From contig NZ_JALHMP010000006.1 in NCBI RefSeq assembly GCF_022843985.1, forward strand, positions 124,001 to 188,000: a stretch of 64,000 bases of DNA, read 5' to 3'. Of the stretch, positions 1 through 64,000 are shown one piece after another (position 1 is the stretch's first letter; each line of letters begins with the position of its first letter). A program made the translations under genes and the position numbers. The stretch comes from Phreatobacter sp. Its GTDB lineage: Bacteria; Pseudomonadota; Alphaproteobacteria; Rhizobiales; Phreatobacteraceae. A model generated the notes under the pieces. The model did no database searches. It worked only from the letters and a program-made list of their open reading frames with translations, and had not been told where the DNA came from.

Positions 1-106
1 GCCGGAACAGGATCAGGCCCCAGGGATCAATGTCGCGAAAGAAGGCCGCCTCATCCACCGAAAGGACGGTGCCGGCACAGCCGAGGATCAGAGCCTTCTG
101 GGCCAT
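1..106 (-). CDS. nagZ: Beta-N-acetylhexosaminidase NagZ, N-terminal fragment
   Basis: Only the first 35 codons lie in the window; the gene continues beyond position 1. The translation begins MAQKALILGCAGTVLSVDEA and continues to DPWGLILF. The GCAG motif and the DPWG-ILF strand are typical of the start of glycoside hydrolase family 3 NagZ of alphaproteobacteria, which removes N-acetylglucosamine from muropeptides during cell-wall recycling in the cytoplasm. It begins 16 bases after the stop of the SPOR gene on the same strand, so it is probably the last visible gene of the dgt-argS-SPOR-nagZ operon. The identification rests on a short stretch plus gene order. Confidence 0.75.
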   Translation of the reverse strand, partial: MAQKALILGCAGTVLSVDEAAFFRDIDPWGLILFR

Positions 107-122
107 GGCCTTGCGGCGGCGA

Positions 123-1796
123 TCAGTTGAGGACGCAGGATCCGCCGGCAGCCTTCAGCCGCTGACAGAGCCCCTGGGCCTCGTCGCGGGAGAACGGACC
201 GACCCGGAGTCGATGCCAGGTGCCGCGACCAGGAATTTCCGCGGTGCGGACATTCGGCGTCTGACCCTGCAGCATCGGAAAGCGCCGGACTGCCGACGTG
301 AAGGCCGAACGGGCCTCCTGCTCCGACTGGTGCGATGAGATCTGCACGAAGGTCCCGCCGCCGGAGGTGGAGCCGGTGGAGACCGAAGCCGTCCGCTGCG
401 GTCCGAGATCGAGGGGCTGCACCTGGTTCGTCTGGCGGGCAGGTGCGCGGCTGGGCTCGACCGAGGTCGTGGCGGCCGGCTCGGCCCGTGCAACGCGCAC
501 CGTCTGCACCGGACGCGGTGCCGGCACCGGCGAGGAACGGGAGTCGGCGTCCGCGAGCGCGGGAGCCGCAGCCGGAACCACGGACAGGGCCTGCTGCGGC
601 GCGACGGGGGCGACAGGCCGCGGCGGCGGCGCGCTCGGCGTCATGATGGTGCCGTCAGGTCCGACCTGAACCGTTCGTACCCGGCGCGGTTCTTCGGCAA
701 CGCGCGCCTGGATCGGAGCGGCCGCCGACGGCGCGGCGGCTGGTGCGGCAACCGGGATAGCATTGACATGGCGCACGACGGGCTGCCCGGGATCGGTGAC
801 AGCGCCGGAAGAGGCCGCAGGTGCCGGAAAGAGCGGAATGACGCGCGCTGGCGTCGGCGGATCCTGAACCTGGGCGGCCTGTTCGCGCACGCTGACAGGG
901 CGCTCCTCGCGCGTCAGGACGCGCTCGGCACCGTCAGTGCGAACCGCCGCGGGTTTCGCCTCCTGCGCCTGCGGCGCAGCAATGCGCACCGGGGCGGTAT
1001 CGGCGCGCACGACGCGGGCCTCTCCGACCGGGGAACCGGAACCCACCATGCCGCGATAAGCGTAGACGCCCCCGCTACCGATCAACGCAAGTGCAAGGAC
1101 CGTGGCAACGGCGGTGACACCGGCACGGCGCCGGCGCGGCGGCGCATCATCGGGATAGGCATAGACATCGTCGGCGACGGCCGCGGAGGCCGCCTGCGGT
1201 GGCGCATAGACGTCGGCATCGCGACGCTGATGGCCCCGCATGGCATAGGCAGCACCTGCTGCTCCGGCCAAACCAGCGGCGCCGGCAGCCACATAGCCCC
1301 CCATATTGGCGTCGCGAAGGCGTTCCCCTTCGCCGAAGGAGCGCTCGAACTCCGCGGCGAGCCGCCGCTCGAGATCATCTGCTGCTGCAGCCTCGCCCGG
1401 CCATGCCTCGTGCGAACCGCGCAATGCGTCAATGGCCGCGCCATCGTCGTATCCGGTGACGGCAGCGGCCTCCCGGTGCTTGGCGAGCTCCGCCTCAAGG
1501 TCTTCCCAGTCGATGCCCGGCGCGTCCGAAGCAGGCGCACGCAGCGGCATAGCGGGAATGGCAATCTCGCCATCGGCGACGTCGGACGCGCCAAAGTCAG
1601 GATCGGCCACCGTATCCCGTGTGCGGGCCACCGTCTTCAGCAGGTCGGCATAGCCGTCGTCCTGCCCGATGATCCGCGCGAGATCCGCCAACGGATCGCT
1701 GACAGGCTGATCAGACAGGGCCGGCCCGGACTCGCGAGCCTCGCGGTCGTAAGAATCGTAATCGCGATAGCTACGCACACTGTTCTCGTTGGCCAT
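123..1796 (-). CDS. SPOR-domain cell-division/envelope protein
   Basis: A 557-residue membrane-anchored protein. An acidic N-terminal region is followed near residue 225 by one transmembrane helix (VTAVATVLALALIGSGGVYA), then a long alanine/proline-rich linker, then a C-terminal SPOR domain of about 80 residues (GTFVQISSHQSEQEA to LKAAGGSCVLN). SPOR domains bind septal peptidoglycan stripped of stem peptides, so a periplasmic role at the division site is expected. The start at 1796 was chosen because a GGCGGGG stretch lies just upstream; ATG codons at 1808 and an in-frame start at 1823 are alternatives. It lies 46 bases after argS and just before nagZ, an order common in Hyphomicrobiales. The linker is low-complexity and will align poorly. 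Confidence 0.85.
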   Translation of the reverse strand: MANENSVRSYRDYDSYDREARESGPALSDQPVSDPLADLARIIGQDDGYADLLKTVARTRDTVADPDFGASDVADGEIAIPAMPLRAPASDAPGIDWEDLEAELAKHREAAAVTGYDDGAAIDALRGSHEAWPGEAAAADDLERRLAAEFERSFGEGERLRDANMGGYVAAGAAGLAGAAGAAYAMRGHQRRDADVYAPPQAASAAVADDVYAYPDDAPPRRRRAGVTAVATVLALALIGSGGVYAYRGMVGSGSPVGEARVVRADTAPVRIAAPQAQEAKPAAVRTDGAERVLTREERPVSVREQAAQVQDPPTPARVIPLFPAPAASSGAVTDPGQPVVRHVNAIPVAAPAAAPSAAAPIQARVAEEPRRVRTVQVGPDGTIMTPSAPPPRPVAPVAPQQALSVVPAAAPALADADSRSSPVPAPRPVQTVRVARAEPAATTSVEPSRAPARQTNQVQPLDLGPQRTASVSTGSTSGGGTFVQISSHQSEQEARSAFTSAVRRFPMLQGQTPNVRTAEIPGRGTWHRLRVGPFSRDEAQGLCQRLKAAGGSCVLN

Positions 1797-1842
1797 GGGC
1801 CCCGCCATCGGTGGGCGCCGCAAACGACTACGCGCGGCGCGA

Positions 1843-3597
1843 TCAACGCATTTCTTCGACAGCCTCGACGCCGAGGATCGCGAGTCCCGATCTGAGAACG
1901 GTCACGATACCCTGGACCAGCGCAAGGCGCGCCGTCGTTATTTGTCGATCATTTTCCATAATGAAGCGTAAATGCGGCGAATCTTTCCCTCGATTCCACT
2001 GGGAATGGAGGTCGGACGCAAGCTCGTAAAGGTAAAATGCGACGCGGTGTGGCTCATGGGCCTGGGCTGCGGCTTCGATCAGCCGCGGATACTGCGCGAG
2101 GCGCTGGACGATGGCGAGTTCGCCAGGGTCGTCCAGCCGGTAGAGCGGCGCCGCGGCCAGCGCCGGTGCAGAAAGATCGAGATCGGCCATCGCGGCCATT
2201 GCGTTGCGCAGGATCGAGCGGCCGCGCGCATGGGCGTACTGGACGTAGAAGACCGGGTTGTCCTTGGACTGCTCCCTCACCTTGGCAAGGTCGAAGTCCA
2301 GCGTGGCGTCGTTCTTGCGGTAAAGCATCATGAATCGGACGGCATCCCGTCCGACCTCGTCGACCACCTCCCGCAGCGTGACGAAATCGCCCGAACGCTT
2401 CGACATGCGCACCGGCTCGCCGTCGCGGAACAGCCGAACGAGTTGAACCAGCTTGACGTCCAGGGCGGCGCGCCCGCCGCTGATTGCTTTCAGCGCCGCC
2501 TGCATCCGCTTGACATAGCCGCCATGGTCGGCGCCCCAGACGTCGATCTGTTCAAGGAAGCCGCGATCGGCCTTGTCCTTGTGATAGGCGATGTCGGAAG
2601 CGAAATAGGTATAGGTCCCGTCCGACTTCATCAGCGGACGGTCGACGTCGTCGCCGAAGGCGGTCGAGCGAAACAGCGTCTGCTCGCGCTCTTCCCACTC
2701 GTCGTCATCCGCACCCTTGGGCCGCTCCAGCACGCCCTCGTAGATCTGCCCGTCGGCCCGCAGGCTCTCGATGGCGGCGCGCACCTTGTCCACCGGGACT
2801 TGCAGTGAACGCTCGGAGAAGAACACGGCATGACGGACATTGAGGGCGGCAAGGTCGCCACGGATCTCGTCCATCATGGCGGCGATCGCCGCGTCCCGGC
2901 AGATGGGCAGCCATTCGGCCTCGGGAACATGCATCAGGCGGTCGCCGTGGCGCGCCTTCAGCGCCTCTCCGACAGGCTTCAGATAGTCGCCGGGATAGAG
3001 GCCTTCGGGGATGCTGATGGTCTCGCCGAGGGCCTCGCGATAGCGCAGATGGGCCGAGCGACCGAGGATCTGCACCTGCGCGCCGGCATCGTTGATGTAA
3101 TATTCGCGGGTGACGTCAAAACCGGCGGCGTCGAGCAGATTGGCCAGCGCGTCGCCGAACACGGCGCCGCGGCAATGGCCGACATGCATCGGGCCGGTCG
3201 GGTTGGCCGAGACATATTCGACATTGACTTTGGTGCCCTTGCCGAGGGTCGCGCGTCCGAAAGCCTCGCCTGTCTCGACGGCCGACTTGAGCACGCGCGG
3301 CCAGACCGATGCCTTGACCGTCAGGTTGATGAAGCCCGGGCCGGCAATGTCAACGCGGGCGACGTCGGCGACCGCGGCGAGTCGCGTGGCGATCTTCTCC
3401 GCCAGGTCGCGCGGCTTCAGGCCCGCCTCCTTCGACAGAACCATGGCGGCATTGGTGGCGAGATCGCCATGGGTCGGATCACGCGGCGCCTCCACCACGA
3501 TCCGGTCGAGGGCGGCCTCCGACAGGACGATGCCCTCGGAGGCGAGGCTGGCGACGGCCGTGCGCACGTGCTGGGTGAAAAGAGCGAAGATGTTCAT
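1843..3597 (-). CDS. argS: Arginyl-tRNA synthetase
   Basis: A 584-residue class I aminoacyl-tRNA synthetase that charges tRNA-Arg in the cytoplasm. The N-terminal additional domain (from [15 protein letters not shown]) is followed by the HIGH-type motif in [16 protein letters not shown], the tyrosine/asparagine segment [13 protein letters not shown], the KMSKS-equivalent [12 protein letters not shown] and a C-terminal DALR helical domain ending AVEEMR. The length matches the family. The start at 3597 is taken because homologues begin at MNIF-LF; a 25-residue upstream extension is open but not protein-like. It begins 28 bases after the dgt stop and is co-directional, so it is probably cotranscribed with dgt and the downstream SPOR gene. 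Confidence 0.97.
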
Positions 3598-3625
3598 GCC
3601 GATACCTGACCAGAAGCGGTCGCCT

Positions 3626-4843
3626 CTAGCGCAGATCGGGGGTCTGGGCAAACAGGCGGCGGTGTTCGTCAAGTGCGTATCGGTCGGTCATCCCCGCGAT
3701 ATAGTCGGCGGCACGGCGCGCGCGGCGCGCCTCGTCGAGCAGTGCCACGCCGGCAGACCATTGCGGGGGCATGGCACTCGGATGCTCGAAATAGGCGGCG
3801 AACAGGTCGCGCACCACGCCGGCAGCATCGCGGCGGATCGGCACGACCCGCGGGTGGCGATAGACATTGGCGAAGAGGAAAGCCTTGATCCCTTCGTCAT
3901 AGGTGCGGATGGGCGCCGAAAACTGCACCAGGGTGCGGCCGCAGCGACGGATGTCTTCGGCACTCTCCGGGGCAACCTCGCCGATGGCGCGCGTCGCCTC
4001 GGCGATGACGTCCTCCACCAGACGCGTGATCACCCGCCGCGTCAGTTCGTTGATCTCCCGCGGCTTCTCCAGCGCCGGATGGCGCGCGCGGATCTCGTCG
4101 AGGAACTGCCGCGCCAGCGGCACGGCGTCGCCGAGATCGTCAAGGGTGAAGAGCCCGGCCCGCAGCCCGTCGTCGATGTCCGCGGCGTCATAGGCGATGT
4201 CGTCGGCGATGGCCGCCGCCTGGGCCTCGGCGCTGGCATGGGTGGCGAGGTCGAGTGGCTGAAGCGCATCATATTCAAGGATGGCAACGGGAATGCCGCG
4301 GTCACGGTAGCGTTCCGTGGGCGTGCCGTCGGCGGCAAGCAGCGGGCCGTTGTGCTTGACGAGCCCCTCGAGCGTCTCCCAGCTGAGATTCAGGCCGTCG
4401 AAGCCGGCATAGCGGCGCTCGAGACGGGTCACGATGCGGAGCGACTGGGCATTGTGGTCAAAGCCGCCATAGGGCCGCATCACCTCATCGAGCGCATCCT
4501 CGCCCGTATGCCCGAAAGGCGTGTGGCCGAGGTCATGGGCGAGCGCCAGGGTCTCGGCCAGGTCCTCGTCCAGCCCGAGCGCGCGCGCCAGCGAGCGGGC
4601 GATCTGCGCCACCTCGATCGTATGGGTCAGCCGGGTACGGTAATGGTCGCCTTCGGGCGAGACGAAGACCTGGGTCTTGTGCTTCAGCCGCCGGAACGCG
4701 GTGGCGTGGACGATACGGTCGCGGTCGCGGTGGAACTCCGTCCGGGTCGGCGACGGGGGCTCGGCGACCAGCCGACCCCGGGAGGTGCGGGAATCGCAGG
4801 CATAGGGCGCGAGAGGCGGATAGAAATAGCTCGCCACAGCCAT
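3626..4843 (-). CDS. dgt: dGTPase-like HD-domain triphosphohydrolase
   Basis: A 405-residue protein of the deoxyguanosinetriphosphate triphosphohydrolase-like family, which hydrolyses dNTPs to the deoxynucleoside and triphosphate. The metal-binding HD residues lie in [20 protein letters not shown] and in [18 protein letters not shown], and the N-terminal motif [24 protein letters not shown] is family-typical. The start at 4843 ([19 protein letters not shown]) is supported by a GGGGA Shine-Dalgarno-like sequence about 8 bases upstream; an open extension to 4930 is rejected. It is the first gene of the operon with argS. The preferred dNTP cannot be read from sequence. Confidence 0.93.
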
Positions 4844-5018
4844 GCAGATCCCCGGACGTTCCGCCTCACCGGACTGAAGGCCGGCCAACAGTTTCCGCAC
4901 AAAGGCTCCGGGACGATTGACCAGGGCCACGGGCGCACATACCTATGAGAAGGCTCTGCCGCAAGGCGGGAGGCTGTCCTTTCCTGTGTTTCCGGCCTTG
5001 AACCGGGGAGACAAGCTC

Positions 5019-5369
5019 ATGACCACCGATGTCGACACCCTCGCCCCCGCGGTGACGGTCACCGACCGGGCCGCAGCCCGTATCGCCAAGATCATGGTGA
5101 GCGAACCGCCGGGATCCATGCTGCGCATTTCGGTCGAGGGTGGCGGCTGCTCGGGATTCCAGTACAAGTTCGACTTCACCACCACCCGCAACGCCGACGA
5201 TTTCGCCATCGTCAAGGACGGCGCGACGGTGCTGGTGGACGAGATCTCCCTGCCCTACCTGGCGGGTACACAGCTCGACTGGGTCGACGACCTGATCGGC
5301 TCGGCCTTCAAGCTGCAGAACCCCAATGCCACAGCCAGCTGCGGCTGCGGCACCAGTTTCACCGTCTGA
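5019..5369 (+). CDS. erpA: A-type iron-sulfur cluster insertion protein ErpA
   Basis: A 116-residue HesB/IscA/ErpA carrier that passes iron-sulfur clusters from the assembly scaffold to apo-targets. The three conserved cysteines are present: Cys44 in VEGGGCSGFQYKF, and Cys108 and Cys110 in the C-terminal CGCGTSF. The start at 5019 has a GGGGAG ribosome-binding site 8 bases upstream; an upstream in-frame extension to 4917 has no family similarity. It is transcribed divergently from dgt, a common alphaproteobacterial arrangement. Its stop codon directly abuts the stop of the convergent flavoprotein gene. ErpA rather than IscA is favoured by the absence of an isc/suf neighbour. Confidence 0.92.
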   Translation: MTTDVDTLAPAVTVTDRAAARIAKIMVSEPPGSMLRISVEGGGCSGFQYKFDFTTTRNADDFAIVKDGATVLVDEISLPYLAGTQLDWVDDLIGSAFKLQNPNATASCGCGTSFTV

Positions 5370-5975
5370 TCAGTAGAGCGTCGCCGCAAGCCGTGTCGGC
5401 AGCGCCTTGTCGTAGGCTTCGACGTCGAAGGCTGCCCCCGCGCCCTTGAGCATCTGGCCAGGGGTCGGCAGTTCCGACCGGGCGCGCTGCGCCGCCGGAT
5501 CCCAAAGCCGCGAGCGGACCAACGCCTTGGCGCACTGGAAATAGACACTCGTCACGGTGATGACGAGGCCCGTGAGCGGCACCTTGCCGTCCATGGCCGC
5601 TGGCTCCAGCAGTGCCGGATCGGTGGTGATGCGGCCATGCCCATTGATGCGCAGGGTCTCGGCGACGCCCGGTACGAGGATCAGCAGTGCGACACGGGGA
5701 TCCCGCACGATGTTCAGCAGACTGTCGATGCGGTTGTTGCCGCGGCGGTCAGGGATGAGCAAGGTCGTGGCGTCGACAACACGGATAAAGCCCGGCGGAT
5801 CGCCGCGCGGCGTCGCATCGAGCCCCTCGGGCCCGGCGGTGGCGAGGACGCAGAAGGGCGATGCTTCGACCAGAGCGCGATATTCGGGGGTCAGCGCGGG
5901 CACCTCCTTGGTGAGCGCGGCCTCGCTGGCCGGCCCGTAGAGAGCCCTCAGCCCCTCTTCACTGTCGATCCACAT
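5370..5975 (-). CDS. PPOX-type FMN flavoprotein (pyridoxamine 5'-phosphate oxidase family)
   Basis: A 201-residue split-barrel flavin-binding protein of the MSMEG_1061-type branch of the pyridoxamine phosphate oxidase family. Landmarks are SPFCVLATAGPEGLDATPRG, the LIPDRRGNNRIDSLLNI motif that contacts flavin phosphate, and LRINGHGRITTDP. The C-terminal half includes VYFQCAKALVRSRLWDP, which is typical of this branch. The substrate is unknown; members are usually described as F420/FMN oxidoreductases or putative PNP oxidases, not as the true PdxH. The start at 5975 (MWIDSEEGLRALYG) follows homologues, and a 15-residue upstream extension is possible. It converges on erpA with no intergenic base and diverges from xth. 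Confidence 0.85.
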   Translation of the reverse strand: MWIDSEEGLRALYGPASEAALTKEVPALTPEYRALVEASPFCVLATAGPEGLDATPRGDPPGFIRVVDATTLLIPDRRGNNRIDSLLNIVRDPRVALLILVPGVAETLRINGHGRITTDPALLEPAAMDGKVPLTGLVITVTSVYFQCAKALVRSRLWDPAAQRARSELPTPGQMLKGAGAAFDVEAYDKALPTRLAATLY

Positions 5976-6067
5976 GATCCCGTCTCCTGTCGGCGGCTGT
6001 CGTGGCAGGGGCGACCGCATCCCAAGCTGGCGCTACACTGCCCCTGGCAAGAATCGCAGGACCCGTC

Positions 6068-6850
6068 ATGATCGTCGCCACGTGGAACGTCAATTCCGTC
6101 AAGATCAGGGTCGAGAACACGCTCGCCTGGCTGAAGGCGCGCGATCCCGACATCGTCTGCCTGCAGGAGCTGAAATGTGTCGATGAAGCCTTCCCGCGGG
6201 AGGCCTTTGAAAGCGCCGGCTACAATGTCGCTGTGCACGGGCAGAAGACCTATAACGGCGTCGCCATCCTCTCCAAGCTGCCGCTGGAGGACGTGACGCC
6301 CCGCCTGCCGGGCGACGAGGCCGACGAACAAGCGCGCTATCTCGAAGCGGTGGTGTCGACGCCGTCGGGCGCCGTCCGCGTCGCCAGCCTGTACCTGCCC
6401 AACGGCAATCCGGTCGGCACGGAGAAGTTCACCTACAAGCTTGCCTGGATGGACCGGCTGATCCGCCATGCGCGGGACCGCCTGGCGCTGGAGGAGCCGT
6501 TCCTGCTCTGTGGTGACTACAATGTCATTCCCATGCCGGACGACGCCAAGAACCCGAAGGACTGGATCGGCGATGCGCTGTTCCAGCCGGAAAGTCGGAG
6601 CAGGTTCCGCCAGTTGGCGGCGCTCGGCTTCACCGACGCGCTCAGGGCGTGCGACGATTCCGCCGGCCTTTACTCGTTCTGGGATTACCAGGCCGGAGCC
6701 TGGCCGCGGAACAACGGCATCCGCATCGACCACCTGATGCTGTCGCCGCAGGCCACCGACAGGCTGCTTACGGCCGGCATCGACAGCCACGTGCGCGGCT
6801 GGGAGAAGCCAAGCGATCACGTGCCGGTCTGGTGCGAGATCGGCGTCTGA
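6068..6850 (+). CDS. xth: Exodeoxyribonuclease III
   Basis: A 260-residue AP endonuclease/3' exonuclease of the endonuclease-exonuclease-phosphatase fold, acting in base-excision repair. It shows MIVATWNVNSVKIR (Asn metal/phosphate ligand), CLQELKC (catalytic Glu), the YNGVAILSK loop, LCGDYNVIP (Asp/Asn catalytic pair), IRIDHLMLS and the terminal SDHVPVWCEI (Asp-His). All active-site positions appear intact and the length is normal. The start at 6068 is the first methionine that begins the conserved strand. Its last 34 bases overlap the 3' end of the convergent cytochrome P450 gene. Confidence 0.95.
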   Translation: MIVATWNVNSVKIRVENTLAWLKARDPDIVCLQELKCVDEAFPREAFESAGYNVAVHGQKTYNGVAILSKLPLEDVTPRLPGDEADEQARYLEAVVSTPSGAVRVASLYLPNGNPVGTEKFTYKLAWMDRLIRHARDRLALEEPFLLCGDYNVIPMPDDAKNPKDWIGDALFQPESRSRFRQLAALGFTDALRACDDSAGLYSFWDYQAGAWPRNNGIRIDHLMLSPQATDRLLTAGIDSHVRGWEKPSDHVPVWCEIGV

Positions 6851-8220
6851 CGCCGTTCCACCCGCATGGGCATGCCGCCGTCAGGTCTCAACGTCAGGCG
6901 GATGGTCGGCAAAGGGTGGTGGCCGCCGATCGGGATGAAACGGATCGCGCGCATCAGCGTTGCGAGGATCACCACGGCTTCCGCCAGGGCGAAGGCAGCG
7001 CCAATACAGATGCGGGGACCAGCGCCGAATGGGAGAAAGGCGCCGCGATGCAAGGCGCGGGCGCGCTCTGGAGCGAATCGCTCGGGATCGAAAGCCTGGG
7101 GCAGCTCCCAGATCATCTGGTGGCGGTGGACGGCATAGACCGGCACATAGACCGGCGTGCCGACTGCCACCCTTTCGCCGCCGATCGTGACGTCTGCGGC
7201 GGCGATGCGCGGGATGAGCGGCGCCGGAGGGTAGAGGCGCATGGCCTCCTGCACCACCTGTTTGGCATAGACCAGCCGGTCGACATGGCTGGCCTCGACA
7301 GGCCCATCGCCCACGACCTCCGCGATCTCGGCCAGAAGACGAGCCTCGACCTCAGGCGCATTGCCGATGAGCCACAGCGCCCAGGTGAGCGCCAGGGCGG
7401 TCGTCTCGTGGCCGGCCACCACGAAGGTGAGGAGATTGTCGGCGAGTTCTTCGTCCGTCATCGCCCTGCCCGTCTCGGGATCCGCGGCGGCAATGAGAAA
7501 ATCGAGAAGGTCCGGCGTCATGCCGGGCCGCGCCCGGCGCGCGGCGATGACCCTCACCATTTCCTGCCTCAGGAACAGATTGCCGGCCCGGGCTCGCCGC
7601 TTGCCGGGATAGGGAACCCAGGACGGCGCCCGAAGAATGGATAGCGCGGCGATCCAGCCGACCGAATCGAAATAATGTGAAATCTCTGCACCGAACCGCC
7701 GGGTGTCGAAGCTGGCCGCACCCGACAGCATGGTTTCGACAATGACGTCGAACGTCGTCGCCATCATCAGTTCGGCAATGTCGACCGTTTCGCCGGCCCT
7801 GTCCGTGAACACCGAGGCGGCTCGCGCGGCCGCCTCGCCAAAGGCAGGAACGAAACCGAGGATCGTCGCATGGCGGAACGGCGGTGCAGCGGCGCGGCGC
7901 TGCCAGCGCCAATGGGCCCCCTCCGCGGTGAAGATCGAGTCGTTGCCGACGGCAGGGCCGATGGTGCGGCGGATAATCGGCGCCTTGGGGAAAACCTGAG
8001 CCTTGGCGACCAGAACCTCGTCGATGAGGGCGGGATCCATCACAAAGAGCAGCGGCCGACCGGCAAAGCGCTGCCAGAACAGTGGCTCGGTGAAGAGCGG
8101 CTGCGGCCACGTCTCCAGCGGGTTACGCACCATGGTGCGCAGAAGCGGAAAGAGGCCGAGTTCTTCTCGCGGATGATCGATGGACCGCGGCGTGAATGGA
8201 GGCGAGGAGACCTCGGTCAT
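6817..8220 (-). CDS. Cytochrome P450
   Basis: A 467-residue soluble haem monooxygenase. The I-helix oxygen-activation motif is VAGHETTALALTWALW, the K-helix ExxR is EAMRLYPPAPLIPR, and the haem-thiolate loop is FLPFGAGPRICIGAAFALAE with its cysteine ligand. The layout resembles CYP102/CYP4-like bacterial P450s of the fatty-acid or terpenoid hydroxylase type; no reductase domain is fused and no ferredoxin gene is adjacent, so the redox partner lies elsewhere. The start at 8220 (MTEVSSPPF) lies 13 bases downstream of the exoR stop, which suggests cotranscription with ilvD and exoR. The substrate is unknown. Its 3' end overlaps xth by 34 bases tail-to-tail. Confidence 0.93.
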   Translation of the reverse strand: MTEVSSPPFTPRSIDHPREELGLFPLLRTMVRNPLETWPQPLFTEPLFWQRFAGRPLLFVMDPALIDEVLVAKAQVFPKAPIIRRTIGPAVGNDSIFTAEGAHWRWQRRAAAPPFRHATILGFVPAFGEAAARAASVFTDRAGETVDIAELMMATTFDVIVETMLSGAASFDTRRFGAEISHYFDSVGWIAALSILRAPSWVPYPGKRRARAGNLFLRQEMVRVIAARRARPGMTPDLLDFLIAAADPETGRAMTDEELADNLLTFVVAGHETTALALTWALWLIGNAPEVEARLLAEIAEVVGDGPVEASHVDRLVYAKQVVQEAMRLYPPAPLIPRIAAADVTIGGERVAVGTPVYVPVYAVHRHQMIWELPQAFDPERFAPERARALHRGAFLPFGAGPRICIGAAFALAEAVVILATLMRAIRFIPIGGHHPLPTIRLTLRPDGGMPMRVERRQTPISHQTGT

Positions 8221-8233
8221 CGCCGGGCCTCCG

Positions 8234-9046
8234 TCACCGCCGGACGGTCTTGATCCAGGACTCGACCATGCGCAGCGCCACACTGCGCTCGTCGTCGGAG
8301 GCCTGCCGCATGGCCTCCTCGTACATTTCGCTGATCCACGGCTCGTTCTCGCTCGCCGATTCCTTGGCGAGCGTCAGGAACATCAGTCCGCGCGGCGCGG
8401 CCCGCGGCACATCGCGGCCGGTGAACAGCATGTGACCGAGGACCGCCTGTGCCTGGTGATGGCTCTTCTGGGCTGCGAGTTGCAGCCAGCGGGCGGCCTG
8501 ACGCGGATCGCGAGGGGCGCCCTTGCCCTCGAGCAGCATGCGCCCGAGGCGGAACTGGCCATCGGCATCGCCGTAGGTGGAGGCGGCGTAAAAATAGAGT
8601 TCGACGGCCTTGCCCGGATCGGGCCGGACATAGGTGTTGGGGATGCCTTCGACCAGATAATTGCCCATGGCAACGAAAGCGGAGGAGATGAACCGCGCAT
8701 CGGGGGAGTTCGGTCCCTCCTCGCGCCGCGTCATGGTGATCTGGCGGAAGGTCTCGAATGCCTTCAGGTCGGACCGGGCGACACCCTCTCCTTCCATATA
8801 CATCCGGCCGAGGCGCCAGGCGGAGGCCGCATGGCCGCCGCTCGCGGCATATTGCAGCGCCGTTACGGCCTCGGCGGTCCGGCCATCGCGCAGGGCCCGG
8901 CCATAGGCGCGGAAGGCGTCGAGAGCGGAGCGGGCATCGCCTGCAGGCTGGCCGTCGAACGCCCACGCGCCGCCCGTCGGCAGAGCCGCCGCCATGACCG
9001 TCGCCACCAGGACGACATGCACGCTGAGACGATCAGATATCCGCAT
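8234..9046 (-). CDS. exoR: ExoR-like Sel1-repeat periplasmic regulator
   Basis: A 270-residue exported protein. The N-terminal hydrophobic leader runs to about residue 29 (ending GGAWA), followed by tandem Sel1-type TPR repeats, for example [27 protein letters not shown]-type repeats and [20 protein letters not shown]. Order and spacing match ExoR, the periplasmic inhibitor of the ChvG/ExoS-ChvI two-component system that controls exopolysaccharide, motility and acid response in rhizobia. That family knowledge gives the predicted role here; the sequence shows only a Sel1 protein with matching architecture. It overlaps the 3' end of ilvD by 14 bases, so translation is probably coupled. Generic Sel1 protein is the fallback call. 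Confidence 0.78.
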
Positions 9047-10760
9047 AGACGTGCTTTTCCCCGACGCCGCCCGGGTGGGTCACCGCGCCGTCAACCGCAG
9101 GTCCGACCTGCTGGGCAAATTTCCAGATGGCGCCCGAGCCGTATTCCGTCGGTTTCGGACCGGTCCATTCCTTCTTACGCGCCCGCATTTCGGCGGCCGT
9201 AAGGCGAACTTTGAGCGTTCCCTTGACGGCATCGATTTCGATCATGTCGCCGTCGCGCAGCAGCGCGATAGGGCCGCCGACCTGCGCCTCAGGCCCGACA
9301 TGGCCGATGCAGAAGCCGCGCGTCGCACCCGAGAAACGGCCATCGGTGATGAGCGCGACCTTGTCGCCCATGCCCTGGCCGTAAAGCGCGGCTGTGGTCG
9401 CGAGCATCTCGCGCATGCCCGGTCCACCCTTCGGGCCCTCATAGCGAATGACGATGACCTCACCTTCGCGGATGGTGCGGTCGGTCACCGCCTTGAAGCA
9501 CTCTTCCTCGCGGTCGAAGCAGCGCGCCGGCCCCTTGAACTTCAGCTTCTTCATGCCGGCGACCTTCACGATCGCCCCGTCCGGCGCCAGGTTGCCCCTG
9601 AGGCCGACAACGCCGCCGGTCTTGGTGATGGGCTTCGTCGTCGGATAGACGACATCCTGGTCAGGGTTCCACTTCACCGAAGCCAGGTTCTCGGCCATGG
9701 TCCGGCCGGTCACGGTCATGCAGTCACCGTGCAGATAGCCGCCGTCGAGCAGCGCCTTCATCAGCAGCGGAATGCCGCCGGCCTCGAACAGATCCTTGGC
9801 GACATATTTCCCGCCCGGCTTCAGGTCGGCGATATAGGGCGTCTTCTTGAAGATCTCGGCGACATCGAAAAGATCGAACTTGATGCCGCATTCATGCGCC
9901 ATGGCCGGCAGATGAAGGGCCGCATTGGTGGAGCCGCCCGACGCGGCGACAACAGTCGCGGCATTTTCCAGCGCCTTGCGGGTAACGATGTCGCGCGGCC
10001 GGATCCGCCGGGCAATGAGTTCCATGACCTTCTCGCCCGCCGCGTAGCAGAAGGCGTCGCGAATGTCGTAGGGCGCCGGCGCGCCGGCCGAATAGGGCAA
10101 GGCCAGGCCGATGGCTTCCGACACGGTCGCCATGGTGTTGGCCGTGAACTGGGCGCCGCAGGCGCCAGCCGAAGGGGCACCCACCCGCTCCAGCTCGTCG
10201 AGATCGGCGTCGGACATGGCTCCGACCGAATGCTGGCCGACTGCCTCGAACAGGTCCTGGACCGTCACCTGACGGCCCCGGAATGTACCCGGCAGGATCG
10301 AACCGCCGTAGATGAAGATCGAGGGCACGTTGAGGCGCACCATGGCCATCATCATACCGGGCAGCGACTTGTCGCAGCCGGCAAGGCCGACCAGGGCATC
10401 ATAGGCATGGCCACGCATCGACAGTTCGACCGAGTCCGCGATGATCTCGCGGGATGGCAGCGATGACTTCATCCCGGCATGGCCCATGGCGATGCCATCG
10501 GTGACGGTGATGGTGCAGAATTCCCGCGGCGTACCCTGGGCGGATTCAACGCCCTTCTTGACCGCCTGCGCCTGACGCATCAGGGCAATGTTGCAGGGTG
10601 CCGCCTCGTTCCAGCAGGTGGCGACGCCGACGAAGGGCTGGTGGATCTGCTTGGTCGTCAGCCCCATCGCATAGAGATAGGACCGGTGCGGCGCCCGCGA
10701 TGGGCCCTCCGTCACGTGCCGGCTGGGCAGCTTGGACTTGTCGAAAGTGGGGCCGCTCAT
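9033..10760 (-). CDS. ilvD: Dihydroxy-acid dehydratase
   Basis: A 575-residue iron-sulfur dehydratase of branched-chain amino-acid biosynthesis, converting 2,3-dihydroxy-isovalerate and its homologue to 2-keto acids. Cluster-ligand cysteines are visible in [29 protein letters not shown] and [18 protein letters not shown]; the substrate/Mg region [19 protein letters not shown] is present. The length suits the shorter ILV/EDD branch. The start at 10760 ([15 protein letters not shown]) has GGGAG about 8 bases upstream, and a 40-residue upstream extension is rejected. Sugar-acid dehydratases are related, but the conserved motif order and length favour IlvD. It heads the ilvD-exoR-P450 run. Confidence 0.93.
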
Positions 10761-11058
10761 CGCACAACTCCCGCATGAAATTGAGTGGACGGGACGCTGG
10801 GCGAACACTGAAAACGAAATGCAGGGGTCATTGACGCGGCGGCCATGGGAAGGTTCCACGCCAAAGCGGGAACGGGACATTTACCGCTAATTTTTTGCGC
10901 TTCGGCCTGTGGCGGGATTGCGGCAAAACATGGTGAACGGATCGCGCCGATGCGAGCCGTTCCAGTCTGTTGCCAAAAGGACACGAAAAAGGCCGGCGTG
11001 CTGTGCACGCCGATCTGTCCGATGCGACACCAGGCGAAAGAGCCGCCCTGTCGCGAGT
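10761..11058. other. Intergenic region between valS and ilvD
   Basis: A 298-base gap that should hold the ilvD promoter and the end of the valS transcript. Open frames here have no family-like sequence. The only structure I can support is the valS terminator hairpin around 10986-11011. The segment near 10880-10960 is relatively AT-rich for the window (ttaccgctaattttttgcgc), a likely place for the ilvD promoter, but I cannot fix -35/-10 boxes. Confidence 0.4.
10986..11011 (-). terminator. Rho-independent terminator of valS (candidate)
   Basis: Perfect 7-base inverted repeat (GGCGTGC, loop of three, GCACGCC) at 10995-11011. Read on the minus strand the stem is followed by GGCC and a run of five T (10986-10990). 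It lies about 50 bases past the valS stop in the right orientation. The four bases between stem and T-run make it a little loose. Confidence 0.5.
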
Positions 11059-13743
11059 TCAGCCGAGCGCTGCAAGTCTCTGCAACGCGGCCTCGACGCT
11101 CTTGCGCCGCTCCGCCGCCTCGGCGCGCTTCTCGTGCTGTTCGGCCACCACGTCTTCGGCGGCCCGCGCCATGAAATTGGCATTGGTGAGCTTCGCATCG
11201 CAGCGCACGATGTCGCTCTCCGCCTCCTTCAGCGCCTTGGCAAGGCGGGCGCGCTCGGCAGCGACGTCGATCAGTCCGGCCATCGGCAGGGCGAGGGTCT
11301 CGCCGCGCACGACGATCTGCACGGAGCCCTGCGGGGCCTCGGCGGCGGCCGTGATGCCGGACAACCTCGCAAGACGGTTGAGAAGATCACCATAACGCGC
11401 TGAGAGAGATTGTGTCTTCTCCGACGGCGACAGCAGGACCAGTGGCACCTGTGTGCCCGGCGCGATATTCATCTCGGCGCGGACGGAGCGGATGGCGGTG
11501 ATCGCATCGACCAGCCAGCCGATTTCCGCCTCCGCCGCCTCGTCGGCGAGCCCGTCGAGCTGCGGCCAGGGGCTGAGTGCCAGGACGTCCGCGCGCGCGG
11601 GGCCCGTCTCCCCCGTCAAGGCCCACAATTCCTCGGTGATGAAGGGCATGAACGGGTGCAGCAGCGTCAGGATCTGATCGAGGGTCCAGGCGGTGGCGGC
11701 CCGCACCTCGGCCTTGGCGGCCTCGTCGCTGCCGGTGAAGACCGGCTTGGCGAATTCGAGGAACCAGTCGCAGAAGATGTTCCAGACGAAACGGTAGGTG
11801 GCGCCAGCGGCTTCATTGTACCGATAGGCCTGGATCGCCGCCTCGGTCTCGGCCACCGCCTTCGCGGTCTCCCCGACGATCCATTTGGCCAGCGTCGTCT
11901 TCACGGCGGCAGGGTCGAAGCCTGCCACGCGCTGGCATTCGTTCATCTCGGCAAAACGTGCGGCATTCCAGAGCTTGGTCGCAAAGTTGCGGTAGCCCTC
12001 GACGCGCGAACGCGCGAACTTGACATCGGACCCCTGGCTGGCCTGGGCCACCAGTGCAAAACGCAGCGCATCGGCGCCGAACTCGTCGATGAGGCCGAGA
12101 GGATCGACCACATTGCCGAGCGTTTTCGACATCTTGCGACCCTTGTCGTCACGCACGAGGCCGTGGATGACCACATCAGAGAAGGGCTTGTCCCCCATGA
12201 AATGGAGACCCAGCATCATCATGCGGGCCACCCAGAAGAAGATGATGTCGAAGCCGGTGACGAGGGTCGAACCCGGATAGAAACGCCTCAGTTCCGGCGT
12301 CCCGTCGGGCCAGCCCAGTGTCGAGAAGGGCCACAGTCCGGACGAGAACCAGGTATCAAGCACATCGGGGTCGCGGGTCAGCGCCACCCCTGCCCGGCCG
12401 AAATGCGCGTCCGCCTGAGCCTGGGCCTCCGCTTCGGTGGAGGCCACGAAGACCGCGCCATCCTCGGCATACCAGGCGGGAATCTGGTGGCCCCACCAGA
12501 GCTGCCGCGAGATGCACCACGGCTGGATGTTCTCAAGCCAGCGGAAGTAATCGCCGGCGAAACGCTCCGGCACGAAGCGCGTCTCGCCCCGGCGCACTGC
12601 CTCGAGAGCCGGCTTTGCGAGCGTTGCGGCGTCGACATACCACTGCTCGGTCAGCCAGGGCTCGACCACGGCGCCGCCGCGCTGGGCATGCGGAACCATA
12701 TGGGTATGCGGCTCGATCTTCGCGACCAGCCCGAGCGCCTCAAGGTCCGCCACCACCTTCTTGCGCGCCTCGAAACGCGGCAGGCCGCGATAGGCCTCGG
12801 GAGCGTTCTCGTTCACCACCGCCGAGGCATCGAAGATGTTGATGAGCGGCAGGTCGTGCCGCTTGCCGACCTCGAAGTCGTTGAAGTCGTGAGCGGGCGT
12901 GATCTTCACCGCACCCGATCCCTTCTCAGGATCGGAATAGGTATCACCGACGATGGGGATTTGCCGGCCGACCAGCGGCAGCACCACCGTCTTGCCGATG
13001 AGATGCCGATAGCGCTCGTCATCGGGATGAACGGCGACCGCCGTGTCGCCGAGCATGGTCTCGGGCCGTGTCGTTGCCACCGTGATGAACTGGGTCGGGT
13101 CGTCCTTGAGCGGATATTGGAAATGCCAGAGGTGGCCCTTCACCTCGAGGGAATCGACCTCGAGGTCCGAGATGGCCGAACGGAATTCCGGGTCCCAGTT
13201 CACCAGACGATTGTCACGATAGATCAGCCCCGCCTTGTGCAGGTCGACGAAGACCTTGGTGACGGCGCGGACCATCTGATCGGAAGCCTCGCCATGCACG
13301 CCCATGGTGAAACGCTCGCGCGACCAGTCGCAGGAGGCACCGAGACGCTTCAACTGGTTGACGATCGTGCCGCCGCTCTCGGCCTTCCATTCCCAGACCT
13401 TCTCGATGAACTTCTCGCGGCCGAGATCGCGCATGTGGATCTGCTTCTCGGCGAGTTGGCGCGACACCACGAGCTGGGTCGCGATGCCGGCATGGTCCGT
13501 CCCTGGCTGCCACAGCACGTCCTTGCCGCGCATGCGCTCGTAGCGGCACAGCACGTCCTGCAGCGTGTTGTTCAGGGCGTGGCCCATATGCAGCGAGCCC
13601 GTGACGTTCGGCGGCGGGATCATGATCGCATAGGTTTCGGCGCCCGCGCGGTCGGGCCTCCCGGCCCTGAAGGCCTCGGCCTTGTCCCATGCGGCCGCGA
13701 TACGGGCCTCGATATCCTTGGGTGAATAGGTCTTCTCGAGCAT
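11059..13743 (-). CDS. valS: Valyl-tRNA synthetase
   Basis: An 894-residue class Ia synthetase that charges tRNA-Val. The HIGH motif is PPPNVTGSLHMGHAL (residues 43-57), the editing (CP1) domain includes TTRPETMLGDTAVAVHPDD, the ISRQLWWGHQIPAWY block is present, and the KMSKS motif is GRKMSKTLGNVVDPLG. The C-terminal tail is a coiled-coil arm (AAERARLAKALKEAESD onwards) typical of ValRS. The start at 13743 (MLEKTYSPKDIEARI) is the family start; a 25-residue extension is possible but not conserved. The neighbours popZ and tolC with valS are a recurring Hyphomicrobiales neighbourhood, although an MFS gene is interposed here. Confidence 0.97.
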   Translation of the reverse strand: MLEKTYSPKDIEARIAAAWDKAEAFRAGRPDRAGAETYAIMIPPPNVTGSLHMGHALNNTLQDVLCRYERMRGKDVLWQPGTDHAGIATQLVVSRQLAEKQIHMRDLGREKFIEKVWEWKAESGGTIVNQLKRLGASCDWSRERFTMGVHGEASDQMVRAVTKVFVDLHKAGLIYRDNRLVNWDPEFRSAISDLEVDSLEVKGHLWHFQYPLKDDPTQFITVATTRPETMLGDTAVAVHPDDERYRHLIGKTVVLPLVGRQIPIVGDTYSDPEKGSGAVKITPAHDFNDFEVGKRHDLPLINIFDASAVVNENAPEAYRGLPRFEARKKVVADLEALGLVAKIEPHTHMVPHAQRGGAVVEPWLTEQWYVDAATLAKPALEAVRRGETRFVPERFAGDYFRWLENIQPWCISRQLWWGHQIPAWYAEDGAVFVASTEAEAQAQADAHFGRAGVALTRDPDVLDTWFSSGLWPFSTLGWPDGTPELRRFYPGSTLVTGFDIIFFWVARMMMLGLHFMGDKPFSDVVIHGLVRDDKGRKMSKTLGNVVDPLGLIDEFGADALRFALVAQASQGSDVKFARSRVEGYRNFATKLWNAARFAEMNECQRVAGFDPAAVKTTLAKWIVGETAKAVAETEAAIQAYRYNEAAGATYRFVWNIFCDWFLEFAKPVFTGSDEAAKAEVRAATAWTLDQILTLLHPFMPFITEELWALTGETGPARADVLALSPWPQLDGLADEAAEAEIGWLVDAITAIRSVRAEMNIAPGTQVPLVLLSPSEKTQSLSARYGDLLNRLARLSGITAAAEAPQGSVQIVVRGETLALPMAGLIDVAAERARLAKALKEAESDIVRCDAKLTNANFMARAAEDVVAEQHEKRAEAAERRKSVEAALQRLAALG

Positions 13744-13867
13744 GACGGTCCGGCGGCGTTCCAGCGATGGGAGCGCACCAAAGCCGCGCCCGGACCGAGA
13801 AGTCAACATTTCTGCCATGCGAAGCCGTCACTTGCCGCATTGCGGAAACAGGGCACATAGGCTGTCG

Positions 13868-15082
13868 ATGACCCAGCACGCCGCCGATGTGCCGCCTCCC
13901 GATGCCGTGCCGTGGCGGGCCCTGTTCCTCCTGGGGTCAGCCTCCTTCGCCTCCTCGGCGGGCCTGCGCTTCTGCGATCCGCTGCTGCCGAAGCTGGCCG
14001 ACGCCTTCCAGACCACGCCCGGCGCCGCGGCCATCGTCGTCACCGCCTACGGCCTCGCCTATGGCGGCTTCCAGTTGGTCACCGGCCCGCTCGGCGACCG
14101 CTATGGCAAGGTGCGCATGATCGCCCTCGGGGCCACGCTCTGCGGGCTTTTCACCCTCGCCTGCGCCTTCGCAACCTCGCTGGAGCAGATCGCCCTGTTT
14201 CGATTCCTGGCGGGCCTGACGGGCGCTGCCATCATTCCCAACTGCCTGGCCTTCATCGGCGACACGATACCGCTGGCCCAGAGACAGGCGGTGCTGGCCC
14301 GCTACATGATTTTCATGAGCTCTGGCGCCATCAGCGGCCAGGCCGTGGGCGGCCTGCTCGCCGATGCCTTCGGCTGGCCGGCGGCCTTCGTCATGGTGGG
14401 GGGCTTCATGATCGCCGCCGGTCTGACGCTCACCATCCAGTTGCGCAGCAATCCGGTCCTGTCGCGCCGCACAGCGGTACCCAGCGGCGGCCTCGCCGGC
14501 TCCTTCCGCCAGATCCTCGCTAGCGTCCGCAGCCCGCTCGGCCGGCTCGTGCTGGCGACGGTGACGGTGGAAGCGGTGCTCTATATCGGTGCCTTCACCT
14601 TCGTCGGCGCCCATCTTCACGACAAGTTCGACGTGAGCTTCACGGTCATCGGCATCATGACGGCGCTGTCGGCTGTCGGCGCCGTCGCCTATTCGTCCTT
14701 TGCGCCGATGCTGCTGGCGCGGTTCTCCCAGGCGAGCCTCCTCGTCCTGGCGGGTGGAGCTTTCAGCCTGAGCTTCGTGGTCATCGCGCTCTCGCCATGG
14801 CTCTGGCTCGTGGGTGTGGCGATCGTACTGTGCGGCGCCGCCTTCGCGCTGTTTCACAACGCGCTGCAGATCATGGCGACACAGATCAATCCGGACGCCC
14901 GCGGCGCGTCCATCGCCACCTTCGCCTTCTGCTTCTTCGCCGGTCAGACGCTCGGCGTCCTCTGCACCAGCGTGATGTTCGACCGTTTTGGCCCCGAGCC
15001 GATCTTCCTGATCGCGGCGGCGCTGACGCCGGTCATGGCGCTGGTTTTCCGCGCGCGGCTGCAGTCCTTGCAGAAGGCTTGA
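13868..15082 (+). CDS. MFS transporter
   Basis: A 404-residue major facilitator superfamily permease with about 12 hydrophobic segments. The motif-A loop between helices 2 and 3 is GPLGDRYGKVRMIALG, and a second weaker copy occurs in the C-terminal half (FDRFGPEPIFL). The overall pattern suggests a drug/metabolite efflux proton antiporter; the substrate is not readable. The start at 13868 (MTQHAADVPPPDAVPW) places a short cytoplasmic tail before helix 1; longer in-frame starts are rejected. It is divergent from valS and converges on popZ with a 6-base gap. Confidence 0.88.
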   Translation: MTQHAADVPPPDAVPWRALFLLGSASFASSAGLRFCDPLLPKLADAFQTTPGAAAIVVTAYGLAYGGFQLVTGPLGDRYGKVRMIALGATLCGLFTLACAFATSLEQIALFRFLAGLTGAAIIPNCLAFIGDTIPLAQRQAVLARYMIFMSSGAISGQAVGGLLADAFGWPAAFVMVGGFMIAAGLTLTIQLRSNPVLSRRTAVPSGGLAGSFRQILASVRSPLGRLVLATVTVEAVLYIGAFTFVGAHLHDKFDVSFTVIGIMTALSAVGAVAYSSFAPMLLARFSQASLLVLAGGAFSLSFVVIALSPWLWLVGVAIVLCGAAFALFHNALQIMATQINPDARGASIATFAFCFFAGQTLGVLCTSVMFDRFGPEPIFLIAAALTPVMALVFRARLQSLQKA

Positions 15083-15088
15083 GCCCGG

Positions 15089-15721
15089 TCAGCGACCGGG
15101 ACCGCGCGACACGCGCTCGATCTCGGCCCGCACCAGCCTTTCGACGAGTTGCGGCAGGTTGTCATCGAGCCAGGTCTTCAGCATCGGGCGCAGCATGTCA
15201 CGCAGCAGATCCTCGATGGTGCGGTTTCCACCAACCATCATGGAACTCGCCAGGGAACCGAAAGCGGCGCCGACGGCGGCGTTGGCCTCGGCCGAGAGCA
15301 GCGCCGATGCCGCCATGGGAGGCGGCGGAGCGTAGCGCTCCGGGGCCGGCGGGGAATCGATGAAGTCGAGGTCGGCCCGCTGGGAGATCGGCTTGATGAT
15401 GCCCATGCGCTCGGGAACAGCGTCAGCCTTGCTCAGCTCGAAAATGTCGGGCTCCGGCGGCGCCGCCTTCGGCGGGGCCGGGGGAGGCGGCGGCGGGGGT
15501 TCCGGCTCCTCGTCCATGGCATCGAATCCGGCGAGCAGCGCGTCGATGTCGTCCTGGGACTTCGGTGCTTCCTCGGCCGCCGGTTCGGGCGCCGGGGGCG
15601 GGGGTGGCGGCGCAGCCTTGGCAGCCGGCGCCTTGGCAGGCTCGTCGTCAGCGATGATCCGGCGGATCGACGCCAGGATTTCCTCCATCGACGGTTCGTT
15701 CGCCTTGGCCGCCTGTGACAT
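15089..15721 (-). CDS. popZ: PopZ-like polar organising protein (DUF2497)
   Basis: A 210-residue protein with the three-part PopZ layout: a conserved N-terminal helix (EPSMEEILASIRRIIADDE), a long acidic proline-rich middle with proline runs, and a C-terminal oligomerisation region (IEDLLRDMLRPMLKTWLDDN, then LPQLVERLVRAEIERV). In Caulobacter and relatives PopZ forms a polar matrix that anchors the chromosome origin through ParB and recruits cell-cycle kinases; that function is inferred from the family. The start at 15721 (MSQAAKANEPSM) was preferred over one eight codons upstream. It lies between the MFS gene (convergent) and tolC (same strand, 165 bases upstream). Confidence 0.88.
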   Translation of the reverse strand: MSQAAKANEPSMEEILASIRRIIADDEPAKAPAAKAAPPPPPPAPEPAAEEAPKSQDDIDALLAGFDAMDEEPEPPPPPPPAPPKAAPPEPDIFELSKADAVPERMGIIKPISQRADLDFIDSPPAPERYAPPPPMAASALLSAEANAAVGAAFGSLASSMMVGGNRTIEDLLRDMLRPMLKTWLDDNLPQLVERLVRAEIERVSRGPGR

Positions 15722-15887
15722 CCCCGCCCACCTCAACCGTCGCACGCATCAGAAGCGAAGGGCAAAAAATGGCCCAAAGGCCGAATCGCTTCCGAATCAA
15801 CACCGACGACTATGCACCGCCGCAGCATCTGTAGCCAACGCGCGGCTCGCCGATCCACAGCCAAAGTCGGCGCGGCCACAGGCCGGA

Positions 15888-17309
15888 TCAGCGACCGTCC
15901 GGCGTGCGAACGCCGATCCACTGGTCGCGGACCTGATTGTAATGGGTGGTGGGATCGAAGATCTCGGTGCGCAGCGCCAGCCGGCTGCCGTTGAGCCGAC
16001 CCATGGCGGCAAGGACCGAATAGGACAGAACGACCCGGTCACGCTGGGCACGGACCAGCGCGACACGGGCTTCCGTCAGGGTCTGGGTGGCGTTCAGAAC
16101 GTCGATGATGGTGCGCTGGCCGACCTTGTATTCCTCGCGGATTCCATTGACGGCGATGTCCTGCGACCGCACCTGCACCTCGGCCGCCTGGATCTGCGCG
16201 CGCGATGCTTCGAGCGCGGCCCAGGACTGGGTGACAGCCTGCCGGACGCTCGCCGCCGCCGTCTCGATCTGGATGCGGCGCTGACCATAGGTCTCCTTGG
16301 CCGCCCGGATGGCCGCGTAGTCCCGGCCTCCATTCGCAAAGATCGGAATGGTCAGAGTCATGCCGACGGCCGCCGACAGCGACTGGCCGCTGGAGGCGGA
16401 CTGCTCCGCGGCGCGGGTCAGGCTCGCCGACAGGCCGAGCGTCGGGTAGAGGGCCGACTCGGCGATCCGGACCTGCAGCAACTGCGCATCCGCGCCGTGG
16501 CGGGCGCCGCGAATGGCCGGATGCTCACTCTGACCGGCGATGACGGCGGCATCGAGATTGCGCGGCAGCAGCCGTTCGATCGTACGGGCCGGCGTGAGAC
16601 GGGCCGGCTGGACGCCCACCTGCTGCATGTAGACGGAACGCGCATTGGCGAGATCGGCTTCAGCGCCGGTGGCAACCGCAATAGCCGCCTGCAGCGCCGA
16701 TTCCGCCAGCGCCACGTCGGTGCGCGTCACTTCGCCGACATTGAATCGGTCACGGGTGGCGCGCAGCTGTTCACGCAGAACCTCGACATTGCGGCGCCGC
16801 AGGTCGAGGACCGCCTGCTCGCGCAGGACGTTCATATGGGCAGTGGCCGAGGCGAGGAGGACAGTCTGTTCGGTGTTCCGCAGGGTTTCGCGCGCCGCCA
16901 GAACGTTCTGGTCGGCCTGTCGAACCGAATTGGTGGTGCGGTTCCCGTCGAACAGCGGCTGGGTGACCGACAGAGTCGCCGCCCGGGGCAGTGACCGGAC
17001 GGTGCGCGCCGACCCCGGACCCGTTCCGAGATAGGCCGAAGGGCCGACGCTCGATTCGGTATACTGCCCGGCGGCGGTGATCGTCGCATTCACGGAGGGG
17101 CGATAGCCCGAAAGCGCCGCGGGAACGCCTTCATTCGCCACCCTCACGCCTGCACGGGCAGCATTCAGGTCGGGATTGTTGCGATAGGCCTGGACGAGCG
17201 TGTGCTCGATGGACTGGGCCCGTACGGCCGGAGCGGCAAAGACAATGGAAGCGAGCGCAACGGACACTACCGTCGCGGAGCGCGCACGAAACATCGTGGC
17301 TCCGGTCAT
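15888..17309 (-). CDS. tolC: TolC-family outer-membrane efflux channel
   Basis: A 473-residue outer-membrane factor that forms the exit duct for type I secretion and RND pumps. A signal peptide ends near AVRAQS, followed by the two tandem helical-hairpin repeats of the family; IEHTLVQAYRNNPDLNAARA opens the first, and the conserved GxxTxxDVLNA motif is RTIIDVLNATQTLTEARVAL near the C terminus. An ATG at 17294 with GGAG five bases upstream is an equally good start. No pump gene is adjacent, so it probably serves several systems. Confidence 0.92.
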   Translation of the reverse strand: MTGATMFRARSATVVSVALASIVFAAPAVRAQSIEHTLVQAYRNNPDLNAARAGVRVANEGVPAALSGYRPSVNATITAAGQYTESSVGPSAYLGTGPGSARTVRSLPRAATLSVTQPLFDGNRTTNSVRQADQNVLAARETLRNTEQTVLLASATAHMNVLREQAVLDLRRRNVEVLREQLRATRDRFNVGEVTRTDVALAESALQAAIAVATGAEADLANARSVYMQQVGVQPARLTPARTIERLLPRNLDAAVIAGQSEHPAIRGARHGADAQLLQVRIAESALYPTLGLSASLTRAAEQSASSGQSLSAAVGMTLTIPIFANGGRDYAAIRAAKETYGQRRIQIETAAASVRQAVTQSWAALEASRAQIQAAEVQVRSQDIAVNGIREEYKVGQRTIIDVLNATQTLTEARVALVRAQRDRVVLSYSVLAAMGRLNGSRLALRTEIFDPTTHYNQVRDQWIGVRTPDGR

Positions 17310-17472
17310 GGACAACACCTGCTATTTGGCGCCAACCCGGAGCGATCCGCCATGACCTCCGGGCTATGGACCCAAGGGTTAATGAAAACCGCGGGCTGAG
17401 GAAACCCCTTCAGGCGGTCTAGTCCACGCTTCACTGTCCCGGTGGGACAAGTCGGCAACACCTGTCGCGATG

Positions 17473-18135
17473 TCAGAAGACGAAACCGCGCGGCGCCGCA
17501 AAGCCCGGCAGCAGGGGAATCGCGGCGTCAAAAGCCGGCCTGATGCTGAACTCCTGCCCGATCCTGACATGAACCAAGCATTTCGCAGCCCGTCCCGTGC
17601 CAACGATCGCCACGAGGCGACCGCCCTCGGCCAGTTGCGCGAGGAGGCTCTGCGGGACCAGTTCGGCGGCACCCTGCAGGAGAATGACGTCGAACGGGGC
17701 GCGATCCGGCGCCCCCGCACCGAGCCCTGCCTCGACGACCACGACCTGCGATTCGCCGCCAAGCGCCTGGCGGGCCTGCGCAACCAGGTCGCCGTCCTCC
17801 TCCAGCGCGACGACCGAACCGGCGATCCGCCCCAGGACTGCGCTGGAATAGCCGGTGGCTGCGCCCACATCGAGGACCCTGTCGGCCGGACCGATCTCTG
17901 CCGCCTGGATCATGCGCGCCAGAACCATCGGCTCCACCAGATAGCGCGCCGTGCGGCTTCCAGTCTCGCCCTTCACGGCGAGGTCGTCGTCCAGATAGGC
18001 GAGCGGGCGCAGCGCGTCGGGGACGAAGTTCTCCCGCGGAACGGCCATCAGCGCATCGACGATGCGGCTGTCTGTCACATCATTGACCCGGATCTGGGTG
18101 TCGACCATGGTGCGGCGCGCCCTGGCAAAATCCAT
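17473..18135 (-). CDS. Protein-L-isoaspartate O-methyltransferase family protein
   Basis: A 220-residue SAM-dependent methyltransferase-like protein. The N-terminal motif ARRTMVDTQIRVNDV and AVPRENFVP are typical of the Pcm family; the glycine-rich SAM loop is VLDVGAATGYSSAVLGRIAG. The alphaproteobacterial branch next to tolC differs from true Pcm in the catalytic region, so repair of isoaspartyl residues is possible but unproven. ATG codons at 18138 and 18135 are tandem; either could be used. It is co-directional with tolC, which begins 163 bases downstream, and this neighbour pair is common in Hyphomicrobiales. Confidence 0.85.
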   Translation of the reverse strand: MDFARARRTMVDTQIRVNDVTDSRIVDALMAVPRENFVPDALRPLAYLDDDLAVKGETGSRTARYLVEPMVLARMIQAAEIGPADRVLDVGAATGYSSAVLGRIAGSVVALEEDGDLVAQARQALGGESQVVVVEAGLGAGAPDRAPFDVILLQGAAELVPQSLLAQLAEGGRLVAIVGTGRAAKCLVHVRIGQEFSIRPAFDAAIPLLPGFAAPRGFVF

Positions 18136-18320
18136 CATGGGCTCAATCCCTCGATCGCCACACCGCCACGATGCCGGCAGGCCGTCTCGTCGGGTCGTGT
18201 TTACCGGTGGTACAGCCAGAAACGCAAGGCGCCTGACTTCGGCCCTGGGTTGTTGCGAGCCCCCTGCCCCCATGCTAGAGCGAAACTACTCCGCATCGGC
18301 TTGGCCGGTGATGACGGGAT

Positions 18321-18394
18321 GGCCTCGTGGCGGAGTGGTTACGCAGAGGACTGCAAATCCTTGCACCCCGGTTCGATTCCGGGCGAGGCCTCCA
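18321..18394 (+). tRNA. tRNA-Cys (GCA)
   Basis: A 74-base cloverleaf with a seven-base acceptor stem (GGCCTCG paired with CGAGGCC at 18384-18390), anticodon GCA at 18353-18355 in a CTGCAAA loop, and a T arm containing GGTTCGATTCC. The discriminator is T, as expected for cysteine tRNA, and the CCA end is encoded. Confidence 0.96.
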
Positions 18395-18415
18395 CCCCCT
18401 TCTCGTCACGTCCAC

Positions 18416-18730
18416 TCAGCTCTTTGCGGGACGCAACGCCGCGTTCACCCGCGGCCAGCGGCGACCGATTTTGATTGTCAGCCGTCGCCGCGAGCGGCGC
18501 ATGCGGGCGCTGTCGACGGAGAGAATCACGAAACCGACGGGGAACATCCAGGCGCCGAGGATGGGAAGGAAACTGAACATCCCGCCGGCGATGAAAGACC
18601 AGCCGAGTACCTGCCGTCGCAGACGCGTGCGCGGCAACCGGAAGCGCCGACCAAAGACCACGGCCGAGACCGGCGGACGGGCTGCATCGGGACGGATGGT
18701 TTGGCGATCGGGCGTGGTGACGGTTTCCAT
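18416..18730 (-). CDS. Small two-helix membrane protein
   Basis: A 104-residue protein of unknown function. After a basic N-terminal region it has a hydrophobic hairpin (LGWSFIAGGMFSFLPILGAW then MFPVGFVILSVDS) and an arginine-rich tail (ARMRRSRRRLTIKIGRRW). The FLPILGAW-hydrophobic pattern followed by a basic cytoplasmic tail recurs in small rhizobial membrane proteins related to the PGPGW type, which supports a real gene. The start at 18730 is the first ATG; a TTG at 18772 would add 14 residues. It sits between the two tRNA genes on the opposite strand. Confidence 0.6.
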   Translation of the reverse strand: METVTTPDRQTIRPDAARPPVSAVVFGRRFRLPRTRLRRQVLGWSFIAGGMFSFLPILGAWMFPVGFVILSVDSARMRRSRRRLTIKIGRRWPRVNAALRPAKS

Positions 18731-18862
18731 CTCGGCAGTGATGGCCCCGGCAAGCCGGCGGATCAATGGCAAGGCCGATCAAAATGATACCCGGCGACGA
18801 TTGGCCCTTGGCAATGACGAAGCACCTGTGTTATTCGCGCCGCTCTCACGACGAGCACGTGA

Positions 18863-18937
18863 TCCTCGGTAGCTCAGTGGTAGAGCAACCGGCTGTTAAC
18901 CGGTTGGTCGCTGGTTCGAATCCGGCCCGGGGAGCCA
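18863..18937 (+). tRNA. tRNA-Asn (GTT)
   Basis: A 75-base cloverleaf. Acceptor TCCTCGG pairs with CCGGGGA (18927-18933) with one G-T wobble. The D arm is AGCTCAGTGGTAGAGC, the anticodon GTT is at 18895-18897 in loop CTGTTAA, and the T arm holds GGTTCGAATCC. The discriminator is G and CCA is encoded. Confidence 0.97.
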
Positions 18938-18941
18938 ATTC

Positions 18942-18980
18942 AAAAACCTCCGGAGCGCCCATGCGCCCCGGAGGTTTTTT
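18942..18980 (+). terminator. Rho-independent terminator after tRNA-Asn
   Basis: Inverted repeat AAAACCTCCGG / CCGGAGGTTTT separated by a 14-base loop, followed by a run of six T. It starts five bases past the tRNA-Asn CCA end, and its A-run on the other strand could let it work in both directions. Confidence 0.9.
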
Positions 18981-19095
18981 GTGTCCGGCCAAGGCCCCGT
19001 CCGGCGTGTGGTGAGACTTACGGCCGCAGCGGCAGTCTTGCGCGGCGCGATCGGGGATGGTCGCCTGCCGCCGCCCGTGTGCGACAGGAATCACC

Positions 19096-20637
19096 ATGAC
19101 CACATCCATCATCCGCAGCCGCAGCCTGATCACGGGTGTCGCCCACCGCTTCGCCTGCCATGGGATGGACGACGGCGCCGTGCTCCAGGAGGACGGCGTC
19201 ATTGTCGCCGTGGACCGGTTCGACGCGCTTCAGGCCCGCCATCCCACCGTCGCGGTGGTTGGCACCGGGACGGAGGTCATGCTGCCAGGCTTCGTCAACG
19301 CCCATCACCATGTCGGTCTCACTCCGGTCCAGCTCGGCTCGCCCGATATGCCGCTGGAACTGTGGTTCATCACGCGGATGGTGATCCGCAATCTCGATCT
19401 CTACCTCGACACGCTCTATTCCGCTTTCGAGATGGTCGGCTCGGGCGTCACCACTGTTCAGCACATCCAGAGCCTCTTGCCGGGCACCCTCCCCGAGGTC
19501 GACGCCAAGTGCTCTGAGGTGATCCGTGCCTATGAGGACATCGGCATGCGCCTGTCCTACTGCTATTCGGTGCGAGACCAGAACCGGCTCGTTTACCGGG
19601 CCGACGATGAGCTTGTCGCCTCCCTGCCGGCGCCCCTGCGCGATCCGATGAAGCGCTATTTCGACCGGTTCCGCACCAGCCTCGACGAGGTCATGGGGCT
19701 GTTCGAGACGTTGCTCGCCCGCCACGCCGGCAAGCGCCGCGTCCGCATCCAGCTTGCCCCCGCCAATCTGCACTGGTGCTCGGACAGGGCCCTCGCGGCG
19801 CTGGCCGACATGGGGGCTAAACATGCAGCCCCGCTGCACATGCATCTGGTCGAGACCGCCTATCAGAAGGAATATGCGCGCCGCCGGAGCGGCGGCACGG
19901 CCCTCGAACACATCGACCGGTTTGGCCTCGTCAACGAGCGCCTGACCATCGGCCATGGCGTGTGGCTCAGCGAAAGCGATCTCGACCGCGTCGCCGCGGC
20001 CGGCGCCTGCATTTGCCATAACTGCTCGTCGAATTTCCGCCTGCGGTCAGGCGTCGCAGCACTCAACGCGTTCGAGGCGCGCGGCATCCGTACCGCCATC
20101 GGCATCGACGAAGCAGGCATCAACGACGACCGCGACATGCTGCAGGAACTGCGCATGGTTCTGCGGACCCACCGGGTGCCCGGCATGGACGAGACCGAGG
20201 TGCCGACCGTCCCGCAGGTCCTGCGCATGGCCACGACAGGCGGTGCCGCCACGACGCCCTATGGCGCCACCATCGGCGCGCTCGAGGTCGGCAAGGCCGC
20301 AGATCTCGTCCTCTACGACTGGAATGCTGTCGCCTACCCCTATCTCGATGCGGAAACGCCGGTCATCGACGCGCTGGTCCAGCGTGCCAAGCCCGCGGCA
20401 ATACGGACGGTCATGTGCGACGGCGAGATCATCTATACCGATGGCCGCTTCACCCGCGTCGACCGCGATGCGGCCTTGAAGGCTCTGCACGACGATCTCG
20501 CCAAGGCGCTGGCCGACGACGAGGTCGAGCGCCGGGTGCTCTCCAAGGCGCTGCTGCCCCATGTGAGGCGCTTCTATGCCGACTATATCGATCCCGCACG
20601 CCACGAGCCGTTTTACCGGACGAGTTCGCGGATCTGA
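19096..20637 (+). CDS. Amidohydrolase-superfamily deaminase/chlorohydrolase-like enzyme
   Basis: A 513-residue metal-dependent hydrolase of the TRZ/ATZ/SsnA branch. The first metal site is PGFVNAHHHVGLT, with further ligands in APLHMHLVET, TIGHGVWLSESD and IGIDEAGINDDRD. A C-terminal sequence typical of the composite domain is present (IGALEVGKAADLVLYDW). Family members deaminate or dechlorinate purines, pyrimidines or s-triazines, or open related rings; the substrate here is not readable. The start at 19096 (MTTSIIRSRSLITG) has AGGA about 8 bases upstream. It is a single gene between the tRNA terminator and phr. Confidence 0.85.
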   Translation: MTTSIIRSRSLITGVAHRFACHGMDDGAVLQEDGVIVAVDRFDALQARHPTVAVVGTGTEVMLPGFVNAHHHVGLTPVQLGSPDMPLELWFITRMVIRNLDLYLDTLYSAFEMVGSGVTTVQHIQSLLPGTLPEVDAKCSEVIRAYEDIGMRLSYCYSVRDQNRLVYRADDELVASLPAPLRDPMKRYFDRFRTSLDEVMGLFETLLARHAGKRRVRIQLAPANLHWCSDRALAALADMGAKHAAPLHMHLVETAYQKEYARRRSGGTALEHIDRFGLVNERLTIGHGVWLSESDLDRVAAAGACICHNCSSNFRLRSGVAALNAFEARGIRTAIGIDEAGINDDRDMLQELRMVLRTHRVPGMDETEVPTVPQVLRMATTGGAATTPYGATIGALEVGKAADLVLYDWNAVAYPYLDAETPVIDALVQRAKPAAIRTVMCDGEIIYTDGRFTRVDRDAALKALHDDLAKALADDEVERRVLSKALLPHVRRFYADYIDPARHEPFYRTSSRI

Positions 20638-20699
20638 GACCCTGACGAATTCACCATCCCGCTGGTGAACCGGCTGCGCCGGGCACCCGTAAGGCGTTC

Positions 20700-22148
20700 A
20701 TGTCGCAAGCTCCTGCCATCGTCTGGTTTCGGGATGACCTCCGTCTGGCGGACCATCCGGCGCTCGCGCGGGCGGCGGCTTCAGGCGCACCGGTGATCTG
20801 TCTCTACATCCGCGAGGATCCTGGCCAACGGCAGCGCCCCCTCGGGGCCGCCGCACGCTGGTGGCTGGCCGGCAGCCTGCGCGCCCTCGACGAAGCCCTG
20901 CGGAGCATGGGCCAGCGCCTCATTCTGCGATCGGGAGCCGCTTCGGAGGTCATGGCCGCCGTGATCGCGGCCAGCGGCGCAAGGACGGTGTTTTGGAACC
21001 GGCGCTACGATGCCGGCGGCATCGCCGTCGACACGGCGCTGAAGGCGGAACTCGCCGCGCGCGGCATCGCGGTGGCGAGCCTGCCGGGAAATCTTCTGCG
21101 CGAGCCCTGGGAGGTAAAATCCGGCGCGGGAGATCCGATGAAGGTGTTCTCGCCCTTCTGGCGTGCGCATCAACGCCTGGGCGACATCCGTGAGCCCTTG
21201 CGCAGGCCGACCGCCCTCGCTCCGTTCAACGGCGGCCTGGCGAGCGAAGATCTGGCATCCTGGGACCTGGAGCCGACGAAGCCCAACTGGGCCAGCGGCT
21301 TTCCCGAGGCCTGGACGCCCGGCGAGGCCGGCGCCCAGACCGCCCTCGCCGCCTTCCTTGTTGGGGCGCTCGGGGGCTATGCCGAGGCCCGTGACCGACC
21401 GGACCGGCCGTCCACCTCGCGGCTGTCACCGCATCTGCGCTTCGGCGAGATCTCCCCGGTGCAGATCTGGCGCCAGGCCCATATGGCGGCAGGCCTCGAC
21501 GGCAGCCGGGACCTGACGAAATTCCTCGCGGAGATTGGCTGGCGGGAATTCGCCTATCATCTTCTCTTCCACTTTCCGGACCTCGCCGAGACCAATTTCC
21601 AGCCACGTTTCGACGGGTTTCCGTGGCGGGACGACGCGGCGGCTCTGGCGGCCTGGCGGCGCGGCCGCACCGGCTACCCTTTGGTCGATGCCGGCATGCG
21701 CCAGCTCTGGCAGACCGGCTGGATGCACAACCGGGTCCGCATGGTCGTCGCCTCTTTTCTGGTAAAGCACCTGCTCATCGACTGGCGCGCCGGCGAACGC
21801 TGGTTCTGGGACACTTTGGTCGACGCCGACGTCGCCAACAATCCCGCGAGCTGGCAATGGGTCGCCGGTTCGGGCGCCGACGCGGCGCCCTATTTCCGCA
21901 TCTTCAACCCGATGCTTCAGGGTCAGAAATTCGATCCGCACGGCAACTACGTCCGGCGCTGGGTGCCCGAACTCGCCGCATTGCCGAAGGATGCGATCCA
22001 TGCACCTTGGGAGGCGCCTGAGCCCGTCCTCGCAAAGGCCGGGATCCGCCTCGGCGAAACCTATCCGCACCCGGTGGTTGATCACGACGCGGCGCGCCGG
22101 CGGGCCCTCGATGCCCTGGCCGAAATCCGCGACCCCTCCGCCGCATGA
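20700..22148 (+). CDS. phrB: Deoxyribodipyrimidine photolyase
   Basis: A 482-residue cryptochrome/photolyase family enzyme that repairs cyclobutane pyrimidine dimers with blue light. The N-terminal antenna domain starts IVWFRDDLRLADHPALAR. The FAD domain carries STSRLSPHLRFGEISP, TGYPLVDAGMRQLWQTGWMH, NRVRMVVASFLVKHLLIDW and DADVANNPASWQWVAGSGAD. This pattern fits class I CPD photolyase. The start at 20700 agrees with homologues. Co-directional with cfa downstream (225-base gap). Confidence 0.95.
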   Translation: MSQAPAIVWFRDDLRLADHPALARAAASGAPVICLYIREDPGQRQRPLGAAARWWLAGSLRALDEALRSMGQRLILRSGAASEVMAAVIAASGARTVFWNRRYDAGGIAVDTALKAELAARGIAVASLPGNLLREPWEVKSGAGDPMKVFSPFWRAHQRLGDIREPLRRPTALAPFNGGLASEDLASWDLEPTKPNWASGFPEAWTPGEAGAQTALAAFLVGALGGYAEARDRPDRPSTSRLSPHLRFGEISPVQIWRQAHMAAGLDGSRDLTKFLAEIGWREFAYHLLFHFPDLAETNFQPRFDGFPWRDDAAALAAWRRGRTGYPLVDAGMRQLWQTGWMHNRVRMVVASFLVKHLLIDWRAGERWFWDTLVDADVANNPASWQWVAGSGADAAPYFRIFNPMLQGQKFDPHGNYVRRWVPELAALPKDAIHAPWEAPEPVLAKAGIRLGETYPHPVVDHDAARRRALDALAEIRDPSAA

Positions 22149-22276
22149 GCGCCTTGTCCTGGACTTTCCCCCTGCCCCTTCCGCATTCCCGACATGGGAA
22201 CCCCAGCGGCATTGAAGGATTGAAGAAATTGCCTAGTCTAGCAATGACGCCAGAGATCGACCTCCCGTGCGGATCG

Positions 22277-22299
22277 ACCAAGCGGCTTGTCCGCTTGGT
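22277..22299 (+). promoter_or_regulatory. Perfect inverted repeat in the cfa upstream region
   Basis: ACCAAGCGG, a five-base loop, then CCGCTTGGT: a perfect 9-base-pair hairpin about 75 bases before the chosen cfa start. No T-run follows, so it is not a simple terminator. It could be a protein operator or a leader-RNA hairpin. The rest of the 22149-22373 gap shows no gene. Confidence 0.45.
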
Positions 22300-22373
22300 G
22301 TGGAACGGTCCGCGAGATCGCCGGTGTCCTGCGCCCTCGAAACATTCCGAATGAACGGAAGAGCGTCGTCCCG

Positions 22374-23630
22374 ATGAGCATGACCAGCCGGCCCTCCGCC
22401 CGTTTCGCCGAAACCATCGAGGTTACCAAGGAGAGCCTGCGCCGCGCCACGGCGGGTTTGCCCTCGCTGATGCGCCTGGCTCTCGGCTATCCCCTGAAGA
22501 TTCGCTACGGCCAGCTGACGCTGCGCCTGCCAGACGGGCGGCGGCTGCTCTTCCGCGGCGCGGACGCCGGACCGAGCGCCGAGATGGTCGTGCACGACCT
22601 GAAATTCGCGCGCCGGCTCATCCTGGACGGGGATGTCGGCTTCGCCGAGGCCTATATCCGCGGCGAGTGGGACACGCCTGACCTCTCGGGATTCCTTCAC
22701 TTCTTCGCCTTCAACATGGAGGCGGTCCGCAACCTCACCCGCTTCAATCCGGTCGCGCGTGTGCTCCAGCGCTACCGGCACTGGCGCAACCGCAACACCC
22801 GCACCCAGGCCAAGCGCAACATTGCGGCCCATTACGACCTCGGCAATGCCTTCTACCGGGAATGGCTTGACCCCTCCCTGACCTATTCATCGGCGCTTTT
22901 CGAACGCGGCGACGAGACGCTGCACGAGGCCCAACTCGCCAAATATCGCCGTCTTGCGCGCGACCTCGTGCTCAAGCCAGGCGATCACGTCCTCGAAATC
23001 GGCTGTGGCTGGGGCGGGTTTGCCGAGGTCGCAGCCCGCGAGTTTGGCGCGCATGTCACTGGCCTAACCCTGTCGGAGGAGCAGTTCACGCATGCGACGC
23101 GGCGGATGGCGGAAGCCGGCCTCGCCGACCGCGTTACCATCAAGCTGCAGGATTACCGCGACGAGCGCGGTCGCTACGATGCCGTCGCCTCGATCGAGAT
23201 GTTCGAGGCGGTCGGCAAGGAATACTGGCAGACCTATTTCGACAAGGTCGCGGGCTGCCTGCGGCCGGGTGGCCGCGCCGGGCTGCAGGTGATTACCATC
23301 GACGAGGCCTATTTCAGCGACTATGTCCGCGAGATCGACTTCATCCGGGCCTATATCTTTCCGGGCGGCATGCTGCCGACGCCGACCCACATGCGCGACC
23401 TGCCCCGGCGGAGCGGCCTGAAAATCGAAAGCGAACTGGGCTTCGGACAGGACTACGCCCGCACCCTCAACGCCTGGGCCGGCAGCTTCACCACGGCGTG
23501 GACGGGCCTCGTTCCGCTCGGTTTCGACGAGCGCTTTCGCCGGATGTGGCTCTATTACCTCTGCTATTGCGAGGCCGGTTTCCGGACCGGCGGCATCGAC
23601 GTCAAGCAGATGGTCTATCGCCGCGACTGA
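22374..23630 (+). CDS. cfa: Cyclopropane-fatty-acyl-phospholipid synthase
   Basis: A 418-residue SAM-dependent enzyme that adds a methylene bridge to unsaturated acyl chains of membrane phospholipids. An N-terminal lipid-binding region is followed by the SAM-binding motif HVLEIGCGWGGFAEVAAREF, the motif SIEMFEAVGKEYW and the active-site stretch FIRAYIFPGGMLPT. Length and order are those of the Cfa/mycolic acid synthase family. ATG codons at 22374 and 22380 are both possible. Cyclopropanation usually rises in stationary phase; the leader holds a 9-base-pair hairpin that may matter for control. Confidence 0.94.
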   Translation: MSMTSRPSARFAETIEVTKESLRRATAGLPSLMRLALGYPLKIRYGQLTLRLPDGRRLLFRGADAGPSAEMVVHDLKFARRLILDGDVGFAEAYIRGEWDTPDLSGFLHFFAFNMEAVRNLTRFNPVARVLQRYRHWRNRNTRTQAKRNIAAHYDLGNAFYREWLDPSLTYSSALFERGDETLHEAQLAKYRRLARDLVLKPGDHVLEIGCGWGGFAEVAAREFGAHVTGLTLSEEQFTHATRRMAEAGLADRVTIKLQDYRDERGRYDAVASIEMFEAVGKEYWQTYFDKVAGCLRPGGRAGLQVITIDEAYFSDYVREIDFIRAYIFPGGMLPTPTHMRDLPRRSGLKIESELGFGQDYARTLNAWAGSFTTAWTGLVPLGFDERFRRMWLYYLCYCEAGFRTGGIDVKQMVYRRD

Positions 23631-23716
23631 GCCTGGCCGGCGCCCGGGCGACCAGGCGCGGGGTTGAGCGGCAGGCGGCGCTCGGATAGCGTCCCCGCCG
23701 GGAGCGGAGCCTGCGC

Positions 23717-24757
23717 ATGTCCTTTGCAGCCAATGTCGTCGACGCTATCGGCAACACGCCGCTCATCCGCCTCGCGCGGGCGAGCGAGGCGACTGGCTGC
23801 ACCATCCTCGGCAAGGCCGAGTTCATGAACCCCGGACAGTCCGTCAAGGATCGGGCGGCGCTCTATCTCGTTCGCGACGCCATGAACAAGGGCTTGGTAC
23901 GCTCTGGCGGCACCATCGTCGAAGGGACGGCGGGCAATACCGGCATCGGCCTCGCCATGGTTGGCCGGGCCCTGGGGCTCGCCTGTGTCATCGTTATTCC
24001 GGAGACCCAGTCGAAGGAGAAGAAGGACACCCTGCGCCAGCTTGGCGCGCGTCTCATCGAGGTCCCCGCGGTGCCCTATGCCGATCCGAACAATTTCGTG
24101 AAGGTTTCGGCACGGGTCGCCGAACGGCTGGCGCGGGAGAATGCCGACGGCGCCTTCTGGGCCAACCAGTTCGACAATGTCGCGAACCGCCTGGCCCATG
24201 TCGAAACCACCGGGCCGGAAATCTGGCGCGATACGGGGGGCCGGATCGACGGCTTCATCTGCGCCATCGGATCGGGCGGTACGCTCGCCGGCACTGCCAT
24301 GGCCCTGAAGGACCGATCATCGGCCGTGACGATCGGCTGCGCCGATCCGATGGGCGCGGCGATGTACTCCTGGTTCACCAGCGGCGAACTGAAATCCAGC
24401 GGCTCCTCCATCAGCGAGGGGATCGGCCAGGGCCGCGTGACGGCCAATATTGCCGGGGCTCCCGTGGACGTCGCTTTCCAGATCCCCGACACCGAAGCGA
24501 TCCCCGTCATGTTCGACCTGCTCGAGCACGAGGGCCTGTGCGTCGGCCCCTCCTCGGGCGTCAATGTGGCCGGGGCCATCCGTCTTGCCCGCCACATGGG
24601 TCCCGGCCACACGATTGTGACCATTCTCTGCGACTATGGCTTCCGCTATGCGTCGAAGATCTACGACCCCACCTTCCTGCGCAGCAAGGGGCTCGCCGTT
24701 CCCGCGCTGCTCGAACAGCCGGCCCTGCCCCTCGTCGACCTCCTGCCGGTGACCTGA
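23717..24757 (+). CDS. cysK: Cysteine synthase A
   Basis: A 346-residue PLP enzyme that makes cysteine from O-acetylserine and sulfide. The PLP lysine lies in MNPGQSVKDRAALY, the substrate loop is EGTAGNTGIGLAMVG, and the phosphate-binding loop is AIGSGGTLAG. The C-terminal third is longer than in enteric CysK. Its stop overlaps the start of the alanyl-tRNA editing gene (TGATG at 24755-24759), so the two are translationally coupled; sseA follows. The run makes a small cysteine-metabolism operon. Confidence 0.93.
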   Translation: MSFAANVVDAIGNTPLIRLARASEATGCTILGKAEFMNPGQSVKDRAALYLVRDAMNKGLVRSGGTIVEGTAGNTGIGLAMVGRALGLACVIVIPETQSKEKKDTLRQLGARLIEVPAVPYADPNNFVKVSARVAERLARENADGAFWANQFDNVANRLAHVETTGPEIWRDTGGRIDGFICAIGSGGTLAGTAMALKDRSSAVTIGCADPMGAAMYSWFTSGELKSSGSSISEGIGQGRVTANIAGAPVDVAFQIPDTEAIPVMFDLLEHEGLCVGPSSGVNVAGAIRLARHMGPGHTIVTILCDYGFRYASKIYDPTFLRSKGLAVPALLEQPALPLVDLLPVT

Positions 24758-25476
24758 TGCCCACTGAGTTCCTTTTTCGTGACGATGCCTACATCGCCGA
24801 GTGCGAGGCGGTAGTCACCGCCATCACCGAAAAGAACGGCGCCTTCGGTGTCGAACTCGACCGCACCGTCTTCTATCCGACCGGCGGCGGCCAGCCTGGC
24901 GACAATGGCTCGCTGCTGGTCGCGGGGACGGCGCTGGACGTCACCACAACCGTCTACGGCGACACCAAGGGCGATATCATCCACGTCATCGCACCCGGAG
25001 CGACACCTCCGGCCGTGGGAACGCGCCTCGTGGCGCGGATCGACTGGCCGACGCGCCACGCCCGCATGCGGATGCATACGGGCCTGCATCTCCTCTCGGT
25101 CGTTCTGCCCTATCCGGTAACGGGCGGATCGATCGGCGCCGAAGAGAGCCGGCTCGATTTCGACATCCCCGAATCCGGGCTCGACCGCGACACCCTGACT
25201 GAGAAGCTCAACGAACTGATCGGACAGGATGCCGCCGTGACCGACCGGTGGATCACCGATGCCGAACTCGAAGCCAATTCCGGGCTGGTCAAGACCATGG
25301 CCGTGAAGCCCCCGATGGGCTCTGGCAAGGTGCGGCTGGTCGAGATCGCCGGCCTCGATCTCCAGCCCTGCGGCGGCACCCATGTGCGCCGCACTGGCGA
25401 GATCGGGCGGATGGCGGTTTCGGCCATCGAAAAAAAGGGCAAGCTGAACCGGCGCGTGCGCGTCGTGTTCGCATGA
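24757..25476 (+). CDS. Alanyl-tRNA editing protein (AlaX type)
   Basis: A 239-residue stand-alone editing domain related to the AlaRS editing module, which removes serine or glycine wrongly attached to tRNA-Ala. The zinc/catalytic motifs are MRMHTGLHLLSVVL (HxxxH) and LQPCGGTHVRRTGEIGRM. The opening LDRTVFYPTGGGQPGDNG is a signature of the longer AlaX-M/L forms. The start overlaps the cysK stop in a TGATG arrangement. The link to cysteine synthesis is discussed as a finding; editing specificity cannot be read directly. Confidence 0.92.
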   Translation: MPTEFLFRDDAYIAECEAVVTAITEKNGAFGVELDRTVFYPTGGGQPGDNGSLLVAGTALDVTTTVYGDTKGDIIHVIAPGATPPAVGTRLVARIDWPTRHARMRMHTGLHLLSVVLPYPVTGGSIGAEESRLDFDIPESGLDRDTLTEKLNELIGQDAAVTDRWITDAELEANSGLVKTMAVKPPMGSGKVRLVEIAGLDLQPCGGTHVRRTGEIGRMAVSAIEKKGKLNRRVRVVFA

Positions 25477-25489
25477 GGAGACGACCCCT

Positions 25490-26347
25490 GTGAGCACCCT
25501 TCCTTCGTCCTGGCTGCGATCCACCGATTGGCTCGCCAACCATATCGACTTTCCCGACCTCGTGATCCTCGACGCGTCCTACTATCTCTCGACCATGAAG
25601 CGCGACGCGGAGGCAGAGTTCCTGGCGGGGCATATTCCGGGCGCCCAGCGTTTCGATATCGACGCGGTGAAGAACGCCGAGTCGGATCTGCCGCACATGA
25701 TGCCCCCGGCTACGGTCTTCTCCGCAGCCTGCCGCAAGCTCGGCATCGGTGACGGCAAATCTGTGCTGATCTATGACGGTCTTGGCCTGTTCTCCGCCCC
25801 GCGGGTCTGGTGGATGTTCCGCAATTTCGGCGTGGAGCGGGTTTTCATTCTCGACGGCGGCCTGCCGAAATGGGTTGCGGAGGGCCGGGCCCTGGAAGCT
25901 GGACCGGCCCGCCCACGCGAGGCGCGCCACCTCACCGCCCGGCAGAACCACGGCGCCGTCGCCGATCTCGGCGACGTCAAGAAGGCGCTGGCGAGCGGCA
26001 AGGTCCAGGTGGTGGACGCTCGCCCGGCCGACCGCTTCCGCGGCGAGACGCCGGAGCCGCGCGCCGGCCTGAAGTCCGGCCACATGCCGGGCAGCCTCAA
26101 CGTGCCTTTCGCCGGCCTCCTCGAAAACGGCCGCCTCGTTTCGCAGGAGCGCATCCGCGAGGTCTTCGCGCAGAACGGGGTCGATCTCGATCGGCCCGTC
26201 ATCACCACCTGCGGTTCGGGCGTCTCGGCAGCCATCCTCTGGCTGGCGATCGATGCGGTCGGCAAGCAGCCGGCGGGGCTCTATGACGGCTCCTGGGCCG
26301 AATGGGGCGCCCGCGACGACTGCCCGGTGGCGACCGGGCCGGCCTGA
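25490..26347 (+). CDS. sseA: 3-mercaptopyruvate/thiosulfate sulfurtransferase
   Basis: A 285-residue two-domain rhodanese. The inactive N-terminal domain includes GHIPGAQRFDIDAV; the catalytic C-terminal domain ends in the active-site loop TTCGSGVSAAILWLA. The CGSGVSA loop is the mercaptopyruvate sulfurtransferase type, which moves sulfur from 3-mercaptopyruvate to thiol acceptors or cyanide. The start is GTG at 25490 with GAGGAG about 9 bases upstream. It follows alaX by 13 bases, closing a cysK-alaX-sseA operon of cysteine synthesis and breakdown. Confidence 0.94.
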   Translation: MSTLPSSWLRSTDWLANHIDFPDLVILDASYYLSTMKRDAEAEFLAGHIPGAQRFDIDAVKNAESDLPHMMPPATVFSAACRKLGIGDGKSVLIYDGLGLFSAPRVWWMFRNFGVERVFILDGGLPKWVAEGRALEAGPARPREARHLTARQNHGAVADLGDVKKALASGKVQVVDARPADRFRGETPEPRAGLKSGHMPGSLNVPFAGLLENGRLVSQERIREVFAQNGVDLDRPVITTCGSGVSAAILWLAIDAVGKQPAGLYDGSWAEWGARDDCPVATGPA

Positions 26348-26381
26348 CCCGGCCAGCCACTTCTGCAATCGACACCCCGCG

Positions 26382-26409
26382 AAAAAAGGGCGCCGTATGG
26401 CGCCCTTCT
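26382..26409 (-). terminator. Rho-independent terminator of the aap operon
   Basis: Hairpin AAGGGCGCC, a four-base loop, GGCGCCCTT. On the minus strand it is followed by a run of six T, about 20 bases past the aapP stop, so it ends the aapJQMP transcript. It may also stop sseA transcripts from the other side, although the T-run is weak in that direction. Confidence 0.85.
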
Positions 26410-26430
26410 CCATCGGGTCATACCTTCACC

Positions 26431-27204
26431 TCAGTGCAGGATCTGGCTGAGGAAGAGCTTGGTGCGTTCATGCTGCGGGTTGGAGAAGAACGGCGCCGGC
26501 TCGTTCATCTCGATGATCTGCCCGTAATCCATGAAGATCACCCGGTTCGCGACCTGCCGGGCAAAACCCATTTCGTGGGTGACGCAGAGCATGGTCATGC
26601 CCTCCTCGGCGAGGCCTACCATCGTGTCCAGCACCTCCTTGACCATTTCCGGGTCAAGGGCGGAGGTCGGCTCGTCGAACAGCATGATCTTCGGGCTCAT
26701 GCAGAGCGCGCGGGCGATGGCAACGCGCTGCTGCTGGCCACCCGAAAGCTGGCCGGGATATTTCAGCGCCTGCTCGGGAATGCGCACGCGCTTGAGATAG
26801 TGCATGGCCACTTCCTCGGCATCCTTCTTGGGCATCTTCTTGACCCAGATCGGCGCCAGCGTGCAGTTCTCGAGGATGGTCAGGTGCGGAAAGAGGTTGA
26901 AGTGCTGGAACACCATGCCGACCTCGCGGCGGATCTCGTCGATCTTCTTCAGGTCGTTGGTCAATTCGATACCGTCAACGACAATGGTGCCCTGCTGGTG
27001 TTCCTCCAGCCGGTTGATGCACCGGATCATGGTCGACTTGCCCGAGCCCGAGGGCCCGCAGATGACGATGCGCTCACCGCGCTGCACGGTGAGGTTGATG
27101 TCCTTCAGGACGTGGAACTCGCCGTACCACTTGTGCATACCGGTAATGGAGACGGCGATTTCGTTGGTCGTGGTCGGCATCTTCGCGACGGAAGCACTGG
27201 CCAT
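26431..27204 (-). CDS. aapP: General L-amino-acid ABC transporter, ATP-binding protein AapP
   Basis: A 257-residue ABC ATPase of the polar amino acid uptake type. Walker A is [18 protein letters not shown], the Q-loop is [14 protein letters not shown], the signature is [15 protein letters not shown], Walker B is [15 protein letters not shown] and the switch histidine is in VTHEMGFAR. It energises import through AapQ/AapM. The start at 27204 has AGGAG about 8 bases upstream. It is the last gene of aapJ-Q-M-P, 38 bases after aapM. Confidence 0.95.
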
Positions 27205-27242
27205 TCAGAACTCCTAGGATCCAGTTTGACGGTGGGCCGTTC

Positions 27243-28556
27243 TTAGCGGCGGCGTCCGGTGTTGAGGCGGTTCTCGACGAAGATCGAGTAGCGGGACATG
27301 AAATAGCAGAAAGCAAAGTAGATGATCCCCGCGAAAGCGAAGCCGGTATAAAGTGTCACAGGGCTGGCCCATTGCGGGTCGGTGAAGCCGGCCCTGATGC
27401 CGCCGAGCAGGTCGAAGATCGCCACGATGGACACCAGCGTGGTGTCCTTGAACAGGCCGATGAAGGCGTTGACGATCCCCGGGATCACCAGCTTCAGCGC
27501 CTGTGGCATGACGATCAGGCTCATCATGCGCGGATAGTTCAGCCCGAGGGCCATGGCCCCCTCGAACTGGCCCTTCGGAATGGCCTGCAGGCCACCGCGG
27601 ATGGTCTCGGCCATATAGGCCCCGGAGAAGACCGAGACGCCGACCAGCACGCGTACCATGGCGTCGGGCGAGCGCTCCAGGAAGAGCGGCAGCATATAGG
27701 TGGCGAAGAACAGCACTGTGATCAGCGGCACGCCGCGCACCAGTTCGATCACCGCCACCGACAGCAAGCGAATGATCGGCATCTTCGAGCGTCGGCCGAG
27801 CGCCAGGGCGACGCCGATCGGCAGTGCGGCGACGATGCCAGTGGTCGCCACCACCAGGGTGACAAGCAGCCCGCCCCATTGCCGCGTCTCGACGATCGGG
27901 AGCGCGGGATCTGCGAAAAGGCCGGTGCGCACCAGCAGCAGAAGGAGGGTGCCGACGGCGATCGCAGCACCGCCCCATTGAAGGAACACGACATTGGGGG
28001 GGCCCTCGACACGGCTCATCAGATAGCCGGCGACGAGCGCAAGGCCGCCAAGGATTGCCAGCCAGCCGCCGACGCTGAGCCAAGGATTGATGATGGAACC
28101 ACCATAAAGGAGGTTGAACGCCAGGATCGGGAAGGCGCCAAAGAAGAGGACGGCGTTCAGCGGCTTCTGCGGTACCGACGGGATGAGCAGCGGAACCAGC
28201 AGGGCGATCGCAGCGCCGTAGGTCAGATTGACCCGCCAGCGCTCCTCCACGGGGTAAAACCCGTACATGAACTGGCCGAATTTGGCCCAGACGAAGGGCC
28301 AGCAGGCGCCGACGGAACGCCCGACCTTGTCGTCCAGACACGCATCGCGGTCGGCACCGGTCCAGACGGCGCGGATAACGGTGAAATCGACGAAGGTCCA
28401 GATCGCCAAAACCGCGATATAGCCGCCGACCAGTGTCAGCAGGGCCTGCAACGGGCTGGAGAACAGGTTGGCGCGCGCCCAACCCCAGGGACCGACGAGG
28501 CTCGCCGGCGGCGGCAGCGGCAGAAGCAGGTCGGAGCGCGTGAAGGACGTGGTCAT
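27243..28556 (-). CDS. aapM: General L-amino-acid ABC transporter, permease AapM
   Basis: A 437-residue inner-membrane permease. A long N-terminal part holds several hydrophobic segments and a cysteine-containing periplasmic loop (DACLDDKVGRSVGACWPFVW); the C-terminal HisM-type domain has the EAA loop GAMALGLNYPRMMSLIVMPQ. It pairs with AapQ to form the pore. The start at 28556 has GAGGG 8 bases upstream and lies 10 bases after the aapQ stop. It is somewhat longer than the most familiar AapM proteins because of extra hydrophobic segments in the middle. Confidence 0.93.
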   Translation of the reverse strand: MTTSFTRSDLLLPLPPPASLVGPWGWARANLFSSPLQALLTLVGGYIAVLAIWTFVDFTVIRAVWTGADRDACLDDKVGRSVGACWPFVWAKFGQFMYGFYPVEERWRVNLTYGAAIALLVPLLIPSVPQKPLNAVLFFGAFPILAFNLLYGGSIINPWLSVGGWLAILGGLALVAGYLMSRVEGPPNVVFLQWGGAAIAVGTLLLLLVRTGLFADPALPIVETRQWGGLLVTLVVATTGIVAALPIGVALALGRRSKMPIIRLLSVAVIELVRGVPLITVLFFATYMLPLFLERSPDAMVRVLVGVSVFSGAYMAETIRGGLQAIPKGQFEGAMALGLNYPRMMSLIVMPQALKLVIPGIVNAFIGLFKDTTLVSIVAIFDLLGGIRAGFTDPQWASPVTLYTGFAFAGIIYFAFCYFMSRYSIFVENRLNTGRRR

Positions 28557-28566
28557 GGCTGCGCCC

Positions 28567-29769
28567 TCACCGTTCCACCAGCGCGATGCGCTGGTTGTAC
28601 CAGTTCATGAAGATGGAGGTGACGATCGAGATCGTCAGGTAGCAGCCCATCCACATGGCGATGATCTCGATCGCCTGACCGGTCTGGTTGAGGATCGTGC
28701 CGCCGACGGAAACCATGTCGGGATAGCCGATGCCGACGGCCAGCGACGAGTTCTTTGCAAGGTTCAGATATTGGCTGGTGAGCGGGGGAATGATCACCCG
28801 CAGCGCCTGCGGCACGACGACGAGATTGAGGATGCGGCCCTCGGGAAGGCCCAGCGAGCGGCCAGCTTCGGTCTGGCCATAGCTCACCGCCTGGATTCCG
28901 GCGCGCACGATCTCGCCGATGAAGGCGGCGGTATAGGCCACCAGCGCCAGCGTCAGGGCGACGAATTCCGGGATCAGCGTCATGCCGCCGGTCAGATTGA
29001 AGCGTCCCTGTTGGGCATAGTCGAAGGATACCGGCATGCCGGCGACGACATAGGCGAGGATCGGCAATCCGAGGATCAGACCAGCCATGCTCGCCGCGAC
29101 CGGGAATTGCTGCCCCGTAGCCGCCTGCCGCTTGAAGGCCCAGGACCGCACCGCGAAAGCCGCGACAATGCCGATGACGAGGGCGATCCCGATAGAGCCG
29201 GAACCGGTTTCGAAGATCGGGCGTGGCACGGTAATGCCGCGCTGGTTGGCGAAAAACAGGCCGAAAAGCGAGTGCGAATTGCGCGGTGTCGGCATCGAGG
29301 CAAGCACCGCAAGGTACCAGAACAGAATCTGGAACAGCAGCGGCAGGTTGCGGATCACCTCGACATACCAATAGGCGATCTTCGAGATCACCCAGTTCGG
29401 CGAAAGCCGGGCGACGCCGACGACGAAGCCGAGCAGGGTCGCAAAGAAGATGCCGACGATCGCCACCAGGAGCGTGTTCAGCAGGCCGATCAGGAAGGCC
29501 CGCCCGTAAGACATCGATTCCGACCAGGGGATCGGCGTCTGCGAGATACCGAAACCGGCGGTCTGATCGAGAAAGCCGAAACCGCCGGCAATATTCTGGT
29601 TGCGCAGGTTGGTCACGGCATTGGTGACCGCGGTGAAAATGACGAAGACCAGCAGAGCGAGCGCGAGCCCCTGGAAGATCAGGCTTCGCGTCTTGGGATC
29701 GTTGAAAAACGCCACTTTGGGCGCATCGGTCGCGCGAGCCGGCAATGTGCCGTCCGTCATGTTCGCCAT
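28567..29769 (-). CDS. aapQ: General L-amino-acid ABC transporter, permease AapQ
   Basis: A 400-residue inner-membrane permease of the HisM/GlnP type. The N-terminal RSLIFQGLALALLVFVIFTA is the first membrane helix, with the AapQ-typical NAVTNLRNQNIAGGFGFLDQ following; the C-terminal half has the EAA loop GRSLGLPEGRILNLVVVPQA. ATG codons at 29769 and 29760 are both possible; the AGGGG upstream is better spaced for 29760. It is separated from aapJ by 127 bases that hold a hairpin, and from aapM by 10 bases. Confidence 0.94.
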   Translation of the reverse strand: MANMTDGTLPARATDAPKVAFFNDPKTRSLIFQGLALALLVFVIFTAVTNAVTNLRNQNIAGGFGFLDQTAGFGISQTPIPWSESMSYGRAFLIGLLNTLLVAIVGIFFATLLGFVVGVARLSPNWVISKIAYWYVEVIRNLPLLFQILFWYLAVLASMPTPRNSHSLFGLFFANQRGITVPRPIFETGSGSIGIALVIGIVAAFAVRSWAFKRQAATGQQFPVAASMAGLILGLPILAYVVAGMPVSFDYAQQGRFNLTGGMTLIPEFVALTLALVAYTAAFIGEIVRAGIQAVSYGQTEAGRSLGLPEGRILNLVVVPQALRVIIPPLTSQYLNLAKNSSLAVGIGYPDMVSVGGTILNQTGQAIEIIAMWMGCYLTISIVTSIFMNWYNQRIALVER

Positions 29770-29830
29770 CCCCTGCTCTGGCCCGGCGAGTGCCTTCTCA
29801 GTGGAAAGCGGTTGTCTTCGCCGGAGGACC

Positions 29831-29853
29831 GTCCCGGATCGTGGACCCGGGAC
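29831..29853 (-). promoter_or_regulatory. Stem-loop between aapJ and aapQ
   Basis: A perfect 7-base inverted repeat (GTCCCGG / CCGGGAC) with a nine-base loop in the gap after the binding-protein gene. No T-run follows in the direction of transcription, so it is more likely an RNA-stabilising or attenuating hairpin that keeps aapJ mRNA more abundant than permease mRNA, as seen in many binding-protein operons. That role is inference. Confidence 0.4.
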
Positions 29854-29896
29854 GATGATCGTGTCTAGTCGCTAGGCGCCGTTTTTTTAAGCGCGC

Positions 29897-30922
29897 TCAG
29901 CGGATAGGCGGCGCGTACTGGAGGCCCCCTTTGGTCCACAGGGCGTTGAGGCCGCGCGAGATGCCGAGGCGGGTCGAGGGGCCGACATTGCGGTCGAAAA
30001 TCTCGGCATAGTTGCCGACATGACGCACGATGCGGACGACCCAGTCACGGCTGAGGCCAAGAGCCTCGCCAAAATTGCCCTCGACGCCAAGTACGCGGCG
30101 GATCTCGGGATTGGTCGACTGCAACATCTGATCGAGATTGGCCTTGGTGATGTTGAGTTCCTCCGCCGTGATCATGGCGAAATGGGTCCACTTCACGAGG
30201 TCGAACCACTGATCATCGCCGTGGCGGACCACCGGACCCAGCGGCTCTTTCGAGATGATCTCGGGCAGGACCACGTGGTCATCCGGCTTAGCGAGCTTGA
30301 CGCGCTCGGCATAGAGGCCCGACGCATCGGTCGTGAAGACGTCGCAACGTCCGGAATCGTAGGCCTTGATCGTCTCGTCTGCGGTGGCGAAGACCACCGG
30401 CTCGTACTTCAGATTGTTAGCGCGGAAGAAGTCGGCGACGTTCAGTTCCGTGGTGGTGCCGGTCTGCACGCAGACCGAGGCGCCGGAGAGTTCGCGGGCG
30501 CTCTTCACGTTGAGCGACTTGCGGACCAGGAAGCCTTGGCCGTCGTAATAGTTGATGCCGGCAAAGTTCAATCCGAGCGACGTGTCTCGCTGGATCGTCC
30601 AGGTCGAGTTGCGCGAGAGAACATCCACTTCGCCCGACTGAAGGGCGGTGAAGCGGTCTTTGGCCGAGAGCGGCGAGAAGCGAACCTTCGAGGGATCGTT
30701 GAAGATGGCCGCGGCGAGGGCACGGCAGAAATCGACGTCGAGCCCGGTCCAGTTGCCGGCGCTGTCTGGCTGGGAGAAACCGGCGAGGCCCTGGCTGACG
30801 CCGCACTGCACGAAGCCCTTGTTCTGGATGTTGCGAAGCGTCGAGGGCGCCTGGGCCAGGGCGGCCGTGGCGCTGAAGCCCAGTGCTGCTCCAAGCGCAA
30901 GGGTGGAGACGATACGTTTCAT
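29897..30922 (-). CDS. aapJ: General L-amino-acid ABC transporter, substrate-binding protein AapJ
   Basis: A 341-residue periplasmic binding protein. The signal peptide MKRIVSTLALGAALGFSATA ends at ALAQ, then the domain opens LRNIQNKGFVQCGVSQGLAG and carries GLDVDFCRALAAAIFNDPSK, which is characteristic of AapJ/BztA rather than of narrow-specificity binding proteins. It delivers a broad range of L-amino acids to AapQMP. The start at 30922 has AAAGG upstream; the in-frame extension to 31249 crosses the promoter region and is rejected. It heads the operon and diverges from metC. Confidence 0.96.
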   Translation of the reverse strand: MKRIVSTLALGAALGFSATAALAQAPSTLRNIQNKGFVQCGVSQGLAGFSQPDSAGNWTGLDVDFCRALAAAIFNDPSKVRFSPLSAKDRFTALQSGEVDVLSRNSTWTIQRDTSLGLNFAGINYYDGQGFLVRKSLNVKSARELSGASVCVQTGTTTELNVADFFRANNLKYEPVVFATADETIKAYDSGRCDVFTTDASGLYAERVKLAKPDDHVVLPEIISKEPLGPVVRHGDDQWFDLVKWTHFAMITAEELNITKANLDQMLQSTNPEIRRVLGVEGNFGEALGLSRDWVVRIVRHVGNYAEIFDRNVGPSTRLGISRGLNALWTKGGLQYAPPIR

Positions 30923-31154
30923 GGTGGCAGCCTTTCCCACTCTGAATGTGGTCGATTTGTTGTCCTTTGCGGGCACCCAAAAGGCACCGTCGTCGGGGAC
31001 GTTGACCCCGAAGACACCGCATTTCTGCATCACAGGCCATCTCGTGGGCGGGGTCAAGGGCTTGACGGACGCCCATTTCGCCGTGGAAATGCCGCTCCCA
31101 ACTCCGGGACAGACTCTTTCAAAACGCCCACTTTCCCAACAATTCGAGGCAGAT
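30923..31154. promoter_or_regulatory. Divergent promoter region of aapJ and metC
   Basis: A 232-base gap between two divergent starts, so both promoters must lie here. I cannot assign -35/-10 boxes with confidence, and I see no riboswitch-like fold or clear inverted repeat. In-frame openings from both sides cross the gap but have no protein similarity. Confidence 0.4.
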
Positions 31155-32336
31155 ATGGCTGGCCCTTCCGATCCCAAGCGCCTGGCGGAGCGCACGCGGC
31201 TCGTGCTGGGCGGTCGCAAGCCGGCCGAGCAATTCGGCTTCGTCAACACGCCGATTTATCGCGGCTCGACGGTCCTCTACCCCACTTACGAAGAGCTGAA
31301 GTCGCGGCGCCAGAAATATGTGTATGGCACCAAAGGGACACCGACGACTCGCGCTCTCGAGGAGGCCTGGACCGACCTGTCCGGGGCCGCCGGAACCGTG
31401 CTGGTCCCCTCAGGCCTCGCCGCCATCGCCGTCGCGCTGCAATCCTGCCTGAAGGCGGGCGACCACATGCTGGTCACCGACTCCGTCTACCGCCCGACCC
31501 GGCAATATGCCGAGGGCGTGCTGAAACGCTTCGGCGTCGAGACCACCTACTATGACCCGCTGATCGGTGGCGGCATCGGCGCGCTGATGCGGCCGAACAC
31601 CACTGTCGTCTTCACCGAGGCGCCGGGGTCGCAGTCCTTCGAGATGCAGGACATTCCCGCCATCGCCGCGGTCGCCCATGCGAAGGACGCCCTCGTCGTC
31701 ATGGACAATACCTGGGCGACGCCGCTCTATTTTCCGCCGCACGAGCGCGGCGTCGACATCGCCATCGAGGCGGGGACGAAATATCTCGGCGGTCACTCCG
31801 ATATTCTCATGGGCCTGGTAACGGCCAATGAGCGCGCCTGGCCGGCCCTGAAGGAGACCTTCGACCTCACCGCCATCGGGGCCGGACCGGAGGACTGTTT
31901 CCTCGCCCTGCGCGGCCTGCGCACCATGAAGCTGCGCCTCGACGAGGCCAACCGCCAGGGCATGGCCATGGCCACCTGGCTGGCGGAGCGTCCCGAGGTC
32001 AAGACGGTGCTGCATCCCGCCTTCCCCTCCCATCCCGGCCACGCCATCTGGAAACGCGACTTCAAGGGCGCCTCGGGGCTCTTCTCGGTCATCCTGCATC
32101 CGCTCTCCGAGCAGCAGCTCGGCGCCTTCCTCGACGGCCTTGAACTGTTCGGCATGGGCTATTCCTGGGGCGGCTACGAGAGCCTGGTCGTGCCGTTCGA
32201 CTGCGCCCCCTACCGGACGGCAACCACCTGGAACCCCGGCGGACCGGCGTTGCGCTTCCAGATCGGCCTCGAGGATGTCGCCGACCTTCAGGCCGATCTC
32301 GCAGCCGGATTCGAACGGATCAAGGCGGTCGGCTGA
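31155..32336 (+). CDS. metC: Cystathionine beta-lyase
   Basis: A 393-residue PLP enzyme of the Cys/Met metabolism family that splits cystathionine to homocysteine, pyruvate and ammonia in methionine synthesis. The PLP lysine is in EAGTKYLGGHSDILMG, with the preceding VVMDNTWATPLYFPP; the N-terminal substrate tyrosine stretch YVYGTKGTPTTRALE and the LFGMGYSWGGYESL region favour MetC over gamma-synthases. The start at 31155 (MAGPSDPKRLAERT) follows a GAGG sequence. It converges with the PAP2 gene with only 2 bases between stops. Confidence 0.92.
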   Translation: MAGPSDPKRLAERTRLVLGGRKPAEQFGFVNTPIYRGSTVLYPTYEELKSRRQKYVYGTKGTPTTRALEEAWTDLSGAAGTVLVPSGLAAIAVALQSCLKAGDHMLVTDSVYRPTRQYAEGVLKRFGVETTYYDPLIGGGIGALMRPNTTVVFTEAPGSQSFEMQDIPAIAAVAHAKDALVVMDNTWATPLYFPPHERGVDIAIEAGTKYLGGHSDILMGLVTANERAWPALKETFDLTAIGAGPEDCFLALRGLRTMKLRLDEANRQGMAMATWLAERPEVKTVLHPAFPSHPGHAIWKRDFKGASGLFSVILHPLSEQQLGAFLDGLELFGMGYSWGGYESLVVPFDCAPYRTATTWNPGGPALRFQIGLEDVADLQADLAAGFERIKAVG

Positions 32337-32338
32337 CG

Positions 32339-33208
32339 TCAGCCGCGCAGGCGCCTGGCGATCCGGCCAAGCGCCTGCCGGACCCGCCGGGCCGGCATCG
32401 GGAAGGGCCTGCGCTCGGGCCCCGGCGTGAACACCAGCGCGCGTCGCGCGAACCACTCGCGCGTCATCACCGTGAACCACGCGCCCCACAGCGAGCCGAC
32501 GACGATGTCGGTGAAATAATGGGCGTCCACTGCCACACGGCTGAAGGCGATGATGACCGCCGCGGCGATGAATCCGTTGCGCCAGCGCGGAAACAGCGCC
32601 GCGAAGGCGAGCGCGATGGCGAAGGCCGTCTGCGAATGGCCTGACGGAAAGCTCGCGAAGGACGACTGCCAGCTCGGGAACTGGAAGTGCAGCGCGCCGA
32701 ATTCCTCGAAATAGCGCGGCCGCCCGCGGGCAATGATGCGCTTCACGATGGTGATGATGAGACCCGAACCGCCGACGGCGATGAAGACGAAGGCGAGGCG
32801 CGCCGCCAGGGCGAGCATGACCTTGTCGGCGAAGCCTCGCACCGGCGTGACGGCGGCGAAGATCACGAGGACCAGCACACCGCTGGGGATCAGCACCCAG
32901 CTGGACTTCCCCATATCGGTGACGACCTCCCAGACCCCGGCGGCGGCGCCGGACGTATAGGCGCGAACGCCCTGGAATACCGGGTCGAGATAGGCCATGC
33001 CGGCGAGGATCAAGGCCAAGGCAACCAATCCCGCGCAGAACCTTTCGGCACCGCTCTGGAAGACCCGCAGGGACGGCGAGGCATGCGGACGGACCGGGCG
33101 GAACAGGCGCTGGATCGCGCTGGTCAGCGTGGCCGCGAAATCGTCCAGCCGGCGGCGCAGCCCGCGGCGGGCCTCGGCGGCGGCGACGGAAGGTGTCGAA
33201 ACGCTCAT
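32339..33208 (-). CDS. PAP2-family membrane phosphatase
   Basis: A 289-residue membrane phosphatase with about six hydrophobic helices. All three catalytic motifs are present: KRIIARGRPR (motif 1), SFPSGHSQTAF (motif 2) and SRVAVDAHYFTDIVVG (motif 3). Substrates of the family include phosphatidic acid, phosphatidylglycerol phosphate, undecaprenyl pyrophosphate and lipid A phosphates; which one is used here is unknown. The N-terminal 50 residues are basic and cytoplasmic. Confidence 0.92.
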   Translation of the reverse strand: MSVSTPSVAAAEARRGLRRRLDDFAATLTSAIQRLFRPVRPHASPSLRVFQSGAERFCAGLVALALILAGMAYLDPVFQGVRAYTSGAAAGVWEVVTDMGKSSWVLIPSGVLVLVIFAAVTPVRGFADKVMLALAARLAFVFIAVGGSGLIITIVKRIIARGRPRYFEEFGALHFQFPSWQSSFASFPSGHSQTAFAIALAFAALFPRWRNGFIAAAVIIAFSRVAVDAHYFTDIVVGSLWGAWFTVMTREWFARRALVFTPGPERRPFPMPARRVRQALGRIARRLRG

Positions 33209-33344
33209 GGCGTCCGTTTAGGCCATTTGCCGCGTGCGGTCACTGTCCCGCGGCGCAAAGCCGCGTGCTGCGGCAGATGAAGGGGTGACCTTTGGCCGGC
33301 GCGGCGTTAAGGAGGCGCCTTTCCCCACCAGATTGCCTACGGTC

Positions 33345-33881
33345 ATGCTCGGTTATCTCGCCCTCCCTGCTTTCATCGCCACGATTCCGGCGGCCAACTG
33401 GCTCATCGGCAACGTTGGCACCGTCTGCGTTCCCAACGGCCCCTGCCTCATCCCCGTCGGCTTCGGCCTGATGGCGCCCAGCGGCGTGTTGATGATCGGC
33501 TTGGCATTGGTGCTGCGCGATCTCGTCCAGCGCCGGCTCGGCCTCCTCTGGTCGCTCGGCGGCATCGTCGCCGGCGCCGCCCTGTCCTGGACGGTGGCGT
33601 CGCCGGCCCTCGCCCTCGCCTCGGCCGCCGCCTTTCTGTTCTCCGAACTCGCCGATACCGCGATCTACACGCCGCTGGCCAGAAAGCGGCTCATCGCCGC
33701 CGTCTGGGCCTCGAGCCTCGTCGGCACGGTCATCGACTCGACGCTCTTCCTCTGGCTCGCCTTCGGCTCGGTGAGCCTGCTGCCAGGCCTCGTCCTCGGG
33801 AAGGTCTGGATGGTGGCCGCCGCGACGGCGGTCCTCTGGTTCATGCGCCGCCGCGATCCCGCGGCCTTCGCGGCGCGGTGA
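33345..33881 (+). CDS. VUT-family transporter (YhhQ/queuosine-precursor type)
   Basis: A 178-residue integral membrane protein with about six helices. It matches the VUT (formerly DUF165) family, whose members import queuosine precursors such as 7-cyano-7-deazaguanine; marks are the first helix with ATIPAANWLIGN, the segment PSGVLMIGLALVLRDLVQRR and FSELADTAIYTPLARKR. The start at 33345 (MLGYLALPAF) begins helix 1; a longer in-frame start at 33234 is not supported. Specificity is inferred from the family only. Single gene between PAP2 (divergent) and the SDR gene. Confidence 0.85.
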   Translation: MLGYLALPAFIATIPAANWLIGNVGTVCVPNGPCLIPVGFGLMAPSGVLMIGLALVLRDLVQRRLGLLWSLGGIVAGAALSWTVASPALALASAAAFLFSELADTAIYTPLARKRLIAAVWASSLVGTVIDSTLFLWLAFGSVSLLPGLVLGKVWMVAAATAVLWFMRRRDPAAFAAR

Positions 33882-33974
33882 CGAGGCAACGGGCCTCTTC
33901 CGCTCGGCCGAATTGACGGGCCCTCCGGCAGGCGCGCCCGATGGGGACGGTTCACGGTCCGGGAGGAAGCACCC

Positions 33975-34757
33975 ATGGCTGCCCTTTTCGATCTCTCAGG
34001 CCGCGTCGCCATCGTCACCGGCGGCAATGGCGGCATCGGGCTGGGCATGGCCGAGGCACTGGCCGGCTCCGGCTGCGCGGTTTCCATCTGGGGACGCAAC
34101 GCCGACAAGAACGCGGCGGCAGTCACCCGCCTGAAGGCGACGGGCGGTCTGGTCTCCGCCAGAATCTGCGACGTTGCCGACAGGTCGGCGGTGGAAGAGG
34201 CCTTCGCCGCAACCCTCGCGGAATTCGGTCGGGTCGACGGCCTCTTCGCCAATGCCGGCATCACCGGCCCGACCAAGGGCCCCTTCATCGACCGCGACAT
34301 GGGGGACTGGCGGACCGTCATGACTGCCAATGTCGAGGGCGTCGCCCATTGTTTCCAGCTTGCCGCCCGCCACATGGTCGAGCGCGCCAAGGCGGGGGAT
34401 CCCTTCGGCCGTCTCGTCGCGACCTCCTCGGTCGCTTCCATCGAAGGTGCCGCCTACAACGAGCATTACGGAGCGTCGAAGGGGGCCCTGAACGCCTTCG
34501 TTCGCGCCATCGCCGTGGAACTGGCGCGCCACGGCATTACCGCTAACACCATCCTGCCGGGCTGGATCGAGACCGACATGACGGCGAAAGCCTTGGCTGA
34601 CGAGAAATTCGTCAAGGCCGTCGCGCCGCGCATTCCCGTTCGCCGTTTCGGCACACCGGCCGATTTCGGCGGTATGGCGGTCTTTCTGATGAGTCGTTCC
34701 TCCGCCTATATGACCGGCCAGACCCTGGTCATCGACGGCGGCTACAGTATCTTTTAG
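33975..34757 (+). CDS. Short-chain dehydrogenase/reductase
   Basis: A 260-residue classical SDR. The NAD(P) loop is VTGGNGGIGLGMAEAL, followed by FANAGITGP (NAG motif), catalytic Ser in ATSSVASIEG and the YGASKGALNAF catalytic Tyr/Lys. The C terminus TGQTLVIDGGYSIF is also family-typical. Acidic residues after the second strand that would mark NAD preference are not evident (SIWGRN), so NADPH is a little more likely. Substrate unknown. Reasonable ribosome-binding site (GGGAGGAAGC) upstream. Confidence 0.9.
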   Translation: MAALFDLSGRVAIVTGGNGGIGLGMAEALAGSGCAVSIWGRNADKNAAAVTRLKATGGLVSARICDVADRSAVEEAFAATLAEFGRVDGLFANAGITGPTKGPFIDRDMGDWRTVMTANVEGVAHCFQLAARHMVERAKAGDPFGRLVATSSVASIEGAAYNEHYGASKGALNAFVRAIAVELARHGITANTILPGWIETDMTAKALADEKFVKAVAPRIPVRRFGTPADFGGMAVFLMSRSSAYMTGQTLVIDGGYSIF

Positions 34758-34888
34758 CCGGCCCAGGATTGCCATCAGCAGGGCACGGCCGTAAGCAGCG
34801 GTGACGTCCCGTCATCGCCCTGTCGTGCAGGCGGGACATGACCACTTGCGTCCCCGGCCCGACGGCCGCTTCCCACCGGATCCCTGCC

Positions 34889-35704
34889 ATGTCTCTTCCC
34901 GTTCTCGGCGTCGCCCTGCCTCTCGAAGGCCTGCGCCAGCACCGCTCCTGGATCATCGAAAGCCAGCGCGACCTCGAACTGCAGGACTTTTTCTGGGCAG
35001 AGGTGCTGAACGGCGACTGGAAACCGCTCGCCGAGGCGATCCGGAAGGAGCTCGACGGCCATACGGGCCGCCTCGGCATCCACGGGCCGTTCTGGGGCTT
35101 CAGCATCGCCAGCCTCGATCCCGACGTGCGCCGGCTCGTCGCCCGGCGTATGGACCAGGGCCTCGACGTCTGCGCGGCACTCGGCGCGACGCAGATGGTC
35201 ATCCACTCGCCCTACACGACCTGGGACCACAACAATCTCGACTACAATCCGGGCGCCCGCCTGCAGGTCGTCGAGCGGACCCACGACACGCTTGCGGCAG
35301 CCGTGCGCCGTGCCGCGGACATGGGTGTCGTGCTGGTCATCGAGAACATCGAGGACTGCGATCCCGCCGACCGGGTCGCCCTTGCCCGCTCCTTCGACAG
35401 CCCCGCCGTCCGCGTCTCGATCGACACCGGCCACGCCAACTACGCCCATACGAGCAACGGGGCACCGCCCGTCGACTATTATGTCAGCGCCGCCGGCGAC
35501 ATGCTCAACCACGTCCATCTGCAGGATTCGGACGGCTATGCCGACCGCCACTGGAATCCCGGCGAGGGCACGATCGTCTGGCCGCAACTGTTCCGGACAC
35601 TGGCAAGGCTCACCAGCAATCCCCGGCTGATTCTCGAAGTGCGCGACAAGGCCCGGGTGCGCGCCGGTGCCGACCACCTGATCGGCCTTGGCCTCGCCCT
35701 GTGA
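34889..35704 (+). CDS. Sugar-phosphate isomerase/epimerase-like TIM barrel
   Basis: A 271-residue xylose-isomerase-like TIM-barrel protein (AP endonuclease 2 fold). Metal-ligand segments are VLVIENIEDCDPADR (Glu), VRVSIDTGHANYAH (Asp-His) and NHVHLQDSDGYADRH (His), then NPGEGTIVWPQL. Relatives include hydroxypyruvate isomerase, tagatose epimerase and inosose dehydratase; this protein cannot be placed further. The start at 34889 (MSLPVLGVALPLEG) was chosen on similarity; an in-frame start at 34838 is possible. Confidence 0.8.
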   Translation: MSLPVLGVALPLEGLRQHRSWIIESQRDLELQDFFWAEVLNGDWKPLAEAIRKELDGHTGRLGIHGPFWGFSIASLDPDVRRLVARRMDQGLDVCAALGATQMVIHSPYTTWDHNNLDYNPGARLQVVERTHDTLAAAVRRAADMGVVLVIENIEDCDPADRVALARSFDSPAVRVSIDTGHANYAHTSNGAPPVDYYVSAAGDMLNHVHLQDSDGYADRHWNPGEGTIVWPQLFRTLARLTSNPRLILEVRDKARVRAGADHLIGLGLAL

Positions 35705-35851
35705 TGTAGCGCGGCGTGGTCGCCATTGGCGACCACGGGCTCAGCCCTGATCGCCAGGGTGGATCGCGACATTCGGATGGTGCGCGAGATGCGGCGGCTT
35801 TGGCCGCTGCTGCCCGGCTCGCCATCCGACCCTGCGCCCGCGAGCCCCCAT

Positions 35852-35871
35852 ATATTTCGATATGCGAATGC
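35852..35871 (+). promoter_or_regulatory. ATTC-N8-GAAT-like operator before the MBL gene
   Basis: The sequence ATATTT-CGATATGC-GAATGC lies about 45 bases before the metallo-hydrolase start. It differs at one base of the ATTC arm from the form ATTC-N8-GAAT and shares the ten-base core ATATGCGAAT with the site at 52439-52458 before the SQR gene. I infer binding by the SoxR/SqrR-type repressor encoded at 37981-38385. Confidence 0.6.
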
Positions 35872-35916
35872 ATCTGTGATCCGCTACCCTGTGGCAAAGA
35901 ACACGGGAGGACGGAC

Positions 35917-36828
35917 ATGCGGCTCACAAGACGAACCCTGCTCGGCGCGACGGCCGGGCTGATCGCTGCGTCCCGGCCGGGCCACGCACAGATCGCCAAG
36001 GCTCGGATGGGGCGTGCCGAACTGTCGATCCTCACAGACGGCAGCATCACCCTCCCCGGAAGCCTCCTGGCACGAGACGCGCCGCGCGACGAGGTGTCGA
36101 GCCTGCTGACCGCGGCCGGCCTGCCCACCGACGAGGTGACCAACGGGCTCAATGTCCCGGTTGTCGCGTATGGCGAGGATCTCGTCATGTTCGATTCGGG
36201 GGCCGGCCGGAACTTCCTGCCGACGACCGGCCGACTGCCCGACTCGATGGAAAGCGCCGGCATCGACCCCGCGAAGGTCAAACATGTGCTGTTCACGCAT
36301 GCCCATCCCGACCATCTCTGGGGAGCACTCGACGATTTCGACACGCCGGCCTGTCCCAATGCCGTCTACCATCTGGCCCAGGCGGAATGGGACTTCTGGT
36401 TCGATCCGGGGGTCTTCTCGCGGCTGCCCGAGGATCGCCACGCCTTCGCCGCCGGTGCGCAGCGGGTGTTGAAGGCTCTCGAGCCGCAGCTCAAGCGCTT
36501 CCGGCCGGGTGACGAACCCGTTCCGGGCATCGCGGCGATCGACACAGCCGGGCACACGCCCGGCCATGTCTCTTTCGAGGTCAGGGTCGGCGGAGAGCCC
36601 TTCGTCGTGGTCGGCGATGCCCTCACCCATCCTGTCCTGTCCTTCGCGCGGCCGGACTGGACGGCCGGTTTCGACCAGGACGGACCGACAGCCGCAGCCA
36701 GCCGCCGCCGCCTCCTCGGCAAGCTCGTGTCGGACAAACTGCCGCTCGCGGCCTACCATCTGCCGCGCGGCGGGCTCGGCCGGGTCGAGCAGAGCGGCGC
36801 CGCCTACCGCTTCATCCCCGCGGCCTGA
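35917..36828 (+). CDS. Exported metallo-beta-lactamase-fold hydrolase
   Basis: A 303-residue MBL-fold protein. The N terminus RLTRRTLLGATAGLIAASRP resembles a Tat leader, so export in folded form is likely. Zinc ligands are in VLFTHAHPDHLWGAL (HxHxDH, residues 128-133), IDTAGHTPGHVSF and the later VVGDALTHP. The start at 35917 has GGGAGG six bases upstream. It ends 3 bases from the convergent soxT stop, and an operator-like repeat shared with the SQR promoter lies upstream, so it probably belongs to the sulfur regulon. MBL proteins occur in other sox clusters (SoxG/SoxH), but I cannot say which this matches. Confidence 0.85.
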   Translation: MRLTRRTLLGATAGLIAASRPGHAQIAKARMGRAELSILTDGSITLPGSLLARDAPRDEVSSLLTAAGLPTDEVTNGLNVPVVAYGEDLVMFDSGAGRNFLPTTGRLPDSMESAGIDPAKVKHVLFTHAHPDHLWGALDDFDTPACPNAVYHLAQAEWDFWFDPGVFSRLPEDRHAFAAGAQRVLKALEPQLKRFRPGDEPVPGIAAIDTAGHTPGHVSFEVRVGGEPFVVVGDALTHPVLSFARPDWTAGFDQDGPTAAASRRRLLGKLVSDKLPLAAYHLPRGGLGRVEQSGAAYRFIPAA

Positions 36829-36831
36829 GCA

Positions 36832-37941
36832 TCACTCGGCGGCGGACCGGCGACGGTCGGACCGGCGCAGGAGGGCCCTCAGCCATTCCAGCATCGATCC
36901 TTCGAGCAGGATTGCGATGCCGATCCGCGCGCCGAGAACCATGCCGATCACCGCCACCGGCCAGGAAACCGCCAGCAACGAGCCGGCGGTGAGGCCCTGG
37001 CCGATCGTGCAGCCGCCGGCGAGCACGCCGCCTAGGCCCATGCAAACGGCACCTGTCAGGTGACGGCGCATTTCCCGCTGGTCATCGAAAGCCTCCCAGC
37101 GGAACTCGCGGGCCAGGATCGCCGCTGCCGCCGAGCCGACGATGACTCCGAAGACGCTCATGACGCCGAAGTCGAGGAGGAGGCCCTCCCCTGTAGCGAG
37201 GGCAAACAGGGCGCGCGCCACTGGCGCCACGAATGTCAGGCTCTGCACCCGGATCTGCTCGGCGAAGGGGTCGGCCAGGGGACCGGTCACCGCCCAGCCG
37301 ACAACGACGCCGAGGCCGAGGGTGACGGACGCGGTGAGGAGGCGGGGCGACCGGCGCAGGCGCGCGTCGGCCAGCGCCGCTGCGATGAGGACAATCACGA
37401 TCAGCGGTCCGAGGAACTGGCCCGCAGGCGGGCCGATCCAGCCATCGATGAGTGCGGGATAGGAGCCGATTGCACCCGTAGGCAGGGAGATGGCCACCGA
37501 CTCGATGGTACCGATGCGCAGGCCGGCGAGGATGCCGCGCAGCACGGCATAGGCGAGGACCGCGAAGATCAGCAGTGTCACCAGGCTGCGCAGGTCACCC
37601 GTCCCAAGGCGCACCAGCGAGCCGAAGGCGCAGGTGCCAACCAGCGCCATGCCGAGCCCGAACAGGATCGCGCCGGCCAGCGTACCGGCGAGCGCGAGGC
37701 GGGCGGGTACATAGGTGGTGGTTCCCGGGTCGAAGCCGAGAACAAGGACCAGCGCCTGCACGCCAAGGATCGCGAGCGCGAGTGACAGACCGAAAGCCCG
37801 CAGCCGCCGCCAGTTGCCGCCAACCAGCCCGTCCTCGACCGCTCCGAATGTGCAGAGTTTCGCCCGCTGGACGGTGAAGCCGCAGGCGAGGCCGACGGCG
37901 AGACCGGTCAGCCCCACGGTGATGGCCGCAAGTCCTTGCAT
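36832..37941 (-). CDS. soxT: YeeE/YedE-type sulfur-compound transporter (SoxT-like)
   Basis: A 369-residue membrane protein with two YeeE/YedE repeat units and about 10 or more hydrophobic helices. Conserved cysteine motifs are QRAKLCTFGAVED, LVGTCAFGSLVRLGTGD and LAGGCTIGQGLTAGS, the pattern seen in TsuA/SoxT proteins where thiols guide thiosulfate or other sulfur species across the membrane. The ATG at 37941 has GGGAGG just upstream; the GTG four codons earlier is less likely. It begins 39 bases after soxR and ends the soxA-X-S-R-T operon. Confidence 0.9.
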   Translation of the reverse strand: MQGLAAITVGLTGLAVGLACGFTVQRAKLCTFGAVEDGLVGGNWRRLRAFGLSLALAILGVQALVLVLGFDPGTTTYVPARLALAGTLAGAILFGLGMALVGTCAFGSLVRLGTGDLRSLVTLLIFAVLAYAVLRGILAGLRIGTIESVAISLPTGAIGSYPALIDGWIGPPAGQFLGPLIVIVLIAAALADARLRRSPRLLTASVTLGLGVVVGWAVTGPLADPFAEQIRVQSLTFVAPVARALFALATGEGLLLDFGVMSVFGVIVGSAAAAILAREFRWEAFDDQREMRRHLTGAVCMGLGGVLAGGCTIGQGLTAGSLLAVSWPVAVIGMVLGARIGIAILLEGSMLEWLRALLRRSDRRRSAAE

Positions 37942-37980
37942 CCATCCTCCCACGGGCGCGTGGCGACGGCGCCCTTGTCG

Positions 37981-38385
37981 TTAGGGTGCGCCCGGTGTTC
38001 CGGGTCGGCACAACGCAGCCTTCGCGCCGCTGTTGCAGAAGATATCGTAGACGACGCGGATCACCTGCCGAACATTTTCATTGGCGAGGCTGTAATAGAC
38101 TGAGGTGCCCTCGCGCCGCGTCGTCACGAAACCGTCGAAGCGCAACCGGGCCAGTTGCTGCGACACCGTTGGCTGGCGCAGCGACAGAATCGTCTCAAGT
38201 TCGCCGACAGAGCGTTCCTTCTCGGCGATCAGGCAAAGCAGCAGCAGCCGGCTCTCATGCGCGAGCGCCTTGAGAAAATCGCTGGCGTCACGCGCGTTCC
38301 GCATGAGCTGTTCGAGTTCGACGGAGTATTCCTCGCCGTCGCGCAATGCGTCTTCGATCGATTTCGGGACGATCGTCTCGTTCAT
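37981..38385 (-). CDS. soxR: ArsR-family persulfide-sensing repressor (SoxR/SqrR/BigR type)
   Basis: A 134-residue winged-helix repressor. The DNA-binding helix is SVGELETILSLRQPTVSQQL and the wing includes TTRREGTSVYYSLAN. Cys51 (in SRLLLLCLIAEK) and Cys117 (in VVYDIFCNS) occupy the two positions that form a tetrasulfide or disulfide bridge in SqrR and BigR when persulfides appear; a third cysteine (126) is near the C terminus. It is predicted to repress sox and sqr genes until reduced sulfur is present. Its start overlaps the soxS stop in an ATGA arrangement. It is unrelated to the SoxR of superoxide response. Confidence 0.92.
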   Translation of the reverse strand: MNETIVPKSIEDALRDGEEYSVELEQLMRNARDASDFLKALAHESRLLLLCLIAEKERSVGELETILSLRQPTVSQQLARLRFDGFVTTRREGTSVYYSLANENVRQVIRVVYDIFCNSGAKAALCRPGTPGAP

Positions 38386-38789
38386 CCTGGCCTTCCCTGC
38401 GCCGGCATCGACGGCGCCGCGGACCCGGCCCGTTCGCGATGATCACGAACCATTTTGGTCAACAAGCCCCAGAACGTCGACGCGTCAATATAGCCGATCA
38501 AGCGCCCGATCTCGCGGCCCTCGTGCATGAGGACGAAAGTGGGCGAGTAGTGGACAGGCAACTTGAGTGCCAATCCCTCGGGCTGCCCCCGGTCCATGTT
38601 GATGCGGCGGAGAGGAGCCAGACGCCCCTCTTCCGACGCTTCATAGGCGGGAGCAACCTCCCGGTTCCAGCGGACACACCAGGGGCATCCCGCCCGCTCG
38701 AACATCAGCAGTTCGAGCGACCGAGCGGGACTTGCAGCCGTTCCGACCGCAAGCGATGCCAACAGGATGAGCCAGTGGAACAGGCGCAT
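38382..38789 (-). CDS. soxS: SoxS-like periplasmic thioredoxin
   Basis: A 135-residue exported thioredoxin-fold protein. A signal peptide (WLILLASLAVGTAASPARS) precedes a short thioredoxin domain with the redox motif CPWC at residues 35-38, and the cis-proline region VHYSPTFVLMHEG. SoxS in Paracoccus-type clusters keeps the SoxY carrier cysteine reduced and so reactivates SoxYZ. It follows soxX by 13 bases and overlaps soxR by 4. No SoxV/CcdA-type membrane electron donor is encoded in this window. Confidence 0.88.
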   Translation of the reverse strand: MRLFHWLILLASLAVGTAASPARSLELLMFERAGCPWCVRWNREVAPAYEASEEGRLAPLRRINMDRGQPEGLALKLPVHYSPTFVLMHEGREIGRLIGYIDASTFWGLLTKMVRDHRERAGSAAPSMPAQGRPG

Positions 38790-38802
38790 GAGCGGGTCTC
38801 GA

Positions 38803-39438
38803 TCAGGGCTGGTTTACCGGCGACTGCCGGTCGAACAGATAGGCCAGGACGTCCTTAATCTGCTCGATGGTCAACACCTTCGAAGAGCCGAACCGGGGCA
38901 TGTTCGAACAGGCCACCGCCGCCTGGGCGTTGAAGATCTTGATATAGGCGTCGCGGATCAGTTCCGGGTCATAGTTCCGCTCGCGTCCGTAACCGGCGAG
39001 GCTGGGCCCGAGCGTCCCGAAGCTGACCTCCTTGGGGCTCATCTGGTGGCAGGCATAGCAATTGCCACCGGCAACCGTCCCTGCCGGATCGGAGAACTGG
39101 AAGCCTCGGCCATTGTTCGCGACCTGGAAGCCCTTCCGCCAGTCACCGAGGAAGTTGCCGTCCGGCGGCAGCACGACGCTCGCGCGCTCGCGCGCCTGGA
39201 TGGCCTCTGCCTCGGCGCCGGAAACCTGGTTGCGACGGTCGGTGCAGGTGCGCTGGGTGTCGTCGAGCACGGCCCGAGCCCGCCATTCCGGCGAGACGCG
39301 GGTGAACATGCCGTCGATCAGCGCATCGACCTTGGCCGGATCGACCGGCGGACGATCCTGCGCGTCGACCGATGTGACGGTCAGGGCGATACCGCAAACG
39401 AGCAGTGTGCGGATCAGTTTCGATGAGAACGAGACCAT
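38803..39438 (-). CDS. soxX: Sulfur-oxidation cytochrome SoxX
   Basis: A 211-residue periplasmic c-type cytochrome, the small subunit of SoxAX that links thiosulfate oxidatively to the SoxY cysteine. A signal peptide runs to about VDAQ; the single haem motif CYACH is at residues 127-131 and a likely methionine ligand is in AVACSNMPRFGSSKVL. It is longer than minimal SoxX because about 100 residues precede the haem domain. The start at 39438 (MVSFSSKLIRTLL) was chosen because it begins a signal peptide; the open extension overlaps soxA. It follows soxA by 13 bases. Confidence 0.94.
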   Translation of the reverse strand: MVSFSSKLIRTLLVCGIALTVTSVDAQDRPPVDPAKVDALIDGMFTRVSPEWRARAVLDDTQRTCTDRRNQVSGAEAEAIQARERASVVLPPDGNFLGDWRKGFQVANNGRGFQFSDPAGTVAGGNCYACHQMSPKEVSFGTLGPSLAGYGRERNYDPELIRDAYIKIFNAQAAVACSNMPRFGSSKVLTIEQIKDVLAYLFDRQSPVNQP

Positions 39439-39451
39439 TGGGGGCCTCCTA

Positions 39452-40282
39452 TCAGCGCTTGATGGAGGGAACGGTGATCTCACCGCCCGCCGCCTGGACA
39501 TTGAGGAACATCTGGAGAGCCGTCAGGCCGTCCGAGGCATAGGCCGGCTCCGGCCAGCGCTGCTGGCGGAAGCAGTCCCAAAGACGGTGCTGCATGGTCC
39601 TGAGCGCGCTCTGCGAGACGCGATAGGTCGGCCAGGACCCCATCGTCTCCTGTGCCTGTTTGCCGGGCGTCGAGAAATCCGGCAAGCCTTGCAGGCGGAT
39701 CCGCTTGCCCGGCTCGGCGTGGCAGGTGGCGCAGGAGAAGTCCAGGACGCCGGCGCGCCGGTAGAACAGCGCCTCTCCCATCGCCGTCATCTCCCGCTCA
39801 CGCGGATGGGCATTCTGCGGCTGGATCGGCGTGCCATTTGACTTGTTGGCGATGAAAGCGACCAGATCCTCCATGTCGGAGGCCCGTCCCGGACCGGAAA
39901 AGCGGCGACGAATTACGTCGGCCGTGTCGAGACCCTGGATTTTCTCCATGCACCATAAGAGCCGTTGTTCGAGGTCCATGACCCGATCCGCATCGGCAAA
40001 GTAGCGCGGCAGCTTGGCATAGGCCCCCTCGAGCTTGCCGGGCCCCTCGCCAAGGTCGCAGGCCTCCAGTGACACCGCCTTGGTGCCGCGCGCCTGTGCC
40101 CACAGAACTTCGCCGCGGTCCACTGCCAGATATCCGGGATTGGCCATCGGATCGTTGATCATGGCCCGGTAGCGTTCGATTTCCCGCTCGCTCTCGTCCT
40201 GCGTCTGCGCCATGGCTCCCATGAGACCGGCGCAGGTGGCAGCCGCCACGACAAGGGCGATTAACCTCCCCATTCGATTCAT
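39452..40282 (-). CDS. soxA: L-cysteine S-thiosulfotransferase SoxA (monohaem)
   Basis: A 276-residue periplasmic cytochrome, the catalytic subunit of SoxAX. The one haem motif is CATCH at 184-188. The active-site cysteine, which carries the persulfide haem ligand, is Cys237 in [15 protein letters not shown]. The N-terminal domain keeps the structural cysteines 75 (LEACDLGEG) and 111 (LLWCMEKIQ) but has no CxxCH, so this is the monohaem SoxA type. The signal peptide ends near GAMAQ. The start at 40282 ([12 protein letters not shown]) has AGGAGACA upstream. It heads the left-going sox operon. Confidence 0.94.
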
Positions 40283-40479
40283 GATTGTCTCCTTCGGCTT
40301 CGTCCCTGGCCGCCCTCTGGCGGGGCGATCCGTAAGGCTTCGTCTTTCGCGCTTTACATTCACGAAAAACTATATTCCTATATGTCGAAGCTTGCAGGTG
40401 CGACCTGCGGCGTCAAGAAGAAGATCGAGCGGTTCCGCAAGAGAGCCGGCGCAGGTTGGAAACCACGAAGGAGGTCCCC
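40283..40479. promoter_or_regulatory. Divergent soxA / soxY control region
   Basis: A 197-base gap with both sox promoters. An AT-rich block at 40351-40385 stands out from the GC-rich surroundings. In it, ATATTC at 40372-40377 faces GAAG at 40387-40390 with nine bases between, a degenerate relative of the ATTC-N8-GAAT repeat at 52439. A second TTC/GAA pair (CATTCACGAA) lies at 40357-40366. It is a likely SoxR operator region, but the exact boxes are uncertain. A near-perfect AAGGAGGT ribosome-binding site ends 5 bases before soxY. Confidence 0.55.
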
Positions 40480-40944
40480 ATGGCGGGTCCAGTCGTCTAT
40501 CGGACGAGACGCAGCGTGCTGCATATGGCAGCCCTTGCCGCCGCAGCATCCGTCATCGCGCCGCGCTTGTCGAAGGCCGATGCCAAGGCGGTCGAGGCGG
40601 AAATCAAGAAGCTCTATGACGGCAAGACCATCGCCGATGGCCGGGTCAAGCTTGACGTTCCCCAGATCGCCGAGAACGGCCTCGTGGTTCCCATCACGGT
40701 CGACGTCGAAAGCCCGATGACCGAGCAGAACTACGTCAAGGCCGTGCACGTCTATGCTGACGGCAACCCCCTGCCCGGCGTCTTCACCTTCCGCTTCTCG
40801 CCGCTTTCGGGACGGGCTTCGGCCTCCACCCGCATGCGCCTGGCGCAGACGCAGAACATTGTCGCGGTCGCCGAGATGTCGGACGGATCGCTGTTCACCA
40901 CCAAGGCCGAGGTGAAGGTCACCATCGGCGGTTGCGGCGGCTGA
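40480..40944 (+). CDS. soxY: Thiosulfate carrier protein SoxY
   Basis: A 154-residue periplasmic carrier. The N terminus carries a Tat-type leader (YRTRRSVLHMAALAAAASV). The C terminus ends VTIGGCGG, the swinging-arm GGCGG motif whose cysteine carries sulfur intermediates through the Sox cycle. The start at 40480 is fixed by the AAGGAGGT Shine-Dalgarno sequence 5 bases upstream. Its partner soxZ begins 14 bases downstream. First gene of the right-going operon. Confidence 0.96.
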   Translation: MAGPVVYRTRRSVLHMAALAAAASVIAPRLSKADAKAVEAEIKKLYDGKTIADGRVKLDVPQIAENGLVVPITVDVESPMTEQNYVKAVHVYADGNPLPGVFTFRFSPLSGRASASTRMRLAQTQNIVAVAEMSDGSLFTTKAEVKVTIGGCGG

Positions 40945-40958
40945 GGGAGGATAGAACC

Positions 40959-41288
40959 ATGGCAACGAGACCCACCCCCCGCGTTCGCGTGCCCGGCAAC
41001 ATCAAGGCCGGCGATGCCGTCGAGGTGAAGACGCTCATTTCTCACGAGATGGAGAGCGGCCAGCGCCGCGGCCAGGACGGCAAGCCGATCCCGCGCAAGA
41101 TCATCAATCGTTTCACGGCGACGTTCAACGGCAAGCCGGTCTTCGAGGCCGACTGGCATGCCGCGATCTCCGCCAATCCCTACCAGTCCTTCTTCTTCAG
41201 GCCGTCGGAAAACGGCGAGCTGAAGATGGTCTGGAAGGACGATGACGGCTCGGAATATACGGCGACCAGCCGCATCACCGTGAGCTGA
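40959..41288 (+). CDS. soxZ: Thiosulfate carrier partner SoxZ
   Basis: A 109-residue immunoglobulin-like beta-sandwich protein without a signal peptide, which is normal for SoxZ because it travels across the membrane bound to Tat-exported SoxY. Typical segments are RVRVPGNIKAGDAVEVKTLI, SHEMESGQRR and NPYQSFFFRPSENGELKMVW. The start at 40959 has GGGAGG nine bases upstream. It lies between soxY and soxB. Confidence 0.96.
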   Translation: MATRPTPRVRVPGNIKAGDAVEVKTLISHEMESGQRRGQDGKPIPRKIINRFTATFNGKPVFEADWHAAISANPYQSFFFRPSENGELKMVWKDDDGSEYTATSRITVS

Positions 41289-41347
41289 GGCAAGGGCCGG
41301 GCGCCGCCGGCGCCCGCGCAGCCTCCTTCAAGCGACAGGACATTCCC

Positions 41348-43045
41348 ATGATCTCGCGCAGGCACTTCCTGCATGCGACGGCGGCTGCCCATGCCCTGGC
41401 GGTGGCTTCGGGTCTCGGCCCGCTCGGTCGCGCCGCGGCCCAGCAGCGCCTGTCGGAGCAGGACATTCTCCGGTTCGAGCCTCTCGGTCAGGTGACGATC
41501 CTTCATGTGACCGATATCCACGCCCAGCTGGTGCCGCTCTATTTCCGCGAGCCGTCGATCAACCTCGGAGTCGGCCCCGCCAAGGGCAAGCCGCCGCACC
41601 TCACCGACCAGGCCTTCCGCGACTTCTTCAAGATCGCCGGCGGAACGGCCGAAGCCCATGCCCTCACCTCTGACGACTTCACCGCACTGGCCCGCACATA
41701 CGGCCGGATGGGAGGCATGGACCGGGTGTCGCGGCTGATCTCGGCCATACGGGCCGAGCGCGGGGCAGACAAGGTCCTCCTGCTCGACGGCGGCGACACG
41801 TGGCAGGGGTCATGGACAGCGCTGCAGACCCGAGGCGACGACATGGTCCAGGTGATGAACGCCCTCGGCGTCGAGGCCATGACCTCGCACTGGGAGTTCA
41901 CCTATGGCGAGGACCGCGTCAAGGAACTCGCGGAAAAGTCGAAGGCGGCCTTCCTGGCGCAGAACGTGCGCGACAACGAATGGCAGGAAGCGGTGTTCGA
42001 GCCGCGCAAGACCTTCGAGAAGGGCGGCGCGAAGATCGCCGTCATAGGTCAGGCCTTTCCGCGCACGCCGATCGCCAATCCCCGCTGGATGATCCCGAAA
42101 TGGGAGTTCGGCCTGCGCGAGGAGGATATCCAGAAACAGGTCGACGAAGCGCGCGCCGAAGGCGCCGATGTCGTGGTCCTGCTGTCCCACAACGGCTTCG
42201 ACGTCGACGCCAAACTCGCCACGCGGGTGAACGGGATCGACGTGATCCTGACCGCCCATACCCACGACGCCATGCCGGGCGTGGTGACTGCCGGCAGGAC
42301 CATCCTCGTCGCCAGTGGCTCGCACGGCAAGTTCGTGTCCCGCCTCGACCTCGACATCCGCGACAAGAAGGTCACCGGGTACCGCTACAAGCTCCTACCG
42401 GTCTTCTCCGACGCCATCACCCCCGATCCGTCCATGGCCGGGCTCGTCCACACCATCCGCAAGCCCTTCGCAACAGAACTTGCCCAGGAGATCGGCCGGA
42501 CGGACAGCCTTCTGTTCAGGCGCGGCAATTTCAACGGCACGTTCGACGATCTGATCGCCCAGGCGATGCTGGCCGAACGCGATGCGGAGATCGCGCTCAC
42601 GCCGGGCTTCCGCTGGGGCGGGACGCTGCTGCCCGGCGACGCCATCACCTTCGACGCCATCGCCAATGCCACCGCGATCACCTATCCGGCCTGTTACCGG
42701 ATGGAGATGACGGGCGCCCAACTCAAGGACGTCCTTGAGGACGTTGCCGACAACATCTTTCATCCCGATCCCTATTTCCAGGGCGGCGGCGACATGGTGC
42801 GGGTAGGCGGCGTTGGCTACGCCATCGACGTCTCCGCCCCGATGGGCCGGCGGATTTCCGACCTCACCCTTCTCAAGAGCGGCCGGCCGCTGGAAGCCTC
42901 CAGGCCCTACACCGTCGCCGGCTGGGCGAGCGTCAACCAGGGGACCCAGGGTCCGCCGATCTGGGACGTGGTGAAGGCCCATGTGGCGCGGCACAAGACC
43001 GTGCGCATCGAACCCAACTCCGCCGTGAAGGTCACCGGAGCATGA
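41348..43045 (+). CDS. soxB: Thiosulfohydrolase SoxB
   Basis: A 565-residue dimanganese hydrolase of the 5'-nucleotidase/metallophosphatase fold that releases sulfate from the SoxY-bound sulfonate. A Tat leader (SRRHFLHATAAAHALAVAS) is followed by metal-site motifs HVTDIHAQLVPLYFREPS (residues 53-70), LLDGGDTWQGSWTALQTRGD, SHNGFDVDAKL and LTAHTHDAMPG. The C-terminal nucleotidase domain is complete. The start at 41348 has AGGA 8 bases upstream. Confidence 0.97.
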   Translation: MISRRHFLHATAAAHALAVASGLGPLGRAAAQQRLSEQDILRFEPLGQVTILHVTDIHAQLVPLYFREPSINLGVGPAKGKPPHLTDQAFRDFFKIAGGTAEAHALTSDDFTALARTYGRMGGMDRVSRLISAIRAERGADKVLLLDGGDTWQGSWTALQTRGDDMVQVMNALGVEAMTSHWEFTYGEDRVKELAEKSKAAFLAQNVRDNEWQEAVFEPRKTFEKGGAKIAVIGQAFPRTPIANPRWMIPKWEFGLREEDIQKQVDEARAEGADVVVLLSHNGFDVDAKLATRVNGIDVILTAHTHDAMPGVVTAGRTILVASGSHGKFVSRLDLDIRDKKVTGYRYKLLPVFSDAITPDPSMAGLVHTIRKPFATELAQEIGRTDSLLFRRGNFNGTFDDLIAQAMLAERDAEIALTPGFRWGGTLLPGDAITFDAIANATAITYPACYRMEMTGAQLKDVLEDVADNIFHPDPYFQGGGDMVRVGGVGYAIDVSAPMGRRISDLTLLKSGRPLEASRPYTVAGWASVNQGTQGPPIWDVVKAHVARHKTVRIEPNSAVKVTGA

Positions 43046-43073
43046 CCAGGACACCATCCCCCAGGAGAACGCC

Positions 43074-44366
43074 ATGACGGAAACCGGCATGACGCGCGAG
43101 ACGGCGCGGTTGAACCGGCGAGGCTTCCTCGGTGCCGCCGGCCTGGCAGGCGCCGGCCTCGCCTCTGCAGCGACCGGCGTGAGGGCCGCTCCGCCCGCAA
43201 CACCGGACCCGCTCATCACCGATGTCCAGGACTGGGCACGGGTGCTCGGCGACGGCGTTCAGGCCCGGCCATATGGCTCGCCCTCGCAGTTCGAGAAACA
43301 TGTGGTGCGCCGCGACGTCGAATGGCTGACTGCGAGCCGCGAATCCTCGGTCAATTTCACGCCGTTGCACGAACTTGACGGCATCATCACGCCGTCCGGC
43401 CTCTGCTTCGAACGCCACCACGGCGGGATCGCCGAAATCGATCCGAACAAGCACCGACTGATGATCAATGGCCTCGTCGACAAGCCAATGGTCTTTACCG
43501 TCGAGGACCTGAAGCGCTTTCCCGGTCGTCAGAACCACGCCTATTTCCTCGAATGCGCCGCCAATTCCGGCATGGAATGGCGCGGTGCCCAGCTTAACGG
43601 CTGCCAGTTCACCCATGGCATGGTGCACAATGTCTGGTACGCCGGCATTCCGCTGAAGACCCTTCTGGACGAGGCGGGGGTCAAGACCAACGCGAAATGG
43701 CTGTTGGCCGAGGGCGCCGATTCCTCCGCCATGACACGCTCCATCCCGCTGGAGAAAGGTCTTAAGGACTGTCTGGTCGTCTGGTCGATGAACGGCGAGA
43801 TGCTGCGGCCCGAGCAGGGTTACCCCTTGCGCCTGGTCGTTCCCGGCTGGGAAGGCAATATGTGGGTCAAGTGGCTGCGCCGGATCGAGGTCGGCGACCA
43901 GCCCTGGCATCACCGCGAAGAGACGTCGAAATACACCGACCTTCTCGCCGACGGGCGCTCCCGCCGCTTCACCTTCATCATGGACGCCAAATCCGTGGTG
44001 ACGAACCCCTCGCCCCAGGCCCCGCTCAAACACAAGGGGCCCAACGTCCTCAGCGGGCTCGCATGGTCCGGCCGCGGCAAGATCGGCCGGGTCGACGTCT
44101 CCATGGACGGTGGCCGCAACTGGCAAACGGCACGGATCGACGGGCCGGTCCTGCCCATGTCCCTGACCCGGTTCTATGTCGACTTCGACTGGAACGGCCA
44201 GGAACTGATGATCCAGTCCCGCGCCATCGACGAGACGGGCTATGTCCAGCCCACCAAGGACGAGTTGCGCAAGATCCGAGGCGTCAACTCCATCTATCAC
44301 AACAACGGCATCCAGACCTGGCTGGTCCGCGCCAATGGGGAGACCGAAAATGTCGAGATCGGCTAA
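43074..44366 (+). CDS. soxC: Sulfane dehydrogenase molybdenum subunit SoxC
   Basis: A 430-residue molybdopterin protein of the sulfite-oxidase fold that oxidises the SoxY-bound sulfane sulfur together with SoxD. A Tat leader (LNRRGFLGAAGLAGAGLA) precedes the Mo-cofactor domain; the Mo-ligand cysteine is Cys161 in FLECAANSGMEWRG, and CFERHHGGIAEIDP is a SoxC signature. The C-terminal dimerisation domain (MNGEMLRPEQGYPLRLVVPG onwards) is present. AGGAG lies 7 bases before the start. The last 17 bases overlap soxD. Its presence implies complete oxidation of thiosulfate to sulfate without sulfur globules. Confidence 0.96.
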   Translation: MTETGMTRETARLNRRGFLGAAGLAGAGLASAATGVRAAPPATPDPLITDVQDWARVLGDGVQARPYGSPSQFEKHVVRRDVEWLTASRESSVNFTPLHELDGIITPSGLCFERHHGGIAEIDPNKHRLMINGLVDKPMVFTVEDLKRFPGRQNHAYFLECAANSGMEWRGAQLNGCQFTHGMVHNVWYAGIPLKTLLDEAGVKTNAKWLLAEGADSSAMTRSIPLEKGLKDCLVVWSMNGEMLRPEQGYPLRLVVPGWEGNMWVKWLRRIEVGDQPWHHREETSKYTDLLADGRSRRFTFIMDAKSVVTNPSPQAPLKHKGPNVLSGLAWSGRGKIGRVDVSMDGGRNWQTARIDGPVLPMSLTRFYVDFDWNGQELMIQSRAIDETGYVQPTKDELRKIRGVNSIYHNNGIQTWLVRANGETENVEIG

Positions 44367-45075
44367 GGTCTTCGCCGCCGCCACCCTCTGCATCGGGCTC
44401 GCCGGAACCGGGATGGTCCTCGCACAGCAGCGCCCGGCGGCCCCCGCCGCCGGCACCGTTGCCGCCGCTGCACCTGTTGCCGCGTCGCAGAGGACAGGGC
44501 TCGGCCGGGAGGCCCACCCGGCCGAGGTCGCCGCCTGGGCGATCGCGATCCGTCCGGACGGACAGGGCTTGCCGCCAGGCAGTGGCAGCGTGAAGCAAGG
44601 CGAAGACATCTATCAGACCCAATGTGCCGCCTGTCACGGCGAGTTTGGCGAGGGTGCAGGGCGCTGGCCGGTTCTCGCCGGTGGTCGTGGATCGCTGAAG
44701 GGCGAGAGCCCGGAAAAGACACTGGGGTCCTTCTGGCCCTATCTCTCGACCACGTTCGACTACGTGCGCCGCGCCATGCCCTACGGTAACGCGCAGTCGC
44801 TCTCCAATGACGAGGTCTACGCCCTCACCGCTTATATCATGTACCTCAACGATCTGGTGCCGGAGAGCTTCGAACTGACGCGCGAGAACTTCACCTCCAT
44901 CCCGATGCCCAATGTCGGCGGCTTCTACGACGACGATCGCGAGACGACGGAGCGAGCTTTCTGGACCCCGAACCCCTGCATGACCAACTGCCGCCCCACG
45001 GCGCCGAAGGTAACCGGCCGCGCCCGGATGATCGACGTCACCCCCGAGGGGCGCAGTGGCCCGAGGGTCGAATGA
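44350..45075 (+). CDS. soxD: Sulfane dehydrogenase cytochrome subunit SoxD (short, monohaem)
   Basis: A 241-residue exported c-type cytochrome that accepts electrons from SoxC. A signal peptide ends near VLAQQ, an alanine-rich linker follows, and the only haem motif is CAACH at residues 92-96; the conserved domain includes GRWPVLAGGRGSLKGESPEK and the probable Met ligand MPYGNAQSLSNDE. Diheme SoxD of Paracoccus is much longer, so this form lacks the second haem domain. The ATG at 44350 has GGGGAGA seven bases upstream and starts inside soxC. The next cytochrome gene overlaps its stop by ATGA. Confidence 0.92.
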   Translation: MSRSAKVFAAATLCIGLAGTGMVLAQQRPAAPAAGTVAAAAPVAASQRTGLGREAHPAEVAAWAIAIRPDGQGLPPGSGSVKQGEDIYQTQCAACHGEFGEGAGRWPVLAGGRGSLKGESPEKTLGSFWPYLSTTFDYVRRAMPYGNAQSLSNDEVYALTAYIMYLNDLVPESFELTRENFTSIPMPNVGGFYDDDRETTERAFWTPNPCMTNCRPTAPKVTGRARMIDVTPEGRSGPRVE

Positions 45076-45401
45076 CCACGGGCCGACGATCCCCCGCGCT
45101 GGCCTGGCTCGCAGTCCTGCCGATGGCTATCGCGCTGTCGGCGACAGGGCGTGCCGGAGATCTTGCCCTCGGCGAGTACCTGTCGGCCGAATGCGTCACC
45201 TGCCACCAGATCTCGGGGCGCCAGGTAGCGGGAATTCCCGCCATCATCGGCCTCCCTGAGGAGGCTTTCGTCGCGATGATGGACAGCTACCGCCGGCGCG
45301 AGCGCGAGAACCAGGTCATGCAGGCCATGGCGGTCAGGCTGTCGTCAGAGGAAGTGGCGGCCCTCGCCGCCTATTTCGGCAGCCTCAAACCAAGCCAATA
45401 G
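45072..45401 (+). CDS. Small c-type cytochrome, FccA/SoxE-like
   Basis: A 109-residue exported cytochrome. A signal peptide ends near ATGRA, and the haem motif CVTCHQISGRQ is at 41-45. The C-terminal half (QVMQAMAVRLSSEEVAALAA then YFGSL) contains the Met-ligand and helix pattern of flavocytochrome c sulfide dehydrogenase cytochrome subunits. It is coupled to soxD by an ATGA overlap and lies two genes before the FccB-like flavoprotein, so it is most likely the electron acceptor of that enzyme. An alternative is that it replaces the missing second haem domain of SoxD. Confidence 0.8.
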   Translation: MTTGRRSPALAWLAVLPMAIALSATGRAGDLALGEYLSAECVTCHQISGRQVAGIPAIIGLPEEAFVAMMDSYRRRERENQVMQAMAVRLSSEEVAALAAYFGSLKPSQ

Positions 45402-45431
45402 CGGCCAAGGGACGCGGAAACGGAGCAGACC

Positions 45432-45941
45432 ATGGCGGGCATCGATCGCAGAATTCTCCTGGGAGGCGCCGCCCTCGCATCGGCCGTGACCATGACGCCC
45501 GTGCGCGCGACCCCGATGCTGCAACTCTCCGACCTGAAGAAGGAGGCGGACGTCGCCTGCCTCTACCATTGCGACTTCGGCGACCCGCCGCGCTTCGTCC
45601 AGATGCTGACCAATATCAGCAATCACTTTTCCGCCTATGGCGCCGATCCCTTCGCCGTCCAAATCGTCATCGTCGCCCACGGCGCGGGGGTCAAGTTCTT
45701 CCTGGAGAGCCTGGAAGGCACCAGTTGGCGGGACGAGGCCATGGTGCCCCAGATTTTCGACCGCGTTCTCGCCCAGGCAAAGAACGGCCTGAAGGCGCAT
45801 CTGTGCGACATCACCTTCCAGCGGCTCAACATCGACCGCTCAAAGGTCAGGAAGGCCGATTTCATCACCTTCGTCCCCTCGGGCGTCGCCACCGTGGCGG
45901 CCTTGCAGGGCAAGGGCTACGCCTACCTCAAAATCGGATAG
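45432..45941 (+). CDS. Exported DsrE-like sulfur-carrier-type protein
   Basis: A 169-residue protein with a leader of the Tat or Sec type (GIDRRILLGGAALASAVTM) and a DsrE/DsrF-like alpha-beta domain: ACLYHCDFGDPPRFVQMLTN, VIVAHGAGVKFFLESL, then HLCDITFQRLNID and ITFVPSGVATVAALQGKGYA. Cysteines sit in the first strand and before the ITF motif; in DsrE-type carriers the cysteine in the later position accepts sulfane sulfur. Placement between the FccA-like cytochrome and the FccB-like flavoprotein suggests it carries or buffers sulfur in the periplasm. Substrate and partner are inferred. Confidence 0.8.
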   Translation: MAGIDRRILLGGAALASAVTMTPVRATPMLQLSDLKKEADVACLYHCDFGDPPRFVQMLTNISNHFSAYGADPFAVQIVIVAHGAGVKFFLESLEGTSWRDEAMVPQIFDRVLAQAKNGLKAHLCDITFQRLNIDRSKVRKADFITFVPSGVATVAALQGKGYAYLKIG

Positions 45942-45996
45942 ACCAACCGTTAACAAGCCGGGACAACCAGCCAGAACAACAATGGGAGGACGACAC

Positions 45997-47271
45997 ATGA
46001 CGATCCATCGCAGACATTTCCTCGCAACGGGCGGCGCCATCGCGGCCCTGACCCTCGGCGCACCCGCCCTTCTCGGCCAGGCCCGCGCGCGCGTTGTCGT
46101 GGTCGGTGGCGGACCCGGCGGCGTGACGGCGGCCAAGTATATCGCCAAGGACGCCCGCAATGCCATCGACGTCGTGCTGGTCGAGCCACAGCGCCAGTTC
46201 ACCACCTGCTTCCATTCCAATCTCTATCTCGGCGGCTATCGCTCCTTCGAATCGATCACTCACGCCTATGACAAGGTCTCTGCCGCCAACGGCTTCCGGA
46301 TGAACCAGCAGATGGCGATACGCGTCGACCGGGAGAAGAAGGAGGTCGTCCTCGCCGACGGCTCGCGCCTCGGCTACGATCGCCTCGTCCTGTCGCCCGG
46401 CATCGACCTGAAATACGATTCCGTCCCCGGCTGGGGCCGCGAGCATGAAGAGGTGATGCCGCATGCCTGGCGCGCCGGACCGCAGACCCGGCTGCTCAAG
46501 GCCAGGCTGGATGCCGTTCCCGACGGAGGCGTCATCGTCATGATCGCGCCGCCCAATCCCTACCGCTGCCCGCCAGGCCCCTATGAGCGCGTCTCAATGA
46601 TGGCGCACCAGTTGAAGGCCACCGGCCGGACGCGGTCCAAGATCATTGTCCTCGATCCGAAGGAAAGCTTTTCCAAACAGGGGCTGTTCCAGGAGGGCTG
46701 GGAGAAGCACTACCCAGGTATGGTCGAATGGATCGGGCCGAAGATCCATGACGGCATCAAGTCGGTCGACCCAAAGACCAACACTGTCGTCACCGGCTTC
46801 GAGACCTATGACAAGGTCGCCCTCGTCAACGTCATCCCGGCGCAGATGGCCGGAGCCATTGCCCGCGATGCGGGCCTCGCCAACGCCTCCGGCTTCTGCC
46901 CCATCGATCCCGCCTCGATGAAGTCGGCCAATGATCCGAACATCTATGTTCTCGGCGATTCCTGCATTGCCGGCGACATGCCGAAATCGGGTTTCTCGGC
47001 CAACAGCCAGGCGAAGGTCGCCGCCCTCATGGTCCGCGGCGAACTCGCAGGTGCCCGCACTTTCCCCGCCCGCTACGCGAACACCTGCTGGAGCCTCATC
47101 CAGACCGACGATACCGTGAAGGTCGGCGGCCGCTACGAGGCGAAGGACGGCAAGATCACGGCGGTGGAGACCTTCATCTCCAAGACCGGCGAGACGGCCG
47201 AACTGCGCAAGCAGACCCAGGAAGAGAACATGGGCTGGTATGCCGGCATCATCGCTGACATGTTCACGTGA
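45997..47271 (+). CDS. soxF: Flavocytochrome c sulfide dehydrogenase flavoprotein (SoxF/FccB)
   Basis: A 424-residue exported flavoprotein that oxidises sulfide and passes electrons to a c-type cytochrome. A Tat leader (IHRRHFLATGGAIAALTLGA) precedes the FAD fold (RVVVVGGGPGGVTAAKYI). Cys71 in FTTCFHSNLYLGG matches the residue that binds FAD covalently in FccB; the redox cysteines are in NPYRCPPGPYERV and SGFCPIDPAS. The C-terminal FCSD domain (YANTCWSLI) is present. The start at 45997 has GGGAGG 7 bases upstream. The cytochrome partner is probably the gene at 45072. Confidence 0.93.
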   Translation: MTIHRRHFLATGGAIAALTLGAPALLGQARARVVVVGGGPGGVTAAKYIAKDARNAIDVVLVEPQRQFTTCFHSNLYLGGYRSFESITHAYDKVSAANGFRMNQQMAIRVDREKKEVVLADGSRLGYDRLVLSPGIDLKYDSVPGWGREHEEVMPHAWRAGPQTRLLKARLDAVPDGGVIVMIAPPNPYRCPPGPYERVSMMAHQLKATGRTRSKIIVLDPKESFSKQGLFQEGWEKHYPGMVEWIGPKIHDGIKSVDPKTNTVVTGFETYDKVALVNVIPAQMAGAIARDAGLANASGFCPIDPASMKSANDPNIYVLGDSCIAGDMPKSGFSANSQAKVAALMVRGELAGARTFPARYANTCWSLIQTDDTVKVGGRYEAKDGKITAVETFISKTGETAELRKQTQEENMGWYAGIIADMFT

Positions 47272-47352
47272 TCCGGCCCTATGGCCCCGGCAGTACAAAG
47301 ACCGTGATGGCGGCCTCCGCCATCCCACGTTCCCACGCAAAGGATTTCGCCC

Positions 47353-47808
47353 ATGCGCATCGCCGCCCTCGCCGCCCTCGTTGCGACGACCACCATGCTG
47401 TCCCCCCTGATGGCGCAGGCTCCTGCGCCGACCGCACCCGCGGCGCCGGCCGCCGCCGCTGCGCCAGCAGCCGGCGATGCCGCAGCCGGCGAGCGGGTTT
47501 TCGCCCAGTGCCGCGCCTGCCATCAGGTCGGCGAAACGGCGCGCAACGTGGTCGGCCCGCAGCTCAACGGCCTCTTCGGCCGGAAGGCAGGCACCGTCGC
47601 CGGCTTCAACTATTCACCGGCCTTCAAGACCCCGGCCGTGGCGGAGAAAGTCTGGTCGCCGGAGAATTTCGCCGTCTACATCCGCAACCCGCGCGAAGTC
47701 ACGCCGGGCACGCGCATGGTTTTTGCCGGCATTCGCAGCGACACGCAGATCGCCGACCTGACCGCCTACCTCCGGCAGTTCGCCGCTGACGGCAAGCGCA
47801 CGCAGTGA
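47353..47808 (+). CDS. Class I cytochrome c (c2/c550-like)
   Basis: A 151-residue periplasmic cytochrome. A signal peptide ends at LMAQ, an alanine/proline-rich linker runs to about residue 45, and the haem motif CRACHQVG is at 53-57. Further family features are NVVGPQLNGLFGRKAG and the Met-ligand region TPGTRMVFAGI. Its position at the end of the sox operon suggests it takes electrons from SoxAX, SoxCD and SoxF to a terminal oxidase. AGGA lies about 9 bases upstream. Confidence 0.92.
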   Translation: MRIAALAALVATTTMLSPLMAQAPAPTAPAAPAAAAAPAAGDAAAGERVFAQCRACHQVGETARNVVGPQLNGLFGRKAGTVAGFNYSPAFKTPAVAEKVWSPENFAVYIRNPREVTPGTRMVFAGIRSDTQIADLTAYLRQFAADGKRTQ

Positions 47809-47821
47809 CATGCATCGAGAG

Positions 47822-47857
47822 CGGCCCGCGCTCCGGTCGGAACCGGGGCGCGGGCCG
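47822..47857 (+). terminator. Strong hairpin between convergent cytochrome c and RND genes
   Basis: Perfect 10-base inverted repeat CGGCCCGCGC / GCGCGGGCCG with a 16-base loop that itself can pair (CCGGT/ACCGG). It is followed by TTGTCGTTT. It lies 13 bases past the cytochrome stop and about 30 bases past the RND stop, so it may end both transcripts. Confidence 0.75.
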
Positions 47858-47889
47858 TTGTCGTTTGGCACCTGAGCCACCTGTCCATC

Positions 47890-50800
47890 TCAGGCGAGCC
47901 TGCCCCGATCCCCGCGCAGCACCACATAGATCGCCGGAATCACCAGGACGGTCAGCAGCGTCGATGACGCCAGCCCGAACAGCAGCGAGATCGCCAGCCC
48001 CTGGAAGATCGGATCCGTCAGGATGGTCACCGCCCCGATCATGGCGGCGAGCGCCGTTAGCAGGATCGGCTTGAAGCGGATGGCTCCGGCGTCCAGCAGG
48101 ACGTCGGTGAGCGGGCGCCCGGGCGTCCGGGCGTGGCGGATGAAATCGACCAGCAGGATCGAGTTGCGCACGATGATTCCCGCGAGCGCGATGAAGCCGA
48201 TCATCGAGGTCGCCGAGAATGGCGCATTGAACAGCCAGTGGCCAACCATGATGCCGATGAAGGTCAACGGGATGGGCGTCAGGATGACCAGCGGGACCTT
48301 GAATGAACCGAACTGCATCACGACCAGGATATAGATGGCGAGCAGCGCCACGATGAAGGCGGCGCCCATGTCGCGGAACGTCACCCAGGTCACCTCCCAT
48401 TCGCCGTCCCAGAGCAGCACCGGCTTCGTCGTGTCGACGGGCTGGCCGTTGAGCGCGATGATGGGCTTGGGCACAAGACCCCAGTCCGCCGCATCGATGG
48501 CGCGCTGCACGGCGATCATGCCGTAGAGCGGCGCCTCGAAGGCCCCCGCCAACTCGGCCGTCACCATCTCGGCGGCGCGACCGTTGCGGCGGTAGATTGG
48601 CAGCGACGTGGTCTCGCGGGTCAGGCGGACGACGTCGCCGAGTTCGACCACGGACCGGTCACCCGGCAGGATATTGGCCGGAACTGGAGTGGCCAGCGCC
48701 CGCTCGTCGATGACGAGACCGCTCTTGGCCGGTGCAAGCCGGATCGGGATCGGCTGGCGCCCGCCGCCGCGGTGTGAATAGCCAACCGTCGTGCCGCCGA
48801 AGAGCATGCGGATCGTGTTGAAGACGTCGGATTGCTCGACGCGGTGGAATTCGAGCGCATCATCGGCGACCGTCAGCCGAAGCCGCTCGGCGGCAGTGCC
48901 GAAACTGTCGTCGACGTCAACGATGAAGGGCACAGAGGCGAAGGCCTCGCGCACCTTGGTCGCCACCTGCCGCCGCGTCTCGGCATCGGGCCCGTAGATC
49001 TCGGCGAGCAGCGTCGCCATGACCGGCGGTCCGGGCGGTGGTTCGACCACCTTTACCGCCGTGCGCGGTGGCAGGGTGACCGCGCGCAGCGTCTCGCGGA
49101 CCTGGAGCGCGATATCGTGGCTGGCGCGCTTGCGCCTGTCCTTGGCCACGAGGTTCAGCTGCAGGTCGCCCATCTGCGGCTCGTTGCGCAGGTAGGAATG
49201 CCGCACCAGCCCGTTGAAGTTGAAGGGCGCGGCCGTGCCGGCATGGCTCTGGATCGAGTCGATTTCGGCGACCCCCGACAGGCGCGCCGCCAACTCCTGC
49301 AGGATCCGGTCAGTTTCCTCGACCGACGTCCCCCGGGGCAGGTCCACGACGACGCCGAGTTCGGACTTGTTGTCGAAGGGCAGCAGCTTCACCGTGACGT
49401 GCTGCGTGTAGAACAGTGCCATCGAGCCCAGCGTCGCAACGCCGACAAGGATGAGGAACATCCAGGCTCGGCCCTTGGAGGCGAGGATCGGCACCGCCGC
49501 TCGCCGATAGGCACGCCCCAGAAGCCCGCCATCGTCGCTGCCGTGGCCGCCACCGGCATGGTCGCCGCCGCCATGGGCCTTGCCGAACTTCAGCATCAGC
49601 CAAGGCGTCACCATGACCGCGACGAAGAATGAGAAGACCATGGCCGCCGAGGCATTGGCGGGGATAGGGCTCATATAGGGTCCCATCATGCCCGAGACGA
49701 AGAGCATGGGGAGCAGCGCCGCCACCACGGTCAGGGTTGCGACGATGGTGGGATTGCCGACCTCGCCCACCGCATCGATCGCCGCCTGAACGCGCGGCCG
49801 TCCGTCTTTCATCGCCCAGTGGCGGGCGATGTTCTCGATGACGACGATCGCATCGTCAACGAGGATACCGATCGAGAAGATCAGCGCGAAGAGACTGACG
49901 CGGTTGAGCGTGTAGCCCATGATCCAGGCGGCGAAGAGCGTCAGGAGGATCGTGACGGGAATGACGATGGCGACAACAAGGGCCTCGCGCCAGCCGATAG
50001 CCACCCAGACCAGCAGGACGATGGAGATCGTCGCCAGGGCGAGGTGGAACAGCAGCTCGTTGGCCTTTTCGTTGGCGGTCTCGCCGTAGTCGCGCGTCAC
50101 ATGGACGGCGATATCGCCAGGCACGACATTGCCTTCGAGCCGCTTCACCGCGGCGAGGATGTCGTGGGCCACCGTCACCGCATTGGCCCCGGCCCGCTTT
50201 GCGATGGCCAGCGAGACGGCCGGCGCCCGGTCGAAGCCGCCCTGCCCGTTGCGCGCCAGATGCGAGACACGCGTTTCGGCGGTCTCGGTGGCGAGCAGGA
50301 CGCGCGCGACGTCGCGCACATAGACCGGGCGGCCGTCGCGCGTCGTCACGAGGAGATTGCCGATCTCGGGCAGGCCGCTGAGCGTCTGTCCGGCGACGAG
50401 TCCGATCTGGCGACTACCGTCACGGATCGTCGCGGCGGAAAAAGCCCGGTTCGCGGCTTCCACCTTGGCGGCCAGCGCCTGCAGCGTCAGCCCGGCGCGG
50501 GCCAGAAGCTCCGGATCAGGTTCGACGCGGATCTCCTCGGGCTGCTGGCCCACCAGATAGGTCAGGCCGATATTGTCGAGTTGGGAAATCGCCACCTGCA
50601 ATTCGCGGGCGACGCGCGTCAGGTCGTTGGCGCTCCAGCGATCGACGGCGCCGGGTTTGGCCGCCAGCGTCAAGACCATGATGGCCACGTCGTCGATGCC
50701 ACGGCCAACGATCAGCGGCTCGGGGATCCCGGTCGGCAGGCGGTCGAGATTGGCGCGCAGCTTCTCGTGGACCCGCAGGATCGCCGCATCCGCCGAGGTG

Positions 50801-51120
50801 CCGACGAGGAAGCGCGCCGTCACCAGCGTGCCGTCGTCACGGGTCGTCGAATAGACATGCTCGACGCCGTTGATCGATTTGACCAGCGTTTCCAGCGGCT
50901 CGGTCACCAGCTTGACCGCATCCTCGGCCTTCAGTCCGTCGGCGCGCACGTGGATGTCGACCATCGGCACCGAGATCTGTGGCTCCTCCTCGCGCGGCAG
51001 CGTCACCAGTGCGACCATGCCGAGCACGAGCGAGGCGAGCAGGAAGAGCGGGGTCAGCGGCGAGGTGATGAAGGCGCGGGTCAGGGCGCCGGCAATGCCC
51101 AGTTTCGGTGTCTCGGTCAC
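47890..51120 (-). CDS. RND-family efflux transporter permease
   Basis: A 1076-residue inner-membrane RND pump with the usual 12-helix, two-porter-domain layout. The N terminus (FITSPLTPLFLLASLVLGMV then TLPREEEPQISVPMVDI) and the helix 4 segment FALIFSIGILVDDAIVVIEN, with its proton-relay aspartates, are intact. The middle carries a histidine/glycine-rich insert (GGGDHAGGGHGSDDGG). The overall type is HAE1/CzcA-like; the substrate is unknown. It overlaps its adaptor gene by 4 bases. The operon diverges from SQR across a SqrR-type operator, which suggests export of a sulfur-related compound. Confidence 0.92.
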   Translation of the reverse strand: MTETPKLGIAGALTRAFITSPLTPLFLLASLVLGMVALVTLPREEEPQISVPMVDIHVRADGLKAEDAVKLVTEPLETLVKSINGVEHVYSTTRDDGTLVTARFLVGTSADAAILRVHEKLRANLDRLPTGIPEPLIVGRGIDDVAIMVLTLAAKPGAVDRWSANDLTRVARELQVAISQLDNIGLTYLVGQQPEEIRVEPDPELLARAGLTLQALAAKVEAANRAFSAATIRDGSRQIGLVAGQTLSGLPEIGNLLVTTRDGRPVYVRDVARVLLATETAETRVSHLARNGQGGFDRAPAVSLAIAKRAGANAVTVAHDILAAVKRLEGNVVPGDIAVHVTRDYGETANEKANELLFHLALATISIVLLVWVAIGWREALVVAIVIPVTILLTLFAAWIMGYTLNRVSLFALIFSIGILVDDAIVVIENIARHWAMKDGRPRVQAAIDAVGEVGNPTIVATLTVVAALLPMLFVSGMMGPYMSPIPANASAAMVFSFFVAVMVTPWLMLKFGKAHGGGDHAGGGHGSDDGGLLGRAYRRAAVPILASKGRAWMFLILVGVATLGSMALFYTQHVTVKLLPFDNKSELGVVVDLPRGTSVEETDRILQELAARLSGVAEIDSIQSHAGTAAPFNFNGLVRHSYLRNEPQMGDLQLNLVAKDRRKRASHDIALQVRETLRAVTLPPRTAVKVVEPPPGPPVMATLLAEIYGPDAETRRQVATKVREAFASVPFIVDVDDSFGTAAERLRLTVADDALEFHRVEQSDVFNTIRMLFGGTTVGYSHRGGGRQPIPIRLAPAKSGLVIDERALATPVPANILPGDRSVVELGDVVRLTRETTSLPIYRRNGRAAEMVTAELAGAFEAPLYGMIAVQRAIDAADWGLVPKPIIALNGQPVDTTKPVLLWDGEWEVTWVTFRDMGAAFIVALLAIYILVVMQFGSFKVPLVILTPIPLTFIGIMVGHWLFNAPFSATSMIGFIALAGIIVRNSILLVDFIRHARTPGRPLTDVLLDAGAIRFKPILLTALAAMIGAVTILTDPIFQGLAISLLFGLASSTLLTVLVIPAIYVVLRGDRGRLA

Positions 51121-52118
51121 GGCAGGATCACCCGGTCGCCGGACCTGAGCCCGGTGAGAATCTCGCGGCGGGGACCGGCCGGCGTGTCAACCACCCCGCC
51201 GGTGATGACCGCGACGTCGCGTTCCCCCGTCGCGGTCGCAACGCGGATGAAGTCGATGCCGGCGCGCAGGACCACGGCAGCGTCGGGCACCGCCAGGACC
51301 TGACGGGTGGCCACGGGAACGCGCACCAGCACCCGCTCACCGACAAACCGGTCGGGCAGACCATCCACCGCGACATCGGCGATGACGCGGCCGGATTCGA
51401 TCTGGGGATAGACTTTCTCGATGGTGCCGCGCGTCGCTGGCCCCGCGAGGCGCGAGTCGCCGTCGCCAATCTCGACGGTCGCTCCCACCTTCAAGAGTGG
51501 CGCATGCCGTTCCGGGATGGCGAGGCGCAGGAAGAGTCCGCCTGCGGCGATGGTAGCGACCTGCTCGCCTGGCAGCACCACCGATCCACGGCGCATCGGC
51601 ACGGTCAGCACACGCCCGGCGGCGGGTGCGACGACGGAGCCCTCGGTTGCCTGCTGCAGGACGACCGCACGTTCGGCCTCCGCCTGGTTCATCTGGTTGG
51701 TGAGGACGTCGACCTGGGTGCGCAACTGGTCGACGCGCTGCTGCGTCGCCGCGCCACGGGCCAGGAGTGCGGTTGTCCGCTCAAGCTCGACTTTGGCATT
51801 GTCGAGCTGCGAGGAGACGGCGCGGATGCGCGCATCGGCGGCGTTCAGTTGCAGCGCGAGCTTCTCGTCGACAACGCGGGCAATGGGCCGTCCCGCCTCC
51901 ACCACGGATCCCTCGGTCACGTCGAGCTCGACCAAAGTCCCGCCGATGCGCGAGCGGGCAGGCACGACGAACCGGCTCTCGATCCGTCCATAGACGGCTT
52001 TGCTGTCCACCACGGCGACGGGGCGGACAACCTCTTCGGCCGCGAAGAGACCCGCGGTGGGCACAACCGCCGCGGCCAGGCCGACGATGCCGGAGATCAG
52101 GAAATGGCGCACGCACAT
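51117..52118 (-). CDS. RND periplasmic adaptor (membrane fusion protein)
   Basis: A 333-residue HlyD/AcrA-type adaptor that joins the RND pump to an outer-membrane channel such as TolC. A signal peptide ends near GLFAAEE; the lipoyl half-motifs are GGTLVELDVTEGSVVEAGRP and VVAPAAGRVLTVPMRRGSVV, separated by a coiled-coil hairpin (LNAADARIRAVSSQLDNAKV onwards). The C-terminal beta-barrel ends in GLRSGDRVILP. The ATG at 52118 is chosen because GAGGA lies upstream and a longer start would overlap the DUF2892 gene. Confidence 0.92.
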   Translation of the reverse strand: MCVRHFLISGIVGLAAAVVPTAGLFAAEEVVRPVAVVDSKAVYGRIESRFVVPARSRIGGTLVELDVTEGSVVEAGRPIARVVDEKLALQLNAADARIRAVSSQLDNAKVELERTTALLARGAATQQRVDQLRTQVDVLTNQMNQAEAERAVVLQQATEGSVVAPAAGRVLTVPMRRGSVVLPGEQVATIAAGGLFLRLAIPERHAPLLKVGATVEIGDGDSRLAGPATRGTIEKVYPQIESGRVIADVAVDGLPDRFVGERVLVRVPVATRQVLAVPDAAVVLRAGIDFIRVATATGERDVAVITGGVVDTPAGPRREILTGLRSGDRVILP

Positions 52119-52128
52119 CGTCCCATCC

Positions 52129-52332
52129 TCACTTGAACGCACAACCCGTCTTCAGGCCCATCGCCTTGAAGATCATGGCGGCAGGGCAAAACCCGGTGAA
52201 CCCGGCCTGCAGCATGTTGACGCCGACGAAGGCGTTCAAGGCAAGGAACCATGGCGAAACGAGATAGGCGAGGGCCAACGAGATGAGGATCATCAGGCCG
52301 GCGAAGCTGAGGACGGCGTTGTCGATGGTCAT
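52129..52332 (-). CDS. DUF2892 (YgaP-type) small membrane protein
   Basis: A 67-residue protein with two hydrophobic helices (LSFAGLMILISLALAYLVSP and the second with FVGVNMLQAGFTGFCPAAMI). It matches the transmembrane module of YgaP, which elsewhere is fused to rhodanese domains; the conserved GFCP cysteine is present, with another cysteine close to the C terminus (GCAFK). The start at 52332 has GGGGGAG upstream. It is the first gene of the pump operon, 10 bases before the adaptor, and lies opposite the SQR-rhodanese operon, which fits a sulfur-transfer role. Confidence 0.85.
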   Translation of the reverse strand: MTIDNAVLSFAGLMILISLALAYLVSPWFLALNAFVGVNMLQAGFTGFCPAAMIFKAMGLKTGCAFK

Positions 52333-52438
52333 GGAACTCCCCCTGTGAGGTGTTTGAGATGGATCACCGCGGTCGTGGCGTCGTTGCGGTAGATGCTTGA
52401 CGTCCCCCGGGGTGCTCAGGTAACAGCATCCATGTAAT

Positions 52439-52458
52439 ATATTCAAATATGCGAATAT
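52439..52458 (+). promoter_or_regulatory. SqrR-type operator between pump and SQR operons
   Basis: Perfect inverted repeat ATATTC, eight-base spacer AAATATGC, GAATAT in the 235-base divergent gap. The arrangement ATTC-N8-GAAT is the one I recall for persulfide-responsive ArsR repressors of the SqrR type. It can control both directions: the DUF2892-adaptor-RND operon to the left and the SQR operon to the right. The related site at 35852-35871 shares the core ATATGCGAAT. Confidence 0.75.
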
Positions 52459-52567
52459 CAAGGGGCCTTGGCGGCGGAACCAGCGAGACACGTGCATGTG
52501 TCCCATCCGAAAACCGCGACCGAACGCCACAAGGCCGCAGCAAGCCGCCACGTCTGGGGAGACAACG

Positions 52568-53911
52568 ATGAACGGTCGAGATGCAATCAGGGATGAAAGC
52601 AGGCGCGGCCTCGATCGCCGCAAACTGCTGAAGATGGCGATGCTGGCGGGCACATTGCCGGCCATGGCGACACGCGCCGCCGCCGAGGAGCCCAAGGTCA
52701 GGACGCAGGCGCGCATCGTTGTCGCCGGTGCAGGGGCCGCCGGTCTCGCGGCCGCCTCCCGGCTCGCCCGCCGGCTCGACGGCGCGTCCATCATCCTGAT
52801 CGACCGTCGCCGGGAGCATTTCTATCAGCCCGGTTTCACGCTGGTCGGCGCCGGATTGAAAAGTCCCTCCTACGTGATCTCGGCCACGAAGGATTATGTG
52901 CCGTCGGGGGTGACGCTGATCGAGGAACAGGTTCGCGAGTTCGATCCGGTCGGCAACAAGGTCGTGACGGAATCCGGTCGCGCCGTCCCCTATGACTACC
53001 TGATCGTCGCCACGGGACTGGAACTGGCCTATGCCGCCATTGCCGGCATGGACACCGCCCTGATCGGTCGCGACGGCATCGGCAGCGTCTATCTCAGCCC
53101 GGAGGGCGCGGAAGCCACCTATCGGGAATTGTCGCGCTTTACCGACAAGGGCGGCGTCGGCCTGTTCGGCCGTCCGGCGACGGAAATGAAATGCGCCGGT
53201 GCGCCGCTGAAATACACCTTCATCACCGACGACATCCTGCGCCGACGCGGCAATCGCGGAAAGGCGGAGCTAATCTACGCCGCGCACAACAAGGTGCTGT
53301 TTTCCGTCCCAATCGTCGCGGAGAAGGTCCGCATGCTCTATGCCGACCGCGGCGTGAAGACAGTCCAAGACCACGTCATGACCGCGATCGAACCGGGCAA
53401 GAAGATCGCCAGCTTCCGCACGCCGACGGGCACTGCGGAGATCAAATACGACTTCATCAACGTCGTGCCGCCGATGCGTGCTCCCGCGGCGGTGCGCAAC
53501 TCGCCCCTGCCCTGGCAGTCCGGTCCGTGGGCTGCCGACGGGTGGATCGAGGTCGATCGCTCCAATCTGCGCCATACCCGTTTTCCGAATGTCTTTGCCC
53601 TCGGCGACGTCGCCGGCGTGCCGAAAGGAAAAACCGCGGCCAGCGTCAAATGGCAGGTGCCGGTGGCCGTTGACCACCTTGTGGCGGCGATTGCCGGTGG
53701 TCGGAGCCAGGCCGCCTATAATGGCTACACCTCCTGCCCCCTCATCACCCGGATCGGTCGCGCGATGCTGGTCGAATTCGACTACAACGACAACCTCGTC
53801 CCCTCCTTCCCGGGCATCATCGCCCCCCTTGAGGAGCTGTGGGTGACCTGGATCATGAAGGAAGTGGCCCTTAAGCCCACCTATACCGCCATGCTGCGCG
53901 GCCTGGCCTGA
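52568..53911 (+). CDS. sqr: Sulfide:quinone oxidoreductase, type II, with Tat-like leader
   Basis: A 447-residue FAD enzyme. After a leader with twin arginine (GLDRRKLLKMAMLAGTLPAM) comes the FAD fold ARIVVAGAGAAGLAAASRLA, the segment EHFYQPGFTLVGAGLKS, the first redox cysteine in ATEMKCAGAPLKYTF and the second in NGYTSCPLITRIG. These match type II SQR, the group that includes the mitochondrial enzyme and has only two catalytic cysteines. It oxidises sulfide to persulfide and reduces quinone. The ATG at 52568 has GGGGAG 8 bases upstream. Mature C-terminal half is complete, with amphipathic helices ending TAMLRGLA. The leader is unusual. Confidence 0.88.
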   Translation: MNGRDAIRDESRRGLDRRKLLKMAMLAGTLPAMATRAAAEEPKVRTQARIVVAGAGAAGLAAASRLARRLDGASIILIDRRREHFYQPGFTLVGAGLKSPSYVISATKDYVPSGVTLIEEQVREFDPVGNKVVTESGRAVPYDYLIVATGLELAYAAIAGMDTALIGRDGIGSVYLSPEGAEATYRELSRFTDKGGVGLFGRPATEMKCAGAPLKYTFITDDILRRRGNRGKAELIYAAHNKVLFSVPIVAEKVRMLYADRGVKTVQDHVMTAIEPGKKIASFRTPTGTAEIKYDFINVVPPMRAPAAVRNSPLPWQSGPWAADGWIEVDRSNLRHTRFPNVFALGDVAGVPKGKTAASVKWQVPVAVDHLVAAIAGGRSQAAYNGYTSCPLITRIGRAMLVEFDYNDNLVPSFPGIIAPLEELWVTWIMKEVALKPTYTAMLRGLA

Positions 53912-53921
53912 GGAGCAACCG

Positions 53922-54299
53922 ATGAAGGATCTCGATCTCTGGGTGTTCATCTCGGTTTTCCAGGAAATGCTGGGGCCGTTCCTGTGGCTGCTGATCGGCC
54001 TCGCGGTCAGCGGCCTGACGCTCTTTCTGGCGATCGTCCTGCGTGAGCGCGGCCTGTCCAGCCGCCGGCTGGTCTGGGCCGAACTGGTCGGCATTGTCGG
54101 TGGTGTGATCGCCTTGCTGATCATGTGGCTCGTCACCCATTCGGGCATCGGCGATGCCGGCGGCCCGATCGACTGGGTGCTCATTGCGGCGATCTGGACG
54201 GTGGGCGCCATCGGCACGGCCATTCTCGCCTATGTGGCGCTGAGCCTGTTCGCCAGCGGGGACGCCTCGGCCCGCCAGGGCGGCCGCGCCTCAACATGA
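53922..54299 (+). CDS. Small four-helix membrane protein (DUF5368-like)
   Basis: A 125-residue integral membrane protein with about four hydrophobic helices: FLWLLIGLAVSGLTLFLAIV, VWAELVGIVGGVIALLIMWL, WVLIAAIWTVGAIGTAILAY and a short N-terminal amphipathic segment. I recall similar proteins under DUF5368; no function is known. It starts 10 bases after the SQR stop with GGAGC upstream, and rhodanese follows 16 bases later, so it may anchor SQR to the membrane or act in quinone or sulfur handling. That is inference from position. Confidence 0.75.
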   Translation: MKDLDLWVFISVFQEMLGPFLWLLIGLAVSGLTLFLAIVLRERGLSSRRLVWAELVGIVGGVIALLIMWLVTHSGIGDAGGPIDWVLIAAIWTVGAIGTAILAYVALSLFASGDASARQGGRAST

Positions 54300-54315
54300 A
54301 CGCCAGGAGAGACGG

Positions 54316-54654
54316 ATGTTTGGATGGCTGCTGCGCCGCCCGGCCGGGCAGGAACTCGATCCCGACGAGGCGAAGGTTCTCGCCGAAAGCGGGGCAGTCG
54401 TGCTGGTCGATGTACGCGAAGACAGCGAATGGCGGTCCGGCCATATTCCCGGCGCCATCCACCTGCCGCTTTCGCGCTTCGCACGGGAAAGTGCGCGGCT
54501 GCCGAAAGACCGGCGGCTCGTTCTCTATTGCCTCTCGGGCGCGCGGTCCGGCCGCGCCCTCGGTGAATGTGCGAAGCTCGGCCTGCCGATCGACAGCCAT
54601 GTCGCCGGCGGCATTTCCGCCTGGCGCCGGGCGGGCCTCCCGGTGACGCGCTGA
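54316..54654 (+). CDS. Single-domain rhodanese
   Basis: A 112-residue sulfurtransferase domain. Active-site cysteine is in LVLYCLSGARSGRALGE, and the family start is VVLVDVREDSEWRSGHIPGA. There is no signal peptide, so it acts in the cytoplasm. As the last gene of the SQR operon it is likely to accept the sulfane sulfur released by SQR as glutathione persulfide and pass it to thiosulfate formation or other acceptors. GGAGAG lies 6 bases before the start. Confidence 0.92.
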   Translation: MFGWLLRRPAGQELDPDEAKVLAESGAVVLVDVREDSEWRSGHIPGAIHLPLSRFARESARLPKDRRLVLYCLSGARSGRALGECAKLGLPIDSHVAGGISAWRRAGLPVTR

Positions 54655-54764
54655 CCGATAGCGCGCCTGACATTCCCTGATCTATCCATATTGCCGCTTG
54701 CGGTCTGTGGATCACTGACGCAGTCTGACACCCGATCTTTTGGACGGGTATCGAGGCAGCGGCT

Positions 54765-56216
54765 ATGACCACGTGGGACACCGTCGTCCGGGGCGGGAAA
54801 ATCGTGTCCGCGACCGAGGTCTACGAGGCCGACATCGGCATCAAGGACGGTGTGGTGGCCGCGATCGGCAGGGATCTCGGGCCTTGCCAGACGATCGTCG
54901 ATGCCAGGGGTCTGCTCGTCCTGCCCGGCGGCGTCGACACCCATGTCCATCTCGAGCAGACCGGCCTCGGACCGGAAATGTGCGACAACTGGGAGAGCGG
55001 CACCGCATCGGCCGCCGCCGGTGGCACGACGACCGTTGTCTGCTTTGCCTGGCAGCCGAAAGGTGGCTCGCTGGCCGCCATCACCGCCGACTACCACGTC
55101 AAGGCCCGTCAGGCGCGCGTCGACTATACGTTTCATCTGACGGTGACGGACCCGACGCCCGAAGTGCTCGAAGTCGAACTGCCGCGCCTGATCGCCGAGG
55201 GGTGCCGCTCGGTCAAAGTCTTCATGACCTATGACGGCGTCAGGCTCGACGACCGGCAGGCGCTGCGAGTGCTGGCGGCCGCCCGCCGCAACGAAGCTCT
55301 CGTCTGCGTCCATGCCGAGAACCACGACCTGATCGCCTGGCTCACTGAACAACTGGTATCTGCTAATTTAACAACGCCTAAATTTCATGCATATGCCAAA
55401 CCAATGATCGCCGAACGCGAGGCCGTATACAGGATCATCAGCCTTGCCGAGGCACTCGACGTCCCCATCCAGATCTTCCATGTCTCCGGGGCCCAGTCGG
55501 CGGAGGAGATCGCCAGAGCCCAGGCGCGGGGCCTCAAGGTCTGGGGCGAGACCTGCATTCATTATCTCACCCTGACCGCCGAGGATCTCGACCGTCCGGG
55601 TTTCGAGGGCGCCAAGTTCATTTTCGGCCCCCCTGCCCGCACGGAAGCAGACCAGGAAGCGCTCTGGGGCTATCTCAGGCGCGGCATCATCGAAGTGGTC
55701 TCTTCGGACCATTCACCGACCCGTTTCGACGATCCCAAGGGCAAGAAATTCGCAGGCGACCCTGCCCCCTTCAACAAGGTGCCCAACGGCATTCCGGGCC
55801 TCGCGGCGAGACTGCCGGTTCTTTTCACCGAAGGCGTCTCGAAAGGCCGCATCGACCTGCCGACCTTCGTGCGGCTCACCAGCACCAACCCTGCCAAACT
55901 TTTCGGCCTTTTCCCACAAAAGGGCAGCCTCGCGGTCGGCAGCGACGCTGACTTCATTCTCTGGGACGCTGAAAAATCAGTCGTCCTCACCAATGAGCTG
56001 ATGCATCACGGCGGCGACTACACGCCCTATGAAGGCTATCAGACCCAGGGCTATCCTGTGGCGACCTATCTGCGCGGCAGGGCGATCTTCGACGGCCGGA
56101 CTGTGACCGGGCCCGCCGGCGGCGGCCGCTTCATCGCCCGCCCCCCCTACCCCATGATCGCGCCGCTCGAACGGTTCCCGACGCCGTTCAACGCGGTCGA
56201 CGGCCGCCTCGTCTGA
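54765..56216 (+). CDS. hydA: Dihydropyrimidinase/D-hydantoinase
   Basis: A 483-residue cyclic amidohydrolase that opens dihydropyrimidine or hydantoin rings. Metal ligands are in LPGGVDTHVHLEQTGLGP, the carboxylated bridging lysine in CRSVKVFMTYDGVR, histidines in VCVHAENHDLIAWL and IQIFHVSGAQS, and the late Asp in VVSSDHSPTRF. C-terminal features IGSDADF-type (LAVGSDADFILWD) complete the barrel. An unusual AT-rich patch of 17 codons at 55356-55406 includes a rare TTA. It heads a polyamine-type ABC transporter operon, which probably imports its substrate. Confidence 0.93.
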   Translation: MTTWDTVVRGGKIVSATEVYEADIGIKDGVVAAIGRDLGPCQTIVDARGLLVLPGGVDTHVHLEQTGLGPEMCDNWESGTASAAAGGTTTVVCFAWQPKGGSLAAITADYHVKARQARVDYTFHLTVTDPTPEVLEVELPRLIAEGCRSVKVFMTYDGVRLDDRQALRVLAAARRNEALVCVHAENHDLIAWLTEQLVSANLTTPKFHAYAKPMIAEREAVYRIISLAEALDVPIQIFHVSGAQSAEEIARAQARGLKVWGETCIHYLTLTAEDLDRPGFEGAKFIFGPPARTEADQEALWGYLRRGIIEVVSSDHSPTRFDDPKGKKFAGDPAPFNKVPNGIPGLAARLPVLFTEGVSKGRIDLPTFVRLTSTNPAKLFGLFPQKGSLAVGSDADFILWDAEKSVVLTNELMHHGGDYTPYEGYQTQGYPVATYLRGRAIFDGRTVTGPAGGGRFIARPPYPMIAPLERFPTPFNAVDGRLV

Positions 56217-56298
56217 GCCGCAGATCGGCACGGGGGAACATGGCACGCCCCTTGCGAAACCGTCCATGACCAACGCCCCAACCCGAGGATGATGCAGC

Positions 56299-57330
56299 AT
56301 GGCCTACAAGACCCGCCTTTCGCGCCGCACTTTTGCTGCCGGCTCCCTTGTCGCCGTCACTGGCTTCCCCAACATCGTCCGCGGTCAGACGCGTGAGATC
56401 TTCGTCGGCGGTCCGGCCTCGCCGGGCCTCACCGACATCCTGTTTCCGGTGATCGAGCGCAAGCACAACATGAAGATCCTCTTCGAGGGGACCAACTCGC
56501 TGATCAACCTCGAGAAGATCCGGGCAAACAAAGCCCGTCCGACGATGACCGTGACGATGATGGATGATCCGGTGCTGGTGCTGGCGGAGCGCGAGAAGGT
56601 GATCCGGAAGCTGCCCGCCGACATTACCAACCTCGCCGACATCCCGGCTGCCGCCAAGCCGCGTGACGCGATGTGGGTGAACTGGTGCCAGCCGATGTGC
56701 TCGTTCTCCTACAACACCCGGGCACTGCCCCAGGGCCTCGCCTCCTACAACGATGCCTGGGACCGCAAATTCCGTGAGCGCATCATCATGATCTCGATGC
56801 GCATCACCCAGGCTGTCGCCCCGCTGGTCGCCGCCGCTGCCTATGCCACCAAGAAGCCGCTCGACCAGGCCCTGAAGGAATGGGGAGCTGGCATCGAGCG
56901 CCTCAAGGAACTGCGCCCCAACGTGATCCAGGTGTCGTCCAACGCGCCGCAGGCCCAGCAGCTGCTGGAGACCGGCGAATGCGACCTCTACATGGCACCG
57001 GACTCCCGCACGACGCTGTTCCGCAAGGCGCAGGGCGCACCGGTCGACCAGGGGATGCCCAAGGAAGGCGTACTCGCCATGCCTGCCGGCGTCGCGCTGG
57101 TCGAAGGTGGCCCCAACCAGGATCTGGGCGTGGCCTTCATCAACGAAATGCTGAACCCGGAGACGCAGGCCCTCATCGCCCGCACCTTCTGGTCGAAGCC
57201 CACCAATGCCAAGACCGTGCTGCCGCAGGGGGTCAGCTTCCCAGAACTCGTCGCCCTTGACTGGGAGTTTTTCGCCGACAACCGCAATGCGATGATCGAG
57301 CGCTTCGAGCGGGAAGTCTCCTCGCGATGA
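56299..57330 (+). CDS. ABC transporter substrate-binding protein (polyamine/ferric type)
   Basis: A 343-residue periplasmic binding protein with a twin-arginine leader (TRLSRRTFAAGSLVAVTGFP). The mature fold belongs to the PotD/AfuA cluster (solute-binding family 1-like), with FVGGPASPGLTDILFPVIER at the start, and MWVNWCQPMCSFSYNTRALP at the domain hinge. Its hydantoinase neighbour suggests a cyclic amide or pyrimidine ligand. Its stop overlaps the ATPase start (ATGA). GAGGA lies about 10 bases before the ATG. Confidence 0.9.
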   Translation: MAYKTRLSRRTFAAGSLVAVTGFPNIVRGQTREIFVGGPASPGLTDILFPVIERKHNMKILFEGTNSLINLEKIRANKARPTMTVTMMDDPVLVLAEREKVIRKLPADITNLADIPAAAKPRDAMWVNWCQPMCSFSYNTRALPQGLASYNDAWDRKFRERIIMISMRITQAVAPLVAAAAYATKKPLDQALKEWGAGIERLKELRPNVIQVSSNAPQAQQLLETGECDLYMAPDSRTTLFRKAQGAPVDQGMPKEGVLAMPAGVALVEGGPNQDLGVAFINEMLNPETQALIARTFWSKPTNAKTVLPQGVSFPELVALDWEFFADNRNAMIERFEREVSSR

Positions 57331-58457
57331 GCCAGCATGCGACGGCAATGCCGCCGGCGACCGAAATGCATCAGGAGCCGAGCTATCTGGCGGTATCGAA
57401 CGTTACCAAGCGTTTCGGTGCCGCCACCGTTCTCGATTCGCTGAGTCTCTCGGTCGGCCGGGCGGAGTTCGTCTCTCTCCTCGGTCCCTCGGGCTGCGGC
57501 AAGACAACGCTTCTGCGGTTGATCGCAGGCCTCCTCGCGCCCGACCAGGGTGCGATAGAGGTCGGTGGCCGCGATCTCACGCGTGTCGCCGCCCACAAGC
57601 GCAATATTGGTGTGGTGTTTCAGAACTACGCCCTGTTCCCCCACCTCACGGTTGCGGAGAACATCGCCTACGGCCTCCGGGCCAAAGGCGTGCCCAAAGC
57701 CGAGCAGGCCAAGAAGGTGGGCGATGCGCTCGGCCTCGTCCGGATGGAGGCCTTCGCCGACCGCGCCGTCACCGCCCTGTCGGGTGGCCAGCAGCAACGG
57801 ATCGCCGTCGCCCGCGCGGTGGTGGTCGAGCCGAGCCTGCTCCTCCTCGATGAGCCCTTCTCCGCCCTCGACCGGAAGCTGCGCGAGACGATGCAGATCG
57901 AGCTGAGGCACATCCTCCGCAATCTCGGGATCACATCAATCTTCGTCACCCATGACCAGGATGAAGCCCTTGTCATGAGCGACCGCATCGCGGTCATGAA
58001 CGAAGGGCGGATCGAGCATCTGGGCACGCCTTCGGAGGTCTATGCCCGTCCGAAATCCCTCTACACGATGGAGTTCGTCGGTCAGTCGAGCCGCATGGGC
58101 GGTGTGGTCAAGGGTAGCAGCGAGGGGCTGGTCGAGATCGACACACCCTTTGGCCTGGTACGCGCCCCCGGCCATTTCATGTCCGGCAGCAGGGTCATCG
58201 TCGGCGTGCGGCCCGAGGCGATCGCCGCCGGCGAAGGGCCGGCAGGCGAGTACAACACCGTGCGTGGCACCGTCGCTGAAGTCATCTATTTCGGCTCCCG
58301 CACCCTTCTGCACTTCCAGACGGCGCAGGACGGTGACCGTCTGCATGTCGAACTCAACCGGCTGCCCGATCAGGTCGCGCCGGGCTCGGCCATGACGCTG
58401 CGCTGGCGAATCGACGACAGCCGCGTCTTCCCGGCACCGACCGAGACGGGCCGATGA
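57327..58457 (+). CDS. ABC transporter ATP-binding protein (PotA type)
   Basis: A 376-residue ATPase. Walker A is LLGPSGCGKTTLLRLIAGLL, Q-loop VVFQNYALFPHLTVAENIAY, signature [16 protein letters not shown], Walker B LLLLDEPFSALDRKL and H-loop VTHDQDEALVMSD. The C-terminal TOBE domain (from about residue 270) senses regulatory signals in the PotA/FbpC family. Overlaps both neighbours by 4 bases (ATGA at each end), so the four transport genes are one transcript. Confidence 0.94.
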   Translation: MSQHATAMPPATEMHQEPSYLAVSNVTKRFGAATVLDSLSLSVGRAEFVSLLGPSGCGKTTLLRLIAGLLAPDQGAIEVGGRDLTRVAAHKRNIGVVFQNYALFPHLTVAENIAYGLRAKGVPKAEQAKKVGDALGLVRMEAFADRAVTALSGGQQQRIAVARAVVVEPSLLLLDEPFSALDRKLRETMQIELRHILRNLGITSIFVTHDQDEALVMSDRIAVMNEGRIEHLGTPSEVYARPKSLYTMEFVGQSSRMGGVVKGSSEGLVEIDTPFGLVRAPGHFMSGSRVIVGVRPEAIAAGEGPAGEYNTVRGTVAEVIYFGSRTLLHFQTAQDGDRLHVELNRLPDQVAPGSAMTLRWRIDDSRVFPAPTETGR

Positions 58458-59332
58458 CCCTTGCCCGAGATAACCTGACCATGCCGGCCGCGCCGGTCTC
58501 GCGCTGGCAATTCGATGCCAAGGCACTGATCGCCGCGCCGGGTCTGGTGTTCATGGCACTGGCCTTCGCCGTCCCCGTGCTCATGCTGGTCGGCGACAGT
58601 TTCGTCGACAGCGAGGGCCTGAGCCTCGCCGGCTACCGCAAGGTGCTCGGCGACCCCTATTACATCGGGATCATCGGCAATTCGCTGCAGCTCGCCTGCA
58701 TCACCACCGCCGTCTGCCTCGCCATCGGCTACCCCGCTGCCTGGGCCCTCGCACGGATCAGGGGCGTCTGGCAGGTCATCCTTTTCGCGCTGATCTTCCT
58801 GCCGCTGACCGTATCGATCGTCGTCAAGACCTTCGGCCTGACGATCATGATGCGCCGCGATGGCATCATCAATTTCCTGCTGGTCAACCTCGGCTTCATC
58901 GAGCGGCCCATGCGCCTCGTCTTCACCGAGTTCAGCCTCTATTTCGGCATGGTCAACGTCTTCCTCCCCTTCATGATCCTGCCGCTCTATTCGGTGATGC
59001 GGATGCTCGACCCGCGCCTCCTGGACGCCTCCGCGTCGCTCGGCGCCGGCCCGCTCCATACCTTCCTGCGCGTGACCTTGCCGCTCACCATGCCCGGCGT
59101 CATCGCTGGCGGAACACTGGTCTTCTCGATTTCAGTGGCGGCCTATGTGACGCCCGGCCTGCTTGTCGGCGACCGTTTCATGACCATGTCGCAGGTCATG
59201 GCAAAGGCCTACCTGAATATTCGCGACTTCCAGCTCGGAGCGAGCATGGCCGTCATCATGCTGGTCATATCGGCCGCCCTGATCCTTGCATCGTCCTATC
59301 TCGTCCGCGCCCCGGGTGGGGAGAAGCGCTGA
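58454..59332 (+). CDS. ABC transporter permease (PotB type)
   Basis: A 292-residue permease with six hydrophobic helices. The EAA loop that contacts the ATPase is DASASLGAGPLHTFLRVTLP, then LTMPGVIAGGTLVFS. It pairs with the permease at 59336 and with the ATPase at 57327. Start at 58454 overlaps the ATPase stop by 4 bases. Confidence 0.92.
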   Translation: MTLARDNLTMPAAPVSRWQFDAKALIAAPGLVFMALAFAVPVLMLVGDSFVDSEGLSLAGYRKVLGDPYYIGIIGNSLQLACITTAVCLAIGYPAAWALARIRGVWQVILFALIFLPLTVSIVVKTFGLTIMMRRDGIINFLLVNLGFIERPMRLVFTEFSLYFGMVNVFLPFMILPLYSVMRMLDPRLLDASASLGAGPLHTFLRVTLPLTMPGVIAGGTLVFSISVAAYVTPGLLVGDRFMTMSQVMAKAYLNIRDFQLGASMAVIMLVISAALILASSYLVRAPGGEKR

Positions 59333-59335
59333 GCC

Positions 59336-60127
59336 ATGGCACTCTTCGGTTCCCTCTTCTGCCGGATCGTTCTCGGCCTGGTCATCGCCTTCCTGTTCAT
59401 GCCGATTCTCATCGTTCTGACGGTGTCGTTTTCGTCCTCGGCGGTCTTCGCCTTTCCGCCGCCCGGCTTCTCACTGCGCTGGTATGCGTCCCTCGGCAAT
59501 GCCGACTCGATGCTGCAGGCGGTCTGGCTCTCCAGCCAGATCGCCGCCCTTTCCACTGCCATTTCGCTTGTTCTGGGCACGCTCTGCGCCATCGCCATCA
59601 CCCGGGGCATGATTCCCGGCGCCAAGGCGGTGGCAACCTTCATGGCCTCCCCGCTGATGCTGCCCGGCCTCGTCCTCGGCATCGCCTTCCTGCAGGCGGC
59701 GCGTGATTTCGGTTTGCGCGACACCTACACGACCCTGCTGATCGCCCATGTCGTCATCACCATGCCCTTCATCATGCGCACGGTGCTGGCGAGCCTGTCG
59801 CTGTTCGACTTTGCGATGGTGGACGCCGCCCGCATGCTCGGACGCTCCTATCCGGCCGCCCTTTGGACCGTTCTGGTGCCGAACATCCTGCCGGGCTTCG
59901 TCAGCGGCGGGCTCTTCGCCTTCATCGCCTCCTTCGACAATTATCCCGTCTCGATCTTCCTCGTCGATGTGCGCACCAAGACGCTGCCGATCCAGCTCCT
60001 CAACCAGGTCGAGATGTCCCCCGATCCGACGGTCGCCGCCATCTCGGCGCTGCTCATCCTCGGGACCATCGTCGCTCTCATCGTCTGCGACCGGCTGGTG
60101 GGGCTTAAGCGGATGGCCTCGATCTAG
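59336..60127 (+). CDS. ABC transporter permease (PotC type)
   Basis: A 263-residue permease with six helices. The EAA loop is DAARMLGRSYPAALWTVLVP, followed by NILPGFVSGGLFAFIASFDN, which is typical of PotC-like subunits. It starts 3 bases after the first permease gene. Together the binding protein, ATPase and two permeases make a full importer. Confidence 0.92.
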   Translation: MALFGSLFCRIVLGLVIAFLFMPILIVLTVSFSSSAVFAFPPPGFSLRWYASLGNADSMLQAVWLSSQIAALSTAISLVLGTLCAIAITRGMIPGAKAVATFMASPLMLPGLVLGIAFLQAARDFGLRDTYTTLLIAHVVITMPFIMRTVLASLSLFDFAMVDAARMLGRSYPAALWTVLVPNILPGFVSGGLFAFIASFDNYPVSIFLVDVRTKTLPIQLLNQVEMSPDPTVAAISALLILGTIVALIVCDRLVGLKRMASI

Positions 60128-60156
60128 TTCCGGCATAACCCACAGGGACGACAGCC

Positions 60157-61017
60157 ATGTCCGCCGAAACCGCCACCAGGGCTCTCTTCGTGTCGCTGGG
60201 ACCGCAGCGCTACCGCGTCGAAAGGCCGTTCGGGGCCTTCGACCGCGGGAACGCTCTGGTCAGCGACGTCGCCTGCGACAGTCGCGGTCATGTCTTCGTT
60301 CTGCTGCGGCTCGATCCGCTGGTCGATGAGCCGCGTGACCCCGTCGTCGAACTCGATCCGCAGGGCCGGGTTGTCCGGTCGTTCGGCGCCAAGGACGTTC
60401 TTGACGCCCATATGCTGGCGGTCGATCCCAAGGACCGCATCGTCGTCGTCGATCGCGACGCCCATCGCCTCGTCGTCTTCAGCCCTGACGGAGCGGTGAC
60501 CCAGACGATCGGATCGCCGGAGCGCCCGGGCGAGCCCTTCTCGCATCCGTCGGCGGTCGCCTTCGCGGCGGATGGCAGCTTCTATGTCGCCGACGGCTAT
60601 GGCGCCTCGCGGGTGCAGCACTTTTCGGCGGCGGGCGATCGCATCGGCAGTTTCGGCCGGCGCGGCCAGAATCCCGGCGAATTCAGCACACCGCATGGCG
60701 TCTGGATCGACTGTGACGGCCGGGTCCTCGTCACCGATCGCGAGAACGACCGGCTCCAGGTCTTTTCGGCCGCGGGAGAGGCATTGGCCCAATGGCCCGA
60801 CCTGCCGCGGGCGATGGATGTCTGGAGCGACGCCGGGGGCTCGGTCTTCGTGACCGACCAGGTCCCACGGCTGTCGCGCTACGATCGCGACGGCACCCTT
60901 GTCGGATCCTGTCGGCCTGTCCTGAACGGCGCCCACGGCATCTGGGGCACGGCTGACGGCACGCTTTATCTGGCCGAGGTCAATCCGAGCCGCATCACCC
61001 GTCTGACGCCGGTCTGA
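60157..61017 (+). CDS. NHL-repeat six-bladed beta-propeller protein
   Basis: A 286-residue protein made of NHL/SMP-30-like repeats, for example SHPSAVAFAADGSFYVADGY, STPHGVWIDCDGRVLVTDRE and NGAHGIWGTADGTLYLAEVN. No signal peptide is visible. Related propellers include peptidyl-amidoglycolate lyase and lactonases, so hydrolysis or lyase action on a ring-opened product is a reasonable guess, but nothing in the sequence fixes it. It lies 29 bases after the transporter permease and its last 23 bases overlap the convergent HAD gene. Confidence 0.85.
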   Translation: MSAETATRALFVSLGPQRYRVERPFGAFDRGNALVSDVACDSRGHVFVLLRLDPLVDEPRDPVVELDPQGRVVRSFGAKDVLDAHMLAVDPKDRIVVVDRDAHRLVVFSPDGAVTQTIGSPERPGEPFSHPSAVAFAADGSFYVADGYGASRVQHFSAAGDRIGSFGRRGQNPGEFSTPHGVWIDCDGRVLVTDRENDRLQVFSAAGEALAQWPDLPRAMDVWSDAGGSVFVTDQVPRLSRYDRDGTLVGSCRPVLNGAHGIWGTADGTLYLAEVNPSRITRLTPV

Positions 61018-61678
61018 CGCCAGCCCGGAGCGCGACAGGACGAAGCGCCCGCGCCTCGTCCAGCAGCCGGGGGATCTCGAAAAGGCTCTGACAGAGGCCG
61101 TCGGCCGCGCCATCTCCCAGGTCCGGACCGAAACCCACGACGAACAGCCCCGCACGGCGCGCCGAAGCCGCGCCCGTGGCGCTGTCCTCGACGGCTGCAA
61201 CCTCATGGGGGGAGAGGCCGAGCATTGCGCAGGCGCGTCGGTAGGGTTCAGGATCCGGTTTGCCGCAGGCCACATCATCGAGGCTGATAGACCCCGCGAG
61301 GTAGGGTGCGAGCCCGAGGGCGTCGATATTGGCATCGACCACGACCCGGTTGGAGTTCGACACACAAACCTGAGACAAACCGGCCGCGTGGAGGGATTGG
61401 ATCACCTCACGCCCTCCAGGAATGGGCACCAGCGGCGCAGCATCGGCGACATAGGCGCGGTTGATCGCCTCGAGCCAGGGCTCCCGCCCCACATGGCGCG
61501 GATAGCGCGATTTCAGGACATCCCACACGTCCAGCATGTGAACGCCGCGGAAAGCCTGATCGGGCAGGTCGTCGAGAGCCACGCCGAGGGCGCGGGATGC
61601 CGCCAGCAGTGCGCGATGATGGCGCGGCTCGCTGTCCACCAGCGTCCCGTCAATGTCCCAGGCGATGGCGCGGATCAC
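60995..61678 (-). CDS. HAD-family sugar-phosphate phosphatase
   Basis: A 227-residue HAD hydrolase of the beta-phosphoglucomutase-like branch. Motif I is AIAWDIDGTLVDSEPRHH, motif II CVSNSNRVV, the lysine and motif III CGKPDPEPYRRA and VAAVEDSATGAASARR. Phosphoglycolate- or sugar-phosphate phosphatases are the closest types. The start ATG overlaps the stop of the FGGY kinase (ATGA at 61675-61678), so it is the last gene of the BtpA-kinase-phosphatase operon. The 3' end overlaps the NHL gene. Confidence 0.92.
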   Translation of the reverse strand: MIRAIAWDIDGTLVDSEPRHHRALLAASRALGVALDDLPDQAFRGVHMLDVWDVLKSRYPRHVGREPWLEAINRAYVADAAPLVPIPGGREVIQSLHAAGLSQVCVSNSNRVVVDANIDALGLAPYLAGSISLDDVACGKPDPEPYRRACAMLGLSPHEVAAVEDSATGAASARRAGLFVVGFGPDLGDGAADGLCQSLFEIPRLLDEARALRPVALRAGVRPASDG

Positions 61679-63174
61679 GCCGGCCGCTCCGCAAGCCGAC
61701 GGTAGAGGTCGCGGTAGCGGCTATAGCCCCGCCGGTAAGCAGCCGCCGACGCACCGTCAGGGGCAAAGCTTCGGCCCGGTGAGACGAAAGCCTTGAGACC
61801 GTTCCAGTCCGTGACGAGCCCGGCACCAATGGCCGCCGTCCAGGCCGCACCGAGGCAGGACCCCGGATGGCCGGCGAGGGTTTCGACCCTGGCGCCGATG
61901 ACGTCGGCGACAATCTGCATCCAGAGCGCGCTCTGCGAGCCGCCGTCGGAAGCGAGAAACCGCTTCGGCTCATGGCCCATGTCCCGCAGCACTTCCAGAT
62001 GGTGCAGCAGCGCGAAAGCATAGGATTCCAGGAGGGCGCGCCAGAGATGGCCGAGATCGTGGCTCAGGGTCAGGCCGTCGATGATCCCGCGCGCGTCGGC
62101 ATCATGGACGGGCGTCTTCTCGCCGAGAAAATAGGGGACGATCGTCAGCCCCTCGGCCCCAGCCGGCCGATCCGCGGCGAGACGATCGAGATGCTGGTGG
62201 ATTGTCAGACCGGCCTTCGCAGCTGCCGCGACCTCACCGCCCGCGAAGGTCCGAGCGAACCAGTTCAGCGCCGAGCCGCCGGTCGACATGCAGCCGTTCG
62301 GCATGAAGAGGCCGGGCACCAGATGGTAGTCGAGATAGAGCCGCGGATCGGGCTGGACCCTGTCGGTGGCGACGAGGATGTCGACCGAACCGCCGAATTT
62401 CAGCAAGACATCGCCCGGCTCAGTGACGCCGGCGGCGAGCGCCGAGGCGATCATATCGGCCGCGCCGCCGACCACGGGCGTTCCCGCAGCAAGCCCGGTC
62501 TCGGCCGCGGCCGCTGCGGAGATCGCGCCGATGATCTCCTGCGACAACGCCTTCGCCGGCACGGCCGCACGCGGCACATGCGCGTGGGCGATGAGATCGT
62601 CGGCCAGCTTGTGCGTTGCCAGGTCGACGAATCCGGCTTCGAGCGCCCAGTTCTGCTCGATCCGCCGCTCACCGGTCAGGCGGAAATTCACATAGTCATA
62701 AGAGCCGAAGACGGTCGCGATGCGGCCGAACACGTCCGGCTCGTGACGCTCGATCCAGCGCAGCTTGGCGGCGACCAATTGCTGGTTGACGCCGTTGCCG
62801 GCGCGCCGGATGAAGGCGGCCTCATCGATCTCCCGACGCAGTTCCTCCACCTCGGTCCCACAGCGCCCGTCGCTCTGCTGGATGCTCGGGCGCAGCACCT
62901 CCCCGGCGGCACCCAGCAGCACGACCGCAGGCAACATGCCGGTCGTTCCGACCGCGGCGATCTCCGCGGGATCGATCCCGCTGGTCTCGATCAGCTCGCG
63001 CGTCAGCGCACAGACATTGCCCCACCACTCGGCCGGGACTTCCTCGCTCCAGCCGGGACGGGGTGAGTGCAGCGTCACCGGCCGTGAGGCGAGACCCAGA
63101 ACCTTGCCGGGCAGGTGCACCAGGATCGCGATGGTGGACGTGGTGCCAACATCGATGCCAAGGACGCAGGCCAT
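61675..63174 (-). CDS. FGGY-family carbohydrate kinase
   Basis: A 499-residue sugar kinase of the xylulokinase-like group. The N-terminal ATP fold is VLGIDVGTTSTIAILVHLPG, then WSEEVPAEWW, the catalytic segment AVGTTGMLPAVVLL, GGAADMIASALAAGVTEPGD and the late FLASDGGSQSALWMQIVADV. The sugar is unknown; with an HAD phosphatase and a BtpA/SgcQ protein it may act on an unusual pentose or polyol. Start 11 bases after the BtpA stop; a ribosome-binding site GGGGGACGG lies upstream. Confidence 0.92.
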   Translation of the reverse strand: MACVLGIDVGTTSTIAILVHLPGKVLGLASRPVTLHSPRPGWSEEVPAEWWGNVCALTRELIETSGIDPAEIAAVGTTGMLPAVVLLGAAGEVLRPSIQQSDGRCGTEVEELRREIDEAAFIRRAGNGVNQQLVAAKLRWIERHEPDVFGRIATVFGSYDYVNFRLTGERRIEQNWALEAGFVDLATHKLADDLIAHAHVPRAAVPAKALSQEIIGAISAAAAAETGLAAGTPVVGGAADMIASALAAGVTEPGDVLLKFGGSVDILVATDRVQPDPRLYLDYHLVPGLFMPNGCMSTGGSALNWFARTFAGGEVAAAAKAGLTIHQHLDRLAADRPAGAEGLTIVPYFLGEKTPVHDADARGIIDGLTLSHDLGHLWRALLESYAFALLHHLEVLRDMGHEPKRFLASDGGSQSALWMQIVADVIGARVETLAGHPGSCLGAAWTAAIGAGLVTDWNGLKAFVSPGRSFAPDGASAAAYRRGYSRYRDLYRRLAERPA

Positions 63175-63185
63175 GGCCGTCCCCC

Positions 63186-63986
63186 TCAGCGCAGGCTTGC
63201 CACCCGGTCCATGAAGCGCTTCACCCGCGCCCCTTCGACCGGGTTCCAGGTGTTGCCGTCGACCTTGAAATGGGTGCCGATGACGACGCCGCTGGCCATG
63301 GCCAGGATGTCGCCGACATTGTCGATGTTAACCCCCGTATTGGCGAAGACCGGCACGTCCTTGACCGTCTCGCAGACGGACCGCAACTGCGAGGCCTCGG
63401 CCGGCTGGCCGGTGAGCGGGCCCGATACCAGGATCGCGTCGGCCATCGAGGAGAACACGGCACTGCGCGCGCGCAACTCGATCGGTCGCTGGTCGAGCGA
63501 ATGGGCGAACTCGGCATTGATGTTGAACAGCATCTTCATGTCCTGCCGGCCGAGCGTCCGGCGCAGCCGGGCAGCGGCGGCGCAGTCGGGTTGCCACAGT
63601 CCCATGTCTGAGGCGAAGAGCCCCGTGAAAATCTCCCGCACGAAGCTGGCGCCAGTGACGGCGCCGATCGAGACACTGGCTGTCGGGTCCCACAGGTAAT
63701 TGACCCCGAACGGCACGGCGAGGTGCGGCTTCACCGCCTCGACCACGGCTGTCATGGCCGCGATGCCCTCCGGCGGCGCCTTGAAGACATAGGGCCTGTC
63801 GTTCTCGTTGCCGAACATGATCGCATCGACGCCGCCGGTCTGCAGTTTCTCGACATCGGCGAGAACCCCGTCCACCAGCTTGGCCATGCCGCCGTCGGCG
63901 TCATAGTTCGGCGTCCCCGGCAGGGCGCCGATATGGGCCATGGCGATGACCACCTTCTTCTTCTCGCCGAAGCACGCGAAGACCAT
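63186..63986 (-). CDS. BtpA/SgcQ-family TIM-barrel protein
   Basis: A 266-residue protein of the BtpA family: VVIAMAHIGALPGTPNYDAD at the start, DAIMFGNENDRPYVFKAPPE, PFGVNYLWDPTASVSIGA, FVREIFTGLFASDMGLWQPD and the late phosphate-binding region VFANTGVNIDNVGDILAMAS, GVVIGTHFKVDG. BtpA was named for photosystem I biogenesis in cyanobacteria, while SgcQ belongs to a bacterial sugar operon; the kinase and phosphatase neighbours favour a sugar-phosphate role here. GGGAG lies 5 bases before the ATG. The promoter lies at or past the window edge. Confidence 0.9.
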   Translation of the reverse strand: MVFACFGEKKKVVIAMAHIGALPGTPNYDADGGMAKLVDGVLADVEKLQTGGVDAIMFGNENDRPYVFKAPPEGIAAMTAVVEAVKPHLAVPFGVNYLWDPTASVSIGAVTGASFVREIFTGLFASDMGLWQPDCAAAARLRRTLGRQDMKMLFNINAEFAHSLDQRPIELRARSAVFSSMADAILVSGPLTGQPAEASQLRSVCETVKDVPVFANTGVNIDNVGDILAMASGVVIGTHFKVDGNTWNPVEGARVKRFMDRVASLR

Positions 63987-64000
63987 TGGTTCACTCCCGA

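Follow-up and report, generated by a model that had tools for sequence, protein, structure and literature searches.

Two palindromes in the window (the whole 64,000-nucleotide stretch of Phreatobacter sp. DNA that was analysed), referred to as sites A and B, are likely to be operators of a sulfane-sulfur-sensing ArsR-type repressor of the SoxR/SqrR/BigR kind, with an RND efflux pump as a regular member of the predicted regulon. Related pumps in many other bacteria carry the same kind of sites, so it is very probable that the pump takes part in the cellular response to reactive sulfur.

Two palindromes at sulfur and efflux genes

Site A (52439–52458; ATATTC-AAATATGC-GAATAT) separates two divergent operons. 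To its left, transcribed on the minus strand, are genes for a YgaP-like transmembrane protein that opens the pump operon (52129–52332; PF11127, DUF2892), an RND periplasmic adaptor (MFP; 51117–52142) and an RND permease of an SqrR/SoxR-linked clade that is without a close solved relative (47890–51120). To its right, on the plus strand, are a sulfide:quinone oxidoreductase (SQR; 52568–53911), whose nearest solved relatives are mitochondrial SQOR chains, and, 3′ of it, a DUF5368 protein and a single-domain rhodanese (53922–54654). Site B (35852–35871; ATATTT-CGATATGC-GAATGC, in full ATATTTCGATATGCGAATGC) lies with the start codon of an MBL-fold hydrolase gene (35917–36828, plus strand) 45 bp downstream of it. 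The hydrolase is probably exported, judging by eye from its twin-arginine-like N-terminus, and its nearest solved relatives are organophosphorus/methyl parathion hydrolases and lactonases.

The perfect ATATTC-N8-GAATAT repeat of the sequence-only reading is exactly as it was given, and a motif scan of the window shows that its core (52441–52456, ATTCAAATATGCGAAT) fits ATTC-N8-GAAT, the deduced SqrR site (PMC9774250), without a mismatch. The near copy claimed before the MBL gene is also real and has ATATGCGAAT in common with site A; it departs from ATTC-N8-GAAT at one position (ATTT) with the spacing unchanged, and from the 16 fixed positions of the extended motif ATATTCNNATATNNGAATAT at three. 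Scans of the three intergenic regions found no sigma-70-like promoter, so that an overlap of operator with promoter is a prediction.

At ≤3 mismatches, sites A and B are the only matches to the extended motif in the whole 4.33-Mb genome, its reversed control has none, and the two matches in the window compare with none in 100 dinucleotide shuffles. Clustering of the core at sulfur genes genome-wide had been proposed as a check; the extended motif alone shows it, and the bare core does not. Without the AT centre, ATTC-N8-GAAT occurs once in the window (0.67 expected, thus at chance level) and at ten places in the genome, and the 3-kb loci of the nine other places gave no matches when compared with the sulfur proteins of the window; one distant RND protein (28%) is present among these nine loci. 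With one mismatch the core is not enriched in the window (10 found, 15.45 expected), and ATATTC-N8-GAATAT at ≤3 mismatches gives 7 matches there against 3.96 expected, a number reached in 11 of 100 shuffles and not significant. The bare core was dropped as a genome-wide predictor for this lack of specificity. Its chance frequency and its ten genome places are what would favour reading A, B and a third candidate, site C, as AT-rich palindromes that a GC-rich genome contains by chance, but the absence of the extended motif from all 100 shuffles, the conservation in congeners and the spacing control in other genera (see below) argue against this; such a reading of the three together is hardly credible, a chance origin of A and B is very unlikely, and site C may be a chance occurrence.

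Conservation within the genus

Site A is kept in three (G002, G007 and G010) of the four other congeners that have the pump, and in all three it precedes the YgaP-like, adaptor and permease genes. The divergent neighbour differs, being a rhodanese gene once and a dihydropyrimidinase gene twice. Site B is kept in the same three genomes with the identical three mismatches; G004 has its right half only, and it was not seen in congeners G005, G008 and G011. The fourth congener with a pump (G001; 80% identity) lacks site A, its best site match having six mismatches, and has no SoxR orthologue (best 41%).

A weaker relative of the palindrome had also been claimed at 40372–40390, between soxA and soxY, and here it is mainly the surroundings that are conserved. 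The region (40356–40390) contains two overlapping degenerate half-palindromes, site C itself (40372–40390, with ATATTCCTATATGTCGAA at 40372–40389) and another weak relative (ACATTCACGAAAAACTATAT, 40356–40375), and forms part of a block kept in all nine sox clusters of the genus, our own cluster counted. Site C has a 9-base spacer followed by GAAG and so is not ATTC-N8-GAAT, it is absent from the matches to the extended pattern, and its ATATTC is kept in only five of the nine clusters. We therefore downgraded it as a third copy of the operator, strong conservation being limited to the block around it.

Candidate repressors

The sox cluster lies between site B and the pump. Transcribed leftwards are soxA (39452–40282; TIGR04484, start at the ATG at 40282), soxX (38803–39501; TIGR04485), a gene for a SoxS-type thioredoxin-like protein adjoining soxR (38382–38789; PF13098 below cut-off), soxR (37981–38385) and a gene for a SoxT-type YeeE/TsuA sulfur transporter (36832–37953). 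Transcribed rightwards are soxY (40480–40944; TIGR04488), soxZ, soxB, soxC and a cytochrome c gene in the soxD position (40932–45075), and genes for a cytochrome c, a DsrE-like protein, a flavocytochrome c sulfide dehydrogenase flavoprotein and a cytochrome c550-like protein (45072–47808).

The ArsR repressor of the SqrR/BigR/SoxR type that had been claimed for the window is thus a real gene, and its product has both sensor cysteines, Cys51 and Cys117. The best PDB match is the 13ct/6o8l sequence (E 3e-29), which we take to be SqrR, followed by HlyU, BigR and YgaV chains, and the two cysteines align with those of 13ct/6o8l. The NCBIfam BigR model scores 99.4 bits, under its 155-bit cut-off. 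The protein is a SoxR/SqrR/BigR-type ArsR winged helix nearest to SqrR, for which release from DNA by sulfane sulfur is predicted.

The further claim that one repressor controls four transcription units is not established, since a second SqrR/SoxR-type repressor is encoded elsewhere in the genome (contig C3, 129895–130230). It is 66% identical to the window SoxR, has both cysteines, and shares with it an identical 26-residue stretch round the recognition helix, ERSVGELETILSLRQPTVSQQLARLR. Its neighbours are a histidine kinase, a coproporphyrinogen oxidase and a TPP enzyme, with no sulfur genes, and there is no operator match within five mismatches in the surrounding 19 kb; it would therefore act in trans. 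These features lend some weight to a division or sharing of the regulon in which the paralogue mainly reads the sites and the window SoxR controls the sox promoters only, through the C block, and two homologous repressors with common targets have been published for Hyphomicrobium denitrificans (PMC10451225, PMC12423496). Against this, A, B and C all sit in the soxR cluster, the three congeners with site A have a SoxR at 93–98% identity, and in one genome with the paralogue and no SoxR (G009) the pump is missing and no site matches at ≤2 mismatches. We regard such a division as possible but the less probable arrangement.

The pump in other genera

The pump belongs to a single orthologous clade present in 106 of 297 genomes of the order, in one copy and at 61–100% identity, with a paralogue clade set apart at 43–45%. 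The main comparison used 49 loci, one per genus, from which five loci found through the motif itself were left out; one locus also known from the motif search (G257, L157) was kept as the sole member of its genus, and two (L161 and L162) were left out where the contig ends before or within the adaptor gene. The 2.9 kb compared on the upstream side of the pump take in coding DNA, and at least one match (L160) falls within the adaptor gene. Here the palindrome was found in 8, 15 and 28 of the 49 genera at ≤2, ≤3 and ≤4 mismatches, and 21 genera have none within four. For 279 permuted palindromes at the same loci the means were 0.07, 0.51 and 3.08 and the maxima 3, 9 and 21. Among nine of the 18 paralogous pumps (one of them, L168, with only ~1.6 kb upstream) the counts were 0, 0 and 2.

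Gene neighbourhood and spacing point the same way. A SoxR-type gene is near the pump in 22 of the 49 genera, 14 of these loci carrying the palindrome within four mismatches, and a YgaP-like transmembrane protein gene in 32; at least one of a SoxR-type, YgaP-like or SQR-like gene is present in 34, compared with none of the nine paralogous pumps. Exact ATTC-Nk-GAAT occurs upstream of the pump in nine of the 49 genera at k = 8 and in 0–4 at other spacings (k = 2–16). A second set of at least 80 loci, with Mesorhizobium, Hoeflea and Stappia strains among the pump carriers, reduced to 73 by dropping seven with <1.6 kb upstream and overlapping the first (L190/G077, L249/G179), has the k = 8 form at 37 loci and other spacings at 0–9; without Mesorhizobium the numbers are 25 of 56 and 0–8. 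In this set a permuted palindrome ties with the real one at ≤2 mismatches (6 vs 6) and nears it at ≤3 (15 vs 18), and therefore the spacing test alone is clear there.

When all 297 genomes of the order were searched for the pattern, 54 of them yielded 71 places between them, versus 9 for the reversed control. A sulfur gene or pump orthologue was close to 19 of the 50 loci matched at ≤1 mismatch; of 20 flanking open reading frames sampled, 13 received a Pfam name, with no sulfur enzyme among them. Many matches are thus at genes without a sulfur name, and we rejected this search as proof by itself; the argument rests instead on the pump orthologues, with permuted palindromes, paralogous pumps and spacings other than 8 as controls. 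Such matches in other families would suit an unrelated regulator that binds AT palindromes and uses A, B and C, the sulfur link being a by-product of the cluster. However, the form and spacing fit the site deduced for SqrR, and pump orthologues and sox and SqrR-type genes in other families have the motif again; we consider an unrelated regulator improbable.

A model for regulation

From the sites, their conservation, the gene linkage and the cysteines, all obtained from sequence, we infer binding and de-repression as follows. A reduced dimer of the window SoxR, its C3 paralogue, or both would occupy ATTC-N8-GAAT, blocking at site A the two promoters from which the pump operon and the SQR-DUF5368-rhodanese operon diverge, and at site B that of the MBL gene. 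The soxAXSRT and soxYZBCD units are probably under the same protein through the degenerate sites of the C block. Thiosulfate or sulfide would raise cellular sulfane sulfur, this sulfur would link Cys51 with Cys117, and the repressor would leave the DNA. The probable cargo of the pump is a sulfur compound or some other toxic by-product that arises under sulfane-sulfur stress. A narrower proposal, that the YgaP-like, adaptor and permease proteins are a dedicated exporter of sulfane sulfur (polysulfide, low-molecular-weight persulfide or a related product) and, conserved across Hyphomicrobiales and Rhodobacterales, a regular branch of what SqrR and SoxR control, is speculative and rather doubtful; if true, efflux would be, beside oxidation, a further route lowering cellular sulfane sulfur.

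Comparison with known systems

The SqrR system of Rhodobacter capsulatus and the YgaV system of Escherichia coli (PMC9774250, PMC9995734) are similar in having ATTC-N8-GAAT, an ArsR-type repressor with sensor cysteines, and SQR and rhodanese under sulfide control, the last being a prediction for Phreatobacter; here, an RND pump operon also shares the candidate site, and the regulator is within a full sox cluster. SoxR of H. denitrificans (PMC10451225) is similar in its sox cluster, its two conserved cysteines and a second homologous repressor (sHdrR); it binds the soxXA-soxYZB intergenic region, where polysulfide prevents binding and for which the predicted counterpart here is the C block, whereas in Phreatobacter the pump, SQR and MBL units also carry a candidate site. 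In Xylella and Agrobacterium, the bigR operon (PMC5823870) resembles the predicted system in its sulfide-responsive ArsR-type repressor of a sulfide-oxidation operon, but encodes a Blh-type sulfur transferase/dioxygenase, and the Phreatobacter MBL protein resembles organophosphate hydrolases and lactonases.

The pump had been put forward as not normally counted in sulfur oxidation, but a survey of sulfane-sulfur ArsR regulators already lists RND efflux pumps as likely targets from gene neighbourhood (PMC12423496); its section 2.1 names no orthologous pump clade and no operators before a pump. The repressor, operator and sulfur genes belong to established types, and earlier work had already suspected RND pumps as targets. 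The new element is comparative evidence at the level of the operator that places one orthologous RND pump in the predicted sulfane-sulfur regulon in many alphaproteobacterial genera, by which the role of the pump in sulfur metabolism becomes a directly testable question.

Candidate operators and their gene context

Site A (52439–52458) reads exactly ATATTC-AAATATGC-GAATAT, and the perfect ATATTC-N8-GAATAT repeat that the sequence-only reading placed between the RND and SQR operons is therefore present. To one side lies the pump operon, with the start of the gene for the YgaP-TM transmembrane protein (PF11127) 106 bp away at 52332, together with the genes for the periplasmic adaptor (MFP) and the RND permease, for which 7wlv (E 1.7e-62) is the single solved relative at E ≤ 1e-60. 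To the other side the SQR gene starts 109 bp away at 52568, accompanied by DUF5368 and rhodanese genes; the nearest PDB relatives of this SQR are mitochondrial SQOR chains. Site B (35852–35871) departs from the extended pattern ATATTCNNATATNNGAATAT at three of its 16 fixed positions and is followed 45 bp later by the ATG of an MBL-fold protein (35917–36828) that, among solved structures, most resembles organophosphorus hydrolases and lactonases. Across the genus the MBL-fold gene adjoins soxT in eight of nine sox clusters (including that of the window), and the copy in congener G006 is ~7 kb away.

The sox genes are arranged divergently, with YeeE/TsuA-type SoxT, the ArsR regulator, thioredoxin-like SoxS, SoxX and SoxA on the minus strand, and SoxYZBC, a SoxD-position cytochrome, more cytochromes, a DsrE-like protein and the flavoprotein of a flavocytochrome c sulfide dehydrogenase (FCSD) on the plus strand. 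Site C (40372–40390) lies between the soxA and soxY starts, 89 bp from each; its left half is present but nine bases precede GAA, which rules it out as an ATTC-N8-GAAT site, and a second weak relative (40356–40375) overlaps it. Four transcription units had been proposed to share the repeat, a count that becomes five if A serves two, B one and C two.

The extended pattern (≤3 mismatches) is matched twice in the window, against no match in any of 100 dinucleotide shuffles, and in the whole genome (4,332,633 bases in 53 contigs) it occurs only at the A and B places, with no matches for its reversed control. The bare ATTC-N8-GAAT core occurs at chance frequency in the window and at ten places in the genome, with an AT-rich spacer in A only, and none of the window's sulfur proteins has a match at the loci of the nine others; a genome search with the bare core, suggested earlier as a test, is thus unsuitable.

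Conservation within the genus

Among the 12 genomes of the family, which all belong to a single genus, site A is present (≤2 mismatches) in four (the window's own genome, G002, G007 and G010), and the reversed control matches once, in G006. In all four it lies directly before YgaP-TM-MFP-RND, with SQR, rhodanese or dihydropyrimidinase as the divergent partner. Since the pump operon is constant and the partner varies, site A goes with the pump and not with SQR. Congener G001 has the pump (80% identity) and lacks both a SoxR orthologue and site A. Site B is shared by G002, G007 and G010, with only its right half in G004, and was not seen in G005, G008 or G011.

In G002 (L077:17640–17945) SQR and most of DUF5368 are absent between the conserved operator and rhodanese, with a 22-residue match as the DUF5368 remnant. 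This suggests that SQR was lost while the operator and pump stayed.

The soxA–soxY region contains a block of the form CTTTACATTCACRAAAAACNATATNNCNATATRT in all nine genus sox clusters, and the ATATTC of site C is kept in five (the window's own, G002, G004, G007 and G010). We note that conservation of this block (window 40350–40400) is strong, beyond what ATTC-N8-GAAT alone explains.

Pump orthologues across the order

Across 297 genomes of the order, RND homologues form two clades: one at 61–100% identity, in 106 genomes (109 with a match, minus three having the paralogue only), and a paralogue clade at 43–45% (18 rows). For each genus we took the upstream DNA of a single orthologue, which gave 49 usable loci (G001 representing the window's genus), and compared it with that of nine of the 18 paralogues. 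The palindrome is found in the 2.9 kb before RND, coding DNA included (the L160 match is inside the adaptor gene), in 8, 15 and 28 of the 49 loci at ≤2, ≤3 and ≤4 mismatches, against means of 0.07, 0.51 and 3.08 and maxima of 3, 9 and 21 for 279 permuted palindromes; the corresponding counts for the paralogous pumps are 0, 0 and 2 of 9. The published core ATTC-N8-GAAT is upstream at nine of the 49 loci versus 0–4 for any other spacer length from 2 to 16.

Within up to ~5.8 kb upstream of the orthologues there are SoxR-type (22/49), YgaP-TM (32/49), SQR (14/49), FCSD (12/49) and rhodanese (4/49) matches; three SQR/FCSD-like neighbours that were checked match NCBIfam SQR_III below its cut-off. 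At least one of these is present at 34 of the 49 orthologues versus none of the nine paralogues. In the 15 loci without such neighbours the palindrome occurs at ≤2 mismatches in six and at three mismatches in three more, and in 8 of the 22 loci with a SoxR-type neighbour none was seen at ≤4 mismatches.

A set of 73 named loci, much of it Mesorhizobium, spans Hyphomicrobiales together with Tabrizicola, Gemmobacter, Defluviimonas and Sedimentitalea, which we take to be Rhodobacterales. Among the matches listed, ATTC-N8-GAAT is upstream of 37 of the 73 versus 0–9 for other spacers (2–16), or 25 of 56 versus 0–8 with Mesorhizobium removed, and SoxR-type and YgaP-TM genes are upstream at 40 and 61 of the 73. 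The palindrome, also among the matches listed, occurs at 3, 6, 18 and 36 loci (≤1, 2, 3 and 4 mismatches) with permuted maxima of 1, 6, 15 and 30, a contrast less clear than in the 49 loci, probably because the centre differs at many of these loci (ATTCATATTCTTGAAT, for example).

Searching the 297 genomes with the extended motif itself (≤1 mismatch) gives 71 places in 54 genomes and nine for the reversed control. Of the 50 loci inspected (outside these are four own-genus places and 17 others), 19 have a sulfur protein or pump orthologue nearby, and some of them are close relatives of each other. Of 20 flanking ORFs sampled, 13 carry a Pfam name (e.g. aconitase, arginase, tRNA synthetase), with no sulfur enzyme among the 13. 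Across genomes, the motif by itself is thus an unreliable predictor.

The regulator and a proposed mechanism

The window does encode an ArsR repressor of the SqrR/BigR/SoxR type, as the sequence-only reading had it. The best PDB match of this protein (P0001, 37981–38385, minus strand) is the 13ct/6o8l ArsR sequence (E 3e-29), presumably SqrR, followed by HlyU, BigR and YgaV; Cys51 and Cys117 match both sensor cysteines, and the NCBIfam BigR model scores it below cut-off. Control by one repressor cannot be concluded, because a second is encoded on contig C3 (129895–130230; L076:9880–10254, minus strand), with 66% identity to SoxR, Cys50 and Cys116 present, and an identical 26-residue stretch around the recognition helix. 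It is not beside sulfur genes, its neighbours being a PAS histidine kinase, coproporphyrinogen oxidase and a TPP enzyme. Similar paralogues (65–72%) are present in G002, G004, G007, G009 and G010. In G007 a second sox-type cluster, divergent in sequence, lies on contig C101 (L091:285–6453); it includes a SoxR-like gene of its own (60%) and, at L091:2624–2651, near-palindromes.

A probable scheme is that reduced repressor at A and B would repress transcription, and that bridging of its cysteines by sulfane sulfur would release it, with the pump, SQR-rhodanese and MBL genes then induced alongside sox. In a literature search covering a minority of subscription papers and no supplements, we found no paper characterising this pump or showing its operator. 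The ATTC-N8-GAAT site type is already published (PMC9774250), RND pumps have been named as likely targets (PMC12423496), and a homologous SoxR binds the soxXA–soxYZB region giving two shifted bands, with binding lost with polysulfide (PMC10451225). Hyphomicrobium denitrificans likewise has two such repressors (PMC10451225, PMC12423496).
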